The notes below the pieces were generated by a model. That model was given only the letters and a program-made list of their open reading frames with translations, was not told the origin of the DNA and searched no databases. The translations under genes and the position numbers were made by a program. Of a stretch of 64,000 bases of DNA, positions 1 through 64,000 are shown one piece after another; the stretch's first letter is position 1, and every line of letters begins with the position of its first letter. Source of the stretch: Glycomyces salinus (GTDB lineage Bacteria; Actinomycetota; Actinomycetes; Mycobacteriales; Micromonosporaceae); contig NZ_JAELXW010000014.1 of NCBI RefSeq assembly GCF_016428645.1, positions 1-64,000 of the forward strand, given 5' to 3'.

Positions 1-3
1 GGG

Positions 4-31
4 GGGGCGACCGGCCACTGCCGGTCGCCCC
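4..31 (-). terminator. GC-rich hairpin downstream of the aldo/keto reductase gene
   Basis: A perfect 12-bp inverted repeat (4-15 with 20-31) with a 4-nt loop lies 20 bp past the stop of the minus-strand reductase gene. No T-tract follows on the minus strand (the sequence continues as a C-run), so it would be an actinomycete-type U-less terminator or an mRNA-end stabiliser. Confidence 0.6.
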
Positions 32-50
32 GCGGTTCGGTCATCGCGTA

Positions 51-1719
<1,669 letters not shown>

Positions 1720-1858
1720 CCCACAGCGGTTTCCGCTGTGACCCAAACCAACTGGGACAAGTTCTCTACCTCAGTTGCTCTGCGGCTCGACGTCCTTGAT
1801 GGAACCCGATGACGGATGACGGGCGGGGCCTGACGGAGGGGGGCTCGCCGGGGCGCGG

Positions 1859-2590
1859 TCAGACCTGTGCTTGGCCCCCATCGACGAACCAGTCGGCGCC
1901 GTTGACGAAGCTGGACGCGTCCGAGGCCAGGAATGTCGCCACGGAGGCGATCTCGTCCGGGCGGCCGATTCTGCCGAGCGGCACCTGCGAGGCGAGCCGG
2001 TGGTCCGGGCCCACGGCGCCGATCAGACCCGGGGTCTCGGTCGGGCCGGGGCTCAGCGCGTTCACCCGGAACTTCCGTTCCTGCGCGCTGAGCGCCCAGC
2101 TGCGCACCAGGTTTCGCACCGCCGCCTTCGACGCGCCGTAGATTTCCAGGCCCGATTCGGGGCGGCGGGTGCTGGTCGATCCCGTCACGATGATCGAGGC
2201 GCCGTCCGACAGCAGGGGCAGGGCTTTCTGCACGGTGAAGATCGTGCCCTTCACGTTGGTACCGAACGTGGCGTCGATGGCGTCCTCGGTGATCTCGCCG
2301 AGGCTCTGGGGGATAGCGCCGCCGGCGTTGGCAACGAGCACGTCGAGGCGGCCCGCCTCCTCGCGCACGACCGAGTACAGGTGATCGAGGTCCGTCTGCA
2401 CCGAAACGTCGGTCCTCACGCCGGTGGCCGCCGGCCCGATCTCGGCGACGGCCGCGTCGAGCGGCTCCTGGCGGCGACCGGCCAGGAACACCCGTGCTCC
2501 TTCTGCGGCGAACCGCTTGGCGATGGCGAGTCCAATGCCGCTGTTCGCTCCGGTGATCACCGCTACCTTGCCTGCGAGTTCTTCGGTCAT
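1859..2590 (-). CDS. SDR family oxidoreductase
   Basis: 243-residue short-chain dehydrogenase/reductase. Seen: the Rossmann motif TGANSGIGLA (about residues 13-22), the NAG motif (VANAGG), the catalytic Ser in IIVTGSTS, and YGASKAA for the YxxxK pair; the C-terminus ends with the common SDR segment ASSFVNGADWFVDGGQ. I start at 2590 rather than the in-frame ATG at 2608 because a GAGGAG Shine-Dalgarno sits between them. Divergent from a TetR gene and separated from it by two perfect copies of an inverted operator. Substrate unknown. Confidence 0.93.
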   Translation of the reverse strand: MTEELAGKVAVITGANSGIGLAIAKRFAAEGARVFLAGRRQEPLDAAVAEIGPAATGVRTDVSVQTDLDHLYSVVREEAGRLDVLVANAGGAIPQSLGEITEDAIDATFGTNVKGTIFTVQKALPLLSDGASIIVTGSTSTRRPESGLEIYGASKAAVRNLVRSWALSAQERKFRVNALSPGPTETPGLIGAVGPDHRLASQVPLGRIGRPDEIASVATFLASDASSFVNGADWFVDGGQAQV

Positions 2591-2611
2591 GACACTCTCA
2601 CTCCTCATTTC

Positions 2612-2658
2612 TGGACTCGTTCGTCCATAACGCTAGCAGTTGTGGACGAACGAGTCCA
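2612..2658. promoter_or_regulatory. Duplicated inverted operator between SDR and TetR genes
   Basis: Two 16-bp sites, 2612-2627 (TGGACTCGTTCGTCCA) and 2643-2658 (TGGACGAACGAGTCCA), are exact reverse complements. Each is itself palindromic (TGGAC-N6-GTCCA). They lie 22 bp and 21 bp from the starts of the two divergent genes, so both promoters would be covered. Such paired TGGAC-type sites match the known TetR habit of binding as two dimers in divergent promoters. Confidence 0.75.
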
Positions 2659-2678
2659 TTATTGGTAACCTGTGTCTC

Positions 2679-3275
2679 ATGGCGCGGCCTAGGAAGTTCG
2701 ACGAGCAACGGGTGCTGGACACCGCCCGGGAGCGGTTCTGGTCGGGCGGGTACGCCGCCACGCGAATGGACGACATCGCCGAGGCGACGGGGCTCGGCAA
2801 GGGCAGCCTCTATGGCGCGTTCGGTGGAAAGCGGGAACTGTTCCACCGCGTGTTCGACGACTACTGCGGTTCCGTCGTCGATGCGGTGAGCCGGCAGCTG
2901 GACGGCAACGACGCGGACGCGTACGCGCGGCTGTCCGCACACGTATACGCGGTGGCGGCGGCGACCGCCGCGGACACCGACCGCCGCGGATGCCTGCTGG
3001 CCAAGGGCGCCGCCGAGCTGGCCGAACACGACGAAGCGGTGGCCGAGCGGGCGCGCGCGGCCATCGAAGCGCTACAGGCGCTACTGGAGGACGACATCGC
3101 CGCCTGCCAGCGCCATGGCGACATCGGCGCGGACGTGGAGCCGGGAAGACTGGCCGCGCTGGTGCTCGCCGTACTGCGCGGCATCGAAGCGCTGGGCAAG
3201 GCCGGAGTGAGCGAGGAGACGCTGACCGACATAGCCCGGACGGCCCTCGCCGTACTGCCCCGCCCCGCTGACTGA
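2679..3275 (+). CDS. TetR/AcrR family transcriptional regulator
   Basis: 198 residues starting MARPRKFDEQRVLDTARERF. The HTH region MDDIAEATGLGKGSLYGAFGGKRELF (about residues 27-52) is classical TetR, and the C-terminal half (GCLLAKGAAELAEHDEAV...) matches the TetR_C ligand-binding fold found in regulators of SDR and efflux genes. The ATG at 2679 is preferred over an in-frame ATG at 2640, which would place the operator inside the coding region. It most likely represses the divergent SDR gene and itself. Confidence 0.92.
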   Translation: MARPRKFDEQRVLDTARERFWSGGYAATRMDDIAEATGLGKGSLYGAFGGKRELFHRVFDDYCGSVVDAVSRQLDGNDADAYARLSAHVYAVAAATAADTDRRGCLLAKGAAELAEHDEAVAERARAAIEALQALLEDDIAACQRHGDIGADVEPGRLAALVLAVLRGIEALGKAGVSEETLTDIARTALAVLPRPAD

Positions 3276-3276
3276 G

Positions 3277-3423
3277 CTTCTTCAGCGCGTACGTTCCACC
3301 CTGCGCCGTTTCGACATCGAGCACACTTTCCGGTTCCTCAAGCAGACCCTGGGCTGGACCGTCCCCTAGGTCCGCGATCCCGAGGCCGCCGACCGCTGGA
3401 CATGGCCGACCGTCGCCACCTGA
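3277..3423 (+). pseudogene. Remnant of a transposase C-terminal region
   Basis: The frame beginning two bases after the upstream stop reads RRFDIEHTFRFLKQTLGW, then a TAG stop (3367-3369), then VRDPEAADRWTW and a second stop at 3421-3423. The phrase EHTFRFLKQTLGWT...PEAADRWTW is characteristic of a large actinomycete transposase family with an IS701/IS4-like DDE fold, from its C-terminal third. Only about 48 codons remain, interrupted by a stop, so this is a dead fragment. No terminal repeats are visible. Family naming is from memory of the motif, not a search. Confidence 0.6.
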
Positions 3424-3450
3424 ACCGTGGATGGCTCTTGACGTGAGAGG

Positions 3451-3876
3451 TCAGAGGCGTTTTCCGAATCGGAGTCCTGTGGCCTTGTAGCCTCGGCCTT
3501 CGTAGAACCGATGGGCCTTCGTTCGCTCCGCGCCTGAACTGATGCCCACGCGGGTTGCGCCCTGCTGCTGGGCCCACTGTTCGAAGACGGCGACCAGAGC
3601 CGCCCCGGCACCAGAGCCTCGACGCTGCTCATCGACGATCAGGATCATCAGTTGCGCGGCAGGGGCATCGTCCTCGTACGGATGCAGGATGTGGCCTCCG
3701 GCAAACCCGATGATGCTCGAGCGATCGTCGGCCTCGAACACCCACGCCTGGTACTCCGAGGTCGCGTTGCGTTCAAGACGAGCCGTGAGCCTGCCAGGTG
3801 TAGTGGGGTAGCCGAGTTGTTCGAAGAGGTCTATAAGACTCGGGACGTCACTGGTCCCGGCAACTCGCACTGGCAT
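3451..3876 (-). CDS. GNAT family N-acetyltransferase
   Basis: About 141 residues. It shows the GNAT acetyl-CoA binding motif A, LIVDEQRRGSGAGAALV (R/Q-x-x-G-x-G/A type), preceded by strand 4 (AAQLMILIV) and followed by the C-terminal motif B region HRFYEGRGYKATGLRFGK. The start MPVRVAGTSD at 3876 puts the first beta-strand at the N-terminus; an in-frame ATG at 3897 would add seven residues. Neither has a good ribosome binding site. The substrate amine cannot be told. No operon partner. Confidence 0.85.
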   Translation of the reverse strand: MPVRVAGTSDVPSLIDLFEQLGYPTTPGRLTARLERNATSEYQAWVFEADDRSSIIGFAGGHILHPYEDDAPAAQLMILIVDEQRRGSGAGAALVAVFEQWAQQQGATRVGISSGAERTKAHRFYEGRGYKATGLRFGKRL

Positions 3877-4033
3877 GCACCGACTGTAGCGAGCCATCGA
3901 GGTCCAAGACTCGTTCCAGCTCCGCGATGGTGTGAGGGGCCTGGATGGAACGGGTTGGGGCGCATAGTGAGGCAGGCGCAGGGCTCGTGATCATTGTGGT
4001 GCCGAACCCTTCAGGAACTTGAACAAGCCCTGG

Positions 4034-4062
4034 GGGCGGGGACGGCTGCTCCGTCCCCGCCC
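4034..4062 (-). terminator. Strong hairpin after the NlpC/P60 gene
   Basis: A perfect 12-bp stem (4034-4045 with 4051-4062) with a 5-nt loop starts 18 bp beyond the stop of the minus-strand NlpC/P60 gene. It lacks a clear U-tract, as is common in high-GC actinomycetes. Confidence 0.65.
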
Positions 4063-4079
4063 GGTCGCTCCGAACTGCG

Positions 4080-4961
4080 TCAGGCGTTGGTCTTTCCTTG
4101 GATGCGGAAGGCGGCGACGCGACTGTTGGTGTAGTCGTTGTGGTAACCGACGTCCACCCCGGGTTGCTGCGCGTCGAAGATCACCCCGTTGCCTGTGTAG
4201 AAGGCGACGTGGTCGATGTAGCGATCGTTGCCGGGAACGGTGTTGTAGAAGATCAGGTCACCTCTCTTCAGTTCGGAGAACGGTATTTGTCTGGTGTAGA
4301 CTTTCCCGATACTTCCCTGGTTGTTCACCGCCCAGTTGTACATGTCGTTCGCGGTCCGAACCGGCCAGTCGGTGAAGTGCCCGATCCGGTTGTAGGAGTT
4401 GAAGACCAGTCCCGAGCAGTCGAAGGCATCGGGCCCTTCGGCCCCGAGCCTGTACGGGTCCCCCTCCTGCTGCAACGCGTTCGCGTAGGCGATGCGGGTC
4501 CAGTTGAACAGTTTCCTCGCGGCCCTGCACTCGGTTCCCTCGGACTCCGACCCATCCTTGATCTTGAGCTTGATGTGGTTGACGCGACCGACGCCGCTGG
4601 GGTTCCATTCGGACACTCCTCCGGTCGTGGAGTTCCCGGCGCCGCCGCCGAACTTGAAGTAGGGCTTGCCCGTGCGGAACTGAAAGGAGGTGTATGTGTA
4701 GTCGCTCTGGAAGGCGACGATTCGGAGGACCGGGGAGCGGCCGTTCCTGTCGGTGTCCCAGACCTTCCAGTAGATCCGGGCCTTGTCAGCGCCTCGCCAG
4801 GCGATCTGGAGGTGAACCTTGGCCCCGCCGCAGCTCAAGGTCGTCGAGACGCTCGGGTTCGGAAGCGGGGTCGCCGCGTTCGCCGGCGCGGCCATCGATA
4901 GGCTCGTGACGAGCAGAGCGGCTATCGCGGTGACCAGCGTCACCAATCGTCTTATCTTCAT
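4080..4961 (-). CDS. Secreted NlpC/P60 family peptidoglycan hydrolase
   Basis: 293 residues. Residues 1-30 are a Sec signal peptide (MKIRRLVTLVTAIAALLVTS... ending APANA). A middle beta-rich region of unknown function (about 35-150) precedes an NlpC/P60 domain: DPYRLGAEGPDAFDCSGLVF carries the catalytic Cys, IDHVAFYTG the catalytic His, with a final polar residue expected in VIFDAQQPG. These enzymes cut stem peptides of peptidoglycan. The start at 4961 has a GAGGG ribosome site; the frame stays open to 5099, but that would bury the signal peptide. An array of five 11-bp repeats lies 91 bp upstream and probably controls it. The gene stands alone. Confidence 0.9.
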   Translation of the reverse strand: MKIRRLVTLVTAIAALLVTSLSMAAPANAATPLPNPSVSTTLSCGGAKVHLQIAWRGADKARIYWKVWDTDRNGRSPVLRIVAFQSDYTYTSFQFRTGKPYFKFGGGAGNSTTGGVSEWNPSGVGRVNHIKLKIKDGSESEGTECRAARKLFNWTRIAYANALQQEGDPYRLGAEGPDAFDCSGLVFNSYNRIGHFTDWPVRTANDMYNWAVNNQGSIGKVYTRQIPFSELKRGDLIFYNTVPGNDRYIDHVAFYTGNGVIFDAQQPGVDVGYHNDYTNSRVAAFRIQGKTNA

Positions 4962-5035
4962 CTGAGGACCCTCATTTCGGTTCGAACGCAGTAGTTGGAG
5001 CCGGTTGCCTGGGGGTATTGACCGGAACGCATACA

Positions 5036-5106
5036 ATCTTGCGGAAAGTCCGCATGGCTTTTGCATGGATTTGGCATGGATCGGGCACGGCTCTGGCATG
5101 GTTGAT
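5036..5106 (-). repeat. Five direct repeats of an 11-bp unit, candidate regulator-binding array and promoter
   Basis: GCATGG or GCACGG occurs at 5052, 5063, 5074, 5085 and 5096, exactly 11 bp apart; the remaining 5 bp of each unit vary. In the minus direction the last unit ends 10 bp before a poor -10-like hexamer (CAAGAT, 5041-5036), and the NlpC/P60 start is 91 bp from the nearest unit. Direct repeats at 11-bp period next to a -10 box are the hallmark of OmpR/PhoB-fold winged-helix activators (PhoP boxes, SARP heptamers). Which regulator binds is unknown. Confidence 0.6.
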
Positions 5107-5340
5107 CATCGCGTCGAAGCCCGGCAACTCGGTCCGCCTGCTGGATGGTTTCCAGTTCCTGTTGCGACTGTCCGGAATATTCGCCCTATGGGCTTGATCG
5201 ATCCGGTCGGAGTCGATGCCGGTCTCGACGGCTCCTGAGGCCATCGGCGCTGGCTGCCATTCGACGCTAGACGGGCGCTCACCGACTGTCTCCAGGAATT
5301 CCTTCACAGCAATGACGGGGCATGGGATTTCGTCGACGAG

Positions 5341-5709
5341 TTGGGCGGAGCCGAGCCGCGCCAAGTCGTTGCGCAGGTGACCGGGGCGATGTCGGCAGTC
5401 GTTGACGTCGACGGGCGCATCGATAGTCGTGAAGCGGACGCGGCGGTGGCCGCGGCGGCTTCGGCCGCCGCTCGCGTCGGGGTCGCGGTTGTTGATCAAG
5501 AGGTCGTCGAAGCGCTCGCGGCTTGTTCATTCGAGGCGACCGTGGAACTGCGGACGCTGGCGCGGCGCGCGCTCGATCGGGTCTGCGTGCCGGAGGACAA
5601 CGAGTGGTACGAATTGTGGTGTCAATCGAGCGCCATCGACGAGGTGCTCGAACAGTTGCGCCCGTACCGAAGCATCCTTTCGGGAGCCGACGACGGTAGT
5701 GCGGCGTGA
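5341..5709 (+). CDS. DUF4259-like protein, start codon uncertain or 5' end degraded
   Basis: The open frame ends in WYELWCQSSAIDEVLEQLRPYRSIL, and its body (ADAAVAAAASAAARVG..., LRTLARRALDRV) resembles DUF4259 proteins. Family resemblance continues upstream of the only possible initiator, a TTG at 5341: the frame reads SNDGAWDFVDEL just before it, like the conserved DUF4259 N-terminus (PFxNDxAxDFxDEL). No ATG or GTG exists in frame between the upstream stop (near 5236) and 5341. Either translation starts at TTG and yields a shortened 122-residue protein, or the 5' end is decayed. Function unknown; no operon partner. Confidence 0.55.
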   Translation: MGGAEPRQVVAQVTGAMSAVVDVDGRIDSREADAAVAAAASAAARVGVAVVDQEVVEALAACSFEATVELRTLARRALDRVCVPEDNEWYELWCQSSAIDEVLEQLRPYRSILSGADDGSAA

Positions 5710-5797
5710 GCGCCGCGCTGTGACTGCTGACTTGTTGGGCGTATAGGACCACAGGCTGGAGCGGGTGGGGCGACGGCCAGCTCGATAGCATTCGCGT

Positions 5798-6595
5798 GTG
5801 ACAGCTCAAAGCAGGCCATCAGATGAGGTCTTTTCCGCATTCGGCGGTGGGGAGGCGCGGCCCGAGCGGCTCAATGGTGGTCGCGGGCTGACGTGGAAAG
5901 CGGGAACCGTGGTCGTGCGCCCGGCCGGTGATCCGGACGAGGCGAACTGGCGGGCAGGAGTGCTGGAGCGTCTCGCGCACACGGAGGAGTTCCGGACTCC
6001 GCGGCCGATCAGGGCCGCATCGGGGCGGTGGGTCGTCGATGGATGGGAAGCGCTGGAGTGGGTGCCCGGCACCGCTGACGAGTCGCGCCTCCTCGACGTC
6101 GTCAGGGTGGGAACCGCGTTCCATCAGGCGATCTCGGCGTTGGCTCGTCCGGCGTTCATCGACACCACCGACGACCCTTGGTCTCGCGCCGATCGCATCG
6201 TATGGGGAGAGGCGCCGATGCCTTCCGATCCGATGCTCGAACGTCTTGCGGCGCAGTTCCGTCTGGTGGAGTCGCCGTCGCAGCTCATCCACGGTGACTT
6301 GCTCGGCAATGTCCTCTTCGCCGAAGGCGAGCCGCCGACGATCATCGACTGGGCGCCGTATTGGCGGCCGGTTGGTCTCGGTGCCGCGATCGCTGCGGTG
6401 GACGCGGTGTGCTGGCACGGCGCTCCGATCGAGCTGCTGCCCGTGGCGGGGCGGAGCATCGCGGAGTGGGAGCAGTTGTTGTTGCGCGCCTTGGCCTTCC
6501 GTATTACGACGCTTCACTTGGTCAACGCATGGGACTCGTCGCAAGCGGATCGTCATGCTCCCGTTGTGGACGCTGTTCTGGCGCTCGACCGGTGA
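5798..6595 (+). CDS. Phosphotransferase-like protein (TIGR02569-type, aminoglycoside phosphotransferase fold)
   Basis: 265 residues from a GTG start. The kinase-like catalytic loop is visible as LIHGDLLGNVLF (HGD...N, about residues 164-175), followed by TIIDWAPYWRP, the metal-binding Asp. The N-terminal half (LNGGRGLTWKAGTVVVRP...) is the reduced N-lobe typical of the actinobacterial TIGR02569 group. These proteins are annotated as uncharacterised; the true substrate is unknown, and an antibiotic kinase role should not be assumed. The gene is monocistronic, 88 bp downstream of the DUF4259-like gene. Confidence 0.75.
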   Translation: MTAQSRPSDEVFSAFGGGEARPERLNGGRGLTWKAGTVVVRPAGDPDEANWRAGVLERLAHTEEFRTPRPIRAASGRWVVDGWEALEWVPGTADESRLLDVVRVGTAFHQAISALARPAFIDTTDDPWSRADRIVWGEAPMPSDPMLERLAAQFRLVESPSQLIHGDLLGNVLFAEGEPPTIIDWAPYWRPVGLGAAIAAVDAVCWHGAPIELLPVAGRSIAEWEQLLLRALAFRITTLHLVNAWDSSQADRHAPVVDAVLALDR

Positions 6596-6655
6596 CCCTC
6601 CGGGATCCCGATCCGGATGCTCACCCCGCATGCCTGGACCGTTGAATTCGGTGTT

Positions 6656-6883
6656 CTAGAGGTCGAGGAGGAACTTCTCCAGGGCGACAGCGATCGCCGG
6701 TCGGTCGGATTCCGGGATGCCGTTGGTGAAGACCAGGTTGCCGTAGCGTTTGACGGCCACGGTGATCTCGGGGCCGTCGTCGATGCGGCGCAGCCAGAGG
6801 GCGGTCACGCCGCTGTCTGGCGAGCGGGTGCGCTGGACTTCGATCCTGCCGTGGCCGAAAGGGAAGCTTCCGATTGTGCTCAC
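6656..6883 (-). CDS. Small conserved-looking protein, second gene of a coupled pair
   Basis: 75 residues from a GTG start, overlapping the upstream gene by 4 bp (GTGA), which indicates translational coupling. The sequence (VSTIGSFPFGHGRIEV..., ALWLRRIDDGPEITVAVKRYGNLVF..., ending ALEKFLLDL) looks like a single small alpha+beta domain without signal peptide or membrane segment. I do not recognise the family. With its partner it faces an XRE/DUF397 module across a 264-bp divergent region, a common setting for small target or effector genes of such regulators. Confidence 0.65.
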   Translation of the reverse strand: MSTIGSFPFGHGRIEVQRTRSPDSGVTALWLRRIDDGPEITVAVKRYGNLVFTNGIPESDRPAIAVALEKFLLDL

Positions 6884-7206
6884 AGCGGGTGCTCCGCGTG
6901 CCACGTCGCCACGTTGGCGGCGATGGTGTGGCGCAGGACGGCGCGCCAGGAGGCGGGCTGGTCGCAGGCGAAGCCGCACCAGACGACGCCGCGCAGGACT
7001 CCTCCGGCGTGGTAGATCGAGCCGATGGCCTCTGCCGGGGCCCGGCGGGGGATATGGAGCAGGCAGCCGTCGCCCCCGGTGCTGTCCGCGTACAGCTCGA
7101 ACGCTTCATCGTCCTCAGTGGTCCATTCTCCGATGAGGTCGAAGCGGTCGGCGAGCGGCTCCGGTTCGGGTTCGGGCGGCTCGCCGTAACTGAACAAGGT
7201 CTCCAT
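6880..7206 (-). CDS. Small acidic protein, first gene of a coupled pair
   Basis: 108 residues starting METLFSYGEPPEPEPEPLAD, with a perfect AGGAGG ribosome site six bases upstream of the ATG at 7206. The acidic, proline-rich N-terminus is followed by a domain with WTTEDDEAFELYADSTGGDG and, near the C-terminus, GVVWCGFACDQPASWRAV, which has two Cys but no known metal motif. It ends within the start of the next gene (4-bp overlap). Family not recognised. Divergent from the XRE regulator at 7471. Confidence 0.7.
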   Translation of the reverse strand: METLFSYGEPPEPEPEPLADRFDLIGEWTTEDDEAFELYADSTGGDGCLLHIPRRAPAEAIGSIYHAGGVLRGVVWCGFACDQPASWRAVLRHTIAANVATWHAEHPL

Positions 7207-7378
7207 CGCGCCTCCTGGGTCGGTGTGAGCGGCCTGCCGGTGGGTCAGTGAACGATCGAGAAACCGGCAGGCCGCCATCTGTGGAGGGTGGACGGCGCCC
7301 GACGAGGTTAAACGGCAGCCGTGCGTCGTCCGCCTTCGACGCTAGTGGCACGTCAAGCCTCTGAACAGGAGAAACATG

Positions 7379-7423
7379 GTGCGCGAAAAAGAGTGCGCAT
7401 AAAAAGGCGCTGAAAATGCGCAC
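7379..7423. promoter_or_regulatory. AT-rich promoter region with repeated GTGCGC half-sites
   Basis: GTGCGC occurs at 7379-7384 and 7393-7398 and its complement at 7418-7423. Extended arms GTGCGCAT (7393-7400) and ATGCGCAC (7416-7423) form a perfect 8-bp inverted repeat with a 15-bp spacer. The spacers are A-rich, unlike the surrounding GC-rich DNA. The site ends 47 bp upstream of the XRE regulator start, which suits autoregulation. The rest of 7207-7470 shows no other obvious element. Confidence 0.5.
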
Positions 7424-7470
7424 CCAGGTTGGAGGTCCAAAATGTCGGAAGATCATGCGACACTCGCTGG

Positions 7471-8304
7471 ATGAGCGATGCGCAACCCACACTGGCTCGA
7501 AGAGCGTTCGGTGCACGTATCCGCAGGCTCCGTGAGGAGCGGGGCCTGGTCCACAGGGAGGTGGCGGAGGCCCTCGGATACAAGCGGGACGCTATACGCC
7601 GCATGGAGAACGGGGAGCAGGGGATCAAGCTTGTCGTGGCCAAGGGGCTCTGCGAGTTCTTCAGCATCGAGGGGGCGGAGAAGAGCCACCTGTGCGAGCT
7701 GGCGGTCAAGAGCAACGAGCGCGGTTGGTGGGAACCGTTCTTCGACACGGTGACCGGAAAGGGTCTTCGGCCGAAGATCCCGCTGTTCCTTGAAACTGAG
7801 CAGGCTTCCAAGAGGATTCGAGTGCTGGAGCTCGCGCTGATCCCGGGCCTGGCGCAGACCCGGGAGTACCTTCTCGAACTCGACGCGGCCCAACCTCCGA
7901 CTGAGGAAGACCTTGCCGAGCCGAAACTCGGGCTCAGGAGCGTTCGACAAGAGCGCCTGTTCAGCCTTCGTCGACCTCCCAAGCTGGAGTTCCTTATCTC
8001 GACCGCGGCAATCGACTTCCTTGAGGCGATGCCACGCAAGGTCCGCGACGGCCAGATCGCGAGACTCCGCGAGATCAACGCGATGCCCTTTGCTGATGTC
8101 CGGGTACTGACCAGGATAAATGCAGGTGTACTGGGAGCCTTCAATCTCCTCGATCCCAGTGATGGCCTGCCGCCCATCGTGTTCATGGACCACCCGGACG
8201 GTTCCCGCTACGTGGAGCAGCCCGCTGTAGTGTCTAGGTTCGAGCAGAATTTCATTTCTGCTCACGACAGGGCAGCAGAACCGCTAGAGGGGTACCTGAG
8301 ATGA
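7471..8304 (+). CDS. XRE-type helix-turn-helix regulator with DUF5753 domain
   Basis: 277 residues. The N-terminal HTH_31/XRE domain runs FGARIRRLREERGLVHREVAEALGY (split across the helix-turn-helix, residues 12-65), with RMENGEQG as the typical end of the recognition region. The rest is DUF5753: WWEPFF..., ALIPGLAQTREYLLEL (the conserved PGLLQT-like motif), RQERLF, and a C-terminal PIVFMDHPDGSRYVEQPAVV. The gene overlaps the DUF397 gene by 4 bp (ATGA). In Streptomyces such pairs (BldB/WhiJ-like) act in developmental or antibiotic regulation. The start at 7471 is chosen over an in-frame ATG at 7429 because it begins directly before the HTH. Confidence 0.92.
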   Translation: MSDAQPTLARRAFGARIRRLREERGLVHREVAEALGYKRDAIRRMENGEQGIKLVVAKGLCEFFSIEGAEKSHLCELAVKSNERGWWEPFFDTVTGKGLRPKIPLFLETEQASKRIRVLELALIPGLAQTREYLLELDAAQPPTEEDLAEPKLGLRSVRQERLFSLRRPPKLEFLISTAAIDFLEAMPRKVRDGQIARLREINAMPFADVRVLTRINAGVLGAFNLLDPSDGLPPIVFMDHPDGSRYVEQPAVVSRFEQNFISAHDRAAEPLEGYLR

Positions 8305-8480
8305 CTACCGAGTGGCGCAAGTCCACCCGCTCAAGTAGTGGGTCCAACGGTGATTGCGTTGAGGTTCGCGTTGCGGAGGGCCAGTTCGAGGTGCGTGATT
8401 CCAAGCTCGGCGACGACTCGCCGATCCTCCAGATGGACACGGCCGAGTTCTTCTCCCTCCTGCATCCCGCGAAGCGCTGA
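8301..8480 (+). CDS. DUF397 domain small partner protein
   Basis: 59 residues, too short for most ORF filters. It starts MTTEWRKSTRSSSGSNGDCV and continues EVRVAEGQFEVRDSK, the diagnostic DUF397 signature (WRKSSxSxxxGxCVEVA...VRDSK). It ends with AEFFSLLHPAKR. It overlaps the preceding XRE/DUF5753 gene by ATGA, so the two are translated together. DUF397 proteins are thought to work as partners or antagonists of the adjacent XRE regulator. Confidence 0.92.
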   Translation: MTTEWRKSTRSSSGSNGDCVEVRVAEGQFEVRDSKLGDDSPILQMDTAEFFSLLHPAKR

Positions 8481-8498
8481 GGCCCCAGAACGCAACCG

Positions 8499-8519
8499 CC
8501 CCCGGCGATCCGCCGGGGG
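8499..8519. terminator. Hairpin terminator between convergent DUF397 and lacI-type genes
   Basis: A perfect 9-bp stem CCCCCGGCG/CGCCGGGGG (8499-8507 with 8511-8519) with a 3-nt loop, followed on the plus strand by a pyrimidine-rich stretch (acttctgcttt). It can serve both converging genes. Confidence 0.7.
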
Positions 8520-8534
8520 ACTTCTGCTTTCAGC

Positions 8535-9593
8535 TCAAGCCTTTCTCGGCGGGGCCACCGAGTCTCTGACCACGATGTGGGTGCCCAGCACCACCCGATC
8601 CGCGGCGTCGTCCTCGTCCCGGTGGAGGGCCATCCTCACCGCCGTGCGCCCCAGTTCCTCGTGCGGGACGTGCACGGTCGTCAGCGCCGGGGTCAGGTCC
8701 GAGGCCAGCGGGATGTCGTCGAAGCCGACCACCGTCATGTCCTCCGGTACTCGCATGCCGAGTTCGCGTAGTGCCCGCAGGACACCGGCCGCCACCATGT
8801 CGGTGGCCGCGAAGATCGCGGTCACGTCGTCGCGTTCGGCCAGCAGGTCAAGGGTGAGGGACTTGCCGCTCTCCTTGGTGAACTCGCCCGGGAGAATCAG
8901 CGAATCGTCCAGGTCGACCCCGTAGTCCGCGTGGGCCCGCCGGTAACCGGCCACGCGCTCGTCGGTGGTCGACAGCCCCACCGCTCGTCCCACGTACGCG
9001 ATCGTGCGGTGCCCGGCCGACAGCATGTGCGCCGTCATCGCGTACGCGCCGCCCTCGTTGTCGTACTCGACGTTGATCGCCGGGACGCCCTCGCCCAGTG
9101 ACGGGCGCCCGCAGAGCACCAGCTGTGAGCCCGACTTGTCCAGGGCACGGGCGAAATAGGTCATCCGCTCGATGTGGTGCACGTTGTCCCTGGCCCCGCC
9201 GACGACGATGACGGCCTCGGCGTTCTGCTCGCGCATCAGCTCGACCACCGCCAGTTCCCGCTCGGGGTCGCCGTGGGTGGTGCACAGCAGGCACAGCCGC
9301 CCCTCGGAGGACGCCTGCTGCTCCACGCCCCGGGCGATGTAGGCGTAGAACGGTCCGGTCACGTCGTCCACGACGAACGCGACGGTCTTGGTCGTCGCGC
9401 CCGCCAGGGCCCGCGCGTGCGCGTTGACCACGTAGTCGAGCTCGCGCATGGCGCGCAGCACCTTGGCGCGGGTGGCGGGTGCGACCGGGTAGTTCCCGGC
9501 CAGCACCCGCGAGACGGTGGGGACCGATACGCCGGCGCGAGCGGCCACGTCCCGGATGGTGGGCCGCTTGCCGCCGTCGGATCTCTTGGGCAC
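8535..9593 (-). CDS. LacI family transcriptional regulator of the galactoside locus
   Basis: 352 residues. The LacI HTH is seen at residues 10-40: TIRDVAARAGVSVPTVSRVL, then the hinge segment HARALAGATTKTVAFVV. The periplasmic-binding-protein-like sugar domain follows (FYAYIARGVEQQA..., FAATDMVAAGVLRALRELG, VVGFDDIPLASDLTPALTTV). The GTG at 9593 has a GGAGGG ribosome site and lies right before the DNA-binding domain. It is the last gene of a minus-strand run (hydroxyacid dehydrogenase, lacZ, lacI; gap to lacZ 56 bp) and is the best candidate to bind the paired operators at 13704 and 13825. Confidence 0.93.
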   Translation of the reverse strand: MPKRSDGGKRPTIRDVAARAGVSVPTVSRVLAGNYPVAPATRAKVLRAMRELDYVVNAHARALAGATTKTVAFVVDDVTGPFYAYIARGVEQQASSEGRLCLLCTTHGDPERELAVVELMREQNAEAVIVVGGARDNVHHIERMTYFARALDKSGSQLVLCGRPSLGEGVPAINVEYDNEGGAYAMTAHMLSAGHRTIAYVGRAVGLSTTDERVAGYRRAHADYGVDLDDSLILPGEFTKESGKSLTLDLLAERDDVTAIFAATDMVAAGVLRALRELGMRVPEDMTVVGFDDIPLASDLTPALTTVHVPHEELGRTAVRMALHRDEDDAADRVVLGTHIVVRDSVAPPRKA

Positions 9594-9649
9594 GAGAGGC
9601 CCTCCCTCCACGATCGATCCCCGCCAGCGTAATTCACCGCGACTCGGAG

Positions 9650-12682
<3,033 letters not shown>

Positions 12683-13687
12683 TCATGCCTGCTTCCACAG
12701 GGTGACCGGGTCGATCCGGTGGACGAGCGGCTCGCCCGCAGTCAGGCGCTCGGCCTCCTCGACGATGTAGAGGCCCATTCGGGCCAGCTCGTTGCCCTGG
12801 GAGCCGGCCACGTGCGGGGTGAGGAACGCGTTCGGCAGGTCGAACAGGCGCGAGTCGGCCGGGAGCGGCTCGGGGGTGGTCACGTCCAGGATCGCCGAGA
12901 TCCGACCGGTCTCCAGCTCGGCGACCAGGGCGTCGGTGTCGACCAGGTTGCCCCGGGCGGTGTTGATCACGACCGCCCCGTCCTTCATCGCGGCCAGTCG
13001 CTCGGCGTTGATCAGGTGGCGCGTCTCGGCCAGGTCGGGGGCGTGGACCGAGACGATGTCGGACTCGGTGACCAGGGCGTCCAGCTCGACCGGTCGCGCT
13101 CCGAGCTTCTCGGCCTCGGCCCGGTCCAGGTGCGGGTCGGTGATGAGCACCTCCAGATCGAACGGCCGCAGCAGCTCGGCGACCCGGCGGCCGATCCGCG
13201 AGGCCCCGATCAGGCCGACCGTGCGCCCGAAGTTGCCCACGCCGGGGTGGACCAGGCCCAGCTCGAACCCGCGCTCGGCCCGGAACCGCTCGCGCAGGCC
13301 GAACACGTCCTTGCCTGCCAGCAGGATCGCCGCGAGCGTGTACTCGGCGACCGGCAGCGCGTTGGCCGACACCGCCGAGGAGACCGCCACGCCGCGCTCG
13401 TGGACGGCCTCGTCGAGCCATTTGACGCTCCCGGCGGTGTGGAGGATCGCCCGGAGGTTCGGGGCGGCCTCGACGGCGGCGGCGTCGATCCTGGGCGCGC
13501 CCCAGCCGGAGACGATGACCTCGGCCTCGGCCAGGCGGGCGGCGGTCTCGGGGTCGGACCAGTCGCGGGCGACCCGGCGCGGGTCGATGTCGAGGGCGGC
13601 GGTGAGGCGGCGCAGATACGGCTCGGGGAACAGGCGGGGGAGGTGCTCGGGGTCCAGCGCGAACAGGGCCGGGGGGAGGTCTGACAT
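12683..13687 (-). CDS. D-isomer-specific 2-hydroxyacid dehydrogenase
   Basis: 334 residues. NAD-binding domain inserted in the catalytic domain: GRTVGLIGASRIGRRVAELL (about 155-174), Asp acceptor in LITDPHLD, catalytic Arg in VVINTARGNLVD (about 243), Glu in DVTTPEPLP and His in LTPHVAGSQG (about 292). Members of this subgroup often sit in actinobacterial sugar-uptake loci, where their role is unclear; reduction of a sugar-acid or keto-acid by-product is a guess. First gene of the run with lacZ and lacI; divergent from the permeases across a promoter region with two related operators. Confidence 0.9.
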   Translation of the reverse strand: MSDLPPALFALDPEHLPRLFPEPYLRRLTAALDIDPRRVARDWSDPETAARLAEAEVIVSGWGAPRIDAAAVEAAPNLRAILHTAGSVKWLDEAVHERGVAVSSAVSANALPVAEYTLAAILLAGKDVFGLRERFRAERGFELGLVHPGVGNFGRTVGLIGASRIGRRVAELLRPFDLEVLITDPHLDRAEAEKLGARPVELDALVTESDIVSVHAPDLAETRHLINAERLAAMKDGAVVINTARGNLVDTDALVAELETGRISAILDVTTPEPLPADSRLFDLPNAFLTPHVAGSQGNELARMGLYIVEEAERLTAGEPLVHRIDPVTLWKQA

Positions 13688-13703
13688 GGGCGATCCTTCG
13701 ATA

Positions 13704-13754
13704 GACCGGATAGATATCGGTTTCTACGGTAATGATCTATCGCGAATTTGTCGA
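13704..13754 (-). promoter_or_regulatory. Minus-strand promoter with operator for the dehydrogenase-lacZ-lacI operon
   Basis: On the minus strand TCGACA (13754-13749) and TACCGT (13731-13726) are 17 bp apart, a plausible sigma-70-type promoter. The predicted transcription start falls in an operator-like site at 13704-13721 (GACCG...CGGT around TATCTATC on the minus strand). The same motif recurs at 13825-13842 next to the plus-strand promoter, which supports shared repression. Confidence 0.6.
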
Positions 13755-13790
13755 GACCCAGAACCCTGATAACAATTCGACATCCTGGGC

Positions 13791-13842
13791 TTGCATTGCC
13801 GTCACTCGGCGCCTAGTCTCTAGAGACCGGTATCTATCGGTC
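13791..13842 (+). promoter_or_regulatory. Plus-strand promoter with operator for the permease genes
   Basis: TTGCAT (13791-13796) and TAGTCT (13814-13819) are 17 bp apart. The predicted start point is at about 13826, inside the palindromic site 13825-13842 (GACCG-N8-CGGTC). It shares the TATCTATC core with the site at 13704-13721 in inverted orientation. An operator sitting on the start point implies repression, most simply by the LacI protein encoded at 8535-9593. Confidence 0.6.
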
Positions 13843-13883
13843 GAGCCGACCAGGCTCCTGACTGACTGAAGGGACCTTCCTCC

Positions 13884-14843
13884 GTGACCTCCACCGGTCT
13901 CGCCCCGGACGCCGACGTAGGCGCCGACGCGCGCGCCTCGAAGCGCCCGCGCCACTGGACGTACGCGCTCAAATGGAAGGGCGCGGCGTTCACCGCCCCG
14001 TTCTTCCTCGGATTCGTCCTGCTGTTCATCATTCCCCTCGGCTACGCGGTCTGGCAGTCGCTCTACCGCGAGCGCGCCGCCGGCTCGCTCGGCTTGTCGG
14101 GCACGGTCACCGAGTTCGTCGGGTTCGAGAACTTCGCCGATGTCTTCGAAGACCCCAAGTTCTGGACCGCGATGATCCGGGTCCTGGTCTTCGCGTTCAT
14201 CCTCGTCCCGGTCATGCTCTCCATCAGCCTGGCGATGGCGCTGCTGCTGGACATGGCCCGCCGGACCGCCGTGCGGTTCTACCGGCTGGGCTTCCTGGTC
14301 CCGTACATGGTCCCCGGCATCGTCGCCGCGCTGATGTGGATCTACATCTACAGTCCGCGCTCGGGGCCGATCACCCCCGTATTCGACGGCCTCGGCATCG
14401 GCGTCAACTTCTTCGCCTCCGAGATGCTGTGGATCTCGATCGGCAACCTCATCGTCTGGAACACCATCGGGTTCAACATGCTCATCATCTACGCCGGGTT
14501 GCTGAGCGTGCCGCGCGAACTGTTCGAGGCCGCCCGCCTCGACGGGGCCGGCGAGTGGCGCATCGCCTGGTCGATCAAGATCCCGCACGTGCGCGGGCCC
14601 CTGGCCCTGACCGGAATGCTCGCCATCATCAACCTGGTGCAGATCTTCAACGAACCGGTCCTGTTCAGGCAGGTCTCGCCCGAGACCGTCACCAAGGACT
14701 TCACCCCGATCCTGTTCATCTACAACCAGGCGTTCAACGCCAACGACTACAACTACGCCGCCGCGCTCTCGGTGGTACTGGCGCTGGTCGTCGGCGCCGT
14801 GTCCTTCGTCTACTACAAGCTCGCGAACAGGCCCGCCTCATGA
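13884..14843 (+). CDS. ABC sugar transporter permease, MalF/UgpA type
   Basis: 319 residues from a GTG start after a CTTCCTCC-rich leader. Six membrane segments expected; the first is AAFTAPFFLGFVLLFIIPLGYAV (split here around residue 35-57). The cytoplasmic EAA loop that docks on the ATPase is LFEAARLDGAGEWRIAWSIK (about 213-232). It belongs to the carbohydrate-uptake CUT1 family. Its stop overlaps the next permease by 4 bp. Divergent from the lacZ operon. No substrate-binding protein or ATPase gene is adjacent, so it must share an MsiK-type ATPase and obtain a binding protein from elsewhere. Confidence 0.93.
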   Translation: MTSTGLAPDADVGADARASKRPRHWTYALKWKGAAFTAPFFLGFVLLFIIPLGYAVWQSLYRERAAGSLGLSGTVTEFVGFENFADVFEDPKFWTAMIRVLVFAFILVPVMLSISLAMALLLDMARRTAVRFYRLGFLVPYMVPGIVAALMWIYIYSPRSGPITPVFDGLGIGVNFFASEMLWISIGNLIVWNTIGFNMLIIYAGLLSVPRELFEAARLDGAGEWRIAWSIKIPHVRGPLALTGMLAIINLVQIFNEPVLFRQVSPETVTKDFTPILFIYNQAFNANDYNYAAALSVVLALVVGAVSFVYYKLANRPAS

Positions 14844-15781
14844 CCGCGACCAAGACAGCAGCACCGAACTCGACCCGCCCGCGCCGCGGACGCCGAAAGC
14901 CCCGCGCCGCCGAGGACAGCCCCGGCGGGCACGGCCAGTCCCGCGCCAGCCAGATCTTCGTGCTCACCGGCCTGGCCCTGTTCTTCGTCTACTCGGTCGC
15001 CCCCGTCTGGTGGCTCATCGTGGCCGCCACCAAGGACCAGCGCGACCTCTACGCCTCGGCCGGGGTGGAGGGCCTGTGGTTCAAGGACTTCAACTTCGTC
15101 GAGAACCTCACGCAGGTGCTGACGTACGACGACGGCATCTTCGCCCGCTGGACGCTGAACACGATCTTCTACTCCGGCACCGGCGCCCTGGTCAGCACCG
15201 TGATCGCCCTGGCCGCCGGGTACGGGATCTCCAAGTTCCGGTTCCGGGGCCGCGGCATCGCCATGGGCTTCATCGTCGCGACCTTCCTGGTGCCGGGCAT
15301 GCTCCTGGCCTTCCCACTGTACCTGCTGTTCAGCAAGCTCGGCCTGGTCGACACCGCCTGGGCGGTCCTGATCCCCTCGTTCATCAACGCCTTCAGCGTC
15401 TACCTGGCCAAGGTCTACTGCGACTCGGCAGTCCCCGACGAGCTGATCGACGCCGCCCGCGTCGACGGCGCCGGAGAGCTGCGCGTGTTCGGCCAGATCG
15501 TCGTGCGCATCATGAGCTCGGGCGCGGCCACGATCTTCCTGCTGGCCTTCGTCGGCTCCTGGAACAGCTTCTTCCTGCCGCTGATGATGCTGCGCGGCTC
15601 GGAGAAGTGGACGCTCGCCCTCGGCCTGTACTCCTGGGCCGGCAAGCGGGTCGAGACCGGCACCGACCTGACCGGCCTGGTGATCATGGGCGCGCTGCTG
15701 TCGATCATCCCGCTGGCGGTCTTCATGGTCGCCATGTCGCGGTTCTGGCGCTCCGGCGTCACCCTCGGCAGCCTCAAATAG
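14840..15781 (+). CDS. ABC sugar transporter permease, MalG/UgpE type
   Basis: 313 residues; ATG overlaps the preceding stop (ATGA). A basic, disordered N-terminus (TRPRRGRRKPRAAEDSPGGH) precedes six membrane segments beginning at IFVLTGLALFFVYSVAPVWW. The EAA motif is ELIDAARVDGAGELRVFGQI. Together with the MalF-type partner it forms the membrane channel of a CUT1 sugar importer. The longer frame reaching back to 13973 is an out-of-frame artefact over the first permease. The gene ends 13 bp before the convergent sulfotransferase gene, with no terminator visible. Confidence 0.93.
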   Translation: MTATKTAAPNSTRPRRGRRKPRAAEDSPGGHGQSRASQIFVLTGLALFFVYSVAPVWWLIVAATKDQRDLYASAGVEGLWFKDFNFVENLTQVLTYDDGIFARWTLNTIFYSGTGALVSTVIALAAGYGISKFRFRGRGIAMGFIVATFLVPGMLLAFPLYLLFSKLGLVDTAWAVLIPSFINAFSVYLAKVYCDSAVPDELIDAARVDGAGELRVFGQIVVRIMSSGAATIFLLAFVGSWNSFFLPLMMLRGSEKWTLALGLYSWAGKRVETGTDLTGLVIMGALLSIIPLAVFMVAMSRFWRSGVTLGSLK

Positions 15782-15794
15782 CGGACGACCCGGA

Positions 15795-16997
15795 TCACTT
15801 GAACCGCATGGCCTGCACCATCTTCGTGTAGTCCCCGAAGGCGTCCTCGACCTGGCCGGGGGTCAGCCCGTAGCGGGAGAGCTCGTACTCGTGCTGGCGT
15901 CCGATGCCGGGCCGGGCCAGCACGCCGTCGAGGTTCTCGGCGTCCTCGTCGGTCCACTCGGCGCCGATCAGCTCGTAGAGCCGCGGGATCTTATCGTGCG
16001 GCTCGGCGTTGAGCCAGGTGTAGGGGACGTCGACGAACGACTCGCGCGGCGCGGCCACGCGCGCGGCCCGTCCCCGATCGATCGCGCCCGCCTGGATCGA
16101 CAGCCACATCCTGCCGATGGCGTGCAGGTCCGGGCGGCGCACGTGCAGCAGCTGGGTCGCCTCGACCATTGAACACAGCGAGCCGAGCACGGTCACCGGG
16201 TCGCGGTGCGTCCACACCACCGTCGCGCCCGGGAACACCTTCAGCAGCTCGGGAATGTGATCGAGATGCATGGGGGACTTGAGGATCCACCGCTTGCGCT
16301 CGCGCCCGTACTGGAGCACCTGGAGCGCCTGCCTGAGGTATTCGTAGTCGGGCAGGGCGTCACGCTCGCCGAGCCAGTCGTGGTAGTCGCGCATGAGCAC
16401 CCGCGCCAAGTGCATGCTGCCGTGCGGCAGCAGGTAGTTGCACTCGTCGGGCTTCTCGGCGGCGAGGGGGTGGATGACCTTGAACGCCGGGGACAGCCGC
16501 ATGAACGCCCCGACCCGCTGGTTCGCCGTCCGGACGTAGCGGCGCTCGGCGGCCGGGTCGCCGGCGAGGTCGGTGAACATCCACTCCCACAGTTTCGGGC
16601 CGCGGTGCCCGGCGGACTTGGCGATGATGTTGTGGCACAGCGTCGTCGCGGTGCGCGGCAGTCCCACGATGAACAGCGGCCGCTCGATCGGCTCGTCGGC
16701 GATCGCGGGGTTCTCGGCGATCAGGCGCCTGATGCGCAGGCGGTTCTCCAGGCGGTTGCTCAGGTCCCCGACCACCGACTGCCAGCCCATCGGACTCAGT
16801 CCCTCATGGCCGACGAAGCAGTGCATGAGGAACCTGAACTGGTCGACGAACTCGGCGTCGGAGGCGGCGTCGCCGCCGGTGGCCTTCTCGGCGGCGGCGA
16901 CCATGCGATCGAAGGCGCGGTCGGGGTTGCGCTGCCCGACCGCCGTGGGTTTCAGCAGAACATTGAGGACTGAGGTGGTGATCGACTTGCGGCGCAT
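15795..16997 (-). CDS. Sulfotransferase family protein (paralogue A)
   Basis: 400 residues. The PAPS 5'-phosphosulfate loop is RPLFIVGLPRTATT (about 108-121) and the 3'-phosphate site is WTHRDPVTVLGSLCSMVEA (about 261-279), typical of the Stf0/Sulfotransfer_3 group with a catalytic His/Asp region around SPMHLDHIPEL. It would transfer sulfate from PAPS to an unknown hydroxyl acceptor. Start at 16997 (MRRKSITTS) after GGAG; an upstream in-frame start near 17045 would run to the MFS stop. Co-directional with the MFS gene 48 bp upstream. A second gene of exactly the same length lies at 60678-61880. Confidence 0.88.
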   Translation of the reverse strand: MRRKSITTSVLNVLLKPTAVGQRNPDRAFDRMVAAAEKATGGDAASDAEFVDQFRFLMHCFVGHEGLSPMGWQSVVGDLSNRLENRLRIRRLIAENPAIADEPIERPLFIVGLPRTATTLCHNIIAKSAGHRGPKLWEWMFTDLAGDPAAERRYVRTANQRVGAFMRLSPAFKVIHPLAAEKPDECNYLLPHGSMHLARVLMRDYHDWLGERDALPDYEYLRQALQVLQYGRERKRWILKSPMHLDHIPELLKVFPGATVVWTHRDPVTVLGSLCSMVEATQLLHVRRPDLHAIGRMWLSIQAGAIDRGRAARVAAPRESFVDVPYTWLNAEPHDKIPRLYELIGAEWTDEDAENLDGVLARPGIGRQHEYELSRYGLTPGQVEDAFGDYTKMVQAMRFK

Positions 16998-17045
16998 GGG
17001 GGGCTGCTCCTTGAGTCTGCGGTGGATCGCGTCATTTTCGCACAA

Positions 17046-18251
17046 TCACCCTTCTGAGTCCACTCTGCGCACGATCGCCGCGATCAGTCCGGCGGCGGCC
17101 GCGCCGCCCACGGCGAGCAGTCCGTACCCGCCCCAGGCCGCCACCGGGCCGCAGGCGATGCCGCCGGTCGCCGCCGCGAGTCCCATGCCGACTTCGCCGG
17201 TCCCCTCCCGACGCAGCCGGACCTCGCGCGGCAGCGAAGCGGTCAGCATCGCGCTGCCGGAGACCAGGCCCAGGTTCCAGCCGACGCCGAGCCCGGTCAT
17301 CGTCACCGCCATCCCGAGCGCCGAGCCGTCCAGGACCGTGGCCGCCAGGCAGGAGGAGGCCATCACCAGCGAGCCCAGGACGGCGGTCCGGGGCGCGCCG
17401 ATCCGGTCGACCAGCCGGGCGCTGAGCGGCGAGGGAGCGAACATCCCGGCGACGTGGAGGCTGACGACCAGGCCGATGAGAGACAAGGAGGCGTGGAAGT
17501 GCCCCATCCGGACCGGCGCCATCGTCATCACCGCGACCATGACCAGGTTCGACAGCGCGAGCACCGCCAGCGCGGGAGCCGCCGAGGAGATGGGGACCGA
17601 TCCGGCCCGGGGCGTGTCCCGATCCGGTTCCGGTCTCGGGGCGTCGGCCATTCCGGCCCCCAGGATCAGGGCGGTCAGGGCGAATCCGACCACTCCGAAG
17701 ACGAACGGCCCGATCAGGGCGGCCAGGCCCACCGCCTCGGCGGCGGCTCCGGCGGGCGCGAGCAGGTTCGGTCCTGCCACCGCGCCGACCGTGGTGGCGA
17801 CCAGCACCGAGGACATGGCTTTGGCGCGGTCGCTCTCGGGCACGAGTTCGGCGGCGGCGTACCGGCAGAGCATGACGACCGCCGTCCCGGAGCCGAGCAT
17901 CGCGAACCCGGCCAGGATCGGCACCAGGGCGGTCTCGGCCGCCCCGGCCGCGACCAGCGCCGAGCCGATCACCGCAGCGACCGCTCCGGCTGCCATGACG
18001 CGGCGGCGCCCGAAGGAGGCCGCGAGGCGCGAAGCGGTCGCGGCCGATATCACCGCGCCCGCCACCAGCGCGGTCTGCGGCAGCCCGGCGGCCGCCTCGG
18101 AGCCGCTGACCTGGTGAGCCAGCAGCGCGCCGGCGGCGCCGGTCAGGGATTGGGCGAGCCCGCCGACGGCGGCGCCCAGGCGCACCGCCCGCATCGGGCC
18201 GGGGGAGGTGGCACGCTCGGGGGCGAGGCGTGCAGTGGTTTCATTTCGCAT
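17046..18251 (-). CDS. MFS transporter
   Basis: 401 residues with about twelve hydrophobic segments rich in Ala/Gly/Leu. The loop 2-3 MFS motif A is recognisable as RLAASFGRRRVMAAG and its second-half repeat as RLVDRIGAPRTAVLG. No substrate can be assigned; it resembles drug/metabolite proton antiporters. First gene of a probable two-gene unit with the sulfotransferase and divergent from an Lrp/AsnC regulator (90-bp gap), which may control it. Confidence 0.88.
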   Translation of the reverse strand: MRNETTARLAPERATSPGPMRAVRLGAAVGGLAQSLTGAAGALLAHQVSGSEAAAGLPQTALVAGAVISAATASRLAASFGRRRVMAAGAVAAVIGSALVAAGAAETALVPILAGFAMLGSGTAVVMLCRYAAAELVPESDRAKAMSSVLVATTVGAVAGPNLLAPAGAAAEAVGLAALIGPFVFGVVGFALTALILGAGMADAPRPEPDRDTPRAGSVPISSAAPALAVLALSNLVMVAVMTMAPVRMGHFHASLSLIGLVVSLHVAGMFAPSPLSARLVDRIGAPRTAVLGSLVMASSCLAATVLDGSALGMAVTMTGLGVGWNLGLVSGSAMLTASLPREVRLRREGTGEVGMGLAAATGGIACGPVAAWGGYGLLAVGGAAAAGLIAAIVRRVDSEG

Positions 18252-18341
18252 GCTTTGAGGCTATGAATCAGCGCGCCGAGTTTGAATGGGCGACGATAGG
18301 GTCCTCGCCCCGTTCGCCTTGGGAACGAAAGGAAAAAACCG

Positions 18342-18845
18342 ATGACGACTTTGCGACCGCAGGAATTGGACGAAGTGGACTGGAGCATCCTGGCCGAACT
18401 CCAGGCGGACGCCCGCCTGTCGTACAACGAGCTGAGCCGCCGCGTCCACCTCTCGGCCCCGGCCGTCGCCGAGCGGGTCCGGCGGCTCGAGGAGTCGGGG
18501 GTGATCGCCGGCTACGAGGCGCGCGTCGACCCGGCGCTGGCCGGGCAACCGCTCCTGGCGTTCATCGAGCTGCGCTGCAAACTCGGCGCCTGCCTGCTCA
18601 AGACCACCGGAGCCGAGGACCTCCCCGAGATCGCCGAGGTCCACAAGCTCAGCGGTGAGCACTGCACGATGCTCAAAGTGCGGTCGGCCTCGCTCGTGCA
18701 CCTCGAAGGGCTCATCGAGCGGCTCGGCGAGCACGGCGAGATGCGCACCCACATCGTCCTGTCCACGCAGTACGAGCACCGCCCGGTCGGCCCGATGGTC
18801 CCGGACCGGGCGGTCACCGACGCCGAGCGCTGGTCGAGCCGGTAA
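18342..18845 (+). CDS. Lrp/AsnC family transcriptional regulator
   Basis: 167 residues. N-terminal Lrp helix-turn-helix: LDEVDWSILAELQADARLSY, NELSRRVHLSAPAVAERVRRLEE (residues 8-55), followed by the GVIAGYEARVDPALAG linker and the RAM/AsnC ligand-binding domain (LAFIELRC..., VHKLSGEHCTMLKVR). A GGAAAAA-containing purine run precedes the ATG. Likely senses an amino acid and regulates the divergent MFS gene. Its TAA stop directly abuts the TAA stop of the convergent lipoprotein gene with no bases between. Confidence 0.92.
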   Translation: MTTLRPQELDEVDWSILAELQADARLSYNELSRRVHLSAPAVAERVRRLEESGVIAGYEARVDPALAGQPLLAFIELRCKLGACLLKTTGAEDLPEIAEVHKLSGEHCTMLKVRSASLVHLEGLIERLGEHGEMRTHIVLSTQYEHRPVGPMVPDRAVTDAERWSSR

Positions 18846-19490
18846 TTACTCGACCGGCCGGAGCATCGCCGAGAGAACGACCGTGTCCTCCGGGTAGTTC
18901 TCGGCGATGTAGTCCTCGAGCGCGACCGGGACCAGGACCGTGTCGATGTAGACCACGCCCAGCTCCGGGTCCTGCCGGCTCGCGAAGACCGTCTCCGGGA
19001 ACCGCTCGGTCAGGTCTTTGGAGATCTCCTCCATGTCGGCCTTGCTCAGCGGCTCGGCCGGCTCGGTGACCTCGGGCTCGTCCTGGTCGCGGTACTCGCT
19101 CGGATCGACCTCGGAGGCCGGGACCGGGTCCTCGGTCAGCACGAACGCCTCGCCGTCGAAAGTGCCGGTCACGACGTAGTCGCCCCAGCTCGTTCCCTGC
19201 GACGACTCGTGCTCGACCGCCTCCCAGTCCCAGCCGGTGACGTCCAGGCCCCCGCCCTGCGGCGGGTAGGACTGCGCGATCGCTCCGGCCAGCTGCGGGC
19301 CGTGGTCGGGGGTCTCGATGACCGTCAGCAGGCCCTCGTAGACCCGCTCCTCATCGGCCCCGGTCCCGGCATCGGAGTCAGTGGGGCTCTCGCCGCCGTT
19401 CCCTGCATCCGGTTCGCCCGCGCCGCACGCGGCGAGGGCCATCAGCGCCGCCGCCGAGGCGAGGCGCAAAAGCATCGATTCGGTACCCAT
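18846..19490 (-). CDS. Putative secreted lipoprotein of unknown function
   Basis: 214 residues. A lipoprotein signal peptide (MLLRLASAAALMALAAC, lipobox LAAC at about residue 22) is followed by a disordered acidic linker (GEPDAGNGGESPTDSDAGTG) and a globular region with YEGLLTVIETPDHGPQLAGA, GDYVVTGTFDGEAFVLTE and a final domain ending AENYPEDTVVLSAMLRPVE. I do not recognise the family. The start at 19490 could also be the internal ATG at 19475, which would leave a tighter signal peptide. No operon partner. Confidence 0.8.
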   Translation of the reverse strand: MGTESMLLRLASAAALMALAACGAGEPDAGNGGESPTDSDAGTGADEERVYEGLLTVIETPDHGPQLAGAIAQSYPPQGGGLDVTGWDWEAVEHESSQGTSWGDYVVTGTFDGEAFVLTEDPVPASEVDPSEYRDQDEPEVTEPAEPLSKADMEEISKDLTERFPETVFASRQDPELGVVYIDTVLVPVALEDYIAENYPEDTVVLSAMLRPVE

Positions 19491-19601
19491 GCCACGTTCG
19501 ACGCGGGCGGACGATTTTCGGTTCCCTCCTGTCGCTCCCCGGTGTTAGGTTTCATCCCGGCGCCCACCCGAGCGCCACTCGAATCGATGGAGTCCTCCCC
19601 G

Positions 19602-20546
19602 ATGAGCAAAGCGATCAACGGCCGCGCGATGGCGGCGGCCGGTGTGACGGTCCTGCTGTGGGCCTCGGCGTTCGTGTCGATCCGCGACGCCGGAAAGTAC
19701 TTCGAACCCGGCCCCCTCACGCTCGGGCGGGCCGCGGTCGCCGCGGTCGTCCTGCTGGCGGTCTTGGCCCTGCGCCGCGAGGGCCTGCCGCAGCGGCGAG
19801 CCTGGCCGGGCATCCTGACGGCCGGAGTGCTGTGGTTCGGCCTCTACATGGCCGCCCTCAACTGGGGCGAGCAACTGGTCGACGCGGGCACGGCCGCGCT
19901 GGTGGTCAACGTCGGGCCGATCCTGATGGCCCTGCTCGGCGGCTGGCTGCTGAAGGAGGGCTTCGCGCCCCGCCTGTTCGTGGGCATCGCCGTCTCCTTC
20001 GCCGGAGTCGCCGTGGTCAGCCTGTCGACCTCCCAAGCGGGCGGCGTCTCGGTGCTGGGCGTGCTGCTGTGCCTGTTCTCGGCGGTCGCCTACGCCGTCA
20101 GCGTCGTCGTGCAGAAGCCGACCCTCAAGTACGCCTCCTCGCTCCAGTTCACCGCCTTCGGCAACGCCATCGCCGCGGTGCTGTTCCTCCCGTTCGCCCC
20201 GGCCCTGTTCACCGAGCTCGACGCCGCCGGGCCCGTCCCCGGACTCCATGTGCTGTACCTGGGCCTGTTCCCGACCGCGTTGGCGTTCTTGACCTGGGGA
20301 TACGCCCTGAAGTTCACCACCGCCGGCAAGATGGGCGCGACCACGTACGCGGTCCCGGCCATCGTGGTGGCCATGTCGTGGCTGCTGCTCGGGGAGGTCC
20401 CCGGCTGGCTGACCCTCGGCGGCGGCGCGCTGTGCCTGCTGGGCGTGGCGATCTCGCGCTCGCGCCCGCGTTCGGGACCCGGGACTAGCGAGCCAGAGCC
20501 TCGGCCAGCCGCGTCAGCCGCTCCCGCCAAGCCGACTTCGCGGTAG
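19602..20546 (+). CDS. EamA/DMT family transporter
   Basis: 314 residues with ten predicted membrane helices in two EamA repeats: the first from AAAGVTVLLWASAFVSIRDA, the second from GVLLCLFSAVAYAVSVVVQK. Typical DMT-superfamily features are the Gly-rich helix ends and LLGEVPGWLTLGGGALCLLG. Probably exports a metabolite or amino acid. Start at 19602 has a GGAG ribosome site; the in-frame ATG at 19587 overlaps that site. The last 62 bp overlap the convergent DUF4287/SRPBCC gene. Confidence 0.92.
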   Translation: MSKAINGRAMAAAGVTVLLWASAFVSIRDAGKYFEPGPLTLGRAAVAAVVLLAVLALRREGLPQRRAWPGILTAGVLWFGLYMAALNWGEQLVDAGTAALVVNVGPILMALLGGWLLKEGFAPRLFVGIAVSFAGVAVVSLSTSQAGGVSVLGVLLCLFSAVAYAVSVVVQKPTLKYASSLQFTAFGNAIAAVLFLPFAPALFTELDAAGPVPGLHVLYLGLFPTALAFLTWGYALKFTTAGKMGATTYAVPAIVVAMSWLLLGEVPGWLTLGGGALCLLGVAISRSRPRSGPGTSEPEPRPAASAAPAKPTSR

Positions 20547-21012
20547 CGCCCTCCTCGGCCGAGGCCAGGCCGGGGATCTCGACCTGCACGGCGGTCTTGC
20601 CGCCGCCCTTGTCCGAGAGATTGACCAGCACGCGGGTGCCGTCCGAGGCGTCGAAGCGCACCGACTTCGGCGGCGAGGCCGAGCGCTGGGACAGCTCCAG
20701 GGCGCCGAGCCACTCGCGCTGGCGGTCGGGGTCGGCGACCCATTCGAAGGCGGTCCCGATCGCGACCGGGACGGTCTTGGAGGCGTTGGCCGAGAACGTG
20801 CCGTCGGCCCGCTGACCGGGTTCGCGCAGGCCGCGCTCCTGCTCGAAGCCGACGGTGATCGACTGGGCCCACCATCCGTCGACGCCGAACTCCTTGACCA
20901 GCAGGTGCGCGATGGCGGCGTGATCGAGCGAGGCGGCGTCGCGTTCGTCGAGGATCGCCAGCCACGTCTTCCAGTCCGCGCCGGTGCCCTCGATGAGCGC
21001 CTGGTCGGACAT
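20485..21012 (-). CDS. DUF4287 plus SRPBCC-like protein
   Basis: 175 residues from the ATG at 21012. Residues 1-65 match the DUF4287 pattern: IEGTGADWKTWLAILDERDA, HAAIAHLLVKEFGVDGWWAQ, then TVGFEQERGLR. The C-terminal part (KTVPVAIGTAFEWVADPDRQ..., TRVLVNLSDKGGGKTAVQVE) looks like a START/SRPBCC-type fold (AHSA1-like). Such proteins are common in actinobacteria, with no proven function. The 3' end overlaps the convergent EamA gene by 62 bp, so both reading frames are constrained there. Confidence 0.8.
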   Translation of the reverse strand: MSDQALIEGTGADWKTWLAILDERDAASLDHAAIAHLLVKEFGVDGWWAQSITVGFEQERGLREPGQRADGTFSANASKTVPVAIGTAFEWVADPDRQREWLGALELSQRSASPPKSVRFDASDGTRVLVNLSDKGGGKTAVQVEIPGLASAEEGATAKSAWRERLTRLAEALAR

Positions 21013-21164
21013 GCTCGCCCGCCTCCGCGCAGGAGTCTCACTCATTTCCTCAGCCTAAGCGATGGGGCATGAGTGCTTGTTCCGCTTTCGTGAATATTCG
21101 CCAATATTCGGCTCGGATGCGTATATGGTTCCGCCCGTCGACCAAGATTCGGAACGGAGCCTGT

Positions 21165-21965
21165 ATGCGAACCACTCGACTCCATGCCCCAGTCCATGCC
21201 GCTCTCACCGCCGCCGTCCTCATGACGACCCTGACCGCCTCGACCGCCCCGGCTGCCGCCGAATCGCCGCTCCACTACGTCGCGCTCGGGGACTCCTACT
21301 CGTCCGGCACCGGCATCGGCGACTACTCCGACCAGGGCTGCCGGCGTTCGGATCGGGCCTTCCCGCAGCTGCTGGCCGCCGAGATCGGCGCGGAGCTGGA
21401 CTTCGCCGCCTGCTCGGGCGCGCGGGCCGCCGACGTCGAGTCCGGCCAGGCCGGCCGCCTCGGCGCGGACACGGACCTGGTCACGATCACCCTCGGCGGC
21501 AACGACATCGACTGGGCCCGGGCGATCCGCGCCTGCGTCACCCCGTTCACCGGCTGCATCGACGACATCGAGGAGGCCGAGCGGCGGGCCGAGAACGAGC
21601 TGCCGGGGAAGCTCGCGGCCGCCTACGGCGCCGTGGCCGAGCGCGCCCCGGACGCCTCGGTGTACGTCCTGGGCTACCCGCGCCTGTTCAACGCCGAGGA
21701 CGAGTGCGACGCCTTCGGCCAGATCAGCATCGGCGAGCAGAAGCGCATGAACCGCACCGCCGACGTGCTCGCCGGGATCACGGAGGAGGCTGCCCGCGCG
21801 CAGGGATTCACCTATGTGGACGTGCGCAGCGCCTTCGACGGGCACGCCGTGTGCGACCCGGCGCCGTGGATCAACGGCCTGCGCCACCCGATCGGGGACT
21901 CCTACCACCCGAACGCCCGAGGCCACTCCGAGGGCTATCTGCCCGAGATCGCCGCGCTGATCTGA
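21165..21965 (+). CDS. Secreted SGNH/GDSL hydrolase (first of tandem pair)
   Basis: 266 residues. Sec signal peptide residues 1-33 (ending ASTAPAAAE). SGNH blocks: block I ALGDSYSSGTG with the catalytic Ser, block III TLGGNDIDW, block V SYHPNARGH with the catalytic Asp/His region. Cys pairs (CRRS, CSGARA, CVTPFTGC, ECDAF, VCDP) suggest disulfides, as in Streptomyces secreted lipases of this family. It probably hydrolyses lipid or acyl esters outside the cell. A GGAG site precedes the ATG. The paralogue starts 127 bp downstream. Confidence 0.92.
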   Translation: MRTTRLHAPVHAALTAAVLMTTLTASTAPAAAESPLHYVALGDSYSSGTGIGDYSDQGCRRSDRAFPQLLAAEIGAELDFAACSGARAADVESGQAGRLGADTDLVTITLGGNDIDWARAIRACVTPFTGCIDDIEEAERRAENELPGKLAAAYGAVAERAPDASVYVLGYPRLFNAEDECDAFGQISIGEQKRMNRTADVLAGITEEAARAQGFTYVDVRSAFDGHAVCDPAPWINGLRHPIGDSYHPNARGHSEGYLPEIAALI

Positions 21966-22092
21966 ACCCCGCGGGCGTCGGGCGCCCCATTGAGAACGAA
22001 ATATGTAAATTTGCCGACTTGAATCTTCTCACAAGTTACCCATCGGTAGACAATGTGGGTCACAGCAACGCCGACCCGCGAAGGAGCCCCGC

Positions 22093-22878
22093 ATGCGCAA
22101 ACTCCGAAGAACCGCACTGGCATTGGTCGCCGCGACCACCGCCGTCCTGCTCCCTATCTCCGCCGAGGCGACCGGAACGGACATCATCGAGTATGCGGCC
22201 CTTGGGGACTCGTACTCATCGGGCTCCGGCGCGGGCCCGTACACCGACTTCATCTGCCAACGCTCGGACAACGCCCATCCGGTCCTGCTGGCCGCCGAGC
22301 TCGACGCCAACCTGACCTTCGCCGCCTGCGGCGGCGCGACCACCGAAGACGTCCTCGAAGAGCAGATCGACGCCCTCGACCAGGACACTGACCTGGTCAC
22401 CATCGGCGTCGGCGGCAACGACATCGGCTGGACCGACGCCATCCTCGCGTGCATAATCCCGCTCCACAACTGCACAGCGGACATCGCCGAGGCCGAGCGG
22501 AAGGTCGTCGAGGAACTCCCGGCCAAACTGGATGCGGTCTACGCCGCGATCGCCGCGGCCGCGCCGTCCGCCGAGGTCTACGTCACCGGCTACCCGCGGC
22601 TGTTCGCCGCCCAGGACTCCTGCGACGCCCTGGGGCTGATCAGCATCGACGAGCAGGCGCGCATGAACGACGGAGCCGACCTGCTCGCCGAGACCATCGA
22701 GGGCGTCGCCCTTGACCACGGATTCACCTTCGTGGACATGCGAGACGCCTTCGAGAGCCACGCGATCTGCGACGACGAACCGTGGATCCACGGCTTCACG
22801 ATCCTCGAGGTGCCCTACCACCCCAACGTGGACGGACACCTGCACGGCTACTACCCGACCCTGTCGGCGGCCCTGTGA
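22093..22878 (+). CDS. Secreted SGNH/GDSL hydrolase (second of tandem pair)
   Basis: 261 residues with signal peptide MRKLRRTALALVAATTAVLL... cleaved near SAEA. Blocks: ALGDSYSSGSGAGPY, GVGGNDIGW and PYHPNVDGH. Cysteine positions and most of the body match the gene at 21165 (for example FAACGGATTEDV versus FAACSGARAADV, and YVTGYPRLFAAQDSCDALG versus YVLGYPRLFNAEDECDAFG), so the two arose by tandem duplication. Good ribosome site AAGGAG. The AT-rich 127-bp spacer (21966-22092) likely carries its own promoter. Ends 4 bp before the convergent recQ stop. Confidence 0.92.
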   Translation: MRKLRRTALALVAATTAVLLPISAEATGTDIIEYAALGDSYSSGSGAGPYTDFICQRSDNAHPVLLAAELDANLTFAACGGATTEDVLEEQIDALDQDTDLVTIGVGGNDIGWTDAILACIIPLHNCTADIAEAERKVVEELPAKLDAVYAAIAAAAPSAEVYVTGYPRLFAAQDSCDALGLISIDEQARMNDGADLLAETIEGVALDHGFTFVDMRDAFESHAICDDEPWIHGFTILEVPYHPNVDGHLHGYYPTLSAAL

Positions 22879-22882
22879 CCGC

Positions 22883-24988
22883 TCAGGCCTGCAACGCCAA
22901 GGCGAGCGGGTGGACCGCGGTCGCGCCCGCTCGCCGCAGCAACCCGGCCGCCACCGTCATCGACCAGCCGCTGTCGCGCACGTCGTCGACCAGCAGCACG
23001 CTCGAGGCCGGAACCGCGAAATCCACGGTGAACGCCCCGAGCACCTGCCGCAGCCGCTGGGCGCTGTTGGCCCGCCGCGGCCCCGGCTCCGCGCCGGGAA
23101 CCCGGCCCAGCGGCCCGAGATAGTCCATGCGGCCCAACTTCGCGATCCGCTCGGCGAACCCGTCCACCAGCAGCGGCCGCGACAGTGAACCCATCGAGAC
23201 CACCGAGCCGGGCCGCTCGGCCCAGTCCCAGGCCGCCAGCACCTTCACCACCGCGGCGAACACGTCGTCGGGCACCTCGCGGTCGACCCCGTCGCCGAGC
23301 AGATCCCGCAGCGCCGTGCCCCAGCCGATGTCCGACAGCCGCGCCAGCGCCCGCCCGCTCTCGGCGCTCTCCTCGGCCGGGATGCGACCCTTGAGATCGA
23401 TCCCGATCGCCTGCAAGCCCGTCGGCCACATGCGTTTGGCCTCGAAGGCGACCCCCGGGCGCGACAGCGCCGCCGCGGCGGACTCGACCTCGGCCGCCGA
23501 CACGGCCGCCTCCTCCCGCTCGCCGGTGCAGTTGTCGCAGCGCCCGCACGGCGCCGCCTCCGGGTCGTCCAGCTCGCCGCGCAGGAACTGGAGCCGGCAC
23601 TCCCCGGTGGCCTCGTAGGCCAGCATCCGCCGCTGCTCGTGCTCCCTGGCGGCCGCGACCTTCGCGTAACGCTCGGCGTCGTATGACCAGTCCCGCCCGG
23701 TGGCCTCCCACCCGCCCTTGACGCGGCGGACCGCGCCGTCCACGTCGAGGACCTTCAGCATCATCTCCAGGCGGGTGCGCCGCAGGTCCACCCGCGTCTC
23801 CAGCGCCGCCGTCGACAACGGACGACCGGCCTCGGCCAGCACCTCCAGCGTCTGCCGCACCGCAGGCTCGGCCGGGAACGACAGCGAACCGAAGTACTCC
23901 CAGATCGCCCGGTCCTCGGCCCCCGGCAGCAGGACCACCTCCGCGCGATCCCGGGCCCGGCCCGCGCGACCGATCTGCTGGTAGTAGGCCACCGGCGACG
24001 AGGGCGCTCCCAAATGGACCACGAAACCCAGGTCCGGCTTGTCGAAGCCCATCCCGAGCGCGCTGGTCGCCACCAGCGCCTTCAACTCGTTGCCGAGCAG
24101 GGCCTCCTCGCGCGCGAGCCGGTCGGCGCCCTCGGTCCGGCCGGTGTACGACGCCACCCGGTGGCCGCGCTCGGACAGGTACTCGGCGACCTCCTCGGCG
24201 GCGGCCACGGTCAGCGTGTAGACGATCCCCGACCCCGGCAGGCTCCGCAGCCGCTCGTCCAGCCAGGCCATGCGGTGCGCGTTGTCCGGCAGCCCCACCA
24301 CCGACAGCCGCAGCGACTCCCGGTCCAGGCTCCCGCGCAGCACCAACGTCTCCGAATTCTTTCGGTCGAGCTGCTCGGCCACGTCCGCGCTCACCCTCGC
24401 GTTCGCCGTGGCCGTGGTCGCCAAGACCGGCACCGAGTCCGGCAGGCCGCCGATGAAGGTGGCGATGCGCCGGTAATCGGGCCGGAAGTCGTGCCCCCAG
24501 TCGGAGATGCAGTGCGCCTCGTCGACCACGAGCATCCCGCACCCGGCCGCCAGCCGCGGCAGCTGATGGTCGCGGAAGGCCGGGTTGTTCAACCGCTCGG
24601 GACTGATCAGCAGCACATCGACCTCGTCGGCGGCGATCGCCTCGGTGATGGCCTCCCAGTCCTCCAGGTTCGCCGAGTTGATCGTGCGGGCCCGCACGCC
24701 CGCGCGCTCGGCGGCCTCGATCTGGTTGCGCATCAGCGCCAGCAGCGGCGAGACGATCACCGTCGGCCCCGCCCCGCGCCGCCGCAGCAGCGCCGTGGAG
24801 GCGAAATAGACCGCCGACTTCCCGAACCCGGTGCGCTGGACCAGCAGCACCCGCCGACCCGTGCCGTCGCACAGCGCCTCGATCGAACGCCACTGGTCCT
24901 CCCGCAACCGCGCGTCCGGACCCGCCAGCGCCCGCAGCAGCTCCTCGGCCTCGTCCCTGGATACCTGTTCGGTGATGCTCCCCGCCAT
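22883..24988 (-). CDS. recQ: RecQ family ATP-dependent DNA helicase with phosphoribosyltransferase-like C-terminus
   Basis: 701 residues. Helicase motifs in order: motif 0 LREDQWRSIEAL, Walker A QRTGFGKSAVYF (about 52-63), motif Ia VSPLLALMRNQ, DEAH box VVDEAHCISDWGHDFRPDYR with the RecQ aromatic loop, motif III ATTATAN, motif V ATSALGMGFDKPDL, motif VI QQIGRAGRARD. A Cys4 zinc site is present (CRLQFL..., CGRCDNC). The last 60 residues, including SSVLLVDDVRDSGWSMTVAA, resemble the PRPP-binding loop of type I phosphoribosyltransferases. Start at 24988 lacks a good ribosome site, so the mRNA may be leaderless; the frame is open further upstream. Confidence 0.9.
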   Translation of the reverse strand: MAGSITEQVSRDEAEELLRALAGPDARLREDQWRSIEALCDGTGRRVLLVQRTGFGKSAVYFASTALLRRRGAGPTVIVSPLLALMRNQIEAAERAGVRARTINSANLEDWEAITEAIAADEVDVLLISPERLNNPAFRDHQLPRLAAGCGMLVVDEAHCISDWGHDFRPDYRRIATFIGGLPDSVPVLATTATANARVSADVAEQLDRKNSETLVLRGSLDRESLRLSVVGLPDNAHRMAWLDERLRSLPGSGIVYTLTVAAAEEVAEYLSERGHRVASYTGRTEGADRLAREEALLGNELKALVATSALGMGFDKPDLGFVVHLGAPSSPVAYYQQIGRAGRARDRAEVVLLPGAEDRAIWEYFGSLSFPAEPAVRQTLEVLAEAGRPLSTAALETRVDLRRTRLEMMLKVLDVDGAVRRVKGGWEATGRDWSYDAERYAKVAAAREHEQRRMLAYEATGECRLQFLRGELDDPEAAPCGRCDNCTGEREEAAVSAAEVESAAAALSRPGVAFEAKRMWPTGLQAIGIDLKGRIPAEESAESGRALARLSDIGWGTALRDLLGDGVDREVPDDVFAAVVKVLAAWDWAERPGSVVSMGSLSRPLLVDGFAERIAKLGRMDYLGPLGRVPGAEPGPRRANSAQRLRQVLGAFTVDFAVPASSVLLVDDVRDSGWSMTVAAGLLRRAGATAVHPLALALQA

Positions 24989-25094
24989 GGGCACTGTTCT
25001 ACCCCGCCGGACCGACAGGACGCGAACGGGCCCGGAAATTCCCGAACCGGCGGGTCTGGACCGGTCGGCCCCGATCGGTCTAGGCTCGGCTGGC

Positions 25095-25676
25095 ATGACT
25101 ATCGAAGTGCCTTGGAAGTCCGGGACCTGGACCACCCTGCCGGCCGCTGCCGTGGAGGAGGACGGCCGCCTGATGGTGACCGCGGTCGAGGGCAGCGACG
25201 CCTGGCGCCGCACCGCCTACGGTTTCGTCCACGACAACGAGCACGCGCTCCTGGAGGAGTGGAATCGCGAACGGGCCGTCGAAATCGGCCTCAAGGCCGA
25301 GTTCACCCGGGAGTTCGACCAGGCGGGGCTGTTCATCCGCGTCGACGCCGAGCGCTGGATCAAGACCGGTCTGGAGTTCGCCGACGGCGTCCTCAACCTG
25401 GGCGCGGTCGTCACCGACGGCGACTCCGACTGGTCGAACGCGCCGGTGCCCGAATGGGCCGGCCGCGAGGTCACCATGCGGGTCTCCCGGATCAACGACG
25501 CGGTCGCCATCCGCGCCAGGGTCGACGACGAACCGTGGCACCTGGTGCGTCTGGCCCCGTTCGACCCGGCGGTCAGCGCGCAGGCCGGGCCGTTCTGCTG
25601 CGCCCCCACCCGCGCCGGACTGACGGTCACCTTCACCTCCTGGCGGCTGACCGAACCGGACGAGTCGATCCACTGA
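25095..25676 (+). CDS. DUF1349 domain protein
   Basis: 193 residues. DUF1349 (concanavalin-like beta-sandwich) features: YGFVHDNEHALLEEW, KAEFTREFDQAGLFIRVDAE, WIKTGLEFADGVLNLGAVVT and a final GPFCCAPTRAGLTVTFTSW. Family members bind or process carbohydrates, but most, like this one, lack a signal peptide and have no proven role. Its stop is one base from the stop of the convergent Atl-like gene. Divergent from recQ with 106 bp between starts. Confidence 0.88.
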   Translation: MTIEVPWKSGTWTTLPAAAVEEDGRLMVTAVEGSDAWRRTAYGFVHDNEHALLEEWNRERAVEIGLKAEFTREFDQAGLFIRVDAERWIKTGLEFADGVLNLGAVVTDGDSDWSNAPVPEWAGREVTMRVSRINDAVAIRARVDDEPWHLVRLAPFDPAVSAQAGPFCCAPTRAGLTVTFTSWRLTEPDESIH

Positions 25677-25677
25677 C

Positions 25678-26016
25678 TCAGTCGAGCTCCAGGGCCAGCA
25701 GCTTCAGGTCGTAGACGAACATGCGCCGGCCCTGGTCGGCCGCGCCCTTCGCGTTCACCTTCACGCCGTCGGCGCGCAGCAGATCGGGCACGTCCTCGCC
25801 GCTCCTGCCGTCCGACCAGCGGAAACCTTCGGAGACGACGCCGCGTGCGGTCAGCACCCGGTAGGCGTTCGGCACGCCGCCGTCGCGCATGAACGCCCCC
25901 ACCTGCCGGGGCCCGGTGCCGATCAGCTCGGCCAGGTCGCCGTAGGAGGTCCAGGTCCCCTCGGGCAGCGCGGCGACCAGCCGCCGCACCAGCTCCCAGT
26001 CTTGCTCAGTGGCCAT
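25678..26016 (-). CDS. Alkyltransferase-like (Atl/MGMT DNA-binding domain) protein
   Basis: 112 residues. It matches the DNA-binding domain of O6-alkylguanine-DNA alkyltransferase: VRRLVAALPEGTWTSYGDLAELIGTG, RQVGAFM and VPNAYRVLTARG. The position of the reactive PCHR motif reads PNAYR, so the methyl-acceptor Cys is absent, as in Atl proteins that flag alkylated bases for nucleotide excision repair. Ordinary MGMT function can be excluded. Start ATG at 26016. Confidence 0.88.
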   Translation of the reverse strand: MATEQDWELVRRLVAALPEGTWTSYGDLAELIGTGPRQVGAFMRDGGVPNAYRVLTARGVVSEGFRWSDGRSGEDVPDLLRADGVKVNAKGAADQGRRMFVYDLKLLALELD

Positions 26017-26102
26017 GCGCGCAGCCTATCGGCAGGCGCCGACGGGCGGTCTCCGCCACTGCCGGGCTCGCTGCGCGCTACGGGACCGTCTCCTGGTGTT
26101 AA

Positions 26103-26199
26103 CGTCGGAGACGACAGGGGAGCCGAACGGCTGAGAGTGCGGAACCGACCGCAGACCCTCGAACCTGATCCGGTTAGCACCGGCGTAGGAAGTCTTCGT
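26103..26199 (+). ncRNA. TPP (THI-element) riboswitch
   Basis: The sequence carries all conserved THI blocks in order: ACAGGGGAGCC (26114-26124), GGCTGAGAGTG (26129-26139), the variable P3 arm GCGGAACCGACCGC, GACCCTC and GAACCTGATCCGGTTAGCAC (26161-26180), then CGGCGTAGGAAGT. It lies 46 bp upstream of the YkoE-like gene. On binding thiamine pyrophosphate it should lower expression of the three-gene ECF transporter; whether it acts on transcription or translation is not decided by the sequence, though the short gap to the start codon favours translational control. Confidence 0.95.
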
Positions 26200-26244
26200 G
26201 TGCCGCTGTCGCGCCGTGTCCGAACGAACCGAAAGGCAACGCCC

Positions 26245-26853
26245 ATGCCTGCCAACGACAGCCCCACCGCGACCGCCTTCACCCGCTGGCGCACCCTCGA
26301 CATCGTCACCTGCGCGGTCCTGGCCGTCGCGTTCGGCGTGGTCTTCTGGGCCTGGAACTTCGTGTGGACCGGCCTCGAACCGGCCCTGGCCTTCCTCCTG
26401 CCGCTCAAAGGCATCCTCTACGGCGTCTGGCTCATCCCGGCCGTGCTCGCGCCGCTGATCGTCCGCAAGGCCGGCGCCGGAGTCTTCACCGAGGCCCTGG
26501 CCGCCGTCGTCTCGGCCCTGATGGGCTCGTTCTGGGGCGTCCTGGTGATCTACCAGGGCCTCGTCCAGGGCCTCGGCGGCGAGCTGGTGTTCGCCGCCGG
26601 ACGCTACCGCCGCTTCGGCACCGGCATCGCCGCGGCGGCCGGGGCGACGGCCTGCTGCGCCGCCACCGTCTGGGACCTGTTCGCCTACTACCAGAACCTC
26701 GACTTCTGGGCCTTCCAGCTCCCGTACGTCGCCTTCGCGATGGTCTCCGGCGCCGTCATCGCCGGACTCGGCTCGAAGGCCCTGGTCGCGGCCATGCTGC
26801 CGACCGGCGTCCTCGACTCGTTCCCGGCCGGGCGCGAGCGGACCCGGATCTGA
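26245..26853 (+). CDS. ykoE: ECF transporter substrate-binding (S) component for thiamine or its pyrimidine precursor
   Basis: 202 residues with six predicted membrane helices (TLDIVTCAVLAVAFGVVFWA..., LPLKGILYGVWLIPAVLAPL, ...). It matches the YkoE family: FEALA-like FTEALAAVVSALMGSFWGVL and the YQNLDFWAFQLPY region. Situated directly after a TPP riboswitch and followed by ATPase and T-component genes, it forms the specificity subunit of a thiamine or hydroxymethylpyrimidine importer. The ATG at 26245 has an AAAGG ribosome site. Confidence 0.93.
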   Translation: MPANDSPTATAFTRWRTLDIVTCAVLAVAFGVVFWAWNFVWTGLEPALAFLLPLKGILYGVWLIPAVLAPLIVRKAGAGVFTEALAAVVSALMGSFWGVLVIYQGLVQGLGGELVFAAGRYRRFGTGIAAAAGATACCAATVWDLFAYYQNLDFWAFQLPYVAFAMVSGAVIAGLGSKALVAAMLPTGVLDSFPAGRERTRI

Positions 26854-26860
26854 ACCCGCC

Positions 26861-28303
26861 GTGATCTCGGTCGAGTTCAGCGACTTCGGCTGGCGGCACG
26901 CCGGGCGGCGCGCTCCGGCCGTCTCCGGTGTCGACCTGCGCATCGAACCCGGCGAACGGGTCCTCCTGCTCGGCCCCTCGGGGTCGGGCAAGTCGACGCT
27001 GCTGGCCGCGCTCGCCGGGCTGCTCTCCACCGACTCCGGGGAGAGCAGCGGCCGGGTCCTGCTCGACGGCACCGACGCCGCCGCCCGACGCGGCCGGGTC
27101 GGCATCCTCTTCCAGGATCCCGAGACGCAGCTGGTCATGGCCCGCAGCGGCGACGACGTCGCCTTCGGTCTGGAGAACCAGGCCGTGCCCGCCGAGGAGA
27201 TCTGGCCGCGAGTGCGCGAGGCCCTGGCCGCCGTGGGCTTCCCCTACCCGCTCTCCCATCCCACGCACGCGCTCTCCGGCGGCGAGCAGCAGCGTCTGGC
27301 TCTGGCCGGGGTCCTCGCGCGCCGCCCCGACCTGATCCTGCTGGACGAGCCGACGGCGAACGTCGACCCCGAAGGCGCCGAAGCGATCCGGGAGAGCATC
27401 AGGAAGTCCCTGGCCGAGACCTCGGCGACCATGATCGTCGTGGAGCACCGGGTCGCCGACATCCTCGACCTGATCGACCGCGTCGTCGCCCTCGGCCCCG
27501 GCGGCGAACCGGTCGCCGACGGGCCTCCCGAGGCGGTCTTCGCCGAGCACGGCCGCTCCCTCGCCGAACAGGGGGTCTGGGTGCCCGGTGCCCCGGTCCC
27601 GGACCGGCGAGGCGGCGGAGCCGGCCCCTCGCGGCTGCGGGGCGAACAGCTTACCCAGACCTACCCCGGGGCCGCCCGGCCCGCCCTGTCCGGGGTCGAC
27701 TTCGACCTGCGCGAAGGCGAGCTGCTGGCCGTCACCGGCCCCAACGGCTCCGGCAAGTCCACACTGTGCCTGCTGGCGGGCGGGCTGATGAAACCCACGG
27801 GAGGCAGGACGAGCGTCCCGGGGGAGGCCCGGCCGCTGCACCGGCTCCCGGCCCGCCGCCTGACCACCCGGGTCGGCTCGGTCTTCCAGGACACCGAGCA
27901 CCAGTTCGTGACCGGCACCGTCCGAAGCGAACTGGCATTCGCCCCCAAGGCCGCCGGGTGGGCCCGGCCCCGGATCGACGCGCGCGTCGACGAACTGCTC
28001 GAACGGCTCCGCCTCGACAGGCTGGCCGAGGCCAATCCGCACACGCTCTCCGGCGGCGAGGCCCGCCGCCTGTCGGTGGCGAGCGCGCTGGCGGCGGCCC
28101 CCGGGGTGCTGCTGCTGGACGAGCCGACCTTCGGGCAGGACCGGCGCACCTGGGGCGAACTGGTCGACCTGACCGCGAACATCCGCGACGAGGGCACGGC
28201 CGTCCTCGCCGTCACCCACGACCGGGACTTCGCCGCGGCCCTGGCCGACCGCGAGCTGGTGCTGCGCCGGGGCGAAGTGGACCGGGAGGTCGGCCGATGC
28301 TGA
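26861..28303 (+). CDS. ykoD: ECF transporter energy-coupling ATPase, fused double ABC domain
   Basis: 480 residues from a GTG start 7 bp after ykoE. Two ABC ATPase domains in one chain. First: Walker A LLGPSGSGKSTLL (about 36-48), Q-loop ILFQDPETQ, signature LSGGEQQRLALA, Walker B LILLDEPTANVD, switch VVEHR. Second (from about 250): Walker A VTGPNGSGKSTLC, Q-loop VFQDTEHQF, signature LSGGEARRLSVA, Walker B VLLLDEPTFGQD, switch VTHDRD. Both sites look catalytically complete. It powers the YkoE/YkoC importer. Confidence 0.95.
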   Translation: MISVEFSDFGWRHAGRRAPAVSGVDLRIEPGERVLLLGPSGSGKSTLLAALAGLLSTDSGESSGRVLLDGTDAAARRGRVGILFQDPETQLVMARSGDDVAFGLENQAVPAEEIWPRVREALAAVGFPYPLSHPTHALSGGEQQRLALAGVLARRPDLILLDEPTANVDPEGAEAIRESIRKSLAETSATMIVVEHRVADILDLIDRVVALGPGGEPVADGPPEAVFAEHGRSLAEQGVWVPGAPVPDRRGGGAGPSRLRGEQLTQTYPGAARPALSGVDFDLREGELLAVTGPNGSGKSTLCLLAGGLMKPTGGRTSVPGEARPLHRLPARRLTTRVGSVFQDTEHQFVTGTVRSELAFAPKAAGWARPRIDARVDELLERLRLDRLAEANPHTLSGGEARRLSVASALAAAPGVLLLDEPTFGQDRRTWGELVDLTANIRDEGTAVLAVTHDRDFAAALADRELVLRRGEVDREVGRC

Positions 28304-29100
28304 CGCTCGCACCGGTCAGCGACGAGCGGGCGCCGATCGCCCGGGCCAACCCGATCGCGAAGGTTGCCGCCGCCGCGCTCGTCTCGACGACGGCGCTGCT
28401 GGCGGGGGACTGGCTCACGCCGCTGCTCCTGCTGGCGGCGCTGGCCGCGATCGTCCCATTCACGGGAATCCGGCCCGGGCCGCTGGCCCACCGGCTCAAG
28501 TGGCTGTGGCTCGCGGCCGGGACCGTGACGGCGGTGAACACGCTGTTCGCCGCCGAGAAGACGGGGACGACCCTGCTCTCCGCCGGGCCCCTTCAGATCG
28601 CGAGCGACCCGCTGATAGACGGTGCGGCGCTGGGGCTGCGGGTGTGCGTGGCCGCCACCGCCGGCGTCCTCGGATTCGCCACCACCGACCCGACCGACCT
28701 GGCCGACGCGCTGACCCAGCAGCTGCGCACCTCGCCCCGGTTCACCATCGGCTCCCTGGCGGCCCTTCGCATGCTCCCGCTCCTGGGCGCCGAATGGCGG
28801 CAGATCACCACCGCCCGCCGGGCCCGCGGCATGGAAGGGGGCCGCAACCCGATCCGCCGGGCCCGGCTGTTCGCCTCCACGATGTTCACGCTCCTGGTGG
28901 GCGCCCTGCGCCGCGCGGGCCGCCTGGCGATGGCCATGGACGCCAGGGGCTTCGACTCCGCCGTGCCGCGCACCCACGCCAGGACCCAGCGCATGCGCCG
29001 CGCCGACTGGCTGATCCTGGCCGCCGCCGCGGCCGTGTCGATCGCGGCGGTGGCGCTGAGCGTCGCGTACGGCACTTTCAAAGTATTGGTGTCAACTTAG
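28297..29100 (+). CDS. ykoC: ECF transporter transmembrane (T) component, 3' end altered by an IS605-type insertion
   Basis: 267 residues; ATG overlaps the ATPase stop by 7 bp. EcfT family: membrane segments in the first half and the coupling helices with the double Ala-Arg-Gly signature, RARGMEGGRN (about 185) and AMDARGFDSA (about 215), which bind the two ATPase domains. The final helix ends GTFKVLVST. The last codons and TAG stop (29091-29100) are inside the right end of the tnpB element, so the native C-terminus was longer or different. Coupling and membrane regions are intact, so the protein is probably functional. Confidence 0.92.
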   Translation: MLTLAPVSDERAPIARANPIAKVAAAALVSTTALLAGDWLTPLLLLAALAAIVPFTGIRPGPLAHRLKWLWLAAGTVTAVNTLFAAEKTGTTLLSAGPLQIASDPLIDGAALGLRVCVAATAGVLGFATTDPTDLADALTQQLRTSPRFTIGSLAALRMLPLLGAEWRQITTARRARGMEGGRNPIRRARLFASTMFTLLVGALRRAGRLAMAMDARGFDSAVPRTHARTQRMRRADWLILAAAAAVSIAAVALSVAYGTFKVLVST

Positions 29101-29210
29101 CTCCGCTGTGAACGACGGAGCTTGTAGGTGGTGTCTGCGGCTGGCTGCCGCAGGCGCCCCTACGTCCACCATCATCCGGCTTCGGGTGATGGAGGGACGC
29201 GTGACTGGCG
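29091..29210 (-). ncRNA. Candidate omega-RNA / right-end hairpins of the tnpB element
   Basis: Three consecutive hairpins overlap and follow the tnpB 3' end: CCATCATCCG/CGGGTGATGG (29169-29178 with 29183-29192, one G-U pair, spanning the stop codon), TGCGGC/GCCGCA (29136-29141 with 29147-29152) and AGCTCCG/CGGAGCT (29099-29105 with 29116-29122), then TTGAC. In characterised TnpB systems the guide RNA scaffold comes from just this position, and the guide is the DNA immediately past the right end, here beginning accaatactttgaaag, i.e. the ecfT 3' end on the opposite strand. Expression is inferred. Confidence 0.55.
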
Positions 29211-30341
29211 CCCCGCTGCCCACGCGGTCTCGCCGCGAGCGGCGATGTTGCGGGAAGCATTCCGGTCGGCATGGGCAACGACCCCGCACGACCGGCACCG
29301 GAATACGGCCTGATTCGGCCGGTTCCGCTTATCGACATGGTGGCAGTAGGAGCATTCCTGGCTGGTGTAAGCCGGATCGACGAACACGACCGGCACCCCT
29401 GCACGTTTGGCCTTGTAGGCGATGAACGCCGCCAGTTGCGCGAACGGCCAGGAATGGATTGCGGCCCGTTGGGGCTTGCGGAGCCGTACCCGCTCACGGA
29501 GACCCTTGAGCTCTTCAAGGGCGATCCCGTGCCCGGTGCGTTCAGCCTCGGCCACAATCCGCTTCGATACTCTGTGGTTGACATCCTTGGTCCGGCGCTG
29601 CTCCTTGCGGCGCCGGATCTTCAACAGCCGCTTCGCGGCCTTGGTGCCCTTGGCCTGCAGCTTCGCGCGCAGCTCGGCCTCCCGCTTGCGCTGGCGGTTG
29701 CGGCCCCGGCTGGAGCGGACCCTCCCGTCCGAAGTGGTCGCGATGTTCACGATCCCCAGATCCACCCCGAGCCAACCCGACGGTTGGTCGTTCATGGCCG
29801 CTTCGGGGACCTCGCAGGTCGCGGCCAGGTAGAATTCCCCGTCGCGGCAGACCAGGTCGGTTTCACCCTTGCGAAAGTCGCGCAGCACCTTGAAATGCTC
29901 GGCCGAGCCGACGATGGGGATGCCCTTAACCCGGCCCTCGACCGTCCAGATCGAGACCGTGCCCGAGTCAAGGTCCCAGGACAGGCACCGGTCATCGAAA
30001 GGTTGGGCTGCATCGGGCCGGAAGGCGATCGGCTTCGCGGTGGCCTTGGCCCGCCGCCGAGAACCGGGCTTCCCGAGGTGCCCGGCCCGACCGTTGGCGT
30101 GCAGGGTCGTGTAGGCATCGCGGACTTTCTTGATGACATGCTGGGCGGCTTGCGATCCCAGTCCGCGTTCACGCAGTTCACGGTAGGTGTGCGCCCGCAG
30201 CGCGTACTCGCGCGGCACCCCGCGGGCGAAACACACCGCTGAGACCAGGTTCGCGGCCTCGTTGGCCGCCGCCAGGGTCGCACCCAACGCCCGCGCCACC
30301 TCCGGGGCGGATACGAGCTTGACCGTGACGGTGACCTTCAC
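29172..30341 (-). CDS. tnpB: RNA-guided endonuclease TnpB (IS605 OrfB)
   Basis: 389 residues. RuvC-like nuclease residues are intact: Asp in LGVDLGIVN (about 192), Glu in ALEELKGLRE (about 275), Asp in HADRNASRNIA (about 359). The zinc ribbon is CSYCHHV...CRSCG. The N-terminal half holds the OrfB helix-turn-helix region (AANEAANLVSAVCFARG, HTYRELRERGLGSQAAQHVI). Basic segments such as RRKEQRRTKDVNHRVSK fit guide-RNA binding. I use the GTG at 30341; 24 more codons are open upstream. Family members cut DNA next to a TTGAT-type motif using an RNA from the element's right end, and so help the element persist. Confidence 0.92.
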   Translation of the reverse strand: MKVTVTVKLVSAPEVARALGATLAAANEAANLVSAVCFARGVPREYALRAHTYRELRERGLGSQAAQHVIKKVRDAYTTLHANGRAGHLGKPGSRRRAKATAKPIAFRPDAAQPFDDRCLSWDLDSGTVSIWTVEGRVKGIPIVGSAEHFKVLRDFRKGETDLVCRDGEFYLAATCEVPEAAMNDQPSGWLGVDLGIVNIATTSDGRVRSSRGRNRQRKREAELRAKLQAKGTKAAKRLLKIRRRKEQRRTKDVNHRVSKRIVAEAERTGHGIALEELKGLRERVRLRKPQRAAIHSWPFAQLAAFIAYKAKRAGVPVVFVDPAYTSQECSYCHHVDKRNRPNQAVFRCRSCGVVAHADRNASRNIAARGETAWAAGRQSRVPPSPEAG

Positions 30342-30545
30342 GCCCGCAACCCTAGAGCCAGGGTCCGACAATCCAGAGCGTCCCGAAACCTGCCCCGTTA
30401 TGATCCAGCACACAAACCACCATGGCGCCCGACGGATTTGGACCGTCCCGGCGAGTCTGGGACAGTCTCTATGGGACCCGGGTTCCTCCCAGGGTTAGAG
30501 TCCCGGGGCTCCTCCGAATCAACGCTGAAGCGGCTCAGAGTTCGA

Positions 30546-31202
30546 TCAAGATCCGGTCGGCTCGCCGCCCAGTCGGCGATCGAGTGCGTCGAGGATGATG
30601 TCGAGGCCGCGGTCGAACTCCGCGGCGAACGAGTAGTCGCCTCCGGTGATGAGCTCCCGCGCGAGCCAGGCCAGGTCGGGGTACCCCTCGAGCGCGGCCG
30701 TCATCTCGGCCGCGAAGTCGGAGGCGCCGGAGTCGGCCTCGAACGGCAGGTTCCGCTCGGTGAGCGCGAACCCGTACACGTACGCGTCGATCATCGAGAA
30801 CGCCCGCGAGGCGAGCACCGCCGAGAATCCGCCGCGCCGCAGGCATCCGATGACGGCGTCGTGGTGCCGCAGCAGCGCGGGCCCGGGGTTCGCGCGCGAT
30901 TCGATCAGCGTGAGCGCCCACGGGTGCCGCGAGAGGACTTCGCGCGCCGAGACCGCCCGCCGCCGCATGCCCTCGCGCCACGGCGCGTCCCGGTCCGGGA
31001 GCTCGATCCCGGTGAAGATCCAGTCGGCGAGCCCGTCGAGCAGGGCCTCCTTGCCGGCCACGTGGTGATAGAGCGACATGGCCTCGACGCCGAGCTCGCG
31101 GCCGACGGTGCGCATGCTGAGCGCCGGTAGCCCGCCGCGGTCGGCGACCGCCGCCGCCGCCTCGATGACTCTTGCCCCGGTCAGCGGTTCGCGCTGGTTC
31201 AT
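30546..31202 (-). CDS. TetR/AcrR family regulator with TetR_C (class-I) ligand domain
   Basis: 218 residues starting MNQREPLTGARVIEAAAAVA; HTH ALSMRTVGRELGVEAMSLYH followed by HVAGKEALLDGLADWIF, the classical tetracycline-repressor form. The C-terminal part (FSAVLASRAFSMIDAYVYGF..., FAAEFDRGLDIILDALDRR) is TetR_C_1-like. AAGGGGG ribosome site at the ATG 31202. It is divergent from the oxidoreductase at 31276 with two CTTAC-N4-GTAAG operators between them. Its stop is about 23 bp from the tnpB element's left flank. Confidence 0.92.
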   Translation of the reverse strand: MNQREPLTGARVIEAAAAVADRGGLPALSMRTVGRELGVEAMSLYHHVAGKEALLDGLADWIFTGIELPDRDAPWREGMRRRAVSAREVLSRHPWALTLIESRANPGPALLRHHDAVIGCLRRGGFSAVLASRAFSMIDAYVYGFALTERNLPFEADSGASDFAAEMTAALEGYPDLAWLARELITGGDYSFAAEFDRGLDIILDALDRRLGGEPTGS

Positions 31203-31218
31203 GCATCCCCCTTGCGAT

Positions 31219-31266
31219 CTTACGAGTGTAAGGATACTATTCCCCAAAGAGGCTTACACCTGTAAG
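31219..31266. promoter_or_regulatory. Two CTTAC-N4-GTAAG operators
   Basis: CTTACGAGTGTAAG (31219-31232) and CTTACACCTGTAAG (31253-31266) are 14-bp inverted repeats with identical arms, 34 bp apart centre to centre (about three helical turns). They occupy the 73-bp divergent region; the second ends 9 bp before the oxidoreductase ATG. Best explained as binding sites of the TetR at 30546-31202, repressing both directions. Confidence 0.75.
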
Positions 31267-31275
31267 GGGAATCTG

Positions 31276-32241
31276 ATGAGAGCCGCATTCGTCGATCGGT
31301 ACGGGCCGCCGGAACGGATCACCATCACCGAGACGCCGCCGCCCGAGCCGCGCAAGGGAGAAGCGCTGGTCCGCGTCGAGGCCGCCGCGGTCACCGCCGG
31401 CGACGCCCGCATGCGCGCCGGACGCTTCCCGAAGGGGTTCGGCGCGCTGGCGCGACTCGGGATCGGCCTCCGCGGCCCCCGGGCCCGCACCCTGGGCGGA
31501 ACGCTCTCCGGCCGGGTCGAGAAGGTCGCGCCGGACGTCACGCGCCTGGCCCCGGGAGACCAGGTCGCGGGCATGACCGGTGCGCGAATGGGCTCGCACG
31601 CCGAATACGTCGCGGTCCCGGCCGCCGCGCTCGTGTACAAACCCACGGAGGTGAGCCACGCCGACGCCGCCGCGGTTCTCTTCGGCGGCACCACCGCACT
31701 CCACTTCCTCCGCGACCGGGCCGAGGTGGCGCCCGGCGACACCGTCCTGGTCAACGGCGCCTCCGGCGCGGTCGGGACGAGCGCGGTGCAGCTCGCCCGC
31801 CACTTCGGAGCGAAGGTCACGGCGGTGACCAGCGCGCGGAACCGGAGCCTCGTGGCCGACCTGGGCGCCGGGCGGGTGATCGACTACGCGGAGACCCCGG
31901 TAGCGCGGCTGGAGGAGCGGTTCGACATCGTCTTCGACGCGGTCGGGAACATCACCCGCGCCGAGGGGCTGCGCCTGCTCAACCCGTCCGGATCGCTGAT
32001 CCTGGCGGTCGCGGGACTGCTCGACACCGTACTCGCCCGCGGACCGGTGCTCGCGGGCCCGGCCCCCGAACGGGCCGAGGACTTCGCGTTCCTGCTCGAA
32101 CTCGCCGCGAGCGGCGACCTCGACCCGGTGGCCGAGGTCGTCGGCGGACTCGAAGCCCTGCGCGAGGCCCACCGGCGCATCGACACCGGGCGCAAGGTCG
32201 GCAACCTCGTGATCGCGCCCGGAATGGACGGCACGCCATGA
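31276..32241 (+). CDS. NADP-dependent zinc-free alcohol/quinone oxidoreductase (MDR family)
   Basis: 321 residues. GroES-like N-terminal domain (MRAAFVDRYGPPERITITET; VRVEAAAVTAGDARMRAGRF), then the nucleotide-binding motif VLVNGASGAVGTSAVQLARH (about 157-176). The zinc ligands of alcohol dehydrogenases are absent, as in quinone oxidoreductases. The region AVLFGGTTALHFL and the final IDTGRKVGNLVIAP are standard. Probably reduces quinones or enones; controlled by the divergent TetR. Overlaps the next gene by ATGA. Confidence 0.93.
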   Translation: MRAAFVDRYGPPERITITETPPPEPRKGEALVRVEAAAVTAGDARMRAGRFPKGFGALARLGIGLRGPRARTLGGTLSGRVEKVAPDVTRLAPGDQVAGMTGARMGSHAEYVAVPAAALVYKPTEVSHADAAAVLFGGTTALHFLRDRAEVAPGDTVLVNGASGAVGTSAVQLARHFGAKVTAVTSARNRSLVADLGAGRVIDYAETPVARLEERFDIVFDAVGNITRAEGLRLLNPSGSLILAVAGLLDTVLARGPVLAGPAPERAEDFAFLLELAASGDLDPVAEVVGGLEALREAHRRIDTGRKVGNLVIAPGMDGTP

Positions 32242-32624
32242 CCGTCGAACGCGAACGAGTCGTGCTCGCGGGCGGCTGGACCAGCCTGATGCTCATCTAC
32301 CTGCTCGGCGACGTGCTCCGGGTCTTCGCCGGCCATTTCGAGCCCGGCCGGATGGGCGGCGAGCCGGTGCCCGAGTGGATGTGGACCCTCGCCGCCGGGA
32401 TCATGATGGTGCCGATCGCGATGATCATGACCTCGCTCCTGGCGGCGGCCCGGCCCCTGAGCTGGATCACCATGGGCACCTCGGCGGCCCTCGCCGCGTT
32501 CAACCTCTCCGGCCTGCCCTACCAGGGTTTTTTCGACGACATGCTGATCGTCCTGAGCGTCGGCATGAACGCGCTGATCGCCTGGCTCGCCTGGTCCTGG
32601 AAAACCGGTGCCGCGTCAGCGTGA
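32238..32624 (+). CDS. Small four-helix membrane protein (DUF6326-like)
   Basis: 128 residues with four hydrophobic segments: LMLIYLLGDVLRVFAGHF, TLAAGIMMVPIAMIMTSLLA, ITMGTSAALAAFNLSGL and LIVLSVGMNALIAWLAWSW. The early acidic Asp in LLGDVLRV and the PVPEWMW loop resemble the DUF6326 family. Function unknown; ATGA overlap with the oxidoreductase gene means the pair is co-translated and co-regulated by the TetR. Its 3' end overlaps the convergent UbiB-type gene by 9 bp. Confidence 0.75.
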   Translation: MTVERERVVLAGGWTSLMLIYLLGDVLRVFAGHFEPGRMGGEPVPEWMWTLAAGIMMVPIAMIMTSLLAAARPLSWITMGTSAALAAFNLSGLPYQGFFDDMLIVLSVGMNALIAWLAWSWKTGAASA

Positions 32625-34595
32625 GTCGTCCCGGGCCTTGTTCTTGGTGAAGATGTCGGCGAGGACCCTGAGCGCCATGACCGAGCCGATCAGGAGCAGC
32701 GTCAGGCCGATGAACGGATAGAGCCCCAGGTCCTCGCTGATGTCGGGTCCGGTGTCGATGCCGATGAGGATCACCGACATCAGGCCCGAGGCGGCGGCCA
32801 GGATGGTCAGCAGGGCCTGGTGCAGCCAAGCGGTGACGGTCCTGCGGTCCTCGGAACGGGAGAACAGCCGCAGGTTCGCGGTCAGTCGCCCGGCCTCGGC
32901 CGCGGCCGCCAGCCGGTCGAGGCGGCGCGGCAACTTGCGCAGCACCGGCAGCAGGTCGGCGGCCTCCTCGGTCAGCATGTCCCTGACCGCGGTCGGGCGC
33001 ATGTGGTGCTCGGCGTACGCCTCGCCCGCGCGGCGGGCGTGCGCCACCAGGTCGAAGCGGGGATCGATCGCCGTCAGGCATCCTTCCAACGTGGCCAGGG
33101 CCCGGAAGACCGCCGCGAGCTCGGGCGGGATCGCGATGCGGTACTTGGCGATGATGCGGAACAGCTCGGTGAACATGCGGATGTCCGGGGACGAACCGGC
33201 CATGAGATGGCGCGCCATGAACGAGCCGAGCGCCCGCTCGAACGCGACCTGGTCGAGCTCGTCGGGGCGGGTCGAGACGCCGATGAGGGCGTCGGCGAGC
33301 GCGGGGCCGTCCTGGCGGTCGACGGCCATGAGGATCGCCTGGAGCGAGGTACGCAGCTCGCGGTCGAGCCGGCCCACCGAGCCGTAGTCGATCAGTCCGA
33401 GCTTGCCGTCCTCGAGCAGCAGCAGGTTGCCCGGGTGCGGGTCGGCGTGGAAGATCCCGTCGATCATGATCTCGTCGAGCATCTCCCGCAGGAGCGCGGC
33501 CGCGATGGGCCCCGGCTCCAGACCGCGCTCGGCCAGGACCGGACCGGCCGAGGAGAGCGGGACGCCCGTGAAGCGCTCCATGACCAGCACGCCGTCGTCG
33601 GACAGGTCCGGGTGGGGCCGGGGGATGCGGACCGCGGAGCGGCGCCGGTCGTGCGCGGCCGCGACCTGAGCGAGATTGCGGGCCTCGACGGTGAAGTCGA
33701 CCTCCTCGCGCAGTGCGGCCGCGAACCCGGCCGCCAAACCGAGGACGTCCATCGAACGCCCCCAGGCGGTGCGCCTGTCGATCAGGCGGGCCAGGCGCTG
33801 AATGATGTCCAGGTCCCGCTCGATGGCCTCGGCCGCGCCCGGGCGGCGGATCTTCACCACGACCGCCTCCCCGCCGTGCAGGACAGCACTGTGGACTTGA
33901 GCGACCGAGGCCGCGGCCATCGGCTCCGGGTCGAACTCGGCGAACACCTCTTCGAGCGGCGCGCCGACCGCCTCCTCGACGAGAGCGGCGGCCGTCGTCC
34001 CGGAGATCGGGGCGGCCTGGTCCTGCAGTTTCGCCAGCTCGGCGATGTACGCGGACGGCAGCAGGTCCCGCCTGGTGGAGAGGATCTGACCCAGCTTGAC
34101 GAACGTGATCCCCGCGTCGTCGAGCGAACGGCGGAGCGAGCGGGCCATCTCGGCGTCCTGGCCGATCTGCCGCCGCCCCCGCAGCAGCCCGATCAGGCCG
34201 TGCCTGGAGGCGACGGCGAGGATCTGAAGGTACCGGCGGGAGCGCCGGACCCTCGTGCGCAGCCCCTTGAACCAGCTCCTGACCGGAGGGACCGTGCCGG
34301 TCGGAACGACCGCCTCCCAGATCACCAGCAGAATCATCGCGATCACCGGCGCGCACACCACCGCGAAGGCCAGCAGCGCGATGGAACCGGGCAGTTCCTC
34401 AGGATTCGGCGCGCGGTCTCCGTACGGCTCGAACATCACCGGGATGAGACCGTGCTGGACGATCGTCTGGCCGATCATGCTCACCACGAGCAGCCGCCAC
34501 AACGTGTAGTGGACATCGAGAAGTCTGGCCGTCACGTACGCGACGATGGAGGAGTTGACGACGAGACCGAGCACGTAGATGAGCAGAAAAGTCAA
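32616..34595 (-). CDS. ABC1/UbiB/AarF family atypical kinase with membrane anchors
   Basis: 659 residues. Two N-terminal hydrophobic segments (LLIYVLGLVVNSSIVAYVTA; IALLAFAVVCAPVIAMILLV), the ABC1 signature FVKLGQILSTR (KxGQ, about 163-170), the Ala-rich loop AAASVAQVH, VVVKIRRPGA, the catalytic HADPHPGNLLLLEDGKLGLIDYG (about 385-407), and two C-terminal hydrophobic helices. UbiB-type proteins bind ATP and act in prenyl-quinone or lipid metabolism. The start is a TTG at 34595 with a GGAGGG site 9 bp upstream; no ATG exists nearby. It has no operon partner. Confidence 0.9.
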   Translation of the reverse strand: MTFLLIYVLGLVVNSSIVAYVTARLLDVHYTLWRLLVVSMIGQTIVQHGLIPVMFEPYGDRAPNPEELPGSIALLAFAVVCAPVIAMILLVIWEAVVPTGTVPPVRSWFKGLRTRVRRSRRYLQILAVASRHGLIGLLRGRRQIGQDAEMARSLRRSLDDAGITFVKLGQILSTRRDLLPSAYIAELAKLQDQAAPISGTTAAALVEEAVGAPLEEVFAEFDPEPMAAASVAQVHSAVLHGGEAVVVKIRRPGAAEAIERDLDIIQRLARLIDRRTAWGRSMDVLGLAAGFAAALREEVDFTVEARNLAQVAAAHDRRRSAVRIPRPHPDLSDDGVLVMERFTGVPLSSAGPVLAERGLEPGPIAAALLREMLDEIMIDGIFHADPHPGNLLLLEDGKLGLIDYGSVGRLDRELRTSLQAILMAVDRQDGPALADALIGVSTRPDELDQVAFERALGSFMARHLMAGSSPDIRMFTELFRIIAKYRIAIPPELAAVFRALATLEGCLTAIDPRFDLVAHARRAGEAYAEHHMRPTAVRDMLTEEAADLLPVLRKLPRRLDRLAAAAEAGRLTANLRLFSRSEDRRTVTAWLHQALLTILAAASGLMSVILIGIDTGPDISEDLGLYPFIGLTLLLIGSVMALRVLADIFTKNKARDDSR

Positions 34596-34717
34596 GAACT
34601 CGGGCCCTCCAGATCACACCGACATCCGATTCCGCCACAGGCTACTTCACCAGGGCGCGCCAGGAGCGGATCGCCGGACGCGCCATGCCTCTTCGCCGGT
34701 TCGGTTCTTTTCAGAGA

Positions 34718-35146
34718 CTAGGCTTCGATGGCGGTGCGGAGGGCGGCGACTAGCGGGTCTTCGCTCGGGGTGTTCAGGTCGGCCAGGAAGACCGCGGCCA
34801 GGCGGGCGTCCGGGGACAGTTCGGAGTGCCGCGCTTGCCAGGCCCACAGGTTGGGGTGCTGATAGGCGTCGCAGGCTTCGGCCGGGGCGAGCAGATCGAT
34901 CGCCTTCGCCAGGTCGTCGCGGGTCATGCGGTGGGAGCCGGTCTCGCCCCGGCATTCGCACACCGTCGCCAGCACCACCGCGGGCAGGGCGTGGTCACGG
35001 GTGTTCACGCGGAAGAAGTCGATCCTGCTGTTCTCGTCGATCTCCCCGAGCCCGAAGGCGGCCGGGGTCCGCCAGCCGGGGATGGCCGCCTCGAATCGCA
35101 GGCGGGCGTTACGGATGTCGTCTACGGTTTCCCAGCGTTCGGTCAT
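34718..35146 (-). CDS. Uncharacterised cytosolic protein
   Basis: 142 residues from the ATG at 35146 (MTERWETVDDIRNARLRFEA). No signal peptide or membrane segment. Notable stretches: IPGWRTPAAFGLGEIDENSR, FFRVNTRDHALPAVVLATVC and HRMTRDDLAKAIDLLAPAEA. Family not recognised; composition and codon use are typical of the host, so it is likely real. It follows the UbiB-type gene's promoter side with about 120 bp between and is not in an obvious operon. Confidence 0.65.
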   Translation of the reverse strand: MTERWETVDDIRNARLRFEAAIPGWRTPAAFGLGEIDENSRIDFFRVNTRDHALPAVVLATVCECRGETGSHRMTRDDLAKAIDLLAPAEACDAYQHPNLWAWQARHSELSPDARLAAVFLADLNTPSEDPLVAALRTAIEA

Positions 35147-35190
35147 GGCCCGATCCAAGCAGCCACGCCGCAGCATGGCAAGAGGGTTTG

Positions 35191-35219
35191 GGCGGCCCCG
35201 GTCTCAGATCGGGGCCGCC
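35191..35219 (-). terminator. Terminator of the ABC exporter operon
   Basis: A perfect 10-bp stem GGCGGCCCCG/CGGGGCCGCC (35191-35200 with 35210-35219) with a 9-nt loop begins 11 bp past the stop of the minus-strand exporter gene at 35231. Confidence 0.75.
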
Positions 35220-35230
35220 GTCGGGTGCCT

Positions 35231-37057
35231 CTATACGGCGGCGGTCTCCTCTTCTTCCATCGCCGGCTTAGAGAACTGGGCGGCGTACAGCCTGGCGTAG
35301 GCGCCGTCCGATTTCAGCAGCGCCTCATGGCTTCCCTGCTCGACCACGCTTCCGTCCTCCATCACCACGATCACGTCGGCGTCGCGGATCGTGGAGAGCC
35401 GGTGGGCGATCACGAAGCTCGTGCGGCCCTGCCGCAGCGCGACCATGCCCTGCTGGACCAGCATCTCGGTGCGGGTGTCGACCGAGCTGGTGGCCTCGTC
35501 CAGGATGAGGACCGACGGGTCGATCAGGAAGGCCCGCGCGATCGTGATCAGCTGGCGCTCACCGGCGCTGAGGCCGCCCTCGTCGGTGTCGACCACGGTT
35601 TCGTAGCCGTCCGGGAGGGTGCGGATGAAGTGGTCGGCGTGGGCCGCCGAGGCCGCGGCCACCACGTCGTCGCGGGTGGCCTCCGGCCGCCCGTAGGCGA
35701 TGTTCTCGGCGATCGTGCCGCCGAACAGCCACGTGTCCTGCAGGACCATGCCGATCCGCTGCCGCAGCCGGGCCCGCTCGACCTCCGAGATGTCGTGGCC
35801 GTCGACCGTGATCCGCCCGGCGTCCAGGTCGTAGAAGCGCATCAGCAGGTTGACCAGAGTGGTCTTGCCCGCACCGGTCGGGCCGACGATCGCGACCGTC
35901 TGGCCCGGTTCGGCCTCCAGCCACAGGTGCTCGATCAGCGGCTCGTCCGGCAGATAGCGGAAGGAGACGTCCTCGAAGGACACCCGACCCTCGACCGTGT
36001 CCAGCCTGCCCGGGACGGATTCTGGATCAGGGCTCTGCTCTTCGGCGTCGAGCAGGTCGAAGATCCGCTCGGCCGAGGCCACGGCCGACTGGATCTGGCT
36101 GGACATGGCGGCCATCTGGTTGACCGGCCCCGAGAACTGCATCGTGTACTGGATGAACGCCTGGATCTCGCCGATCGAGATCGCCCCGGCCGCGACCCGC
36201 AGACCGCCGATCACGGCCACCAGCACGTACGTGACCGAACCGAGGAAGCCGAGCACCGGCGCGATGAGCCCGGACAGGAACTGCGCACTCCGGCTGGATT
36301 CGTACAGCTCCTCGTTGTGGCCCTTGAAGGTCTCGATCGATTCGCCTTGGCGGCCGAAGACGGTCACCAACTGGTGCCCGGTGATCATCTCCTCGACGTG
36401 GCCGTTGGTGCCGCCGGTGGCCGCCCACTGCCGGGCGAATCTCGGCTGGGCGCGCTTGCCGATGAACTTCGCGCCCCACACCGTCAGCGGGATCGTCGCC
36501 AGGACCACCAGGGTCAGCAGCGGCGAGATCGTGAGCATCATGATCGGCACGCCCAGGAACATCAGCAGGCTGAACAGGACCCGCTGCAAGACCTGCTGGG
36601 CGGTCTGGGTCAGGTTGTCGATGTCGTTGGTGACCGTCGACATCACCTCGCCCCTCGACCGGGAGTCGAAGTAGCGCAACGGAAGCGCCGACACCTTCGT
36701 GTCGGCCGTCTCGCGCAGCTCGTAGGCCATGCGCTGCGCCAGACCGGCGATGGTGCGGCCCATGCTCACCGTCAGCAGCCACGAACCCGCCGACAGCGCG
36801 GCGCCGAGCCCCAGCAGGCGTGCCAGAGCGCCGTAGTCGACCCCGCCCTCCTGGACGCCGTCGATCACTCGGTCGGTCGCCGCGCCCAGGATCGTCGGAA
36901 TGACGAGCATCGAGGACGCGCTGAGCAGCGCGAACAGCACGATTCCGGCCATGCGCAGCCGGTCGGTGCGCAGCATGCGCACGATCCGCATGATGGTGCC
37001 GCGGAAGTCCGCGGGCTTGGCGTTCGCCGGGTCGCGTCCCGGCCCCATGAAGCTCAC
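35231..37057 (-). CDS. ABC exporter half-transporter (canonical NBD), subunit B
   Basis: 608 residues: a type-IV exporter membrane domain with six helices (from RMAGIVLFALLSASSMLVIP) and one ATPase domain. Walker A VAIVGPTGAGKTTLV (about 395), Q-loop VLQDTWLF, signature LSAGERQLI, Walker B VLILDEATSSVD with the catalytic Glu, switch IAHRLSTI. The GTG at 37057 overlaps the upstream stop by 4 bp (GTGA) beside an AGGAGG site; ATG at 37048 is an alternative. With the upstream gene it forms a heterodimeric exporter for lipids, peptides or drugs. Confidence 0.93.
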   Translation of the reverse strand: MSFMGPGRDPANAKPADFRGTIMRIVRMLRTDRLRMAGIVLFALLSASSMLVIPTILGAATDRVIDGVQEGGVDYGALARLLGLGAALSAGSWLLTVSMGRTIAGLAQRMAYELRETADTKVSALPLRYFDSRSRGEVMSTVTNDIDNLTQTAQQVLQRVLFSLLMFLGVPIMMLTISPLLTLVVLATIPLTVWGAKFIGKRAQPRFARQWAATGGTNGHVEEMITGHQLVTVFGRQGESIETFKGHNEELYESSRSAQFLSGLIAPVLGFLGSVTYVLVAVIGGLRVAAGAISIGEIQAFIQYTMQFSGPVNQMAAMSSQIQSAVASAERIFDLLDAEEQSPDPESVPGRLDTVEGRVSFEDVSFRYLPDEPLIEHLWLEAEPGQTVAIVGPTGAGKTTLVNLLMRFYDLDAGRITVDGHDISEVERARLRQRIGMVLQDTWLFGGTIAENIAYGRPEATRDDVVAAASAAHADHFIRTLPDGYETVVDTDEGGLSAGERQLITIARAFLIDPSVLILDEATSSVDTRTEMLVQQGMVALRQGRTSFVIAHRLSTIRDADVIVVMEDGSVVEQGSHEALLKSDGAYARLYAAQFSKPAMEEEETAAV

Positions 37058-38832
37058 ATCGCCTCCTGAAGGGACAGCTGGGAGTCGACGATCTCGGCGT
37101 ACACCGGGTTGTCCCTCACCAGTTCTTCGTGTGTGCCGGCGCCGACCACGCGCCCGGCGTCGAGGACGACGATCCGGTCGGCCTCGCGGACGGTCGAGAC
37201 CCGCTGGGCCACGATCACCTGGGCGGCGTCGGCGATCTCGGAGGCCAGCGCACGCCGCAGGGCGGCGTCGGTGGCGGTGTCCAGGGCCGAGAAGGAGTCG
37301 TCGAACAGGTAGATCCTGGGGCGCGCCACCAGGGTCCGGGCGATGGCCAGGCGCTGCCGCTGGCCGCCCGAGACGGTCGTCCCGCCCTGGCCCACGGCCG
37401 TCTCCAGGCCATCGGGCATGGAGCGGACGAAGTCGGCCGCCTGCACGATCTCCAGGGCCCGCCACAGCTCGGTGTCGCTCGCGTCCGGGTCTCCGTAGCG
37501 CAGATTCGAGCCCACGGTGCCCGAGAACAGGTGCGCGCGCTGGGGGACCAGACCGACGGTGCGGGCGATGAGCGCCCGGTCCATGTCGCGCACGTCCACC
37601 CCGTCGATCGTGACCGCCCCGCCGTCCACGTCGAACAGGCGCGGGATCAGGTTGAGCAGCGTCGTCTTCCCCGCTCCGGTCGAGCCGATGACGGCCGTGG
37701 TCCGGCCCGGACCGGCGATGAGGTCGACGCCGCGCAGCACCGGCTCCTCGGCCCCGTCGTAGCGGAAGGTCACGTCCCTGACCTCCAGCTCGCCGCCCCC
37801 TGGCAGCTCGGTGACCGCGTCCGCCCGGATCGCTACGCTCGGCTCGGCGTCCAGGACCTCCCGGATGCGACCGGCGGCGACCTTGGCGCGCGGGGCCATC
37901 ATGAACACGCCCATGGACATCATGACGGCCATGAGGATCTGGGAGACGTAGCTCAGGTAGGCGATGAGGGAGCCGACCTGCATGGTGCCGTCCTCGATGC
38001 GCCCGGCCGCGAGCCAGACCACCGCGATCGAGGTCAGGTTCGAGATCGCCATGGCGGTGGCGCCGAAGAACGCCTGGATGCGGCCGACCCGCAGCGACAC
38101 GTTCATGAGGTCGCCGTTGGCCTCGCCGAAGCGGTGCCGCTCGTGGCGGTCGCGCACGAACGCCCTGATGACCCGGATGCCGGTGATGTGCTCGCGCATG
38201 ACCCGGTTGACCCCGTCGATGCGCTCCTGCATTGCCTTGGCCGAGGGGATCATCGCGCGGATGATGAACAGCATCGCCACGACCGTGATCGGGATCGCCA
38301 CCAGGAGCGTGGCCGACAGCGGCACGTCCTGCCCGAGCGCGAGGGCGAGCCCGCCGATGCCCATGACCGGGGCCATGAGCAGCATCGTGAGGGTCATGAT
38401 CAGCAGCAGCGCGATCTGCTGGACGTCGTTGGTGGTGCGGGTGATCAGCGACGGCGCTCCGAAGCGGTCGACCTCCCGCTGTGAGAAGGACTGGACGCGC
38501 TCGAAGATCGCTCCGCGCAGATCGCGGGCCAGGGCCGTGGCCACCTTGGCTCCGAAGTACACCGCGGCCCCGGCCGCGGTGATCTGGATCAGTGTCACGC
38601 CGAGCATGAAGCCGCCGTGGCGGAGCACGTAGCCGGTGTCGCCGCGGACCACGCCGTGGTCGACCAGGTCGGCGTTGAGCGTGGGCAGATAGAGCATCGC
38701 CACGGTCTGCACCATCTGGAACAGCACCGTCAGCCCGAGGCCGCGGCGGTGGGGCCGGAGGAACTCGCGCAGCAGCGCGATCAATCCTCCGGAGGGTGAT
38801 TCGGTTTCCTGCATGCGGTCAATCTTAGCCAT
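37054..38832 (-). CDS. ABC exporter half-transporter with degenerate catalytic site, subunit A
   Basis: 592 residues; membrane domain starting GLGLTVLFQMVQTVAMLYLP, then the ATPase: Walker A VIGSTGAGKTTLLN, Q-loop GLVPQRAHLF, signature VSGGQRQRLAIA. Walker B reads RIYLFDDSFSALD, with Asp where the catalytic Glu should be, and the switch region reads VAQRVST with Gln for His. Such a consensus/degenerate pair is typical of asymmetric heterodimeric exporters. Start uncertain: ATG 38832 (MAKIDRMQ) or ATG 38814 (MQETESPSGG); neither has a clear ribosome site. Divergent from a TetR gene and separated by GTAC repeats. Confidence 0.9.
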   Translation of the reverse strand: MAKIDRMQETESPSGGLIALLREFLRPHRRGLGLTVLFQMVQTVAMLYLPTLNADLVDHGVVRGDTGYVLRHGGFMLGVTLIQITAAGAAVYFGAKVATALARDLRGAIFERVQSFSQREVDRFGAPSLITRTTNDVQQIALLLIMTLTMLLMAPVMGIGGLALALGQDVPLSATLLVAIPITVVAMLFIIRAMIPSAKAMQERIDGVNRVMREHITGIRVIRAFVRDRHERHRFGEANGDLMNVSLRVGRIQAFFGATAMAISNLTSIAVVWLAAGRIEDGTMQVGSLIAYLSYVSQILMAVMMSMGVFMMAPRAKVAAGRIREVLDAEPSVAIRADAVTELPGGGELEVRDVTFRYDGAEEPVLRGVDLIAGPGRTTAVIGSTGAGKTTLLNLIPRLFDVDGGAVTIDGVDVRDMDRALIARTVGLVPQRAHLFSGTVGSNLRYGDPDASDTELWRALEIVQAADFVRSMPDGLETAVGQGGTTVSGGQRQRLAIARTLVARPRIYLFDDSFSALDTATDAALRRALASEIADAAQVIVAQRVSTVREADRIVVLDAGRVVGAGTHEELVRDNPVYAEIVDSQLSLQEAM

Positions 38833-38844
38833 AAAATTGACCAG

Positions 38845-38882
38845 GTACAAATTTTTATCTAGTACAAATTTGGATCTGGTAC
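38845..38882. promoter_or_regulatory. Three GTAC half-sites at 17-bp spacing, TetR operator region
   Basis: GTAC occurs at 38845-38848, 38862-38865 and 38879-38882, exactly 17 bp apart. The first two are followed by AAATTT, making an AT-rich near-repeat between the exporter operon and the TetR gene. Two overlapping 21-bp GTAC-flanked sites result. They lie 9 bp upstream of the TetR start and probably bind that regulator. Confidence 0.6.
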
Positions 38883-38891
38883 ACTGAAAGT

Positions 38892-39710
38892 GTGAACGAA
38901 GAGCTCGGCCTGCGCGAACGGAAGAAGCGCGAAACCTGGCACCTGTTGATGACCACCGCCCTCGACATGTTCGAGGAGAGGGGATTCGACAACGTCTCGG
39001 TCGCCGAGGTCGCCGACAAGGCGGGAGTGTCCAAGGCCACGGTCTTCAACTACTTCGACACCAAGGAGGACCTGGTCGTCGCCGGGGCCAAGGCCCACAT
39101 CCACGAGCCCGCCGACCTGGTACGCGACCGCACGCCGGGCGAGACCCCGCACTCGGTGATGCGCGACTACTTCCTGCGCGGGCTCAAGGAGCGAGAGCCG
39201 ATGTCCGGCCTCAGCGACCACCCGATGGTGCTCCAGGTCCAGCGGATCCTCCGCGAGAATCCCGCGCTCGGACTGCGGGCCATGGAGTACCGCCGCCAGA
39301 GCGCGTCGCTCCTGGCCGAGGTACTCATCGAGGAGGGCAGCTCCGAGATGACCGCGCACCTGGTCGCGAGCCAGCTCCTGCACGTCCAGCACATCTTGGC
39401 CCAGGGCAACATCCGCCGGGTCTGGGCCGGGGAGCCGCTCGACGAGATCTATCCCGACGCCGTCGCCTCCGCGATGCACGCCTTCCAGATCCTGGCGAAC
39501 GGCATCGGAGACTTCATGCGCCGCGAGCCGGACGGCACGATCGACGTCGCCTTCCACCACGAGCGCTTCAGCGCCCGGGAGCAGGCCGAGCGCGCGCTGC
39601 GCGAAGCCGCGGTGCGCGAAGCCGAGGACGGCATCCTCGAGAAACTCGCGGACCCCGAGCGCCTGGCCTCGCACCGCTCGTCCGATGTCAGTGGGGGAGA
39701 CGGGCACTAG
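38892..39710 (+). CDS. TetR/AcrR family regulator of the ABC exporter
   Basis: 272 residues from a GTG start, long for the family. HTH: FEERGFDNVSVAEVADKAGV, then SKATVFNYFDTKEDLV (residues 31-66). The ligand domain includes LLHVQHILAQGNIRRVWAGE; a charged C-terminal helix (FSAREQAERALREAAVREAE) extends beyond the usual end. Divergent from the two exporter genes with GTAC-repeat operators in the 59-bp gap; likely a drug- or lipid-responsive repressor. The VOC-protein gene follows 10 bp downstream and may be co-transcribed. Confidence 0.92.
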   Translation: MNEELGLRERKKRETWHLLMTTALDMFEERGFDNVSVAEVADKAGVSKATVFNYFDTKEDLVVAGAKAHIHEPADLVRDRTPGETPHSVMRDYFLRGLKEREPMSGLSDHPMVLQVQRILRENPALGLRAMEYRRQSASLLAEVLIEEGSSEMTAHLVASQLLHVQHILAQGNIRRVWAGEPLDEIYPDAVASAMHAFQILANGIGDFMRREPDGTIDVAFHHERFSAREQAERALREAAVREAEDGILEKLADPERLASHRSSDVSGGDGH

Positions 39711-39720
39711 ACTGGCCGCC

Positions 39721-40341
39721 ATGCCATCGCTCGACCATCTCGTCCTCGCCACGCCCGATCTGGCGTCGACCACCGCCCACATCGCCCGCCTGACCGGCAC
39801 CGAGCCGGTGCCCGGAGGCGCGCACCCGGGCCTGGGCACCAGGAACCACCTGCTCGGCCTCGGCCAAGGCGCCTACCTCGAAATAGTCGGACCGGACCCG
39901 GACCAGCCGGAACCTGACCGGCCGCGCCCGTTCGGCATCGACGAGCTGAGCGAGGCCCGCCTCGTCACCTGGGCCGTCCAGGTGCGCGACATCGACGCGG
40001 TCGTGTCCGCCGCACGCCAGGCCGGGCACGACACCGGTGAGCCGTGGGAGATGTCCCGCCGGACTCCGGACGGCGGCACGCTCGACTGGCGGCTCACCCT
40101 CGATCGCGATCGCGGCCACACCGGACTGGTGCCGTTCCTGATCGACTGGGGCGAGACCGCCCACCCCTCGGCCGACCTGCCCGAGGTCCCGCTCATCAGC
40201 CTGGAGGCCACCAGCCCCGAGCCCGAGCCCGTCGAGGGCGCGCTGAAGGCCATCGGAGCGAACCTCCAGATCAAGCCCGGGCTCCGCACCTCGCTGTCGG
40301 CCACGGTCCTCGGTCAGACCGAGCTGGTCGTCCTCTCCTGA
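39721..40341 (+). CDS. VOC superfamily protein (Glyoxalase_3-like)
   Basis: 206 residues beginning MPSLDHLVLATPDLASTTAH, the classical glyoxalase-like start with a metal-ligand His in LDHLV. GARHPG-like GGAHPGLGTRNHLLGLGQGA and YLEIVGPDPDQPEP match the Glyoxalase_3 (PF13468) subgroup. A second half-domain is weakly seen from LDWRLTLDRD. Substrate unknown. It follows the TetR gene by 10 bp, so it may belong to that transcription unit; it ends 5 bp before the convergent methyltransferase gene. Confidence 0.85.
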   Translation: MPSLDHLVLATPDLASTTAHIARLTGTEPVPGGAHPGLGTRNHLLGLGQGAYLEIVGPDPDQPEPDRPRPFGIDELSEARLVTWAVQVRDIDAVVSAARQAGHDTGEPWEMSRRTPDGGTLDWRLTLDRDRGHTGLVPFLIDWGETAHPSADLPEVPLISLEATSPEPEPVEGALKAIGANLQIKPGLRTSLSATVLGQTELVVLS

Positions 40342-40346
40342 GACGG

Positions 40347-41183
40347 CTATGCGGGCCGTGATGCCTTGAGAGAGAACATCAGCGGCACACGCGGCTGCCC
40401 CTTCGGGGCGCGGAAGAGGCCGTCCTCGCCCTGCTCCAGGGTCGCGTAGCGGTGGAACATGGTCACGTCGTGCTCGTGGAGGAACTCGATGCGCAACCCG
40501 GTCGCCGCGAGCGAGCTGACGATGTCGCCGAGGGTGTGCATCCGCTCGAAACTGAGGTTCTGGGCCGTCTCGGCACGCCAGTCCACATAGCTGCCGGGCT
40601 CGTCGGTGACGACCGGGCGGTCGTCGAAGTAATCGGTCTCGATCCTGGTCCCGTCGTCCCCGTCGAGGACGTGGGTGATCGGATGGAACTCCGCGAGGTA
40701 GAGGAACCCGCCGGGCGCCACCAGTGAGGCGGCGGTGGCGGCCCAGCGCTCGATGTCCGGCAACCAGTCCAGGACGCCGATACCGGTGTAGACGATGTCG
40801 TAGTCCCGGTCCGGCAGGGCCGCGGCCGCCTCGTAGACGTCGGACACGACGAACTCGGCGCGGTCGGGCCCGAATCCGATATCGGCGGCCAGGCCGCGGG
40901 CGACCTTGATGGCCGGCTCGGAGAAGTCCAGCCCGACCACCTTAGCCGCGCCCCGTCGGGCCCACGACAGCGTGTCCTGCCCCATATGGCACTGCAGGTG
41001 CAGCAAGCGCTTCCCAGTTACGTCGCCGACCTCTTCGGCCTCGAATTCGCGGATCTCGTCGCGGCCCTTGCGGAAACCGTCGTGGTCGTAGGCGTCGCTG
41101 GCGGCGTGGAGGGGAACCCGCTCGTCCCACATCGCGCGGTTGGCCTCGCGCCATTCGTTCCAGTCGTGTGCGTCGGTCTGCAT
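40347..41183 (-). CDS. Class I SAM-dependent methyltransferase
   Basis: 278 residues. Motif I is LLHLQCHMGQDTLSWARRGA followed by KVVGLDFSEPAI (about 60-95), motif II region DYDIVYTGIGVLDWLPD and motif III ASLVAPGGFLYLAEFHPI. The N-terminal helix WNEWREANRAMWDERVPLHA is typical of a conserved bacterial group of unknown acceptor. GAGGAT ribosome site at the ATG. It lies 40 bp downstream of the P450 gene on the same strand, so the two may act in one pathway. Confidence 0.88.
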   Translation of the reverse strand: MQTDAHDWNEWREANRAMWDERVPLHAASDAYDHDGFRKGRDEIREFEAEEVGDVTGKRLLHLQCHMGQDTLSWARRGAAKVVGLDFSEPAIKVARGLAADIGFGPDRAEFVVSDVYEAAAALPDRDYDIVYTGIGVLDWLPDIERWAATAASLVAPGGFLYLAEFHPITHVLDGDDGTRIETDYFDDRPVVTDEPGSYVDWRAETAQNLSFERMHTLGDIVSSLAATGLRIEFLHEHDVTMFHRYATLEQGEDGLFRAPKGQPRVPLMFSLKASRPA

Positions 41184-41223
41184 TCCGACATCCTCACAGC
41201 GGAGGCCAACTGCGGCAATCCGT

Positions 41224-42528
41224 TTAACGGCGGCGGTAGGTCACCTCGGTGGCCTCGGGCCACTTCGCGCCCTGGCCGGGTATCGGCTGCGGATCGGGAT
41301 TGCGCAGTTCGAAGTCGTAGCGCTGGAGCAGCCTGGCCAGCACCACCGTCATCTCCAGGTACGCGAACCGCATCCCCAGGCAGCGGTGCAGACCGCCGCC
41401 GAAGCCGATGAGGCGGCGCAGCTGACGGGGATCCTCGACGTACCGGTCGGGACGGAAGGAGTCGGGATCGGGGAACTCCTCTTCGAGCCGGTGCGTCATC
41501 GCCGGTGAGATCATGACCAGCGTCCCGGCCGGGATCTCCCGGCCGTCGACCTCGAACGGCTCGACCGCGCTGCGCACGTTCATCGGCGCGACCGGGTGCA
41601 GCCGCTCCGACTCGTGCAGGCAGCGATCCAGGTGCGCGAGCTTGCGGACGTCCTTGGCGGCCATGGTCTCGGGGACCGCACCGAATCCCTCTCGGGCCCG
41701 ATCGAGCTCCTCGGGATGCTGCAGCAGGTCGATCAGGCCCCAGGAGATCTGCCCGGTGGTCGTCTCGTGCCCGGCCCACACCAGCATGATGATCAGGTGC
41801 AGGAGGATGTCGTCGGGCACCGGCTCGCCGTCCTCGTACGCGGCCTCCACGAAGTAGTCGAGGAAGTCCTCGCCGTCGCCGGGGTTCGCCCGCCGCTTGT
41901 CGACGATCTCCTGGAGTCGCCGCCGGATCCGCTTGCCCGCCGCGCGGCTGCGCAGGAGGTGCGGAGCCGGCAGCCATCCGGGCGTGACGAAGTCCGCTCC
42001 CTCCGAGAAGCGGCGGAACTCGCCGAACCAGTCGGTGGTGGTCTCGGCGAAGCGCTCACCCAGGAAGGAGCGCGCGGCCACCCGCATGATCAGCGGGCCG
42101 AAGTCCTCGGGAATGGACAGCTTGCCCGCCTCGCCCATGCCGTCCATGAAGGAGCGGACCTCGTGCTCCATGACCTCCACGTACGTGTCGAGCTGGCGGC
42201 CCTGGAATCGCGGCAGGACCACGTCGCGTTGGCGCTTGTAGTCGTCGTAGGGGGCGAAGAAGTAGAAGTCGGGGCTGAACATCCGCAGGAAGAACGGATA
42301 GGCGGTGCGGATCGACAGCTTGCGGTCGGTCTCGGAGTAGGTGAGCTTGTTGTTCTCGGTGCCCAGCAGGACCACGGTGTCCTTGAGCGGGAGGCGGAGC
42401 CGGAACATCGAGCCGTGCTCGGCGTGGCCGCGCCGGAACAGCCCGAGGGGGTCCCGCGTGAGCTCGGCGGCGTGGCCGACCACGGGACGCGCTCCTGAGA
42501 CGGTGGGAATCAGGGTGCTGCTATTCAT
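41224..42528 (-). CDS. Cytochrome P450 (CYP51-like group)
   Basis: 434 residues, soluble. I-helix oxygen-binding motif WAGHETTTG (about 250), K-helix ExxR in ESERLHPV (about 307), PERF region FRPDRYVED and haem loop FGGGLHRCLGMRFAYLEM with the ligand Cys (about 382). The FGGGxHRC loop and the T-rich I-helix place it nearer to CYP51/CYP120-like than to typical macrolide P450s. No ferredoxin gene adjacent, so redox partners come from elsewhere. Ribosome site GAGGTGA 5 bp before the ATG. Substrate unknown; methyltransferase gene follows on the same strand. Confidence 0.93.
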   Translation of the reverse strand: MNSSTLIPTVSGARPVVGHAAELTRDPLGLFRRGHAEHGSMFRLRLPLKDTVVLLGTENNKLTYSETDRKLSIRTAYPFFLRMFSPDFYFFAPYDDYKRQRDVVLPRFQGRQLDTYVEVMEHEVRSFMDGMGEAGKLSIPEDFGPLIMRVAARSFLGERFAETTTDWFGEFRRFSEGADFVTPGWLPAPHLLRSRAAGKRIRRRLQEIVDKRRANPGDGEDFLDYFVEAAYEDGEPVPDDILLHLIIMLVWAGHETTTGQISWGLIDLLQHPEELDRAREGFGAVPETMAAKDVRKLAHLDRCLHESERLHPVAPMNVRSAVEPFEVDGREIPAGTLVMISPAMTHRLEEEFPDPDSFRPDRYVEDPRQLRRLIGFGGGLHRCLGMRFAYLEMTVVLARLLQRYDFELRNPDPQPIPGQGAKWPEATEVTYRRR

Positions 42529-42721
42529 CTGTCACCTCAAAGGGTCGCTTTGGTCCTCGTCGATGCGATCTGCCGGTGGGGATCAACTCGGCCAATAGCT
42601 AGTCGGCTGGTGGGTTGCCAACTGTGTGCGAATCGTAACCTTCGCCGGGAGGGTCGCGCAACCACCGAGGCCGGAACGTCGGTGGCGGGTCGTACTGTCG
42701 AGACCGCAGAGAGGAGCCGGA

Positions 42722-43291
42722 GTGGCTGAGAATGTGATCGTGGGGGCCGACGGCGTGGCCAGGTGCCCGTGGGGTGCCGAGCCGGAGATCTACCGGGAGT
42801 ACCACGACCTGGAGTGGGGCCGCGCAGTGCGCGGCGACGACGCGCTGTTCGAGCGGATCAGCTTGGAGGCGTTCCAGTCGGGACTGTCGTGGCTGACCAT
42901 CCTGCGCAAGCGGGAGGCGTTCCGGAAAGCCTTCGACGGCTTCTCGGTGGCCAAGGTCGCCGCCTTCACCGAGGCCGATGTCGAGCGCCTGCTCGGCGAC
43001 GCCGGGATCGTCCGCAACCGGGCCAAGATCGAAGCGGCGATCGGCAACGCGCGGGTCGTGCTCGAACTCGACGGCGGACTGACGGACCTGGTCTGGTCCT
43101 TCGCCCCCGAGCCGCGACCACGGCCGAAGTCGATCGACGAGGTCCCAGCGGTGACACCGGAGTCGACGGCGATGGCCAAGGCGCTCAAGAAGCGCGGCTT
43201 CCGGTTCTTCGGCCCCACCACGGCCTACGCGATGATGCAGGCGGTCGGCCTGGTCGACGACCACCTGGCCGACTGCCACGTGAAGCGCTAG
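42722..43291 (+). CDS. tag: DNA-3-methyladenine glycosylase I
   Basis: 189 residues from a GTG start after AGAGGAG. Tag hallmarks: zinc ligands Cys in RCPWGAEP, His in YHDLEWG, and His/Cys in the C-terminal DDHLADCHVKR; catalytic Glu and aromatic pocket in LFERISLEAFQSGLSWLTIL; FGPTTAYAMMQAVGLV near the end. Removes 3-methyladenine from alkylated DNA. Its TAG stop shares the CTAG with the stop of the convergent lacI-type gene (overlap 4 bp). Confidence 0.95.
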   Translation: MAENVIVGADGVARCPWGAEPEIYREYHDLEWGRAVRGDDALFERISLEAFQSGLSWLTILRKREAFRKAFDGFSVAKVAAFTEADVERLLGDAGIVRNRAKIEAAIGNARVVLELDGGLTDLVWSFAPEPRPRPKSIDEVPAVTPESTAMAKALKKRGFRFFGPTTAYAMMQAVGLVDDHLADCHVKR

Positions 43292-44316
43292 CGATCCCTG
43301 ACCGTTGACTCGCGGATGACCAGCCGACACGGCAGCGTCCGCACCCCGCGGTCGTGCTCGTCGTCGATCGCGTCGAACAGGGCTCGGGCGGCGGCGCGCC
43401 CCAGCTCCTCCAGATTGGGGTCCACACTGGTCAACTGGGGCCGGGAGCCGGTCGTCAGCACCTCCCAGTTGTCGAAGCCCAGGACCGCCACGTCCTCGGG
43501 AACCGTCCGGCCGTGTTCGCGCAGCGTGTCCAGGACGCCGCGGGCGACCTGGTCGTTGCCGCACACCACCGCGTCGACCTCGGGATGTCGGTCGATCAGC
43601 ATTGCGGCCGCCGCCCTGCCCCAGCTTTCGGTCCACGAACCGTAGGCGACCTCGCCGACCGGCTCCAGGCCCGCCTCGGTCAGTGCCTCCGTCGCGCCGA
43701 CGTCGCGGTCGCGGGCGGCGCTGTAGTGCCGGTCGCCGCTGATGTGCGCGATCCTGGTGCGCCCGCAGGCGACCAGGTGCTCGATGGCCATACGGCCGGC
43801 GCCGACGTTGTCGGGCACGATCGACTGGTCCTCGGGATCCTCGGAAGGGGCGTAGGCGTAGACGACCGGCACGTCCACCCGATCTGCCAGCTTGGGGCGG
43901 GGGTCCGTGCTGGAACCGACCACGATCAGGCCATCGACCCGGCGGCTGACCAGCGCCTGCACATGGTGGCGCTCCCGGATCGCATCTCCACGCGCGTCGC
44001 AGAGGAACACCGAGACCTGCCCGGCGCCGAAGGCGTCCTCGGCGCCCATCAGGATCGGAAGACTGAACCGGCCTGAGAGGTCGGTGGTGAGCAGACCGAC
44101 CGTGCCGCTGCGTCCGGCCAGCAGGCCCCGGGCGAGCGAGTTGGGGGAGAACTGGAGCTGCGCGGCGGCCTCGAACACTCGTTCGCGGGTCTGCGAATGC
44201 ACATGGTTTCGGCCGTTGAGCGCCTTGGAGGCGGTGGAGACCGAGACGCCCGCCAGTTTGGCGACGTCTGACAACGTGGCGGTACGGGCGCCGCGTGAGC
44301 CGGTCGGTCTGGTCAT
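43288..44316 (-). CDS. LacI family regulator of the arabinoside-type glycan locus
   Basis: 342 residues. HTH and hinge at residues 14-62: TLSDVAKLAGVSVSTASKAL and RERVFEAAAQLQFSPNSLAR; then the sugar-binding domain (GTVGLLTTDLSGRFSLPILM, VSRRVDGLIVVGSS, VCGNDQVARGVLDTLREHG, VAVLGFDNWEVLTTGSRPQL). Perfect AAGGAGG site 6 bp from the ATG at 44316. It is divergent from the large glycosidase gene. Two promoters of this locus carry the same operator-like CCGAAAACCTTTTC, which this protein most likely binds. Confidence 0.93.
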   Translation of the reverse strand: MTRPTGSRGARTATLSDVAKLAGVSVSTASKALNGRNHVHSQTRERVFEAAAQLQFSPNSLARGLLAGRSGTVGLLTTDLSGRFSLPILMGAEDAFGAGQVSVFLCDARGDAIRERHHVQALVSRRVDGLIVVGSSTDPRPKLADRVDVPVVYAYAPSEDPEDQSIVPDNVGAGRMAIEHLVACGRTRIAHISGDRHYSAARDRDVGATEALTEAGLEPVGEVAYGSWTESWGRAAAAMLIDRHPEVDAVVCGNDQVARGVLDTLREHGRTVPEDVAVLGFDNWEVLTTGSRPQLTSVDPNLEELGRAAARALFDAIDDEHDRGVRTLPCRLVIRESTVRDR

Positions 44317-44450
44317 GGCGTCCTCCTTCGGTCCCGGTCGTCCTTCGTTGCAGGTAGTGACGGATCGACTGTAGCCGATCTTCGGAAAACCCGCCCAACC
44401 GGCTTTCGTGGCGGACCGAGCGTCGAGTTGTGGACTCCCGTGAGTCTGCA

Positions 44451-44511
44451 TTGACATCGGTCCATGAATGGCCGTAGCATGTCCTGCATGATGGACCGAA
44501 AACCTTTTCGG
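44451..44511 (+). promoter_or_regulatory. Promoter and operator of the multidomain glycosidase gene
   Basis: TTGACA (44451-44456) and TAGCAT (44475-44480) are 18 bp apart, close to consensus. A palindrome CCGAAAACCTTTTCGG (44496-44511; arms CCGAAAA/TTTTCGG) lies about 10 bp after the predicted start point. The same core recurs at 49363-49376. Position downstream of the promoter implies repression. Confidence 0.75.
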
Positions 44512-44571
44512 TAGTTTTCGGTTCGCGATCCCACCCTTCCGAATGACCAGCAAATCCCTCGGAGGCACGCC

Positions 44572-47500
44572 ATGGCGCACCGTCGACCGTCATCGAACCC
44601 CTCGACCACCGGAGGAACACCCCGCATGAACCTGCCGATCTCCCGCCGAACCGCGCTCCGCCTGGGAATCCTGGCCGGGGCCGCTCCGGCCTTCTCCGCA
44701 ATCGCCGCCACCGGGACCGGGCCCCGCCTCGCGTCGGCGCAGCAGACCATCGGCTATCCCGTGTTCGGTGGTGGTGACGCCGTTCCGTCCGAGCCGGTCG
44801 CGTACGTCGTGGACGGGATGATGGAGTCGATGTTCGAGGCCGAGTCCGGTGGCACTGATTTCTGGATAGACCGGTTGCTGGCCCGCGAGGGCGCTGATCC
44901 GGCGGGGGACTGGTTGATGTCCCGCGGCCGGGCCCTGTTGATGCGGGTCCACGACCCGGAGGTGATCGGGTTCGGCGGCCAGTCGGCCTACTACGACCCG
45001 ACGTTCGACCGGTTCAGCAACCGCGACGGCTTCGCGATCACGCTGGGCGACCTGACCTTCAGCGAGGACACCAGTCGGCGGCGGCAGTGCCCGAGCCACT
45101 GGAGGAGTGTCCACACCGGCGGCGGGGACTTGTCGGTCACCGTCCAGAAATTCATCACCCACAACAACGTCGCGGTCGCGAACGTAACCGTGACCAACCA
45201 CGGCGGCGCCGCGACGACGGTCCCGGTCACCGTGGCCTCGGATTTCGCGTGGCAGGCCGACGGCGACGAGCTGACCGGGGTCCTGGACATGCAGAACTCG
45301 CGCGGCCAGCGCCTGACGACGGTCTTCCCGCGCCTGTCCGGCACCGGCCTGACCCCGGTGGACGGGAGCCTGACCGGGGAGATCTCGCTCGGCGCGGGGG
45401 AGTCGGTCACGGTCAAGGTCCAGTTGGGGATGGTCACCGACGAGATCGCGGAGTCGCGCGGCGAGTACGACCGGGTGCGCCAGTCCGGGCCCGAGACGGC
45501 GTTCGCTGATCATGTGCGGGCGTATAACCGGTGGTGGGCCGAGAACCTGCCCTATTTCGATCTGCCGGACGGGGCGTTGAAGAAGTTCGTGTACTACCGG
45601 TGGTGGCTGATGCGGTTCAACCACCTGGACGCCGATATCCCGGGCAATGATTTCCAGTTCCCGACCTCGATCGAGGGCGTCACCGGCTACAACAACGCGA
45701 TCGCGTTGACCGTGCCGATGTTCATCGACGACCTGAAATACCTGCGGGACCCGGTGTACGCCTTCGGCCCCTGGGTCTCCACCGGGGAGTCTTCGGCCGG
45801 GGGCCGGTTCATGGACAATCCCGGGGATCCTGAGAACTGGTCGAACTCCTACACCCAGTACATCGCCGAGGCGGCGTGGCGGTCCTACCAGGTCCACGGC
45901 GGCCAGACCCCGATCGCGGGCAATCTGGCCCGCTACGCCGAAGGCGACGTCAAAGGCCAGCTCGCCACCTTCGACACCGACGGCAACCGGCTGATCGAGT
46001 ACGATTGGGGCGCGATGACCGGCAACGACGCCGACGCGGTCTCCTTCCACTGGCGCTCGGACAACCTCGACCGGGCCGAGTCGGCCTACCAGTACTCCGG
46101 GGCCCTCGCTGCGGCCGCAGCCTACGACCTGCTCGGCGACAGCGCGAAGGCGACCGAAATGCGCGATATCGCCGACGCCATCGCGGCAGCGATCACCGGT
46201 GTGCTGTGGAACCCGGACCGGGCCCTGTTCGAGCACGTCCACGTCGACTCCGGCGACCATGTGCCGTGGAAGGAGATCAACAACTACTACCCGTTCAGCG
46301 TCGGCGCGGTGCCCAACGAGGCCCCATACACCGAGGCGCTGCGGCTGTTCGCCGATCCGGCCGAGTACCCGCTGTTCCCGTTCTACACGGCCAACCAGGT
46401 CGACAAGCAGGCAGCAGCCGAGCAGGGGAACCCGGGGTCGAACAACTTCTCCCAGATCAACTCCACCGTCCAGTTCCGGCTGTTCTCATCGGTGCTGCGC
46501 CGCTACGACACCGACGCGGTCGGGCCTGAGGACTACAAGAAGCTGCTGTATTGGAACGCCTGGGCGCATTTCATCGACGGCGATGTGGCCTGGCCGGACG
46601 CGAACGAGTTCTGGGCCGACTGGAACCCGAGCACCGGCCGGATCGATTACCGGTCGTGGATCCACCACACGATCCTGGGCTCCGGCATTTGGACGATCGT
46701 CGAGGACGCCATGGGCCTGCGGCCCCGCTCGGATCGGAAGGTCGAGCTGTGGCCGATCGATATCGGTTGGGATCACTTCAGCGTGGCCGGGCTCCGCTAC
46801 CGGGACTCCGACCTCTCGATCACCTGGGTCGCCCCCGGCACCGACAACCCGTACCCGGATGTCCCCGAAGGCTATTCGGTGTTCATCAACGGCGACCACG
46901 CCTTCACTCTCGACAGCCTCGCACCAGCCGTGTTCGACCCGCGCAACGGGAAAGTCGAGCTGACCGGAGGCACCGGGGAGGTCCTCTACAGCCACCCCAT
47001 ACCGAAACTGTCGGCCCCCGAACAGGTCGAGCACACCGGCCGAGTCGTCGACATCTTCGCCAAGGCCGGGGTCGACCTGCTCTCCGACGCCGAGAACGTC
47101 GCCTTGGGCGCGTCCGTCGCGGCCTCCCACACCGCCGAAGGCAGCAGCGCCGACGCCGCGGTCAACGGCACCACCATCAACGAACCGTTCTGGAGCGCCG
47201 CCGGGTCCGGCAACTCCACCGACTGGTTCGAGATCGATCTCGGCCGCAAGAAGTGGGTCGACGAGGTCCGGCTCTACTTCTACCGCGACCGCCTGGACGG
47301 CGGCCACCTGGAGCCCGCCTCCTACCGCGTTCAGTACGACGACAGAGGCGACTGGGTCGACGTTCCCGGGCCGACCAAGACCCCGGCGATCCCGCGCGCC
47401 AACTACAACCGCGTCCAGTTCGCGAAGGTCCGGACCGACCGGCTGCGCGTGATCCTGCGCCACCAGTCCGGATACACCACCGGCCTGAAGGAGTTCCAAG

Positions 47501-48744
47501 CCTTCCGCACCAAGGACACTCCCTCTCCGGCCGACAACGTCGCACCCTATGTCGTGGCCCGACACGACTCGTCGTTCAGCAGCCCGCTTCAGGCGCGGCC
47601 GACCGGGACGGTCAAGGACGACGCGCTCCCGCTCGACGGCGAACTGACCAGCACCTGGCGCGCGGTCGACGGCCCCGGCTCGGTCGTGTTCGAGGATGCC
47701 GCCGCGGCCACCACCGTCGCCACCTTCACCGAACCCGGCGAGTACATCCTCGAACTGACCGCCACGGACGGTGAACTCGAATCGGCCTCCACGGTCGCCC
47801 TGACCGTCGCCGAGCCCGACGACCGCGCCAACGTCGCCCCCTCGGCCGAGCCGACCGCCTCTTACACCTCCTCGTGGGAGAACGTCACCGCCGTCAACGA
47901 CGGCATCGAGCCGTCCACCTCCAACGACGGCGCCAACCCCCGCTGGGGCACCTGGCCCGAGGAAGGCGAGCAGTGGGTCCAGCTCACCTGGGACGACCCG
48001 GTGCGCGTCGCCGAGTCCGACATGTACTTCTTCGACGACGGCGGCGGAGTCAGGGTCCCCGCCTCCTGGCGGATCCAGTACCTGGACGGCGAGAACTGGA
48101 CCGACGTGAACGCCAGCGGCACCTACGGAACCGCTCCCGACCAGTACAACAGCGTCGCCTTCACCGCCGTCACCACCACCGCGCTCCGCGCCGTGCTCCA
48201 AAGCGGCGAGGCCAGCGTCGGCATCCTCGAATGGAAGGTCTTCGCCGAGGTCCCCGAGACCGTCCGCCACGTCCACCAGCCGACCGAGGCCGGGACCGTC
48301 CCAGAACTGCCCGCAACCGTCACCGGCGTCTACGCCGACGGCTCCCGGGCCGAGCTCGCGGTCGTCTGGGAGGAGATCGCCGAGGACGACGTCTCCGAAC
48401 CGGCCACCACCATCGAAGTGAGCGGCCTGGTCACCGGGCTCGCGCTCGCCGCGAGCGCCACCGTCCACGTCCGACTCACCGACGAAGTCGAGGTCACCGC
48501 CATCGAGACCGAGGAGGTCACCACCGTCGCCGGGACCGCCCCGCAATTGCCCGGCACCGTCACCGCCGTCTTCAACGACGGCTCGAAGGACAACGTCACC
48601 ACCGCGGTCGCCTGGGCCGACATCGACCCGGCCGAATACGCCGAACCCGGCGAATTCACCGTCGCCGGCTCGGTCGAGGGCACCTCCCTCGAAGCCGAGG
48701 CCGCCGTGACCGTCATCGAATCCGAGTCAACTACCGCCGGTTGA
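44572..48744 (+). CDS. Secreted multidomain glycoside hydrolase-like protein
   Basis: 1390 residues. A twin-arginine signal (ISRRTALRLGILAGAAPAF) indicates folded export. Region about 60-820 resembles an (alpha/alpha)6 barrel of the MGH1/GH63-like type: FWIDRLLAREG, WWAENLPYFDLPD, FVYYRWWLMRFNHLD, FIDDLKYLRDPVYAFG, WSNSYTQYIAEAAWRSYQVH, GNDADAVSFHW. Then a discoidin (F5/8) module (about 840-980), a PKD/Ig-like module (986-1081), a second discoidin-like module (1086-1225) and two Big_4 Ig modules (1225-1383). Two starts have good ribosome sites: ATG 44572 (GGAGG, 6-bp spacing) and ATG 44626. The last six codons lie in mobile-element DNA. The CAZy family is not certain. Confidence 0.85.
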   Translation: MAHRRPSSNPSTTGGTPRMNLPISRRTALRLGILAGAAPAFSAIAATGTGPRLASAQQTIGYPVFGGGDAVPSEPVAYVVDGMMESMFEAESGGTDFWIDRLLAREGADPAGDWLMSRGRALLMRVHDPEVIGFGGQSAYYDPTFDRFSNRDGFAITLGDLTFSEDTSRRRQCPSHWRSVHTGGGDLSVTVQKFITHNNVAVANVTVTNHGGAATTVPVTVASDFAWQADGDELTGVLDMQNSRGQRLTTVFPRLSGTGLTPVDGSLTGEISLGAGESVTVKVQLGMVTDEIAESRGEYDRVRQSGPETAFADHVRAYNRWWAENLPYFDLPDGALKKFVYYRWWLMRFNHLDADIPGNDFQFPTSIEGVTGYNNAIALTVPMFIDDLKYLRDPVYAFGPWVSTGESSAGGRFMDNPGDPENWSNSYTQYIAEAAWRSYQVHGGQTPIAGNLARYAEGDVKGQLATFDTDGNRLIEYDWGAMTGNDADAVSFHWRSDNLDRAESAYQYSGALAAAAAYDLLGDSAKATEMRDIADAIAAAITGVLWNPDRALFEHVHVDSGDHVPWKEINNYYPFSVGAVPNEAPYTEALRLFADPAEYPLFPFYTANQVDKQAAAEQGNPGSNNFSQINSTVQFRLFSSVLRRYDTDAVGPEDYKKLLYWNAWAHFIDGDVAWPDANEFWADWNPSTGRIDYRSWIHHTILGSGIWTIVEDAMGLRPRSDRKVELWPIDIGWDHFSVAGLRYRDSDLSITWVAPGTDNPYPDVPEGYSVFINGDHAFTLDSLAPAVFDPRNGKVELTGGTGEVLYSHPIPKLSAPEQVEHTGRVVDIFAKAGVDLLSDAENVALGASVAASHTAEGSSADAAVNGTTINEPFWSAAGSGNSTDWFEIDLGRKKWVDEVRLYFYRDRLDGGHLEPASYRVQYDDRGDWVDVPGPTKTPAIPRANYNRVQFAKVRTDRLRVILRHQSGYTTGLKEFQAFRTKDTPSPADNVAPYVVARHDSSFSSPLQARPTGTVKDDALPLDGELTSTWRAVDGPGSVVFEDAAAATTVATFTEPGEYILELTATDGELESASTVALTVAEPDDRANVAPSAEPTASYTSSWENVTAVNDGIEPSTSNDGANPRWGTWPEEGEQWVQLTWDDPVRVAESDMYFFDDGGGVRVPASWRIQYLDGENWTDVNASGTYGTAPDQYNSVAFTAVTTTALRAVLQSGEASVGILEWKVFAEVPETVRHVHQPTEAGTVPELPATVTGVYADGSRAELAVVWEEIAEDDVSEPATTIEVSGLVTGLALAASATVHVRLTDEVEVTAIETEEVTTVAGTAPQLPGTVTAVFNDGSKDNVTTAVAWADIDPAEYAEPGEFTVAGSVEGTSLEAEAAVTVIESESTTAG

Positions 48745-48754
48745 TGCCGGTGGT
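48726..48754 (-). repeat. Right-end signature of a degraded tnpB element
   Basis: On the minus strand a hairpin ACCACCGG/CCGGCGGT (48754-48747 with 48740-48733, one mismatch) is followed two bases later by TTGAC (48730-48726). The intact element at 29091 has the same layout: hairpin, 3 bases, TTGAC. The TGA stop of the upstream glycosidase gene (48742-48744) falls in the hairpin loop. Confidence 0.6.
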
Positions 48755-49059
48755 TTGTCGCTCGTGCCCGCCGCTGGCTGCGGCGTATCGGCGACAATAG
48801 GCTGGTTGACAACAGCCCAGGTCATGCGTGCGCGGTCTCGGACGTTGACCGCGGCTACCTGGTCGGCGGCTCCAGCGAGTCCGCAGCCGCCACAGGCGAA
48901 ACCATCTCGATCGGGTCTATTGGCTTTCGTGGCGTGCCCGCAGAGCGGGCACCGTCGCGAGGTGTTGCGGGCATCCACGACCACAACCGGGACTCCGGCG
49001 AGTTTCGCCTTATAGGCGATGAACGCCTGGAGCTTAACCTGCACGACCTGCTTGCCCAT
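48727..49059 (-). pseudogene. tnpB: TnpB C-terminal remnant
   Basis: About 110 codons match the C-terminal third of IS605 OrfB: QAFIAYKAKLAGVPVVVVDA, RNTSRRCPLCGHATKANRPD, FACGGCGLAGAADQVAAVNV. The zinc ribbon (CPLCG...CGGCG) survives. The RuvC Asp appears as AADQVAAVNV, with Asp kept but the ADRNAAxNI motif changed. The first two-thirds, with the other catalytic residues, is absent, so it is non-functional. The stop codon overlaps the right-end TTGAC. It is about 50-60 percent similar by eye to the intact TnpB over this part, so it came from a different element. Confidence 0.8.
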
Positions 49060-49082
49060 GCCTGCAACGATAGAAGTCGGGT

Positions 49083-49250
49083 ATGACAACAACACCGCGA
49101 CACTCGAAGGTGGGACTCGTGCTCGCTGGGGCAATGCCCCGAACACTCCAGGCGTTGACCGCGATCGGTGTGCAGGCTCAATGCAACCAATGTGGAGGCA
49201 TCTGCGTCGCCGGCCGCTGCCCACTGTACTGGCACCGGCCGTCAGGCTGA
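49083..49250 (+). CDS. Possible small Cys-rich ORF (55 residues), unverified
   Basis: An ATG frame just outside the tnpB remnant encodes 55 residues with a clustered Cys motif, CNQCGGICVAGRC (C-x2-C-x3-C-x4-C). No good ribosome site is seen and third-position G/C is about 70 percent, well below the neighbours, so it is either recently acquired or not coding. No signal peptide. I know no family for it. Confidence 0.25.
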   Translation: MTTTPRHSKVGLVLAGAMPRTLQALTAIGVQAQCNQCGGICVAGRCPLYWHRPSG

Positions 49251-49331
49251 GTCGATACCGCCCTGACCATAGATTTCTGGCGCCAGGGGTGCGTTGAGGC
49301 GATCGAGACGAAAATGATGCGGGTGGCCTGG

Positions 49332-49378
49332 TTGACAGCGAGTGATCTACGTCTTATGGTTTCCGAAAACCTTTTCTG
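49332..49378 (+). promoter_or_regulatory. Promoter and operator of the binding-protein/permease/GH127 operon
   Basis: TTGACA (49332-49337) and TATGGT (49355-49360) are 17 bp apart. The operator core CCGAAAACCTTTTC (49363-49376) sits on the predicted start point and matches 14 of 16 bases of the site at 44496-44511. The match identifies one regulon under the LacI protein at 43288-44316. Confidence 0.78.
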
Positions 49379-49448
49379 ATTTTTCGGATTGGATGTCCCC
49401 GACAACCGCAGTCAGCATCAACCCCTCTGCGTCAAAGGAGACGAGACA

Positions 49449-50747
49449 GTGACACGAAGCCCTTCAACCGGACCGCGGCGACACCTCGCCGCGGTCGCGG
49501 CCGGTTGCGCCGCACTACTACTCCTGGCCAGCGCATGCGGCGGTGACGGCGGCGGCTCGGACGTCGACGCGAACGTCGAAGGCGTCGACGACGGCACCAC
49601 CCTGACGATGTGGACCCGCGCGGCCACCGAGGCGCAGTCCCAGGCCCTGGTCGACGAGTACAACGCCACTCACGAGAACCAGGTGGAGCTCACCGTCATC
49701 CCCACCGACGACTACCAGACCCGCGTCGGCACCGCGGCCGGGAACCAGGAGCTGCCGGACATGCTCTCCATGGACGTGGTCTTCGCGCCCCGCTTCACCC
49801 ACGCCGGAGCCTTCGCGGACCTCACCGAGTACATCGACGCGCTCGACTTCGCCGACGACCTGGCGCCCTCGCACATCGAGGTCGCCACCGTCGACGACCG
49901 CAAGTACATGGTGCCGCACACGCTCGACCTGTCGGTCCTCTTCTACAACAAGGACCTCTACCGCGAGGCCGGGCTCGATCCCGAGCAGCCCCCGACCACA
50001 CTCGCGGAATTCGCCGAGCACGCCCGCGCCGTGGGCGAGCTCGGCGACGACACCTACGGCACCTTCTTCGGCGGCAACTGCGGCGGCTGCTACGTCTTCA
50101 CCTGGTGGCCGAGCCTGTGGGCCGAGGGCGCCGAGGTCATGAACGAGGACGGCACCGAGTCGCTCCTGGCCTCCCCGGAGGCCCAGGAGGTGTACCAGAC
50201 CTGGAAGGGCCTGGTCGACGACGGCGCCGTCGCCCCCGGCTACGAAGAGGAGACCGGAACCACCTGGGTCTCCTACTTCCCCGAGGGCAACATCGGCGTG
50301 ATGCCGATGCCCTCGACCATGCTCGGGCTCATGCCCGAGGACATGGACATCGGCGTCGCCCCCATCCCCGGCCTGACCGGCGGCGAGTCCACCTTCGTCG
50401 GCGGCGACAGCATCGGCATCAGTTCCAACTCCGAGAACCGCAACCAGGCATGGGACTTCATCCGCTGGACCCTCGAGGACGAGACCCAGATCCAGGTCCT
50501 GGCCCAGAACGCCGACGTCATGGCCCGCCCGGACCTGGCCGAGAACGAGTACACGCAGGACGACCCGCGCGCGGTGCTGATGAACCAGCTCGTCGAGGTC
50601 GGCCGGACCCCGTACTCGCTGAACTTCGGTCAGACCTTCAACGACCCGCAGGGGCCCTGGCTCCCGCTCGTCCGTGAGGCGGTATTCGGTTCCGGGGACG
50701 GACTCGAAGATCTCAATCAGGCCATAACCGACTCACTCGGCAGTTGA
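49449..50747 (+). CDS. ABC sugar transporter substrate-binding lipoprotein
   Basis: 432 residues from a GTG with an AAAGGAG site. Lipoprotein signal: HLAAVAAGCAALLLLASACG with the acylated Cys at about residue 34. Body is an SBP_bac_1 type-I/II sugar binder: TLTMWTRAATEAQSQALVDE, TAAGNQELPDMLSMDVVFAP, VPHTLDLSVLFYNKDLYREA, EEETGTTWVSYFPEGNIGVM. Aromatic residues (WTR, WWPSLW, TWVSYF) suit sugar stacking. It captures the oligosaccharide released by the secreted glycosidase and hands it to the permeases. Confidence 0.94.
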   Translation: MTRSPSTGPRRHLAAVAAGCAALLLLASACGGDGGGSDVDANVEGVDDGTTLTMWTRAATEAQSQALVDEYNATHENQVELTVIPTDDYQTRVGTAAGNQELPDMLSMDVVFAPRFTHAGAFADLTEYIDALDFADDLAPSHIEVATVDDRKYMVPHTLDLSVLFYNKDLYREAGLDPEQPPTTLAEFAEHARAVGELGDDTYGTFFGGNCGGCYVFTWWPSLWAEGAEVMNEDGTESLLASPEAQEVYQTWKGLVDDGAVAPGYEEETGTTWVSYFPEGNIGVMPMPSTMLGLMPEDMDIGVAPIPGLTGGESTFVGGDSIGISSNSENRNQAWDFIRWTLEDETQIQVLAQNADVMARPDLAENEYTQDDPRAVLMNQLVEVGRTPYSLNFGQTFNDPQGPWLPLVREAVFGSGDGLEDLNQAITDSLGS

Positions 50748-50757
50748 CCGAACCGTC

Positions 50758-50787
50758 GCGGATGCGGGCCCGCCGGCCCGCATCCGC
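50758..50787 (+). promoter_or_regulatory. Intercistronic hairpin between binding-protein and permease genes
   Basis: A perfect 12-bp stem (50758-50769 with 50776-50787) with a 6-nt loop starts 11 bp after the binding-protein stop in a 129-bp gap. Such hairpins protect the upstream mRNA or partly terminate, giving more binding protein than permease, as in malE-malF. The rest of the gap (50788-50876) shows only the permease ribosome site. Confidence 0.6.
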
Positions 50788-50876
50788 CTCGCCCGCGGGC
50801 CGGCTTCGACGATGCCGATCCACGGCTCGCGAGCCTCGCAGAGAGCGCTTGCGGGCCATAGACATGTGAGGTGCCA

Positions 50877-51809
50877 ATGACCAAGCAGACCGAGCGCCCG
50901 GAGGCGCTCGCTCCGCCCCGGTCCCCGGTCAGGAAGCGCTGGTGGCAGCGGCGCTCGGCCAAGGGAGCGCTCTATGCCCTGCCGGTCGCGGTGTTCGTGG
51001 CCGTGTTCTTCATCGCCCCGCTGTTCCTGGTCGGCCGGATGTCGGCCGCGGACTGGCAGCTGCTGACCGGCGACCAGGGAATCAACTTCCCCGAGAACTA
51101 CCAGTCGATCAACGACAACCCGCTGTTCTGGCCCGCGGTCGGCTTCACCCTGAAGTACACCGGCATCGTCGTGGCCGTCCTGCTCGCGCTGTCGCTGCTG
51201 ATGGCCCTGCTGGTCCAGGAGAAGCGCCGCGGCGTCGGATTCATCCGCACCGCCTACTTCCTGCCGACCACACTCGGGCTGGCCTCGGCCTCGCTGCTGT
51301 TCTGGGGCTTCTACAGCCCCCAGATCGGGCCGATCGACCAGATCCTGCAGGCGCTGGGCCTGACCGACGAACCGATCTCGTGGCTGGGCAGCCCCAACAT
51401 GGCCCTGTTCTCCACAGTGGTGCTCATCGTGTGGCGCTTCGCCGGCTTCTTCATGATCATCCTGCTGGTCGGGCTCCAGTCCATCCCAGGCGAGGTCTAC
51501 GAGGCCGCCCGCCAGGACGGGGCGAACCGCTGGCAGGCCTTCGTGCACATCACGCTGCCGCTGCTGCGGCCCTCGCTCGGGCTGGTGCTCATTCTCAGCG
51601 TCACCGGCTCCCTCCTGGCCTTCGACCAGTTCTTCATCCTCACCAAGGGCGGGCCCGACAACAGCACCGTCACGGTGGTGCAGCTGGTCTACCGCGAGGC
51701 GTTCCAGCGCTTCGACCTCGGTGCCGCGGCAGCCGTATCCGTGCTGATCCTGCTGGCACTGCTGATCCTCAACATCGCGCAGTTCCGCGCGCTCAGGAAG
51801 GCGGACTGA
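50877..51809 (+). CDS. ABC sugar transporter permease, MalF/UgpA type
   Basis: 310 residues; six membrane helices, first at ALYALPVAVFVAVFFIAPLF. EAA loop: EVYEAARQDGANRWQAFVHI (about 205-224). CUT1 family. Start at the ATG 50877 with a GAGGTG site. Its last base is shared with the next gene (TGATG). Needs an external MsiK-like ATPase because none is in the operon. Confidence 0.94.
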   Translation: MTKQTERPEALAPPRSPVRKRWWQRRSAKGALYALPVAVFVAVFFIAPLFLVGRMSAADWQLLTGDQGINFPENYQSINDNPLFWPAVGFTLKYTGIVVAVLLALSLLMALLVQEKRRGVGFIRTAYFLPTTLGLASASLLFWGFYSPQIGPIDQILQALGLTDEPISWLGSPNMALFSTVVLIVWRFAGFFMIILLVGLQSIPGEVYEAARQDGANRWQAFVHITLPLLRPSLGLVLILSVTGSLLAFDQFFILTKGGPDNSTVTVVQLVYREAFQRFDLGAAAAVSVLILLALLILNIAQFRALRKAD

Positions 51810-52633
51810 TGCAACGGACGAACGCACTCGGCCGGACCTCCTACTACGTTCTGGCCGGAGGACTGGCGATCCTGTTCCTGGTCCCGCTGATCTGGACCGG
51901 CTACGCCTCGGTGGCCCCGCAGGGCGCCACCGCCCAGCAGGACGGGTTCGGCTTCGGCAACTACCAGACCCTCATGGACTACAACGCCGGACTGCCCCGC
52001 TACCTGTGGAACAGCACCCTCGTCTCGGGCTTGACCGTGCTGTTCACGCTGGTGCTGTCCATGCTGGGCGGCTACGCGTTCGCCAGGTTCAAGTTCTGGG
52101 GCAAGGACACCCTGTTCCTGGTGACCATCGCGATCCTCATGGTGCCCTACAGCACCCTGCTGATCCCGCTCTACATCATGCTCGGCGACCTCGGCCTGCG
52201 CAACTCACTGCTGGGCCTGGCGATGGTGCTGACGCTCTACCAACTGCCGTTCGCGGTGTTCATGATGCGGATCTCCTTCGAGGCCATCCCGAAGGAGATC
52301 GAGGAGTCGGCGATGGTCGACGGCTGCGGCAGCTTCCGCGTCCTCACCCGCATCATGGTCTTCGGTGTCGCGCCCGGATTGATCACGGTCGGCTTGTTCT
52401 CGTTCCTGGCCGCTTGGAACGACTTCATCGCGCCCCTCATCCTCATCAGCGACGCCGAGAGCGCGCCGCTGCCGTTGGCAATCGCCACCCTGCGCCAGCA
52501 GTCGATGGGCTCCATCGACTTCGGCGCCACCCAGGCCGGCGTCGTCGTGATGGCCCTGCCGTGCCTGATCCTATTCGTTGCGCTGCAACGCCACTATGTC
52601 CGAGGATTCATGTCAGGAGCGATCAAAGGATGA
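51809..52633 (+). CDS. ABC sugar transporter permease, MalG/UgpE type
   Basis: 274 residues; first helix YVLAGGLAILFLVPLIWTGY; EAA loop EIEESAMVDGCGSFRVLTRI, with the Glu and Gly of the EAA---G motif kept. Ends VALQRHYVRGFMSGAIKG, the usual MalG tail that contacts the ATPase. Start overlaps the preceding stop by one base and its own stop overlaps the GH127 start by 4 bp (ATGA). Confidence 0.94.
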   Translation: MQRTNALGRTSYYVLAGGLAILFLVPLIWTGYASVAPQGATAQQDGFGFGNYQTLMDYNAGLPRYLWNSTLVSGLTVLFTLVLSMLGGYAFARFKFWGKDTLFLVTIAILMVPYSTLLIPLYIMLGDLGLRNSLLGLAMVLTLYQLPFAVFMMRISFEAIPKEIEESAMVDGCGSFRVLTRIMVFGVAPGLITVGLFSFLAAWNDFIAPLILISDAESAPLPLAIATLRQQSMGSIDFGATQAGVVVMALPCLILFVALQRHYVRGFMSGAIKG

Positions 52634-54513
52634 CTCAACAACTGCCCGTGGCGCCTTCGGGAGGGACCCTGCGCCCTCTGGGCATCGACGAGGTCCGCAT
52701 CACCGGCGGGTACTGGGGCGACCGCCAGCGGGTCAACGCCGAGGCCACCATCGGGCACTGCCTGCACTGGCTGGAGGAGCTGGGCTGGGTGGCCAACTTC
52801 GACCGCGTCGCCGAGGGCGGACCGTTCGAGCGGGCCGGCCGAGAGTTCTCCGACTCGGAGATCTACAAGCTCGCCGAGGCCATGGCCTGGGAGATCGGAC
52901 GGAGCGGCTCGGTCGAACTGGAGAAGGAGTTCGCGGCGCTGACCGAGCGGATCGGCGCGGCGCAGCGGCCCGACGGGTACCTGAACACCATGTTCGACAA
53001 CCCCGGCCAGCGGCCGCGGTACTCGGACCTCGAATGGGGCCACGAGCTGTACTGCTACGGGCACCTGATCCAGGCGGCGGTCGCGCGGCTGCGCACCCGC
53101 GGCGAGGACGCCTTCGTCAGGATCGCCCGCAGGGTCGCCGACCACGTGTGCGAGACCTTCGGGCCCGGGGGGATCGAGAGCATCTGCGGCCACGCCGAGA
53201 TCGAGGTGGCGCTGGCCGAACTCGCCCGTGCCACCGGCGAGCGGCGCTACCTGGACCAGGCGAAGCTGTTCATCGACCGGCACGGCGAGCACAAGCTCGG
53301 CAAGGGCGGGTTCGGCGGCGTCTACTACCAGGACGACGTGCCGATCCGCCGGGCCGAAGTCCTGCGCGGACACGCGGTGCGGGCCCTGTACCTGTCGGCC
53401 GGGGCCGTCGATGTCGCCGTGGACACCGACGACTCCGAACTCCTCGAGGCGATCCGCGGGCAGTGGGACCGGACCGTGGCCCGCCGCACGCACATCACCG
53501 GCGGCATGGGCTCCCAGTACGAGGACGAGGCGTTCGGCGGCGACTGGGCGCTGCCGCCCGACCGGGCCTACTCCGAGTCGTGTGCCGGGATCGCGGCGGT
53601 CATGACCGCCTGGCGGCTGCTGCTGGCCACCGGCGAGAGCCACTACGCCGACATGATCGAGCGGATCACCTGGAACGTCCTGGCCGGGGCGGTGGCCCCG
53701 GACGGGAAGTCGTTCTTCTACGCCAACCCGCTCCACCAGCGGACCGCCGACGAGCCCCCGCCCGAGGGCGAGCTGTCGCACCGGGATCGCGGCGGCCAGC
53801 GCGCGGCCTGGTTCGACGTCTCGTGCTGCCCGACGAACCTGGCCCGCACCTTCGCCTCGATCGCCGCCTACGTCGCCACCGCCGACGACACCGGCCTCCA
53901 GATCCACCAGTACACGCCCGGACGCATCGCCACCGAGCTGCCCGGCGGGCCGATCGAGGTCGCCGTCGAGACCGATTACCCCGACGGCGGTTCGATCACC
54001 GTCCGCGTCGACCGCAGCGAAGGCGGACGTTGGACCCTGGGCCTACGGGTCCCGGCCTGGGCCGAGGGCGCCCGCCTCACCGGACCCGACGGCGCGAGTC
54101 GCGAGGTCGGCCCCGGCCGCGCCGAGATCGCCCACGACTTCGCCGCAGGCGACACCGTCCGCCTGGACCTGCCGATCGCGCCCAGGTGGACCGTTCCGGA
54201 CCCGCGGATCGACGCCGTCCGCGACTGCGCCGCCGTCGAACGCGGTCCGCTGGTGTTGTGCGCCGAGTCGGTGGACCTCCCGGTCGGCGCCGACCTCGCG
54301 GGCCTGACCGTCGACACCGGACGGTTGCCGATCGGAGCGGATGGCAAGGTCACCGTCGCCGCCCGCCTCCACCAGCGCGTGGACGAATGGCCCTACGGGG
54401 CGAGCCCGGCGCCCGACAAGGACGTCACCGAGGCCGAACTGGACCTGATCCCGTTCCACCTGCGCGCCACGCGCGGCCCGGCCGCGATGCGGGTCTGGCT
54501 GCCCGCCGACTGA
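52630..54513 (+). CDS. GH127 family glycosidase, probable beta-L-arabinofuranosidase
   Basis: 627 residues without signal peptide, so it acts on imported sugar. GH127 (DUF1680) features: VRITGGYWGDRQRVNAEATI, FEDSEIYKLAEAMAW-like SDSEIYKLAEAMAWEI, DGYLNTMFDNPGQRPRYSDL, HITGGMGSQYEDEAFGGDWA with the proposed catalytic Glu (about 298), YSESCAGIA (Glu/Cys, about 316) and FDVSCCPTNLARTF with the zinc-bound nucleophile Cys (about 399). A beta-sandwich domain follows. In Bifidobacterium HypBA1 these residues cleave beta-L-arabinofuranosides. Some GH127 members act on other sugars, so the substrate is probable, not certain. Confidence 0.92.
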   Translation: MTQQLPVAPSGGTLRPLGIDEVRITGGYWGDRQRVNAEATIGHCLHWLEELGWVANFDRVAEGGPFERAGREFSDSEIYKLAEAMAWEIGRSGSVELEKEFAALTERIGAAQRPDGYLNTMFDNPGQRPRYSDLEWGHELYCYGHLIQAAVARLRTRGEDAFVRIARRVADHVCETFGPGGIESICGHAEIEVALAELARATGERRYLDQAKLFIDRHGEHKLGKGGFGGVYYQDDVPIRRAEVLRGHAVRALYLSAGAVDVAVDTDDSELLEAIRGQWDRTVARRTHITGGMGSQYEDEAFGGDWALPPDRAYSESCAGIAAVMTAWRLLLATGESHYADMIERITWNVLAGAVAPDGKSFFYANPLHQRTADEPPPEGELSHRDRGGQRAAWFDVSCCPTNLARTFASIAAYVATADDTGLQIHQYTPGRIATELPGGPIEVAVETDYPDGGSITVRVDRSEGGRWTLGLRVPAWAEGARLTGPDGASREVGPGRAEIAHDFAAGDTVRLDLPIAPRWTVPDPRIDAVRDCAAVERGPLVLCAESVDLPVGADLAGLTVDTGRLPIGADGKVTVAARLHQRVDEWPYGASPAPDKDVTEAELDLIPFHLRATRGPAAMRVWLPAD

Positions 54514-54518
54514 CGGCC

Positions 54519-54547
54519 GCACCGGAGGAGCGACGCCCCTCCGGTGC
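54519..54547. terminator. Bidirectional terminator between GH127 and PH-domain genes
   Basis: A perfect 10-bp stem GCACCGGAGG/CCTCCGGTGC (54519-54528 with 54538-54547) with a 9-nt loop lies between two convergent genes (stops at 54513 and 54557), and can terminate both. Confidence 0.8.
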
Positions 54548-54556
54548 GCCTCAGAC

Positions 54557-56092
54557 TCACTCGTCGTGCGGGCGGTCGGCGGCGAACGGATCGAGCAGGC
54601 CGGGGGCGGCCTCGGCGGCGAATCGGACGATCTCGTCCTGGTCGGCGTCGACGATCGCATAGTGACCCTGACCGGCCGCCGAAGTGGCGTCCAGGGTCAT
54701 CAGGCCCAGCCGCCGCTGGAACAGCGACTGGCTCATCCGCCAGCCGATGATGCCCGAGCGGTCGAGGTACACCGTGGACCTGCGCAGACTGCCGCGCCGG
54801 GTGACCAGGTACCGGCCGTCGAGGCCGTGGCCGAGCGAGGCGTAGGAGTCGAAGGCGATCCGGACCGAGGCGACGGCCAGCAGGGCGGCGACGGCGATGG
54901 CGAGGGTGCTCAGGAAGGTCGGCATCGACCACAGTAGATGGGCGGCGGCGACCGCGACGGCCAGGGCCAGAATGAACACCGCGGCCCTCCTGAGGCGCCG
55001 TCCGAGAGCCGCCTTGGGGTGGGGGAGCAGGTCGACGCTCGTCGGACCGATCACCGCGTCGGCCGCGGCGGTTATCACCGCGCGCGGAGCCGACGGTACG
55101 AGCGTGCTCACGTCGGAGCCGCCCTGCTCGGACTTGAGTCCGATGGCGACGACGTCGAGCCGCGCCGCCCCGGCCGAGCGGATGCCGAGCGGCTCGACGA
55201 TCTCGACGCCGCGGATGCGCTGCTCCTCCAGGCTCAACGAGCGGTTGACCAGCAGCCCGCGCCGCACCCGCAGCGTGCCGCCGGGCTCGCGGTCCAGCCG
55301 GTGGTTCCACCAGGCCTCGGCCTGGAACGCGAGGCTGCCGACGACGCCGACCACGAGGATCCCGGCCAATCCCAAGAGGACGATCGTCCACGGCCCGTGG
55401 CGGTCGGCCAGATCCACCGCCAGCTCGACCGGGAGCCCGCCGCGGCCGAACCACTCCGAGACCTGGAAGAACAAGCCGATGACCGCCGCCGCCAGCGTGG
55501 GGGTCAGGAACGACAGGGGCGCGAACCGCAGCCAGCCCGGCCGCCACGTGGCCAGCCTCCCCTCGCCGGGTGCGGCGGTCTCGGACTCGCGGCGCAGCAG
55601 CTCGGCGCGCAGCCGGTCGGCCTCGGCCCGGCTCACCGCGTCCAGTGTCAGCGAACGCTGTCCGGTCGAGCCCGAGCCGCTGCCGGTCTCGCCGGTGCCG
55701 ACCTTGACCTTCACCAGCCCGAAGAACCGGTACAGCGGATGGGCCGACAGGTCGACCGACCTGATGCGCTCGCGGGCCAGCGACCGGTGCTGCTTGAACA
55801 CCAGGCCGGTGACCAGCTCCACGCGCGTGTCGGTGATCCGGTAGCGGGTCACGTGGTAGCGGACCGCTTCGATCCCGGTGCCGCCGGCGACGACGATCAG
55901 GGCCCCGGGCACCACGATGGCCAGCGCGACGACCCAGGAGATCCCGCCGAGGCCGATCGCGGCGGGCACTCCGGCCGCCAGGGCCAGACCCAAGGTGAGC
56001 AGGGCCGCCGACTTGATGATGTCGGGGTGCAACCGCAGCCAGGGGAGCTCGGGCTCGGCGGGCTGCGCCTGGGCCGCTTGCGGTTCGGTCAC
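54557..56092 (-). CDS. PH-domain (bPH2) membrane protein, large partner
   Basis: 511 residues from a GTG overlapping the upstream gene's stop (GTGA). Three bacterial PH (bPH2/DUF304) modules with paired membrane helices between: first YHVTRYRITDTRVELVTGLV with KQHRSLARERIRSVDLSAHP, second GGTLRVRRGLLVNRSLSLEE, third GRYLVTRRGSLRRSTVYLDR. This matches the YdbT/YdbS pair known in Bacillus and actinobacteria, proposed to protect against foreign antimicrobials or to act in membrane stress. Function in this organism unknown. Confidence 0.88.
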   Translation of the reverse strand: MTEPQAAQAQPAEPELPWLRLHPDIIKSAALLTLGLALAAGVPAAIGLGGISWVVALAIVVPGALIVVAGGTGIEAVRYHVTRYRITDTRVELVTGLVFKQHRSLARERIRSVDLSAHPLYRFFGLVKVKVGTGETGSGSGSTGQRSLTLDAVSRAEADRLRAELLRRESETAAPGEGRLATWRPGWLRFAPLSFLTPTLAAAVIGLFFQVSEWFGRGGLPVELAVDLADRHGPWTIVLLGLAGILVVGVVGSLAFQAEAWWNHRLDREPGGTLRVRRGLLVNRSLSLEEQRIRGVEIVEPLGIRSAGAARLDVVAIGLKSEQGGSDVSTLVPSAPRAVITAAADAVIGPTSVDLLPHPKAALGRRLRRAAVFILALAVAVAAAHLLWSMPTFLSTLAIAVAALLAVASVRIAFDSYASLGHGLDGRYLVTRRGSLRRSTVYLDRSGIIGWRMSQSLFQRRLGLMTLDATSAAGQGHYAIVDADQDEIVRFAAEAAPGLLDPFAADRPHDE

Positions 56093-56586
56093 GTCGCATC
56101 CCCGGGGGTGGCGTCGGTGAGCTCGGTGAGCCGCTCGGCCAGCTCGGCGGCCTGGCCGTGGTCGAGCCCTTCGAGTTTGACCGCCCCGGCCGACGAGGCG
56201 GTGGTCACCACGAGTGTGGACAGTCCGAAGGAGCGCTGGAGCGGCCCGCGAGTGGTGTCGACTGTCTGGATGCGGGACATCGGCGCTACCCGCCAAGTGC
56301 GCCAGAAGTAGCCGGTGAGGGAGTAGACGGCGGTCTCGGTGACCTCCCAGCGGTGCACGCGATGCCACCAGATCGGCATGGCGATCGCGGCGGCCAGGCC
56401 GATGCCCGCGACGGCGGCCGCCGGGATCAGCAGCCAGGCCCGCGCGGACTCGATGAGCAGGCCCAGCACGGCGAGGGGACCGGCACCGATGAGCGTGGCC
56501 ACGAGGAGCTGCACCCGCCACCAGGCCACGGTGCGGGGGTCGAAACGGTTCCTGGGCGGACGCAGCGCGCCCGAGGTGTTCGCCAT
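56089..56586 (-). CDS. PH-domain (bPH2) membrane protein, small partner
   Basis: 165 residues: two membrane helices (LLVATLIGAGPLAVLGLLIE; WLLIPAAAVAGIGLAAAIAM) followed by one bPH2 module (WEVTETAVYSLTGYFWRTWR, VAPMSRIQTVDTTRGPLQRS, FGLSTLVVTTASS). YdbS-type. Coupled by a 4-bp overlap to the larger PH-domain gene, so the two form one complex or pathway. Confidence 0.9.
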   Translation of the reverse strand: MANTSGALRPPRNRFDPRTVAWWRVQLLVATLIGAGPLAVLGLLIESARAWLLIPAAAVAGIGLAAAIAMPIWWHRVHRWEVTETAVYSLTGYFWRTWRVAPMSRIQTVDTTRGPLQRSFGLSTLVVTTASSAGAVKLEGLDHGQAAELAERLTELTDATPGDAT

Positions 56587-56614
56587 GTCCGAAGCGTACC
56601 GATCCTCGGAAGAG

Positions 56615-56642
56615 GCGGCTCCCCCCGAAGAGGGAGAGCCGC
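56615..56642 (-). terminator. Hairpin between aldo/keto reductase and PH-domain genes
   Basis: GCGGCTC (56615-56621) pairs with GAGCCGC (56636-56642), with additional C/G pairs inside the loop. It lies 24 bp past the reductase stop and upstream of the PH-domain gene on the same strand, so it probably separates the two transcription units. Confidence 0.5.
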
Positions 56643-56665
56643 TCCCTCCGAAGAACGGACTTCGC

Positions 56666-57598
56666 TCACGGCACGACGTAACCGGCGGCGCGGAACAGCT
56701 CGTACCATTCGGCGCGGGTCAGCGGCACGTCCGAGCCCTGCGCCGAGGCGGCCACGCGCTCGGGGTTGGTGGTGCCGATGACGACCTGCATCTGAGCCGG
56801 ATGCCGGGTGATCCAGGCGACCGCGATCGCCAGCGGCGGCACGTCGTACTTGGAGGCGAGCCGCTCGATCACCCGGTTCAGCTCCGGGTACTCGTCCGAG
56901 CCCAGGAACGGGCCGGTGAAGAAGCCCGCCTGGAACGGCGACCAGGCCTGGACGGTGATGTCGTGCAGGCGGCAGTAGTCGATCAGGCCGTCGTCGCGGC
57001 TGATCGACTGGTCGAGCGCCTGCATGTTGGCGGCCACGCCCTGGGCGACCAGCGGCGCGTGCGTGATCGACAGCTGCACCTGGTTGGCCACCAGCGGCTG
57101 CCGGACGTACTTGCGCAGCAGGTCGATCTGGCGCGGAGTGTGGTTCGAGACGCCGAAGTGCCGCACCTTCCCGGACTCGGCCAGCTCGTCGAAGGCGCTC
57201 GCGACCTCCTCGGGCTCGACCAGGGCGTCGGGGCGGTGCAGCAGCAGGATGTCGATGTAGTCGGTCCCCAGCGCCTCCAGCGAGCCCTCGACGGACTCGA
57301 CGATGTGCTCGCGGGAGAAGTCGAAGTAGGGCCCGTCGGGGACGATCCCGGCCTTGGTCTGGATCACCAGCCGTTCGCGCTCGGAGGGCGAGAGCCGCAT
57401 CGCCTCGGCGAAGCGCCGCTCGCACTGGTGCAGCTCGTGGCCGTAGACGTCGGCGTGGTCCAGGAAGTCGATGTCGGCCTTCCTGGCCGCTTCGACCAGG
57501 GTCCGCACCTCGTCGTCGCTCATGTCGGCGATGCGCATGAGGCCGAGCACCACGTTCGGCGCCGCGATGTCGGTGCCTGGCAGGTTGATCTTCTTCAT
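56666..57598 (-). CDS. Aldo/keto reductase (YdhF-like)
   Basis: 310 residues. Tetrad: Asp and Tyr in FLDHADVYG, Lys in LVIQTKAGI, His in ILLLHRPDA; the HADxYG form and PSERERLVIQTK are characteristic of the YdhF subgroup. The NADP-binding end is VVIGTTNPERVAASAQ. Start at 57598 (MKKINLPGTD) with GAGGAT upstream. It is the second gene after another AKR (17-bp gap), both divergent from a LysR regulator that probably activates them. Confidence 0.93.
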   Translation of the reverse strand: MKKINLPGTDIAAPNVVLGLMRIADMSDDEVRTLVEAARKADIDFLDHADVYGHELHQCERRFAEAMRLSPSERERLVIQTKAGIVPDGPYFDFSREHIVESVEGSLEALGTDYIDILLLHRPDALVEPEEVASAFDELAESGKVRHFGVSNHTPRQIDLLRKYVRQPLVANQVQLSITHAPLVAQGVAANMQALDQSISRDDGLIDYCRLHDITVQAWSPFQAGFFTGPFLGSDEYPELNRVIERLASKYDVPPLAIAVAWITRHPAQMQVVIGTTNPERVAASAQGSDVPLTRAEWYELFRAAGYVVP

Positions 57599-57615
57599 GT
57601 GTCCAATCCTCGGTT

Positions 57616-58473
57616 TCAGGCGGCGGAGAGCCGCGCGACCTGGTCGTCGGTCAGTTCGACCTCGTCGGCCGCGGCGGAGTCGCGGATGCTCTCGGGCCGG
57701 GAGGCGCCCGGGATCGGCACGACCACCGGCGCCAGCGCGAGCTCCCAGGCCAGCGTGGCCCGGTGGACGCTGACGCCGAGCTCGTCGGCGACCTTTTGGA
57801 ACTCGGCGTGGCGACTGGCCAGCTCGGGGGCGTTCGCGATGCCGCCCAGCGGGCTCCACGGCAGGAACGCGATGCCGAGCTTCACGCAGTGCTCGAGCTC
57901 GCCCTGGCTGGAGCGGAACCGCGGCGAGAACTGGTTCTGCACCGACGCCAGCCGGCCGCCGAGGATCTCGTTGGCCTGGTCGATCTGCTCGATGTTCGCG
58001 TTCGAGATCCCGGCCATGGCGATCACGCCCTCGTCGAGCAGCTCGCGGATCGCGCCGATCGAGTCGGCGTAGGGCACCTGCGGGTCGGGGCGGTGGAACT
58101 GGTAGAGCCCGATCGCATCCACGCCGAGGCGCCGGGCCGAGGCCTTGGCCGCCTCCTTGAGGTACTCGGGGTGTCCGTCCTTGGTCCAGCTGCCGTCGCC
58201 GGGGCGCAGGTGCCCGCCCTTGGTGGCGACCAGGACGTCCGCGCCGCCGCCGTACTCGCGCAGCGCGCGGGCGATGAGCTCTTCGTTGTGACCGACTTCA
58301 CCGGCGTCCCGGTGGTAGGCGTCGGCGGTGTCGATCAGGGTGACGCCGGCGTCGAGCGCCGCGTGGACGGTCGCGATCGACCGCTCGGCGTCGGGCCGAC
58401 CCTCGATCGACATCGGCATGCCGCCGAGGCCGACGGCCGAGACTTCCCGATCACCGATGGTGCGCTGCTTCAT
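57616..58473 (-). CDS. Aldo/keto reductase
   Basis: 285 residues. N-terminus MKQRTIGDREVSAVGLGGMP. Tetrad: Asp and Tyr in LIDTADAYH, Lys in VLVATKGGH, His in LYQFHRPDPQ. C-terminal cofactor region VVVPIPGASRPESIRDSA. Distantly related to the 310-residue AKR downstream (different subgroup, so not a recent duplicate). First gene of the two-AKR unit; 148 bp from the divergent LysR gene. Confidence 0.93.
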   Translation of the reverse strand: MKQRTIGDREVSAVGLGGMPMSIEGRPDAERSIATVHAALDAGVTLIDTADAYHRDAGEVGHNEELIARALREYGGGADVLVATKGGHLRPGDGSWTKDGHPEYLKEAAKASARRLGVDAIGLYQFHRPDPQVPYADSIGAIRELLDEGVIAMAGISNANIEQIDQANEILGGRLASVQNQFSPRFRSSQGELEHCVKLGIAFLPWSPLGGIANAPELASRHAEFQKVADELGVSVHRATLAWELALAPVVVPIPGASRPESIRDSAAADEVELTDDQVARLSAA

Positions 58474-58550
58474 TGGGTGCTCTCCCTGGACTGGACGGAT
58501 GCCGCTGGCCGTGTGTGCGAGGCTACGACCGCGCGGGCCGGTGTACGTCG

Positions 58551-58574
58551 TGGATTCTAGGAATCGACAATCCA
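58551..58574. promoter_or_regulatory. Likely LysR-type binding site
   Basis: TGGATT (58551-58556) and AATCCA (58569-58574) form a perfect inverted repeat with a 12-bp spacer in the AKR/LysR divergent region; it contains the T-N11-A geometry typical of LysR regulators. It lies 48 bp upstream of the LysR start. Confidence 0.5.
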
Positions 58575-58621
58575 GAAGTCCAACAACTCTTAGCCATGAG
58601 ATAGAGAAGCGCGGGAGATCA

Positions 58622-59506
58622 ATGGATCTGCGTCAGATGGAATACCTGGTCACCGTCGCCGACGAGCGGCACTTCACCCGCGCCGCCGACCTGATCGGCA
58701 TCTCGCAGTCGGGCCTGTCGGCGGCGATCCGCGGCCTCGAGGAGGAGCTGGGCACGAGCCTGTTCACCCGCACCACCCGCCGCGTCGAGCCCACCGAGGC
58801 CGGATTCGCGCTCCTGCCCTACGCGCGCGCCATGCTCGAACAGGCCGCCGGTGCCCGCGACGCGGTCGTCAAGGCCAGCCGCGCCGTCTCCGGCTCACTG
58901 CGGATCGGGGCCGAGCAGTGCCTCGGCCTGGTCGACATCGCGGCCCTGCTCGACCGGTTCCACCGGCGGCACCCGCAGGTGGAGATCGAGTTCACCCAGT
59001 GCGGCTCGCACGACCTGCTGGTCATGCTCCGCGGCGGGGAGCTGGACGTCGCCTTCGTCGCCACCGACCGCCACCTCGGGCTGCTGCCGCGCAAGGAGAT
59101 CGGACAGGAGCCGCTGATGGTGCTGACCCCGCCCGACCACCCGCTGGCCTCGCGCGCCTCGGTGAGCTGGGAGGCACTGGAGGGACTGGACTTCGTCGAC
59201 TTCGGGACGGCCTGGGGCGCGCGCATCCTCAACGAGACCGCCTTCGCCGCCCACGGCGTGCACCGGCGGCTGCGCTGCTCGGTCAACGACGTCCACACCC
59301 TGCTCGACCTCGTCGTCCGCGGGCTGGGGATCGCCGTGGTGCCCCGGCACGTCGCGGCCAAGCCGCAGGCCGAGCGGCTGCGGGCGATGCCGCTGGCGGG
59401 CAACGGGACACCCGAATGGACCGTCTCGGTCGTCTCGAACACCCGCGACACCTCCGAATCCCCGGCCCGCCACCTGCTCGAACTGGTCGAAGAGTCCCTC
59501 GTCTAA
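58622..59506 (+). CDS. LysR family transcriptional regulator
   Basis: 294 residues. N-terminal winged HTH: MDLRQMEYLVTVADERHFTR, AADLIGISQSGLSAAIRGLE, LGTSLFTRTTRRVEPTEAG (residues 1-60). The type-2 periplasmic-binding-like effector domain follows (GSLRIGAEQCLGLVDIAALL, VVRGLGIAVVPRHVA). GGGAGA ribosome site. Probably regulates the divergent AKR pair in response to an electrophile or other metabolite. Confidence 0.94.
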   Translation: MDLRQMEYLVTVADERHFTRAADLIGISQSGLSAAIRGLEEELGTSLFTRTTRRVEPTEAGFALLPYARAMLEQAAGARDAVVKASRAVSGSLRIGAEQCLGLVDIAALLDRFHRRHPQVEIEFTQCGSHDLLVMLRGGELDVAFVATDRHLGLLPRKEIGQEPLMVLTPPDHPLASRASVSWEALEGLDFVDFGTAWGARILNETAFAAHGVHRRLRCSVNDVHTLLDLVVRGLGIAVVPRHVAAKPQAERLRAMPLAGNGTPEWTVSVVSNTRDTSESPARHLLELVEESLV

Positions 59507-59520
59507 GACACCTTGCCCAC

Positions 59521-59543
59521 CGATGTTAATGTCATTAACATCG
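59521..59543. promoter_or_regulatory. 23-bp perfect palindrome, probable TetR operator
   Basis: CGATGTTAATG (59521-59531) and CATTAACATCG (59533-59543) are exact reverse complements around a single central base. Very AT-rich compared with its surroundings. It ends 5 bp before the GTG of the membrane-protein gene, which is followed by a TetR gene. This position and symmetry fit an autoregulatory TetR operator covering the promoter. Confidence 0.8.
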
Positions 59544-59548
59544 AGGTT

Positions 59549-60139
59549 GTGAACCCTAGACCCCGCGTCCTGCCGCCGGCACTCGCGACCGCCGCATTCG
59601 TCGCAGCCGCCGTCGGAGCGCAACTGCTCCTCCAGTCCGTCTTCGCGACCGTCGACCACCCCGAGACCCTCCTGCGCTCCAACCACAACGCCGACGCCGA
59701 CACCGCCCGAGACTGGCACCGGATCCTGCTCGAACAGGGCACGCTCGACCGGATGATCCGGACCGAGCAGGTCGACTACCTGTGGATGGCCGCCCTAGCC
59801 GCCGCGCTCGTCTCGATCACCCTCCTGGCCTCCCGCCTGCTCGCCGTACGCGCGCCGCTCGCCTCGGCCAGGCTTCGCCGCTTCGCGCCCTGGGCGGCCC
59901 TGGCGCCCGCCGTGGACGCGGCCGAGAACGCCGTCTCCCTGCTCATGCTCTCCGACCCGCTCGGATTCCCGGCGCCGCTCGCCGCCGTCCACGCCGCACT
60001 GGCCTGGCTTAAGCTGATGGCCATCGCGGCCGTCGCCGTCGGGGCGTCCGGATACGCGCTGGCAGCGGCCTTGGGAGGGGAACGGCATGGAGGCGAAGGC
60101 TCCGTATCACCACGGGGCGCTGCGGCGGGCCCTCCATGA
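59549..60139 (+). CDS. Four-helix membrane protein under TetR control
   Basis: About 196 residues from the GTG at 59549. Four hydrophobic segments: VLPPALATAAFVAAAVGAQL, YLWMAALAAALVSITLLA, WAALAPAVDAAENAVSLLML and MAIAAVAVGASGYALAAAL. An in-frame TTG at 59513 would translate through the palindrome, so I reject it; the GTG has GAGG only 2 bp away, so initiation may be leaderless. Family not recognised; short extracellular loop HPETLLRSNHNADADTARDW. Its 3' end overlaps the TetR gene by 53 bp. Confidence 0.65.
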   Translation: MNPRPRVLPPALATAAFVAAAVGAQLLLQSVFATVDHPETLLRSNHNADADTARDWHRILLEQGTLDRMIRTEQVDYLWMAALAAALVSITLLASRLLAVRAPLASARLRRFAPWAALAPAVDAAENAVSLLMLSDPLGFPAPLAAVHAALAWLKLMAIAAVAVGASGYALAAALGGERHGGEGSVSPRGAAAGPP

Positions 60140-60668
60140 CGCGGCCCTGCGCCTGATCGCCGAGCACGGCACCGACGCGTTCACCATGAAGCAGGCCGCC
60201 ACCGAGGCCGGAGTGAGCGTGGCCGCCCCCTACCGGCACTACGCGGGCAAGGCCGAACTGCTCGGGGAACTGGCCGCCGAGGGCTTCGACCTGCTGACCG
60301 ACCGGCTCCGTGACGCCGGAACCGCGGCCGACCCCGCCGAAGCCCTGCTGGACCTCGGCACCGCCTATCTCGAATTCGCCCACGAACACCCGGCGCACTT
60401 CGAAGTCATGTTCTCCGGCCGAGGCCGGGAGCCGCGCACCGCCGAGGGAAACGCCGCGCTCGCGGTCCTGCGGGAAGCCCTCGAACGACTCGAAGCCGAA
60501 GGCCGCCTGCGGATGCGAACCGACGCCGCGCTCCGCGCCACCTGGTCGATGGTCCACGGGCTCGCGGTCCTCCGCCACGGCGGCATGCGCACCGTCGCCG
60601 CCGACGACCCCGCCGCGCTGCGCGCGGAAGTCCTGGAACCGGTGCTGCGGGGCGGCCTGCTGCGCTGA
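60087..60668 (+). CDS. TetR/AcrR family regulator
   Basis: 193 residues. HTH YHHGALRRALHDAALRLIAE, FTMKQAATEAGVSVAAPYRH, YAGKAELLGELAAEGF; the YHHG start and TetR_C_33-like ligand domain (LAAEGFDLLTDRLRDAGTAA..., HPAHFEVMFSGRGREP, MVHGLAVLRHGG) are typical of a common actinobacterial subgroup. GGAGGGG ribosome site inside the upstream gene; the 53-bp overlap means the membrane protein and this regulator are co-expressed from the promoter with the 23-bp palindrome. Ends 9 bp before the convergent sulfotransferase stop. Confidence 0.93.
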   Translation: MEAKAPYHHGALRRALHDAALRLIAEHGTDAFTMKQAATEAGVSVAAPYRHYAGKAELLGELAAEGFDLLTDRLRDAGTAADPAEALLDLGTAYLEFAHEHPAHFEVMFSGRGREPRTAEGNAALAVLREALERLEAEGRLRMRTDAALRATWSMVHGLAVLRHGGMRTVAADDPAALRAEVLEPVLRGGLLR

Positions 60669-60677
60669 GACCGACCG

Positions 60678-61880
60678 TCAGTGGAGCCAGAGGCGGTGCA
60701 CCGAGCGCGGGTAGTCGCCGAAGGCCGCCTCCACGTCGTCGGTGCTCAGGCCGTAACGCGAGAGCTCGTACTCGTGCGACCTCCCGATGCCCGGCCCCGC
60801 CAGCACGGCGTCGAGGTTGGCCCGGTCGGCCTCGGTCCACTCGGCGCCCAGGCGCTCGTACAGCAGCCGGACGCCGACGTGGGGCTCGGCCACCAGCTGC
60901 GGATAGGGGACGTCGACGATCGCCTGGCGGGGCAGCTTCACGCGCGCGCTCCGGGCCGAGTCGATCGAGGCCGCGGTCAACTCGAGCCAGGTGGCGCCGA
61001 TCCGGTGCGGGTCGGGATCCTTGGTGTGCAGGGCGAGAGTCGCCTCGACCTGGCTGCACAGCGAGCCCACGACGCTCACCGGGTCGCGGTGGATCCACAC
61101 GATCGTCGCGTCGGGGAAGACCTCGCGGATGGCCACCAGGTGGTCCAGGTGCTCAGGGGAGTGGAGGAACCAGCGGGAGCCGGGCCGCCCGTGCTGGAGG
61201 ACCTGGAGGGCCCGCTTGAGGTACAGGTAGTCGGGGCGGAAATCGTGCTCGCGCAGCCAGTCCCGGTAGGCGGGCAGGTGCGCGCGGCTGAGGTGGTGGA
61301 CCCCGTGCGGCAGCAGGTGCGCGGTGTCGTCGGGGCGCTCGGCGTCGAAGTCGTGGGTGTCGCGGTACTGGGGCGACATGCGGCTCATCGACTTGTAGAG
61401 CTGGACGGCGGACTTGACGTACTGCCGGCGGTCCCGCTCGGACAAGTCGGTGTCGGTGTAGGTCATCTCCCACAGCAGCGGGCTGCGGTGGCCCGCGGAC
61501 CTGGAGAAGACGTCGCGGGAGAGCATGGTGGCCGTGCGCGGCAGGCCGACGACGAAGACCGGGGCGGTGATCGCCTCGCGGGTGATCTCGGGCTTCTCCT
61601 CGAGAACGCGGCGGACGCGCAACCGGTTCTGGACGCGCAGCTGAAGCTGCCCGAGCACGGCCTGCCACCCGACCGCGGTGAGATCGCCGTGCCGGGCGTA
61701 CTGCTGGAGCAGCATGCGGTAGCCGTCGAGGAACGACTCGTCGCCTTCGGCGGTGCCGCCGCTGGCCTGCTCGGCCTTGGCGACGAGGAGATCGAAGACG
61801 CGGTCGGGTTCGTGCTGGTCGGCGACGATGGGTTTGAGCACCGCGTTCAGTAGTCGGGTGCTCATGGAGATGCTCCGCAT
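60678..61880 (-). CDS. Sulfotransferase family protein (paralogue B)
   Basis: 400 residues, the same length as the protein at 15795-16997. PAPS 5' loop APVFVVGLPRTATMLSRDVF; 3' phosphate site IWIHRDPVSVVGSLCSQVEA; helix SPEHLDHLVAIREVFPDA. C-terminal blocks LGAEWTEADRANLDAVLAGP and RSHEYELSRYGL are near-copies of those in paralogue A (LIGAEWTDEDAENLDGVLARP; RQHEYELSRYGL). Start at 61880 (MRSISMSTR) with a GGAGG site 6 bp upstream. Acceptor unknown; no operon partner. Confidence 0.88.
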   Translation of the reverse strand: MRSISMSTRLLNAVLKPIVADQHEPDRVFDLLVAKAEQASGGTAEGDESFLDGYRMLLQQYARHGDLTAVGWQAVLGQLQLRVQNRLRVRRVLEEKPEITREAITAPVFVVGLPRTATMLSRDVFSRSAGHRSPLLWEMTYTDTDLSERDRRQYVKSAVQLYKSMSRMSPQYRDTHDFDAERPDDTAHLLPHGVHHLSRAHLPAYRDWLREHDFRPDYLYLKRALQVLQHGRPGSRWFLHSPEHLDHLVAIREVFPDATIVWIHRDPVSVVGSLCSQVEATLALHTKDPDPHRIGATWLELTAASIDSARSARVKLPRQAIVDVPYPQLVAEPHVGVRLLYERLGAEWTEADRANLDAVLAGPGIGRSHEYELSRYGLSTDDVEAAFGDYPRSVHRLWLH

Positions 61881-62063
61881 TCGGTCCTCCGGACGGGCAA
61901 GAACTGGGGATGGATGCGAGACATTCTTGCACAACCGTCTGTAGTCAAACGGTGTCCGAATCGTCGCCGACGTCGGGATACATGCTCGTTATCGCCGAGA
62001 TGAACGGTCCGTCGAGCATCCCGGTCCCGATCGCGATGAAGTTCCCAGCGGCCCCCCGCGTGC

Positions 62064-63686
62064 CTACCAGGTGAACTCGAGCAATGACACCCCTTGGCGT
62101 GGAACCACCGCCGTGATCGAAGCGCCGGCGTCGCCGACCGGGACGGTCGACGACCGCAGCTCGTGCAGTCGCCCGGCCTCGATCAGGGCGGCAAGCTGCT
62201 CACCGGTCGGCTCGGCCGGGGCGCCCATCCGCGTCCAGGCCGTATGGGCATTGCCGTGCTCGCCGTCCACCCGAAACTCGGTGAGCCGCATCGTGCCCGC
62301 GTCGATCGGCAGGCGCTCCAGGCGAAGCGCGACCTCGGCGTCCGGGCCGGGCAGGTCGTCGTCGTGGTAGTTCCAGACCAGAACGCGCAGGGCTCGGTCG
62401 TCGAGCGCCGCCATCGCCGAGACGTCGGGACGCTCTCCTCGGACGCCGACGCGCATCATCTCCTCCAGCGCGACCGCGAGGTCGCTGCGCGCCTTGACGC
62501 GCCTGCCGGTCATTCGAGCGAACATGCGGAGGACGTTGAACACCGGCAGCGTGACCCCGCCGGTGGTCGCCAGCGCCCGGAACCCGGCGAAGATCGGCTC
62601 GTCCTCGAACTCGAACGACCACGTCAGCGCCCCTTCGAGGTTCACACCGTGCACGTCGGCCAGCTCGTGGAGGCGGGCGAAGGAGGCGGCGGTGTAGGAG
62701 GCGTACAGCGACGTGTTGCGGTAGGCGTTGGGCGGATACACCTCTGCGGAGCAGGCGGCGCAGCCGTCGGGATCGCACTCGCCGATCACGATCGGCGTCC
62801 GGCGCAGTTCCGGATAGGAGGCGACGATGCTGAAGCCCTTGTCGACCTCCCGCAGGTGCGGGGCGATGCCCATGCGCACGTGCCCGTCGGTGAACTCGGG
62901 CACCCCTTTGGCGTGGAAGGCGACGAAGTCGAGCGGAGTGCCCGTGGCTCCCGTGGCGTGATTGGTGCCCCTGAGGCAGTGATCGAGGAAGTCGCGCATC
63001 CACTGCCCTCCCGGACCGGCCGTATCGGGCCCGCCGACCTTGGCCGTGGGCAGCGCCGAACGCACTGCGTCCACGGCGTGATCGTGCAGCTTGCGGAACT
63101 CCTCCGGCGTGCCGCGCCAGTAGCCGTTCGAACCGTTGGGCTCGTTCCAGGTCTCCCAGTACCACTGCTCGACCTCATTGCGGCCGTAGCGCTCCAGGCA
63201 GTGCCCGACCCAGGCGGCGACCAGGTCATGCCAGGCCCGGTAGTCCTTGGGCGGATAGCTCCAACCGGTGAAGATGTCCCCGTAGGGATCGCCGGGCTTC
63301 CAGCCGTGCCGGTACGGCCGGGGCCGAACGGACATCGCCTCCGGCATGAACCCGATCTGAACGTAGGGCTTCACGCCGTTGTCCAGGTACGCGTCGAAGA
63401 TCTTGTCGACGATCGTCCAGTCGTACACCGGACCGCCGTCGGCGTCCTCGGAGTACATCCCGGTCGATCCCCACTTCAGCGCGGGAGTACCGTCGCCGCT
63501 GGTCATGAGATTGTGGGCACGAAAGTACGTCTGAGCCTCCCCGAGCCGCCCGATCTCACCGAGCAGCCGCTCACCGTCCGGCATGTACGCGTAGTTCGGC
63601 TCATCGGCCCCGAAGAATCTATGAATCGGCTCGAACGGCCCGAGCTCGTCACCCGCGTCGACATGTATCGATACATCCAAAGGCAT
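62064..63686 (-). CDS. GH39-like glycosidase (beta-xylosidase type)
   Basis: 540 residues, no signal peptide. TIM-barrel GH39 features: FGADEPNYAYMPDGERLLGE, FRAHNLMTSGDGTPALKWGS, VDKIFDAYLDNGVKPYVQIG, acid/base Glu in WYWETWNEPNGSNGYW (about 182) and nucleophile Glu in IVIGECDPDGCAACS (about 303). A C-terminal beta-sandwich follows. GH39 includes beta-xylosidases and alpha-iduronidases; xylosidase-like activity on imported oligosaccharides is most likely. Start ATG 63686. No transporter adjacent. Confidence 0.9.
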   Translation of the reverse strand: MPLDVSIHVDAGDELGPFEPIHRFFGADEPNYAYMPDGERLLGEIGRLGEAQTYFRAHNLMTSGDGTPALKWGSTGMYSEDADGGPVYDWTIVDKIFDAYLDNGVKPYVQIGFMPEAMSVRPRPYRHGWKPGDPYGDIFTGWSYPPKDYRAWHDLVAAWVGHCLERYGRNEVEQWYWETWNEPNGSNGYWRGTPEEFRKLHDHAVDAVRSALPTAKVGGPDTAGPGGQWMRDFLDHCLRGTNHATGATGTPLDFVAFHAKGVPEFTDGHVRMGIAPHLREVDKGFSIVASYPELRRTPIVIGECDPDGCAACSAEVYPPNAYRNTSLYASYTAASFARLHELADVHGVNLEGALTWSFEFEDEPIFAGFRALATTGGVTLPVFNVLRMFARMTGRRVKARSDLAVALEEMMRVGVRGERPDVSAMAALDDRALRVLVWNYHDDDLPGPDAEVALRLERLPIDAGTMRLTEFRVDGEHGNAHTAWTRMGAPAEPTGEQLAALIEAGRLHELRSSTVPVGDAGASITAVVPRQGVSLLEFTW

Positions 63687-63821
63687 CCCCAAACCCTATC
63701 CCGCACCACCGATACCGGCGCAGCCCGAGCTGGGAGGCATGTCTCAGTGCGAGGCCGGCCTGCGAAATCGAGTTCAGCAGCGATAGCTCGGCTCCGGTCT
63801 TGGCGGGTACGCTCGCTCTTC

Positions 63822-64000
63822 ATGAGCCTTAAGGAGATCCGGAACCTCGATTACACGGTCCTGCTTTGTGCGAAGTTCGCTGAGACGAGGGCCTTCTACA
63901 AGGACGTCATGGGGTTTCCGGTCGAGGACGACCACGAGAACTGGGTCAGCTTCAGAGTGGGGGCCACGCTGCTTACCTTGCGGCCGAGGGGACAGGACCC
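63822..64000 (+). CDS. VOC superfamily protein, cut by the window edge
   Basis: 59 residues visible: MSLKEIRNLDYTVLLCAKFA, then ETRAFYKDVMGFPVEDDHEN and WVSFRVGATLLTLRPRG. The pattern RAFYKDVMGFPV-x-W-x-F-x-VG is the glyoxalase/bleomycin-resistance betaalphabeta repeat. The C-terminal half is outside the window, so metal ligands and subgroup cannot be judged. Divergent from the GH39 gene by 135 bp. Confidence 0.85.
   Translation, partial: MSLKEIRNLDYTVLLCAKFAETRAFYKDVMGFPVEDDHENWVSFRVGATLLTLRPRGQD

Follow-up and report, generated by a model that had tools for sequence, protein, structure and literature searches.

Introduction

What becomes of a host gene when a mobile element is inserted exactly at its stop codon? 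This question is raised by two tnpB sequences of Glycomyces salinus, each of which lies antisense to the end of a host gene (ecfT and a glycosidase gene, respectively) in the window studied here, i.e. the whole analysed stretch of 64,000 nucleotides. Judging from the sequences compared below, TnpB elements of the genus Glycomyces are often placed exactly on host stop codons and appear to supply a stop codon of their own, and the gene survives. Such a stop-for-stop exchange by TnpB-only elements of the IS200/IS605 type is regarded as highly probable, although no expression, transposition or cleavage data are at hand.

That the two elements supply replacement stop codons had been suggested in a first-pass annotation of the window, and the suggestion has gained support: relatives stop natively near the junctions, and the swap recurs at many other genes. 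The same annotation knew of no description of stop donation by IS605-type right ends; likewise, no description of stop-codon replacement by IS200/IS605 right ends was found in the open-licence literature searched.

The intact element at the end of ecfT

The first locus comprises the following features:

28297 to 29100, plus strand: ecfT (CbiQ family), host DNA up to 29090, with the remaining codons taken from the element
29091 to 30524, minus strand: intact TnpB-only (IS1341-type) element of 1434 bp, antisense to ecfT
29172 to 30413, minus strand: tnpB of this element, 413 aa, with PF07282 and PF01385 matches
29091 to 29095, minus strand: TTGAC right terminus of the element (GTCAA on the plus strand)
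29098 to 29100, plus strand: TAG at which ecfT now stops, contributed by the element (relatives have native stops near the junction)
29099 to 29122, minus strand: right-end hairpin, from single-stranded DNA folding
30525 to 30529, minus strand: TTCAG at the left-end flank (CTGAA on the plus strand)
30526 to 30528, plus strand: ancestral TGA stop of ecfT, inferred from the rebuilt empty site and relative G003 to have been moved 1.4 kb by the insertion

On the minus strand, the element ends with a hairpin (29122-29099), the bases AAG and then TTGAC (29095-29091). Folded as single-stranded DNA, the right-end stretch reaches a z of -2.63, with 2 of 200 shuffles folding as well; the z of the left end (30524-30460) is -0.16. 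The ecfT frame crosses the junction as GT/G TCA ACT TAG (the slash marks the junction), and the C-terminus of the window's ecfT thus carries the extra residues ST before the element's TAG.

The left flank holds the counterpart of this new end. Read on the coding strand, TTCAG is CTGAA, that is, the own stop of ecfT. When both flanks are joined, they read TTG GTC TGA AGC GG, with the protein ending in ..YGTFKVLV before the stop, and relative G003 has TTGGTCTGAAGCG (TTG GTC TGA AGC) at its ecfT end; the rebuilt empty site has the arrangement of G003, without target duplication. The idea that the element lies on an inversion breakpoint was rejected, since its left flank continues the stop context of G003 ecfT.

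The first-pass annotation had set the left end at 30517 and taken TTGAT as the target site. Neither can be maintained: TTCAG stands at the left edge of the recognisable left end in 11 of the 20 members of the window's element group (read by eye), the left end corresponds to 30524, and the TTGAT at 30518-30522 lies inside it. In the other nine members, the left edge could not be placed; near the expected place, L223 has TTCAC and L240 has CTCAG.

The tnpB remnant at the end of the glycosidase gene

At the second locus, the features are:

44572 to 48744, plus strand: glycosidase gene (MGH1-like GH, F5/8 type C, Big_4), 1390 residues, host DNA up to 48725
48726 to 49059, minus strand: tnpB remnant with intact right end and a PF07282 match, antisense to the glycosidase gene
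48727 to 48729, minus strand: the remnant tnpB's own TGA stop, within TTGAC, in agreement with six of nine close copies
48733 to 48754, minus strand: right-end hairpin of the remnant, from single-stranded DNA folding
48742 to 48744, plus strand: TGA stop of the glycosidase gene, supplied by the element

Here the minus strand reads hairpin (48754-48733), AG and TTGAC (48730-48726), the last base being 48726 and not 48727 as initially annotated. The right-end stretch folds as single-stranded DNA with a z of -2.00 (6 of 200 shuffles fold as well). The glycosidase frame continues over the junction as GA/G TCA ACT ACC GCC GGT TGA, with a tail derived from the element. No left end of the remnant was found.

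Nine tnpB copies of the genus, at least 79% identical to the remnant, were used to check its right end. The same hairpin and the end AGT TGA C occur in six of them; TTGAT is present in one, and two have a TAG shortly before the right end. L098, only 59% identical to the remnant, also has a TTGAC end with the tnpB stop inside it. By this comparison, the right end of the remnant is an authentic one. The TGA of TTGAC is the stop of tnpB itself and, in consequence, the two convergent genes end inside each other's terminal bases.

Both window elements have a subterminal hairpin at the right end, and the earlier description of these ends (hairpin, two to three bases, TTGAC) is borne out, as are the host frames read through GTCAACT to their respective stops and the difference between both TnpB proteins, which are 48% identical over 90 aa. 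Both PF07282 and PF01385, the latter of which we take to be the RuvC-type part of TnpB, score above the cut-off in the intact protein; in the remnant, PF07282 does. With its RuvC-type and zinc-finger (TNB) domains, TnpB meets the criterion for the IS1341 type. No Y1 transposase adjoins the window elements, and the two Y1 matches of the genome are found on other contigs (C187 and C192).

As a side observation, similar palindromic, operator-like sequences (CCGAAAACCTTTTC..TTTTCGG) are located at 44496-44521 and 49363-49387, where they precede the glycosidase gene and the gene of a sugar-binding protein downstream of the tnpB remnant.

Host gene ends in relatives without the window insertions

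The first-pass annotation had specified that relatives free of tnpB with the same C-termini and stop codons would refute its claim. In that comparison, the C-terminal regions turned out to be alike up to the junction (to within some three codons) and the stops to be native. Specifically, all 21 same-genus relatives end ecfT with a native stop (TGA in 19, TAA in one, TAG in one) at most about three codons away from the junction, 262-265 residues from the first matched residue. In the 12 full-length glycosidases of the genus (L061-L072), the distance between junction and stop is likewise no more than about three codons (TGA in 11, TAA in one). As exceptions, L073 is short and L074 reads on, without a stop at that place; the count leaves out a further, broken glycosidase copy of G016. 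The stop context of the glycosidase is CTGAA in four relatives (L061, L062, L063 and L072), identical to the flank of the window's element group.

Two observations concern the neighbouring genes. In G016 and G010, a gene starting with MTERWETVDD.. follows directly behind ecfT; here it is inverted and about 6 kb off (34718-35176). In the relatives shown, the gene after the glycosidase seemingly starts some 30 bases past the glycosidase stop.

Census of tnpB elements in the genus

A PF07282 search in 22 Glycomyces genomes yielded 156 tnpB domains, of which 124 were chosen and 120 taken with flanks; among the other 36, which were excluded, are weak matches and copies at contig ends. According to their right ends, the 120 can be divided into: (i) a sister group with G[T/C]CAA as right end (63 elements); (ii) the window's group (18 loci, or 20 members with the two in the window); and (iii) others (39 elements). 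A simple codon model, trained on 97 open segments and also used for gene calling, served to judge whether the junction is reached by an antisense host gene, with scores above 25 bits counted as positive.

In the GTCAA-ended sister group, an antisense gene codes up to the junction in 21 of 51 elements. All 21 are in phase 2: the junction falls after two codon bases, the first base of the element completes the codon and TGA comes next. By the codon model, no sister-group element scores in phase 0 or 1. A weak 22nd case (L273) reaches 14.6 bits. The GCCAA end reads TTGG, i.e. no stop, and none of the 12 GCCAA-ended elements is antisense-coupled to a stop, versus the 21 of 51 (Fisher p 0.0055). 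Among the 39 others, five more are alike by eye (L188, L192, L218, L237 and L244). Most right flanks of the 41 non-stop sister-group elements are not coding-like at the junction; those of L241 and L276 look sense-coding, with no start codon nearby, and these two insertions may break genes.

In the window's group, an antisense gene reaches the junction in no more than seven of the 20 members, always in phase 2. Of these seven, five exceed 25 bits, including L220, in which no stop was found in the 120 element bases looked at; the remaining two (L239 and L307) make up one weaker orthologous pair.

Apart from these counts, a short cysteine-containing frame (..DCDCVVHI / ..DCDCVIHG) ends at the insertion that two species have in common in L307 and L239. 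Besides, in eight of the 41 non-stop sister-group elements (L191, L249, L256, L267, L277, L288, L295 and L305), the right end lies 3-19 bases before a coding-like start in the same direction, for which its GGAGGAT-like sequence could serve as ribosome site.

Empty sites of the sister group

The left flank is readable in 12 of the 22 stop-coupled sister-group elements (TCAT in four, TCAC in two, CTAC in six), and in each of the 12 rebuilt empty sites an in-frame stop reappears at the same codon. The hypothesis was already known when these flanks were read by eye, mostly in stop-coupled cases, and the 12 of 12 is not independent evidence; the relatives provide a firmer one.

In the 18 relatives compared, out of 19 without the insertion, FbaA ends in a final lysine and TAA (14) or TAG (4), versus NKIN TGA in the two species with an element (G013 and G007). 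The two elements differ, their TnpB proteins being 34% identical. Similarly, UbiE reads HRGFK TAG in the 10 relatives looked at, as against HRGFN TGA with the element. The PanB relatives are mixed: among the 18 shown, the protein ends in E, D or K, followed by TAG, TAA or TGA, and L332 has a native GAT TGA like that of the element-bearing copy. Finally, the oligopeptide ABC ATPase ends with GCA or GTA TGA in 18 of 19 relatives (the 19th, L463, was left unscored), compared with GCT TGA where the element is present.

As for FbaA, it can be added that the different elements L284 and L218 occupy the same stop codon at the same base in two species.

The ABC ATPase relatives read TGA GC, and their stop overlaps an ATG. 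The insertion splits this overlap: the first gene ends in T-TGA, and the second keeps its ATG, with a GGAGG from the left end of the element 7 bases upstream. A left-end GGAGG 5-7 nt before the next start was found in 5/5 cases of stop/start overlap and in 0/7 others (p 0.0013). An alignment of the left ends was uninformative, and of the 41 non-stop sister-group elements scanned for one left-end pattern, few yielded usable matches.

Proposed mechanism

The swap, its register, the native stops of relatives and the old stop now found beyond the element can be read from the sequences compared; the steps below are a proposal. The element would insert 3' of a short target on its own strand. When it lies antisense to a gene, this target, in reverse complement, can spell one base plus a stop codon: TTCAG (CTGA-A) for the window's group, and TCAT, TCAC, CTAC or TTAC (the last one inferred from relatives) for the sister group, i.e. 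ATGA, GTGA, GTAG and GTAA. The right terminus of the element would then become the new end of the gene. The sister-group end, TCAA, read backwards gives T-TGA in the same register, and so one stop would be replaced by another with only the last wobble base changed. The GTCAACT... end of the window's group would add two (ecfT) or five (glycosidase) extra codons before the element's stop.

Selection is inferred to remove insertions that break genes. After insertion, the right end presumably cannot be deleted without depriving the host gene of its stop, and this would account for the glycosidase remnant having kept exactly that end.

A broader reading, offered tentatively and with slightly less than even confidence, is that stop codons serve a whole class of TnpB elements as insertion sites, which would make the element harmless, self-restoring and not cleanly deletable. 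Its constituent parts, namely (i) target and right-end motifs that are matched antisense stops; (ii) a left end that can give a ribosome-binding site; and (iii) a guide at conserved gene ends, are put forward jointly. Stop-for-stop exchange would offer a simple account of the ends and target motifs found in some TnpB elements, and it suggests how these elements persist in compact genomes and in those where no Y1 transposase was found. It would also mean that the annotated C-termini and stops of several host genes, some of them of core metabolism, are encoded by mobile elements.

Preference, retention and tolerance

The first-pass annotation had left it open whether the elements prefer gene 3' ends or are merely tolerated there. 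A null was obtained from a sample of genus DNA (262,500 bases, 204 called genes), in which 57 sister-group target motifs fall at stops, 987 outside genes and 4894 within them. Against the share of stops among the non-coding or stop sites, 57/1044 (5.5%), the 21/51 of the sister group has a p of 7e-14; with only the four stop-type motifs in the null, p is 2.5e-11, and with the non-coding sites halved (14%), it is 1.5e-6. As for CTGAA, 16 of its 57 non-coding or stop sites are at stops (28%), and the window's group, with at most 7/20, does not depart from this expectation (p 0.32). Consequently, the answer differs between groups: for the window's group, including both window elements, tolerance suffices and there is no excess over harmless sites; in the sister group, stop sites are in strong excess (41% vs 5-14%) and tolerance is insufficient.

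Less certainly, RNA-guided retention could be the source of this excess, because the guide would then fall within conserved coding sequence. According to the available part of the source, TnpB of ISDra2 works with a right-end RNA, the final ~16 nt of which derive from the flank, and its cleavage next to the element's motif is known (PMC8612924). Guiding of TnpB to the empty site by such an RNA is also expected of the IS1341 type. An antisense insertion at a gene end would provide a guide complementary to conserved coding DNA beside the target motif, and TnpB might cut the empty alleles of kin, which would be repaired with the element. The chances of such homing or retention seem nearly balanced, if slightly on the unfavourable side. 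Empty alleles of the ABC ATPase have TCAT in 18/18 relatives and a perfect match to the 16-nt guide in 10/18, and the median mismatches per 16 on the guide side versus downstream are 1 vs 11 for both FbaA and UbiE, 3 vs 11 for PanB and 2 vs 6 for AroB. Furthermore, a Y1 transposase is found in 7/22 genomes, versus tnpB in 20/22. On the other hand, the guide at ecfT is not conserved (9 vs 11 mismatches per 16), the glycosidase shows the reverse (7.5 on the guide side vs 4), and there are no activity data. Conserved guides and scarce Y1 transposases point to retention rather than frequent jumping, in the absence of biochemical data. As a particular case, G010 has 20 tnpB matches and no Y1 match.

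Pure tolerance, with target sites hit at random and survival confined to intergenic and stop-codon insertions, is rather unlikely as the whole explanation. It fits the 7/20 of the window's group and the fact that, by the codon model, no sister-group element breaks an antisense gene in another phase; what it does not accommodate is the sister-group share of 21/51, whichever of the two null shares is taken (5.5%, or 14% with the non-coding sites halved). Lastly, coincidence, whether through mis-set boundaries or divergent gene ends, is a very improbable source of the apparent stop donation: although the element ends were inferred from sequence and the earlier left end was 7 nt off, the consistent phase, the GCCAA control and the relatives all speak against it.

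Comparison with known systems

The papers cited in this section were available only in part, and the statements on their content are limited to those parts. The insertion of IS608 takes place 3' of TTAC, which is kept at the left flank, and its right cleavage site is TCAA (PMC5934647). Like the motifs of the Glycomyces sister group, TTAC and TCAA both hold a stop backwards in the same register and, by analogy, the stop-register property may be general beyond Glycomyces. No coupling to stop codons is mentioned for IS608 in the part of that source available. The stop-for-stop proposal leads to predictions that can be tested in IS608 and in other elements with TTAC/TCAA motifs. The target of ISDra2, TTGAT (PMC2806898, PMC8612924), has no stop in its reverse complement, whereas the intact window element is inserted after TTCAG.

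IS1341-type elements carry tnpB between left and right ends without tnpA, as here, and TCAA is a frequent right cleavage site among them (16/39 elements in one survey) (PMC9956272). In the accessible text of this survey, host stop codons are not discussed and the word "stop" is absent from the main text. Another type of stop-codon involvement has been described for ISLxc2 and ISLxx4 (IS481 family), which likewise have a stop codon within the insertion target; in their case the host site ends the transposase gene, whereas here the element ends the host gene (PMC2516522).

Outside Glycomyces, an antisense TTGA stop was absent from the six loci of other phyla scanned, and all the out-of-genus cases lack rebuilt empty sites. 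Such a stop is present in three of the 19 other actinobacterial loci of the same scan, which leaves out L437 (L417 of Pseudonocardia, L427 of Streptomyces and L431 of Rhodococcus), and in three of the 29 loci of a phylum-wide draw (L479, L488 and L507).
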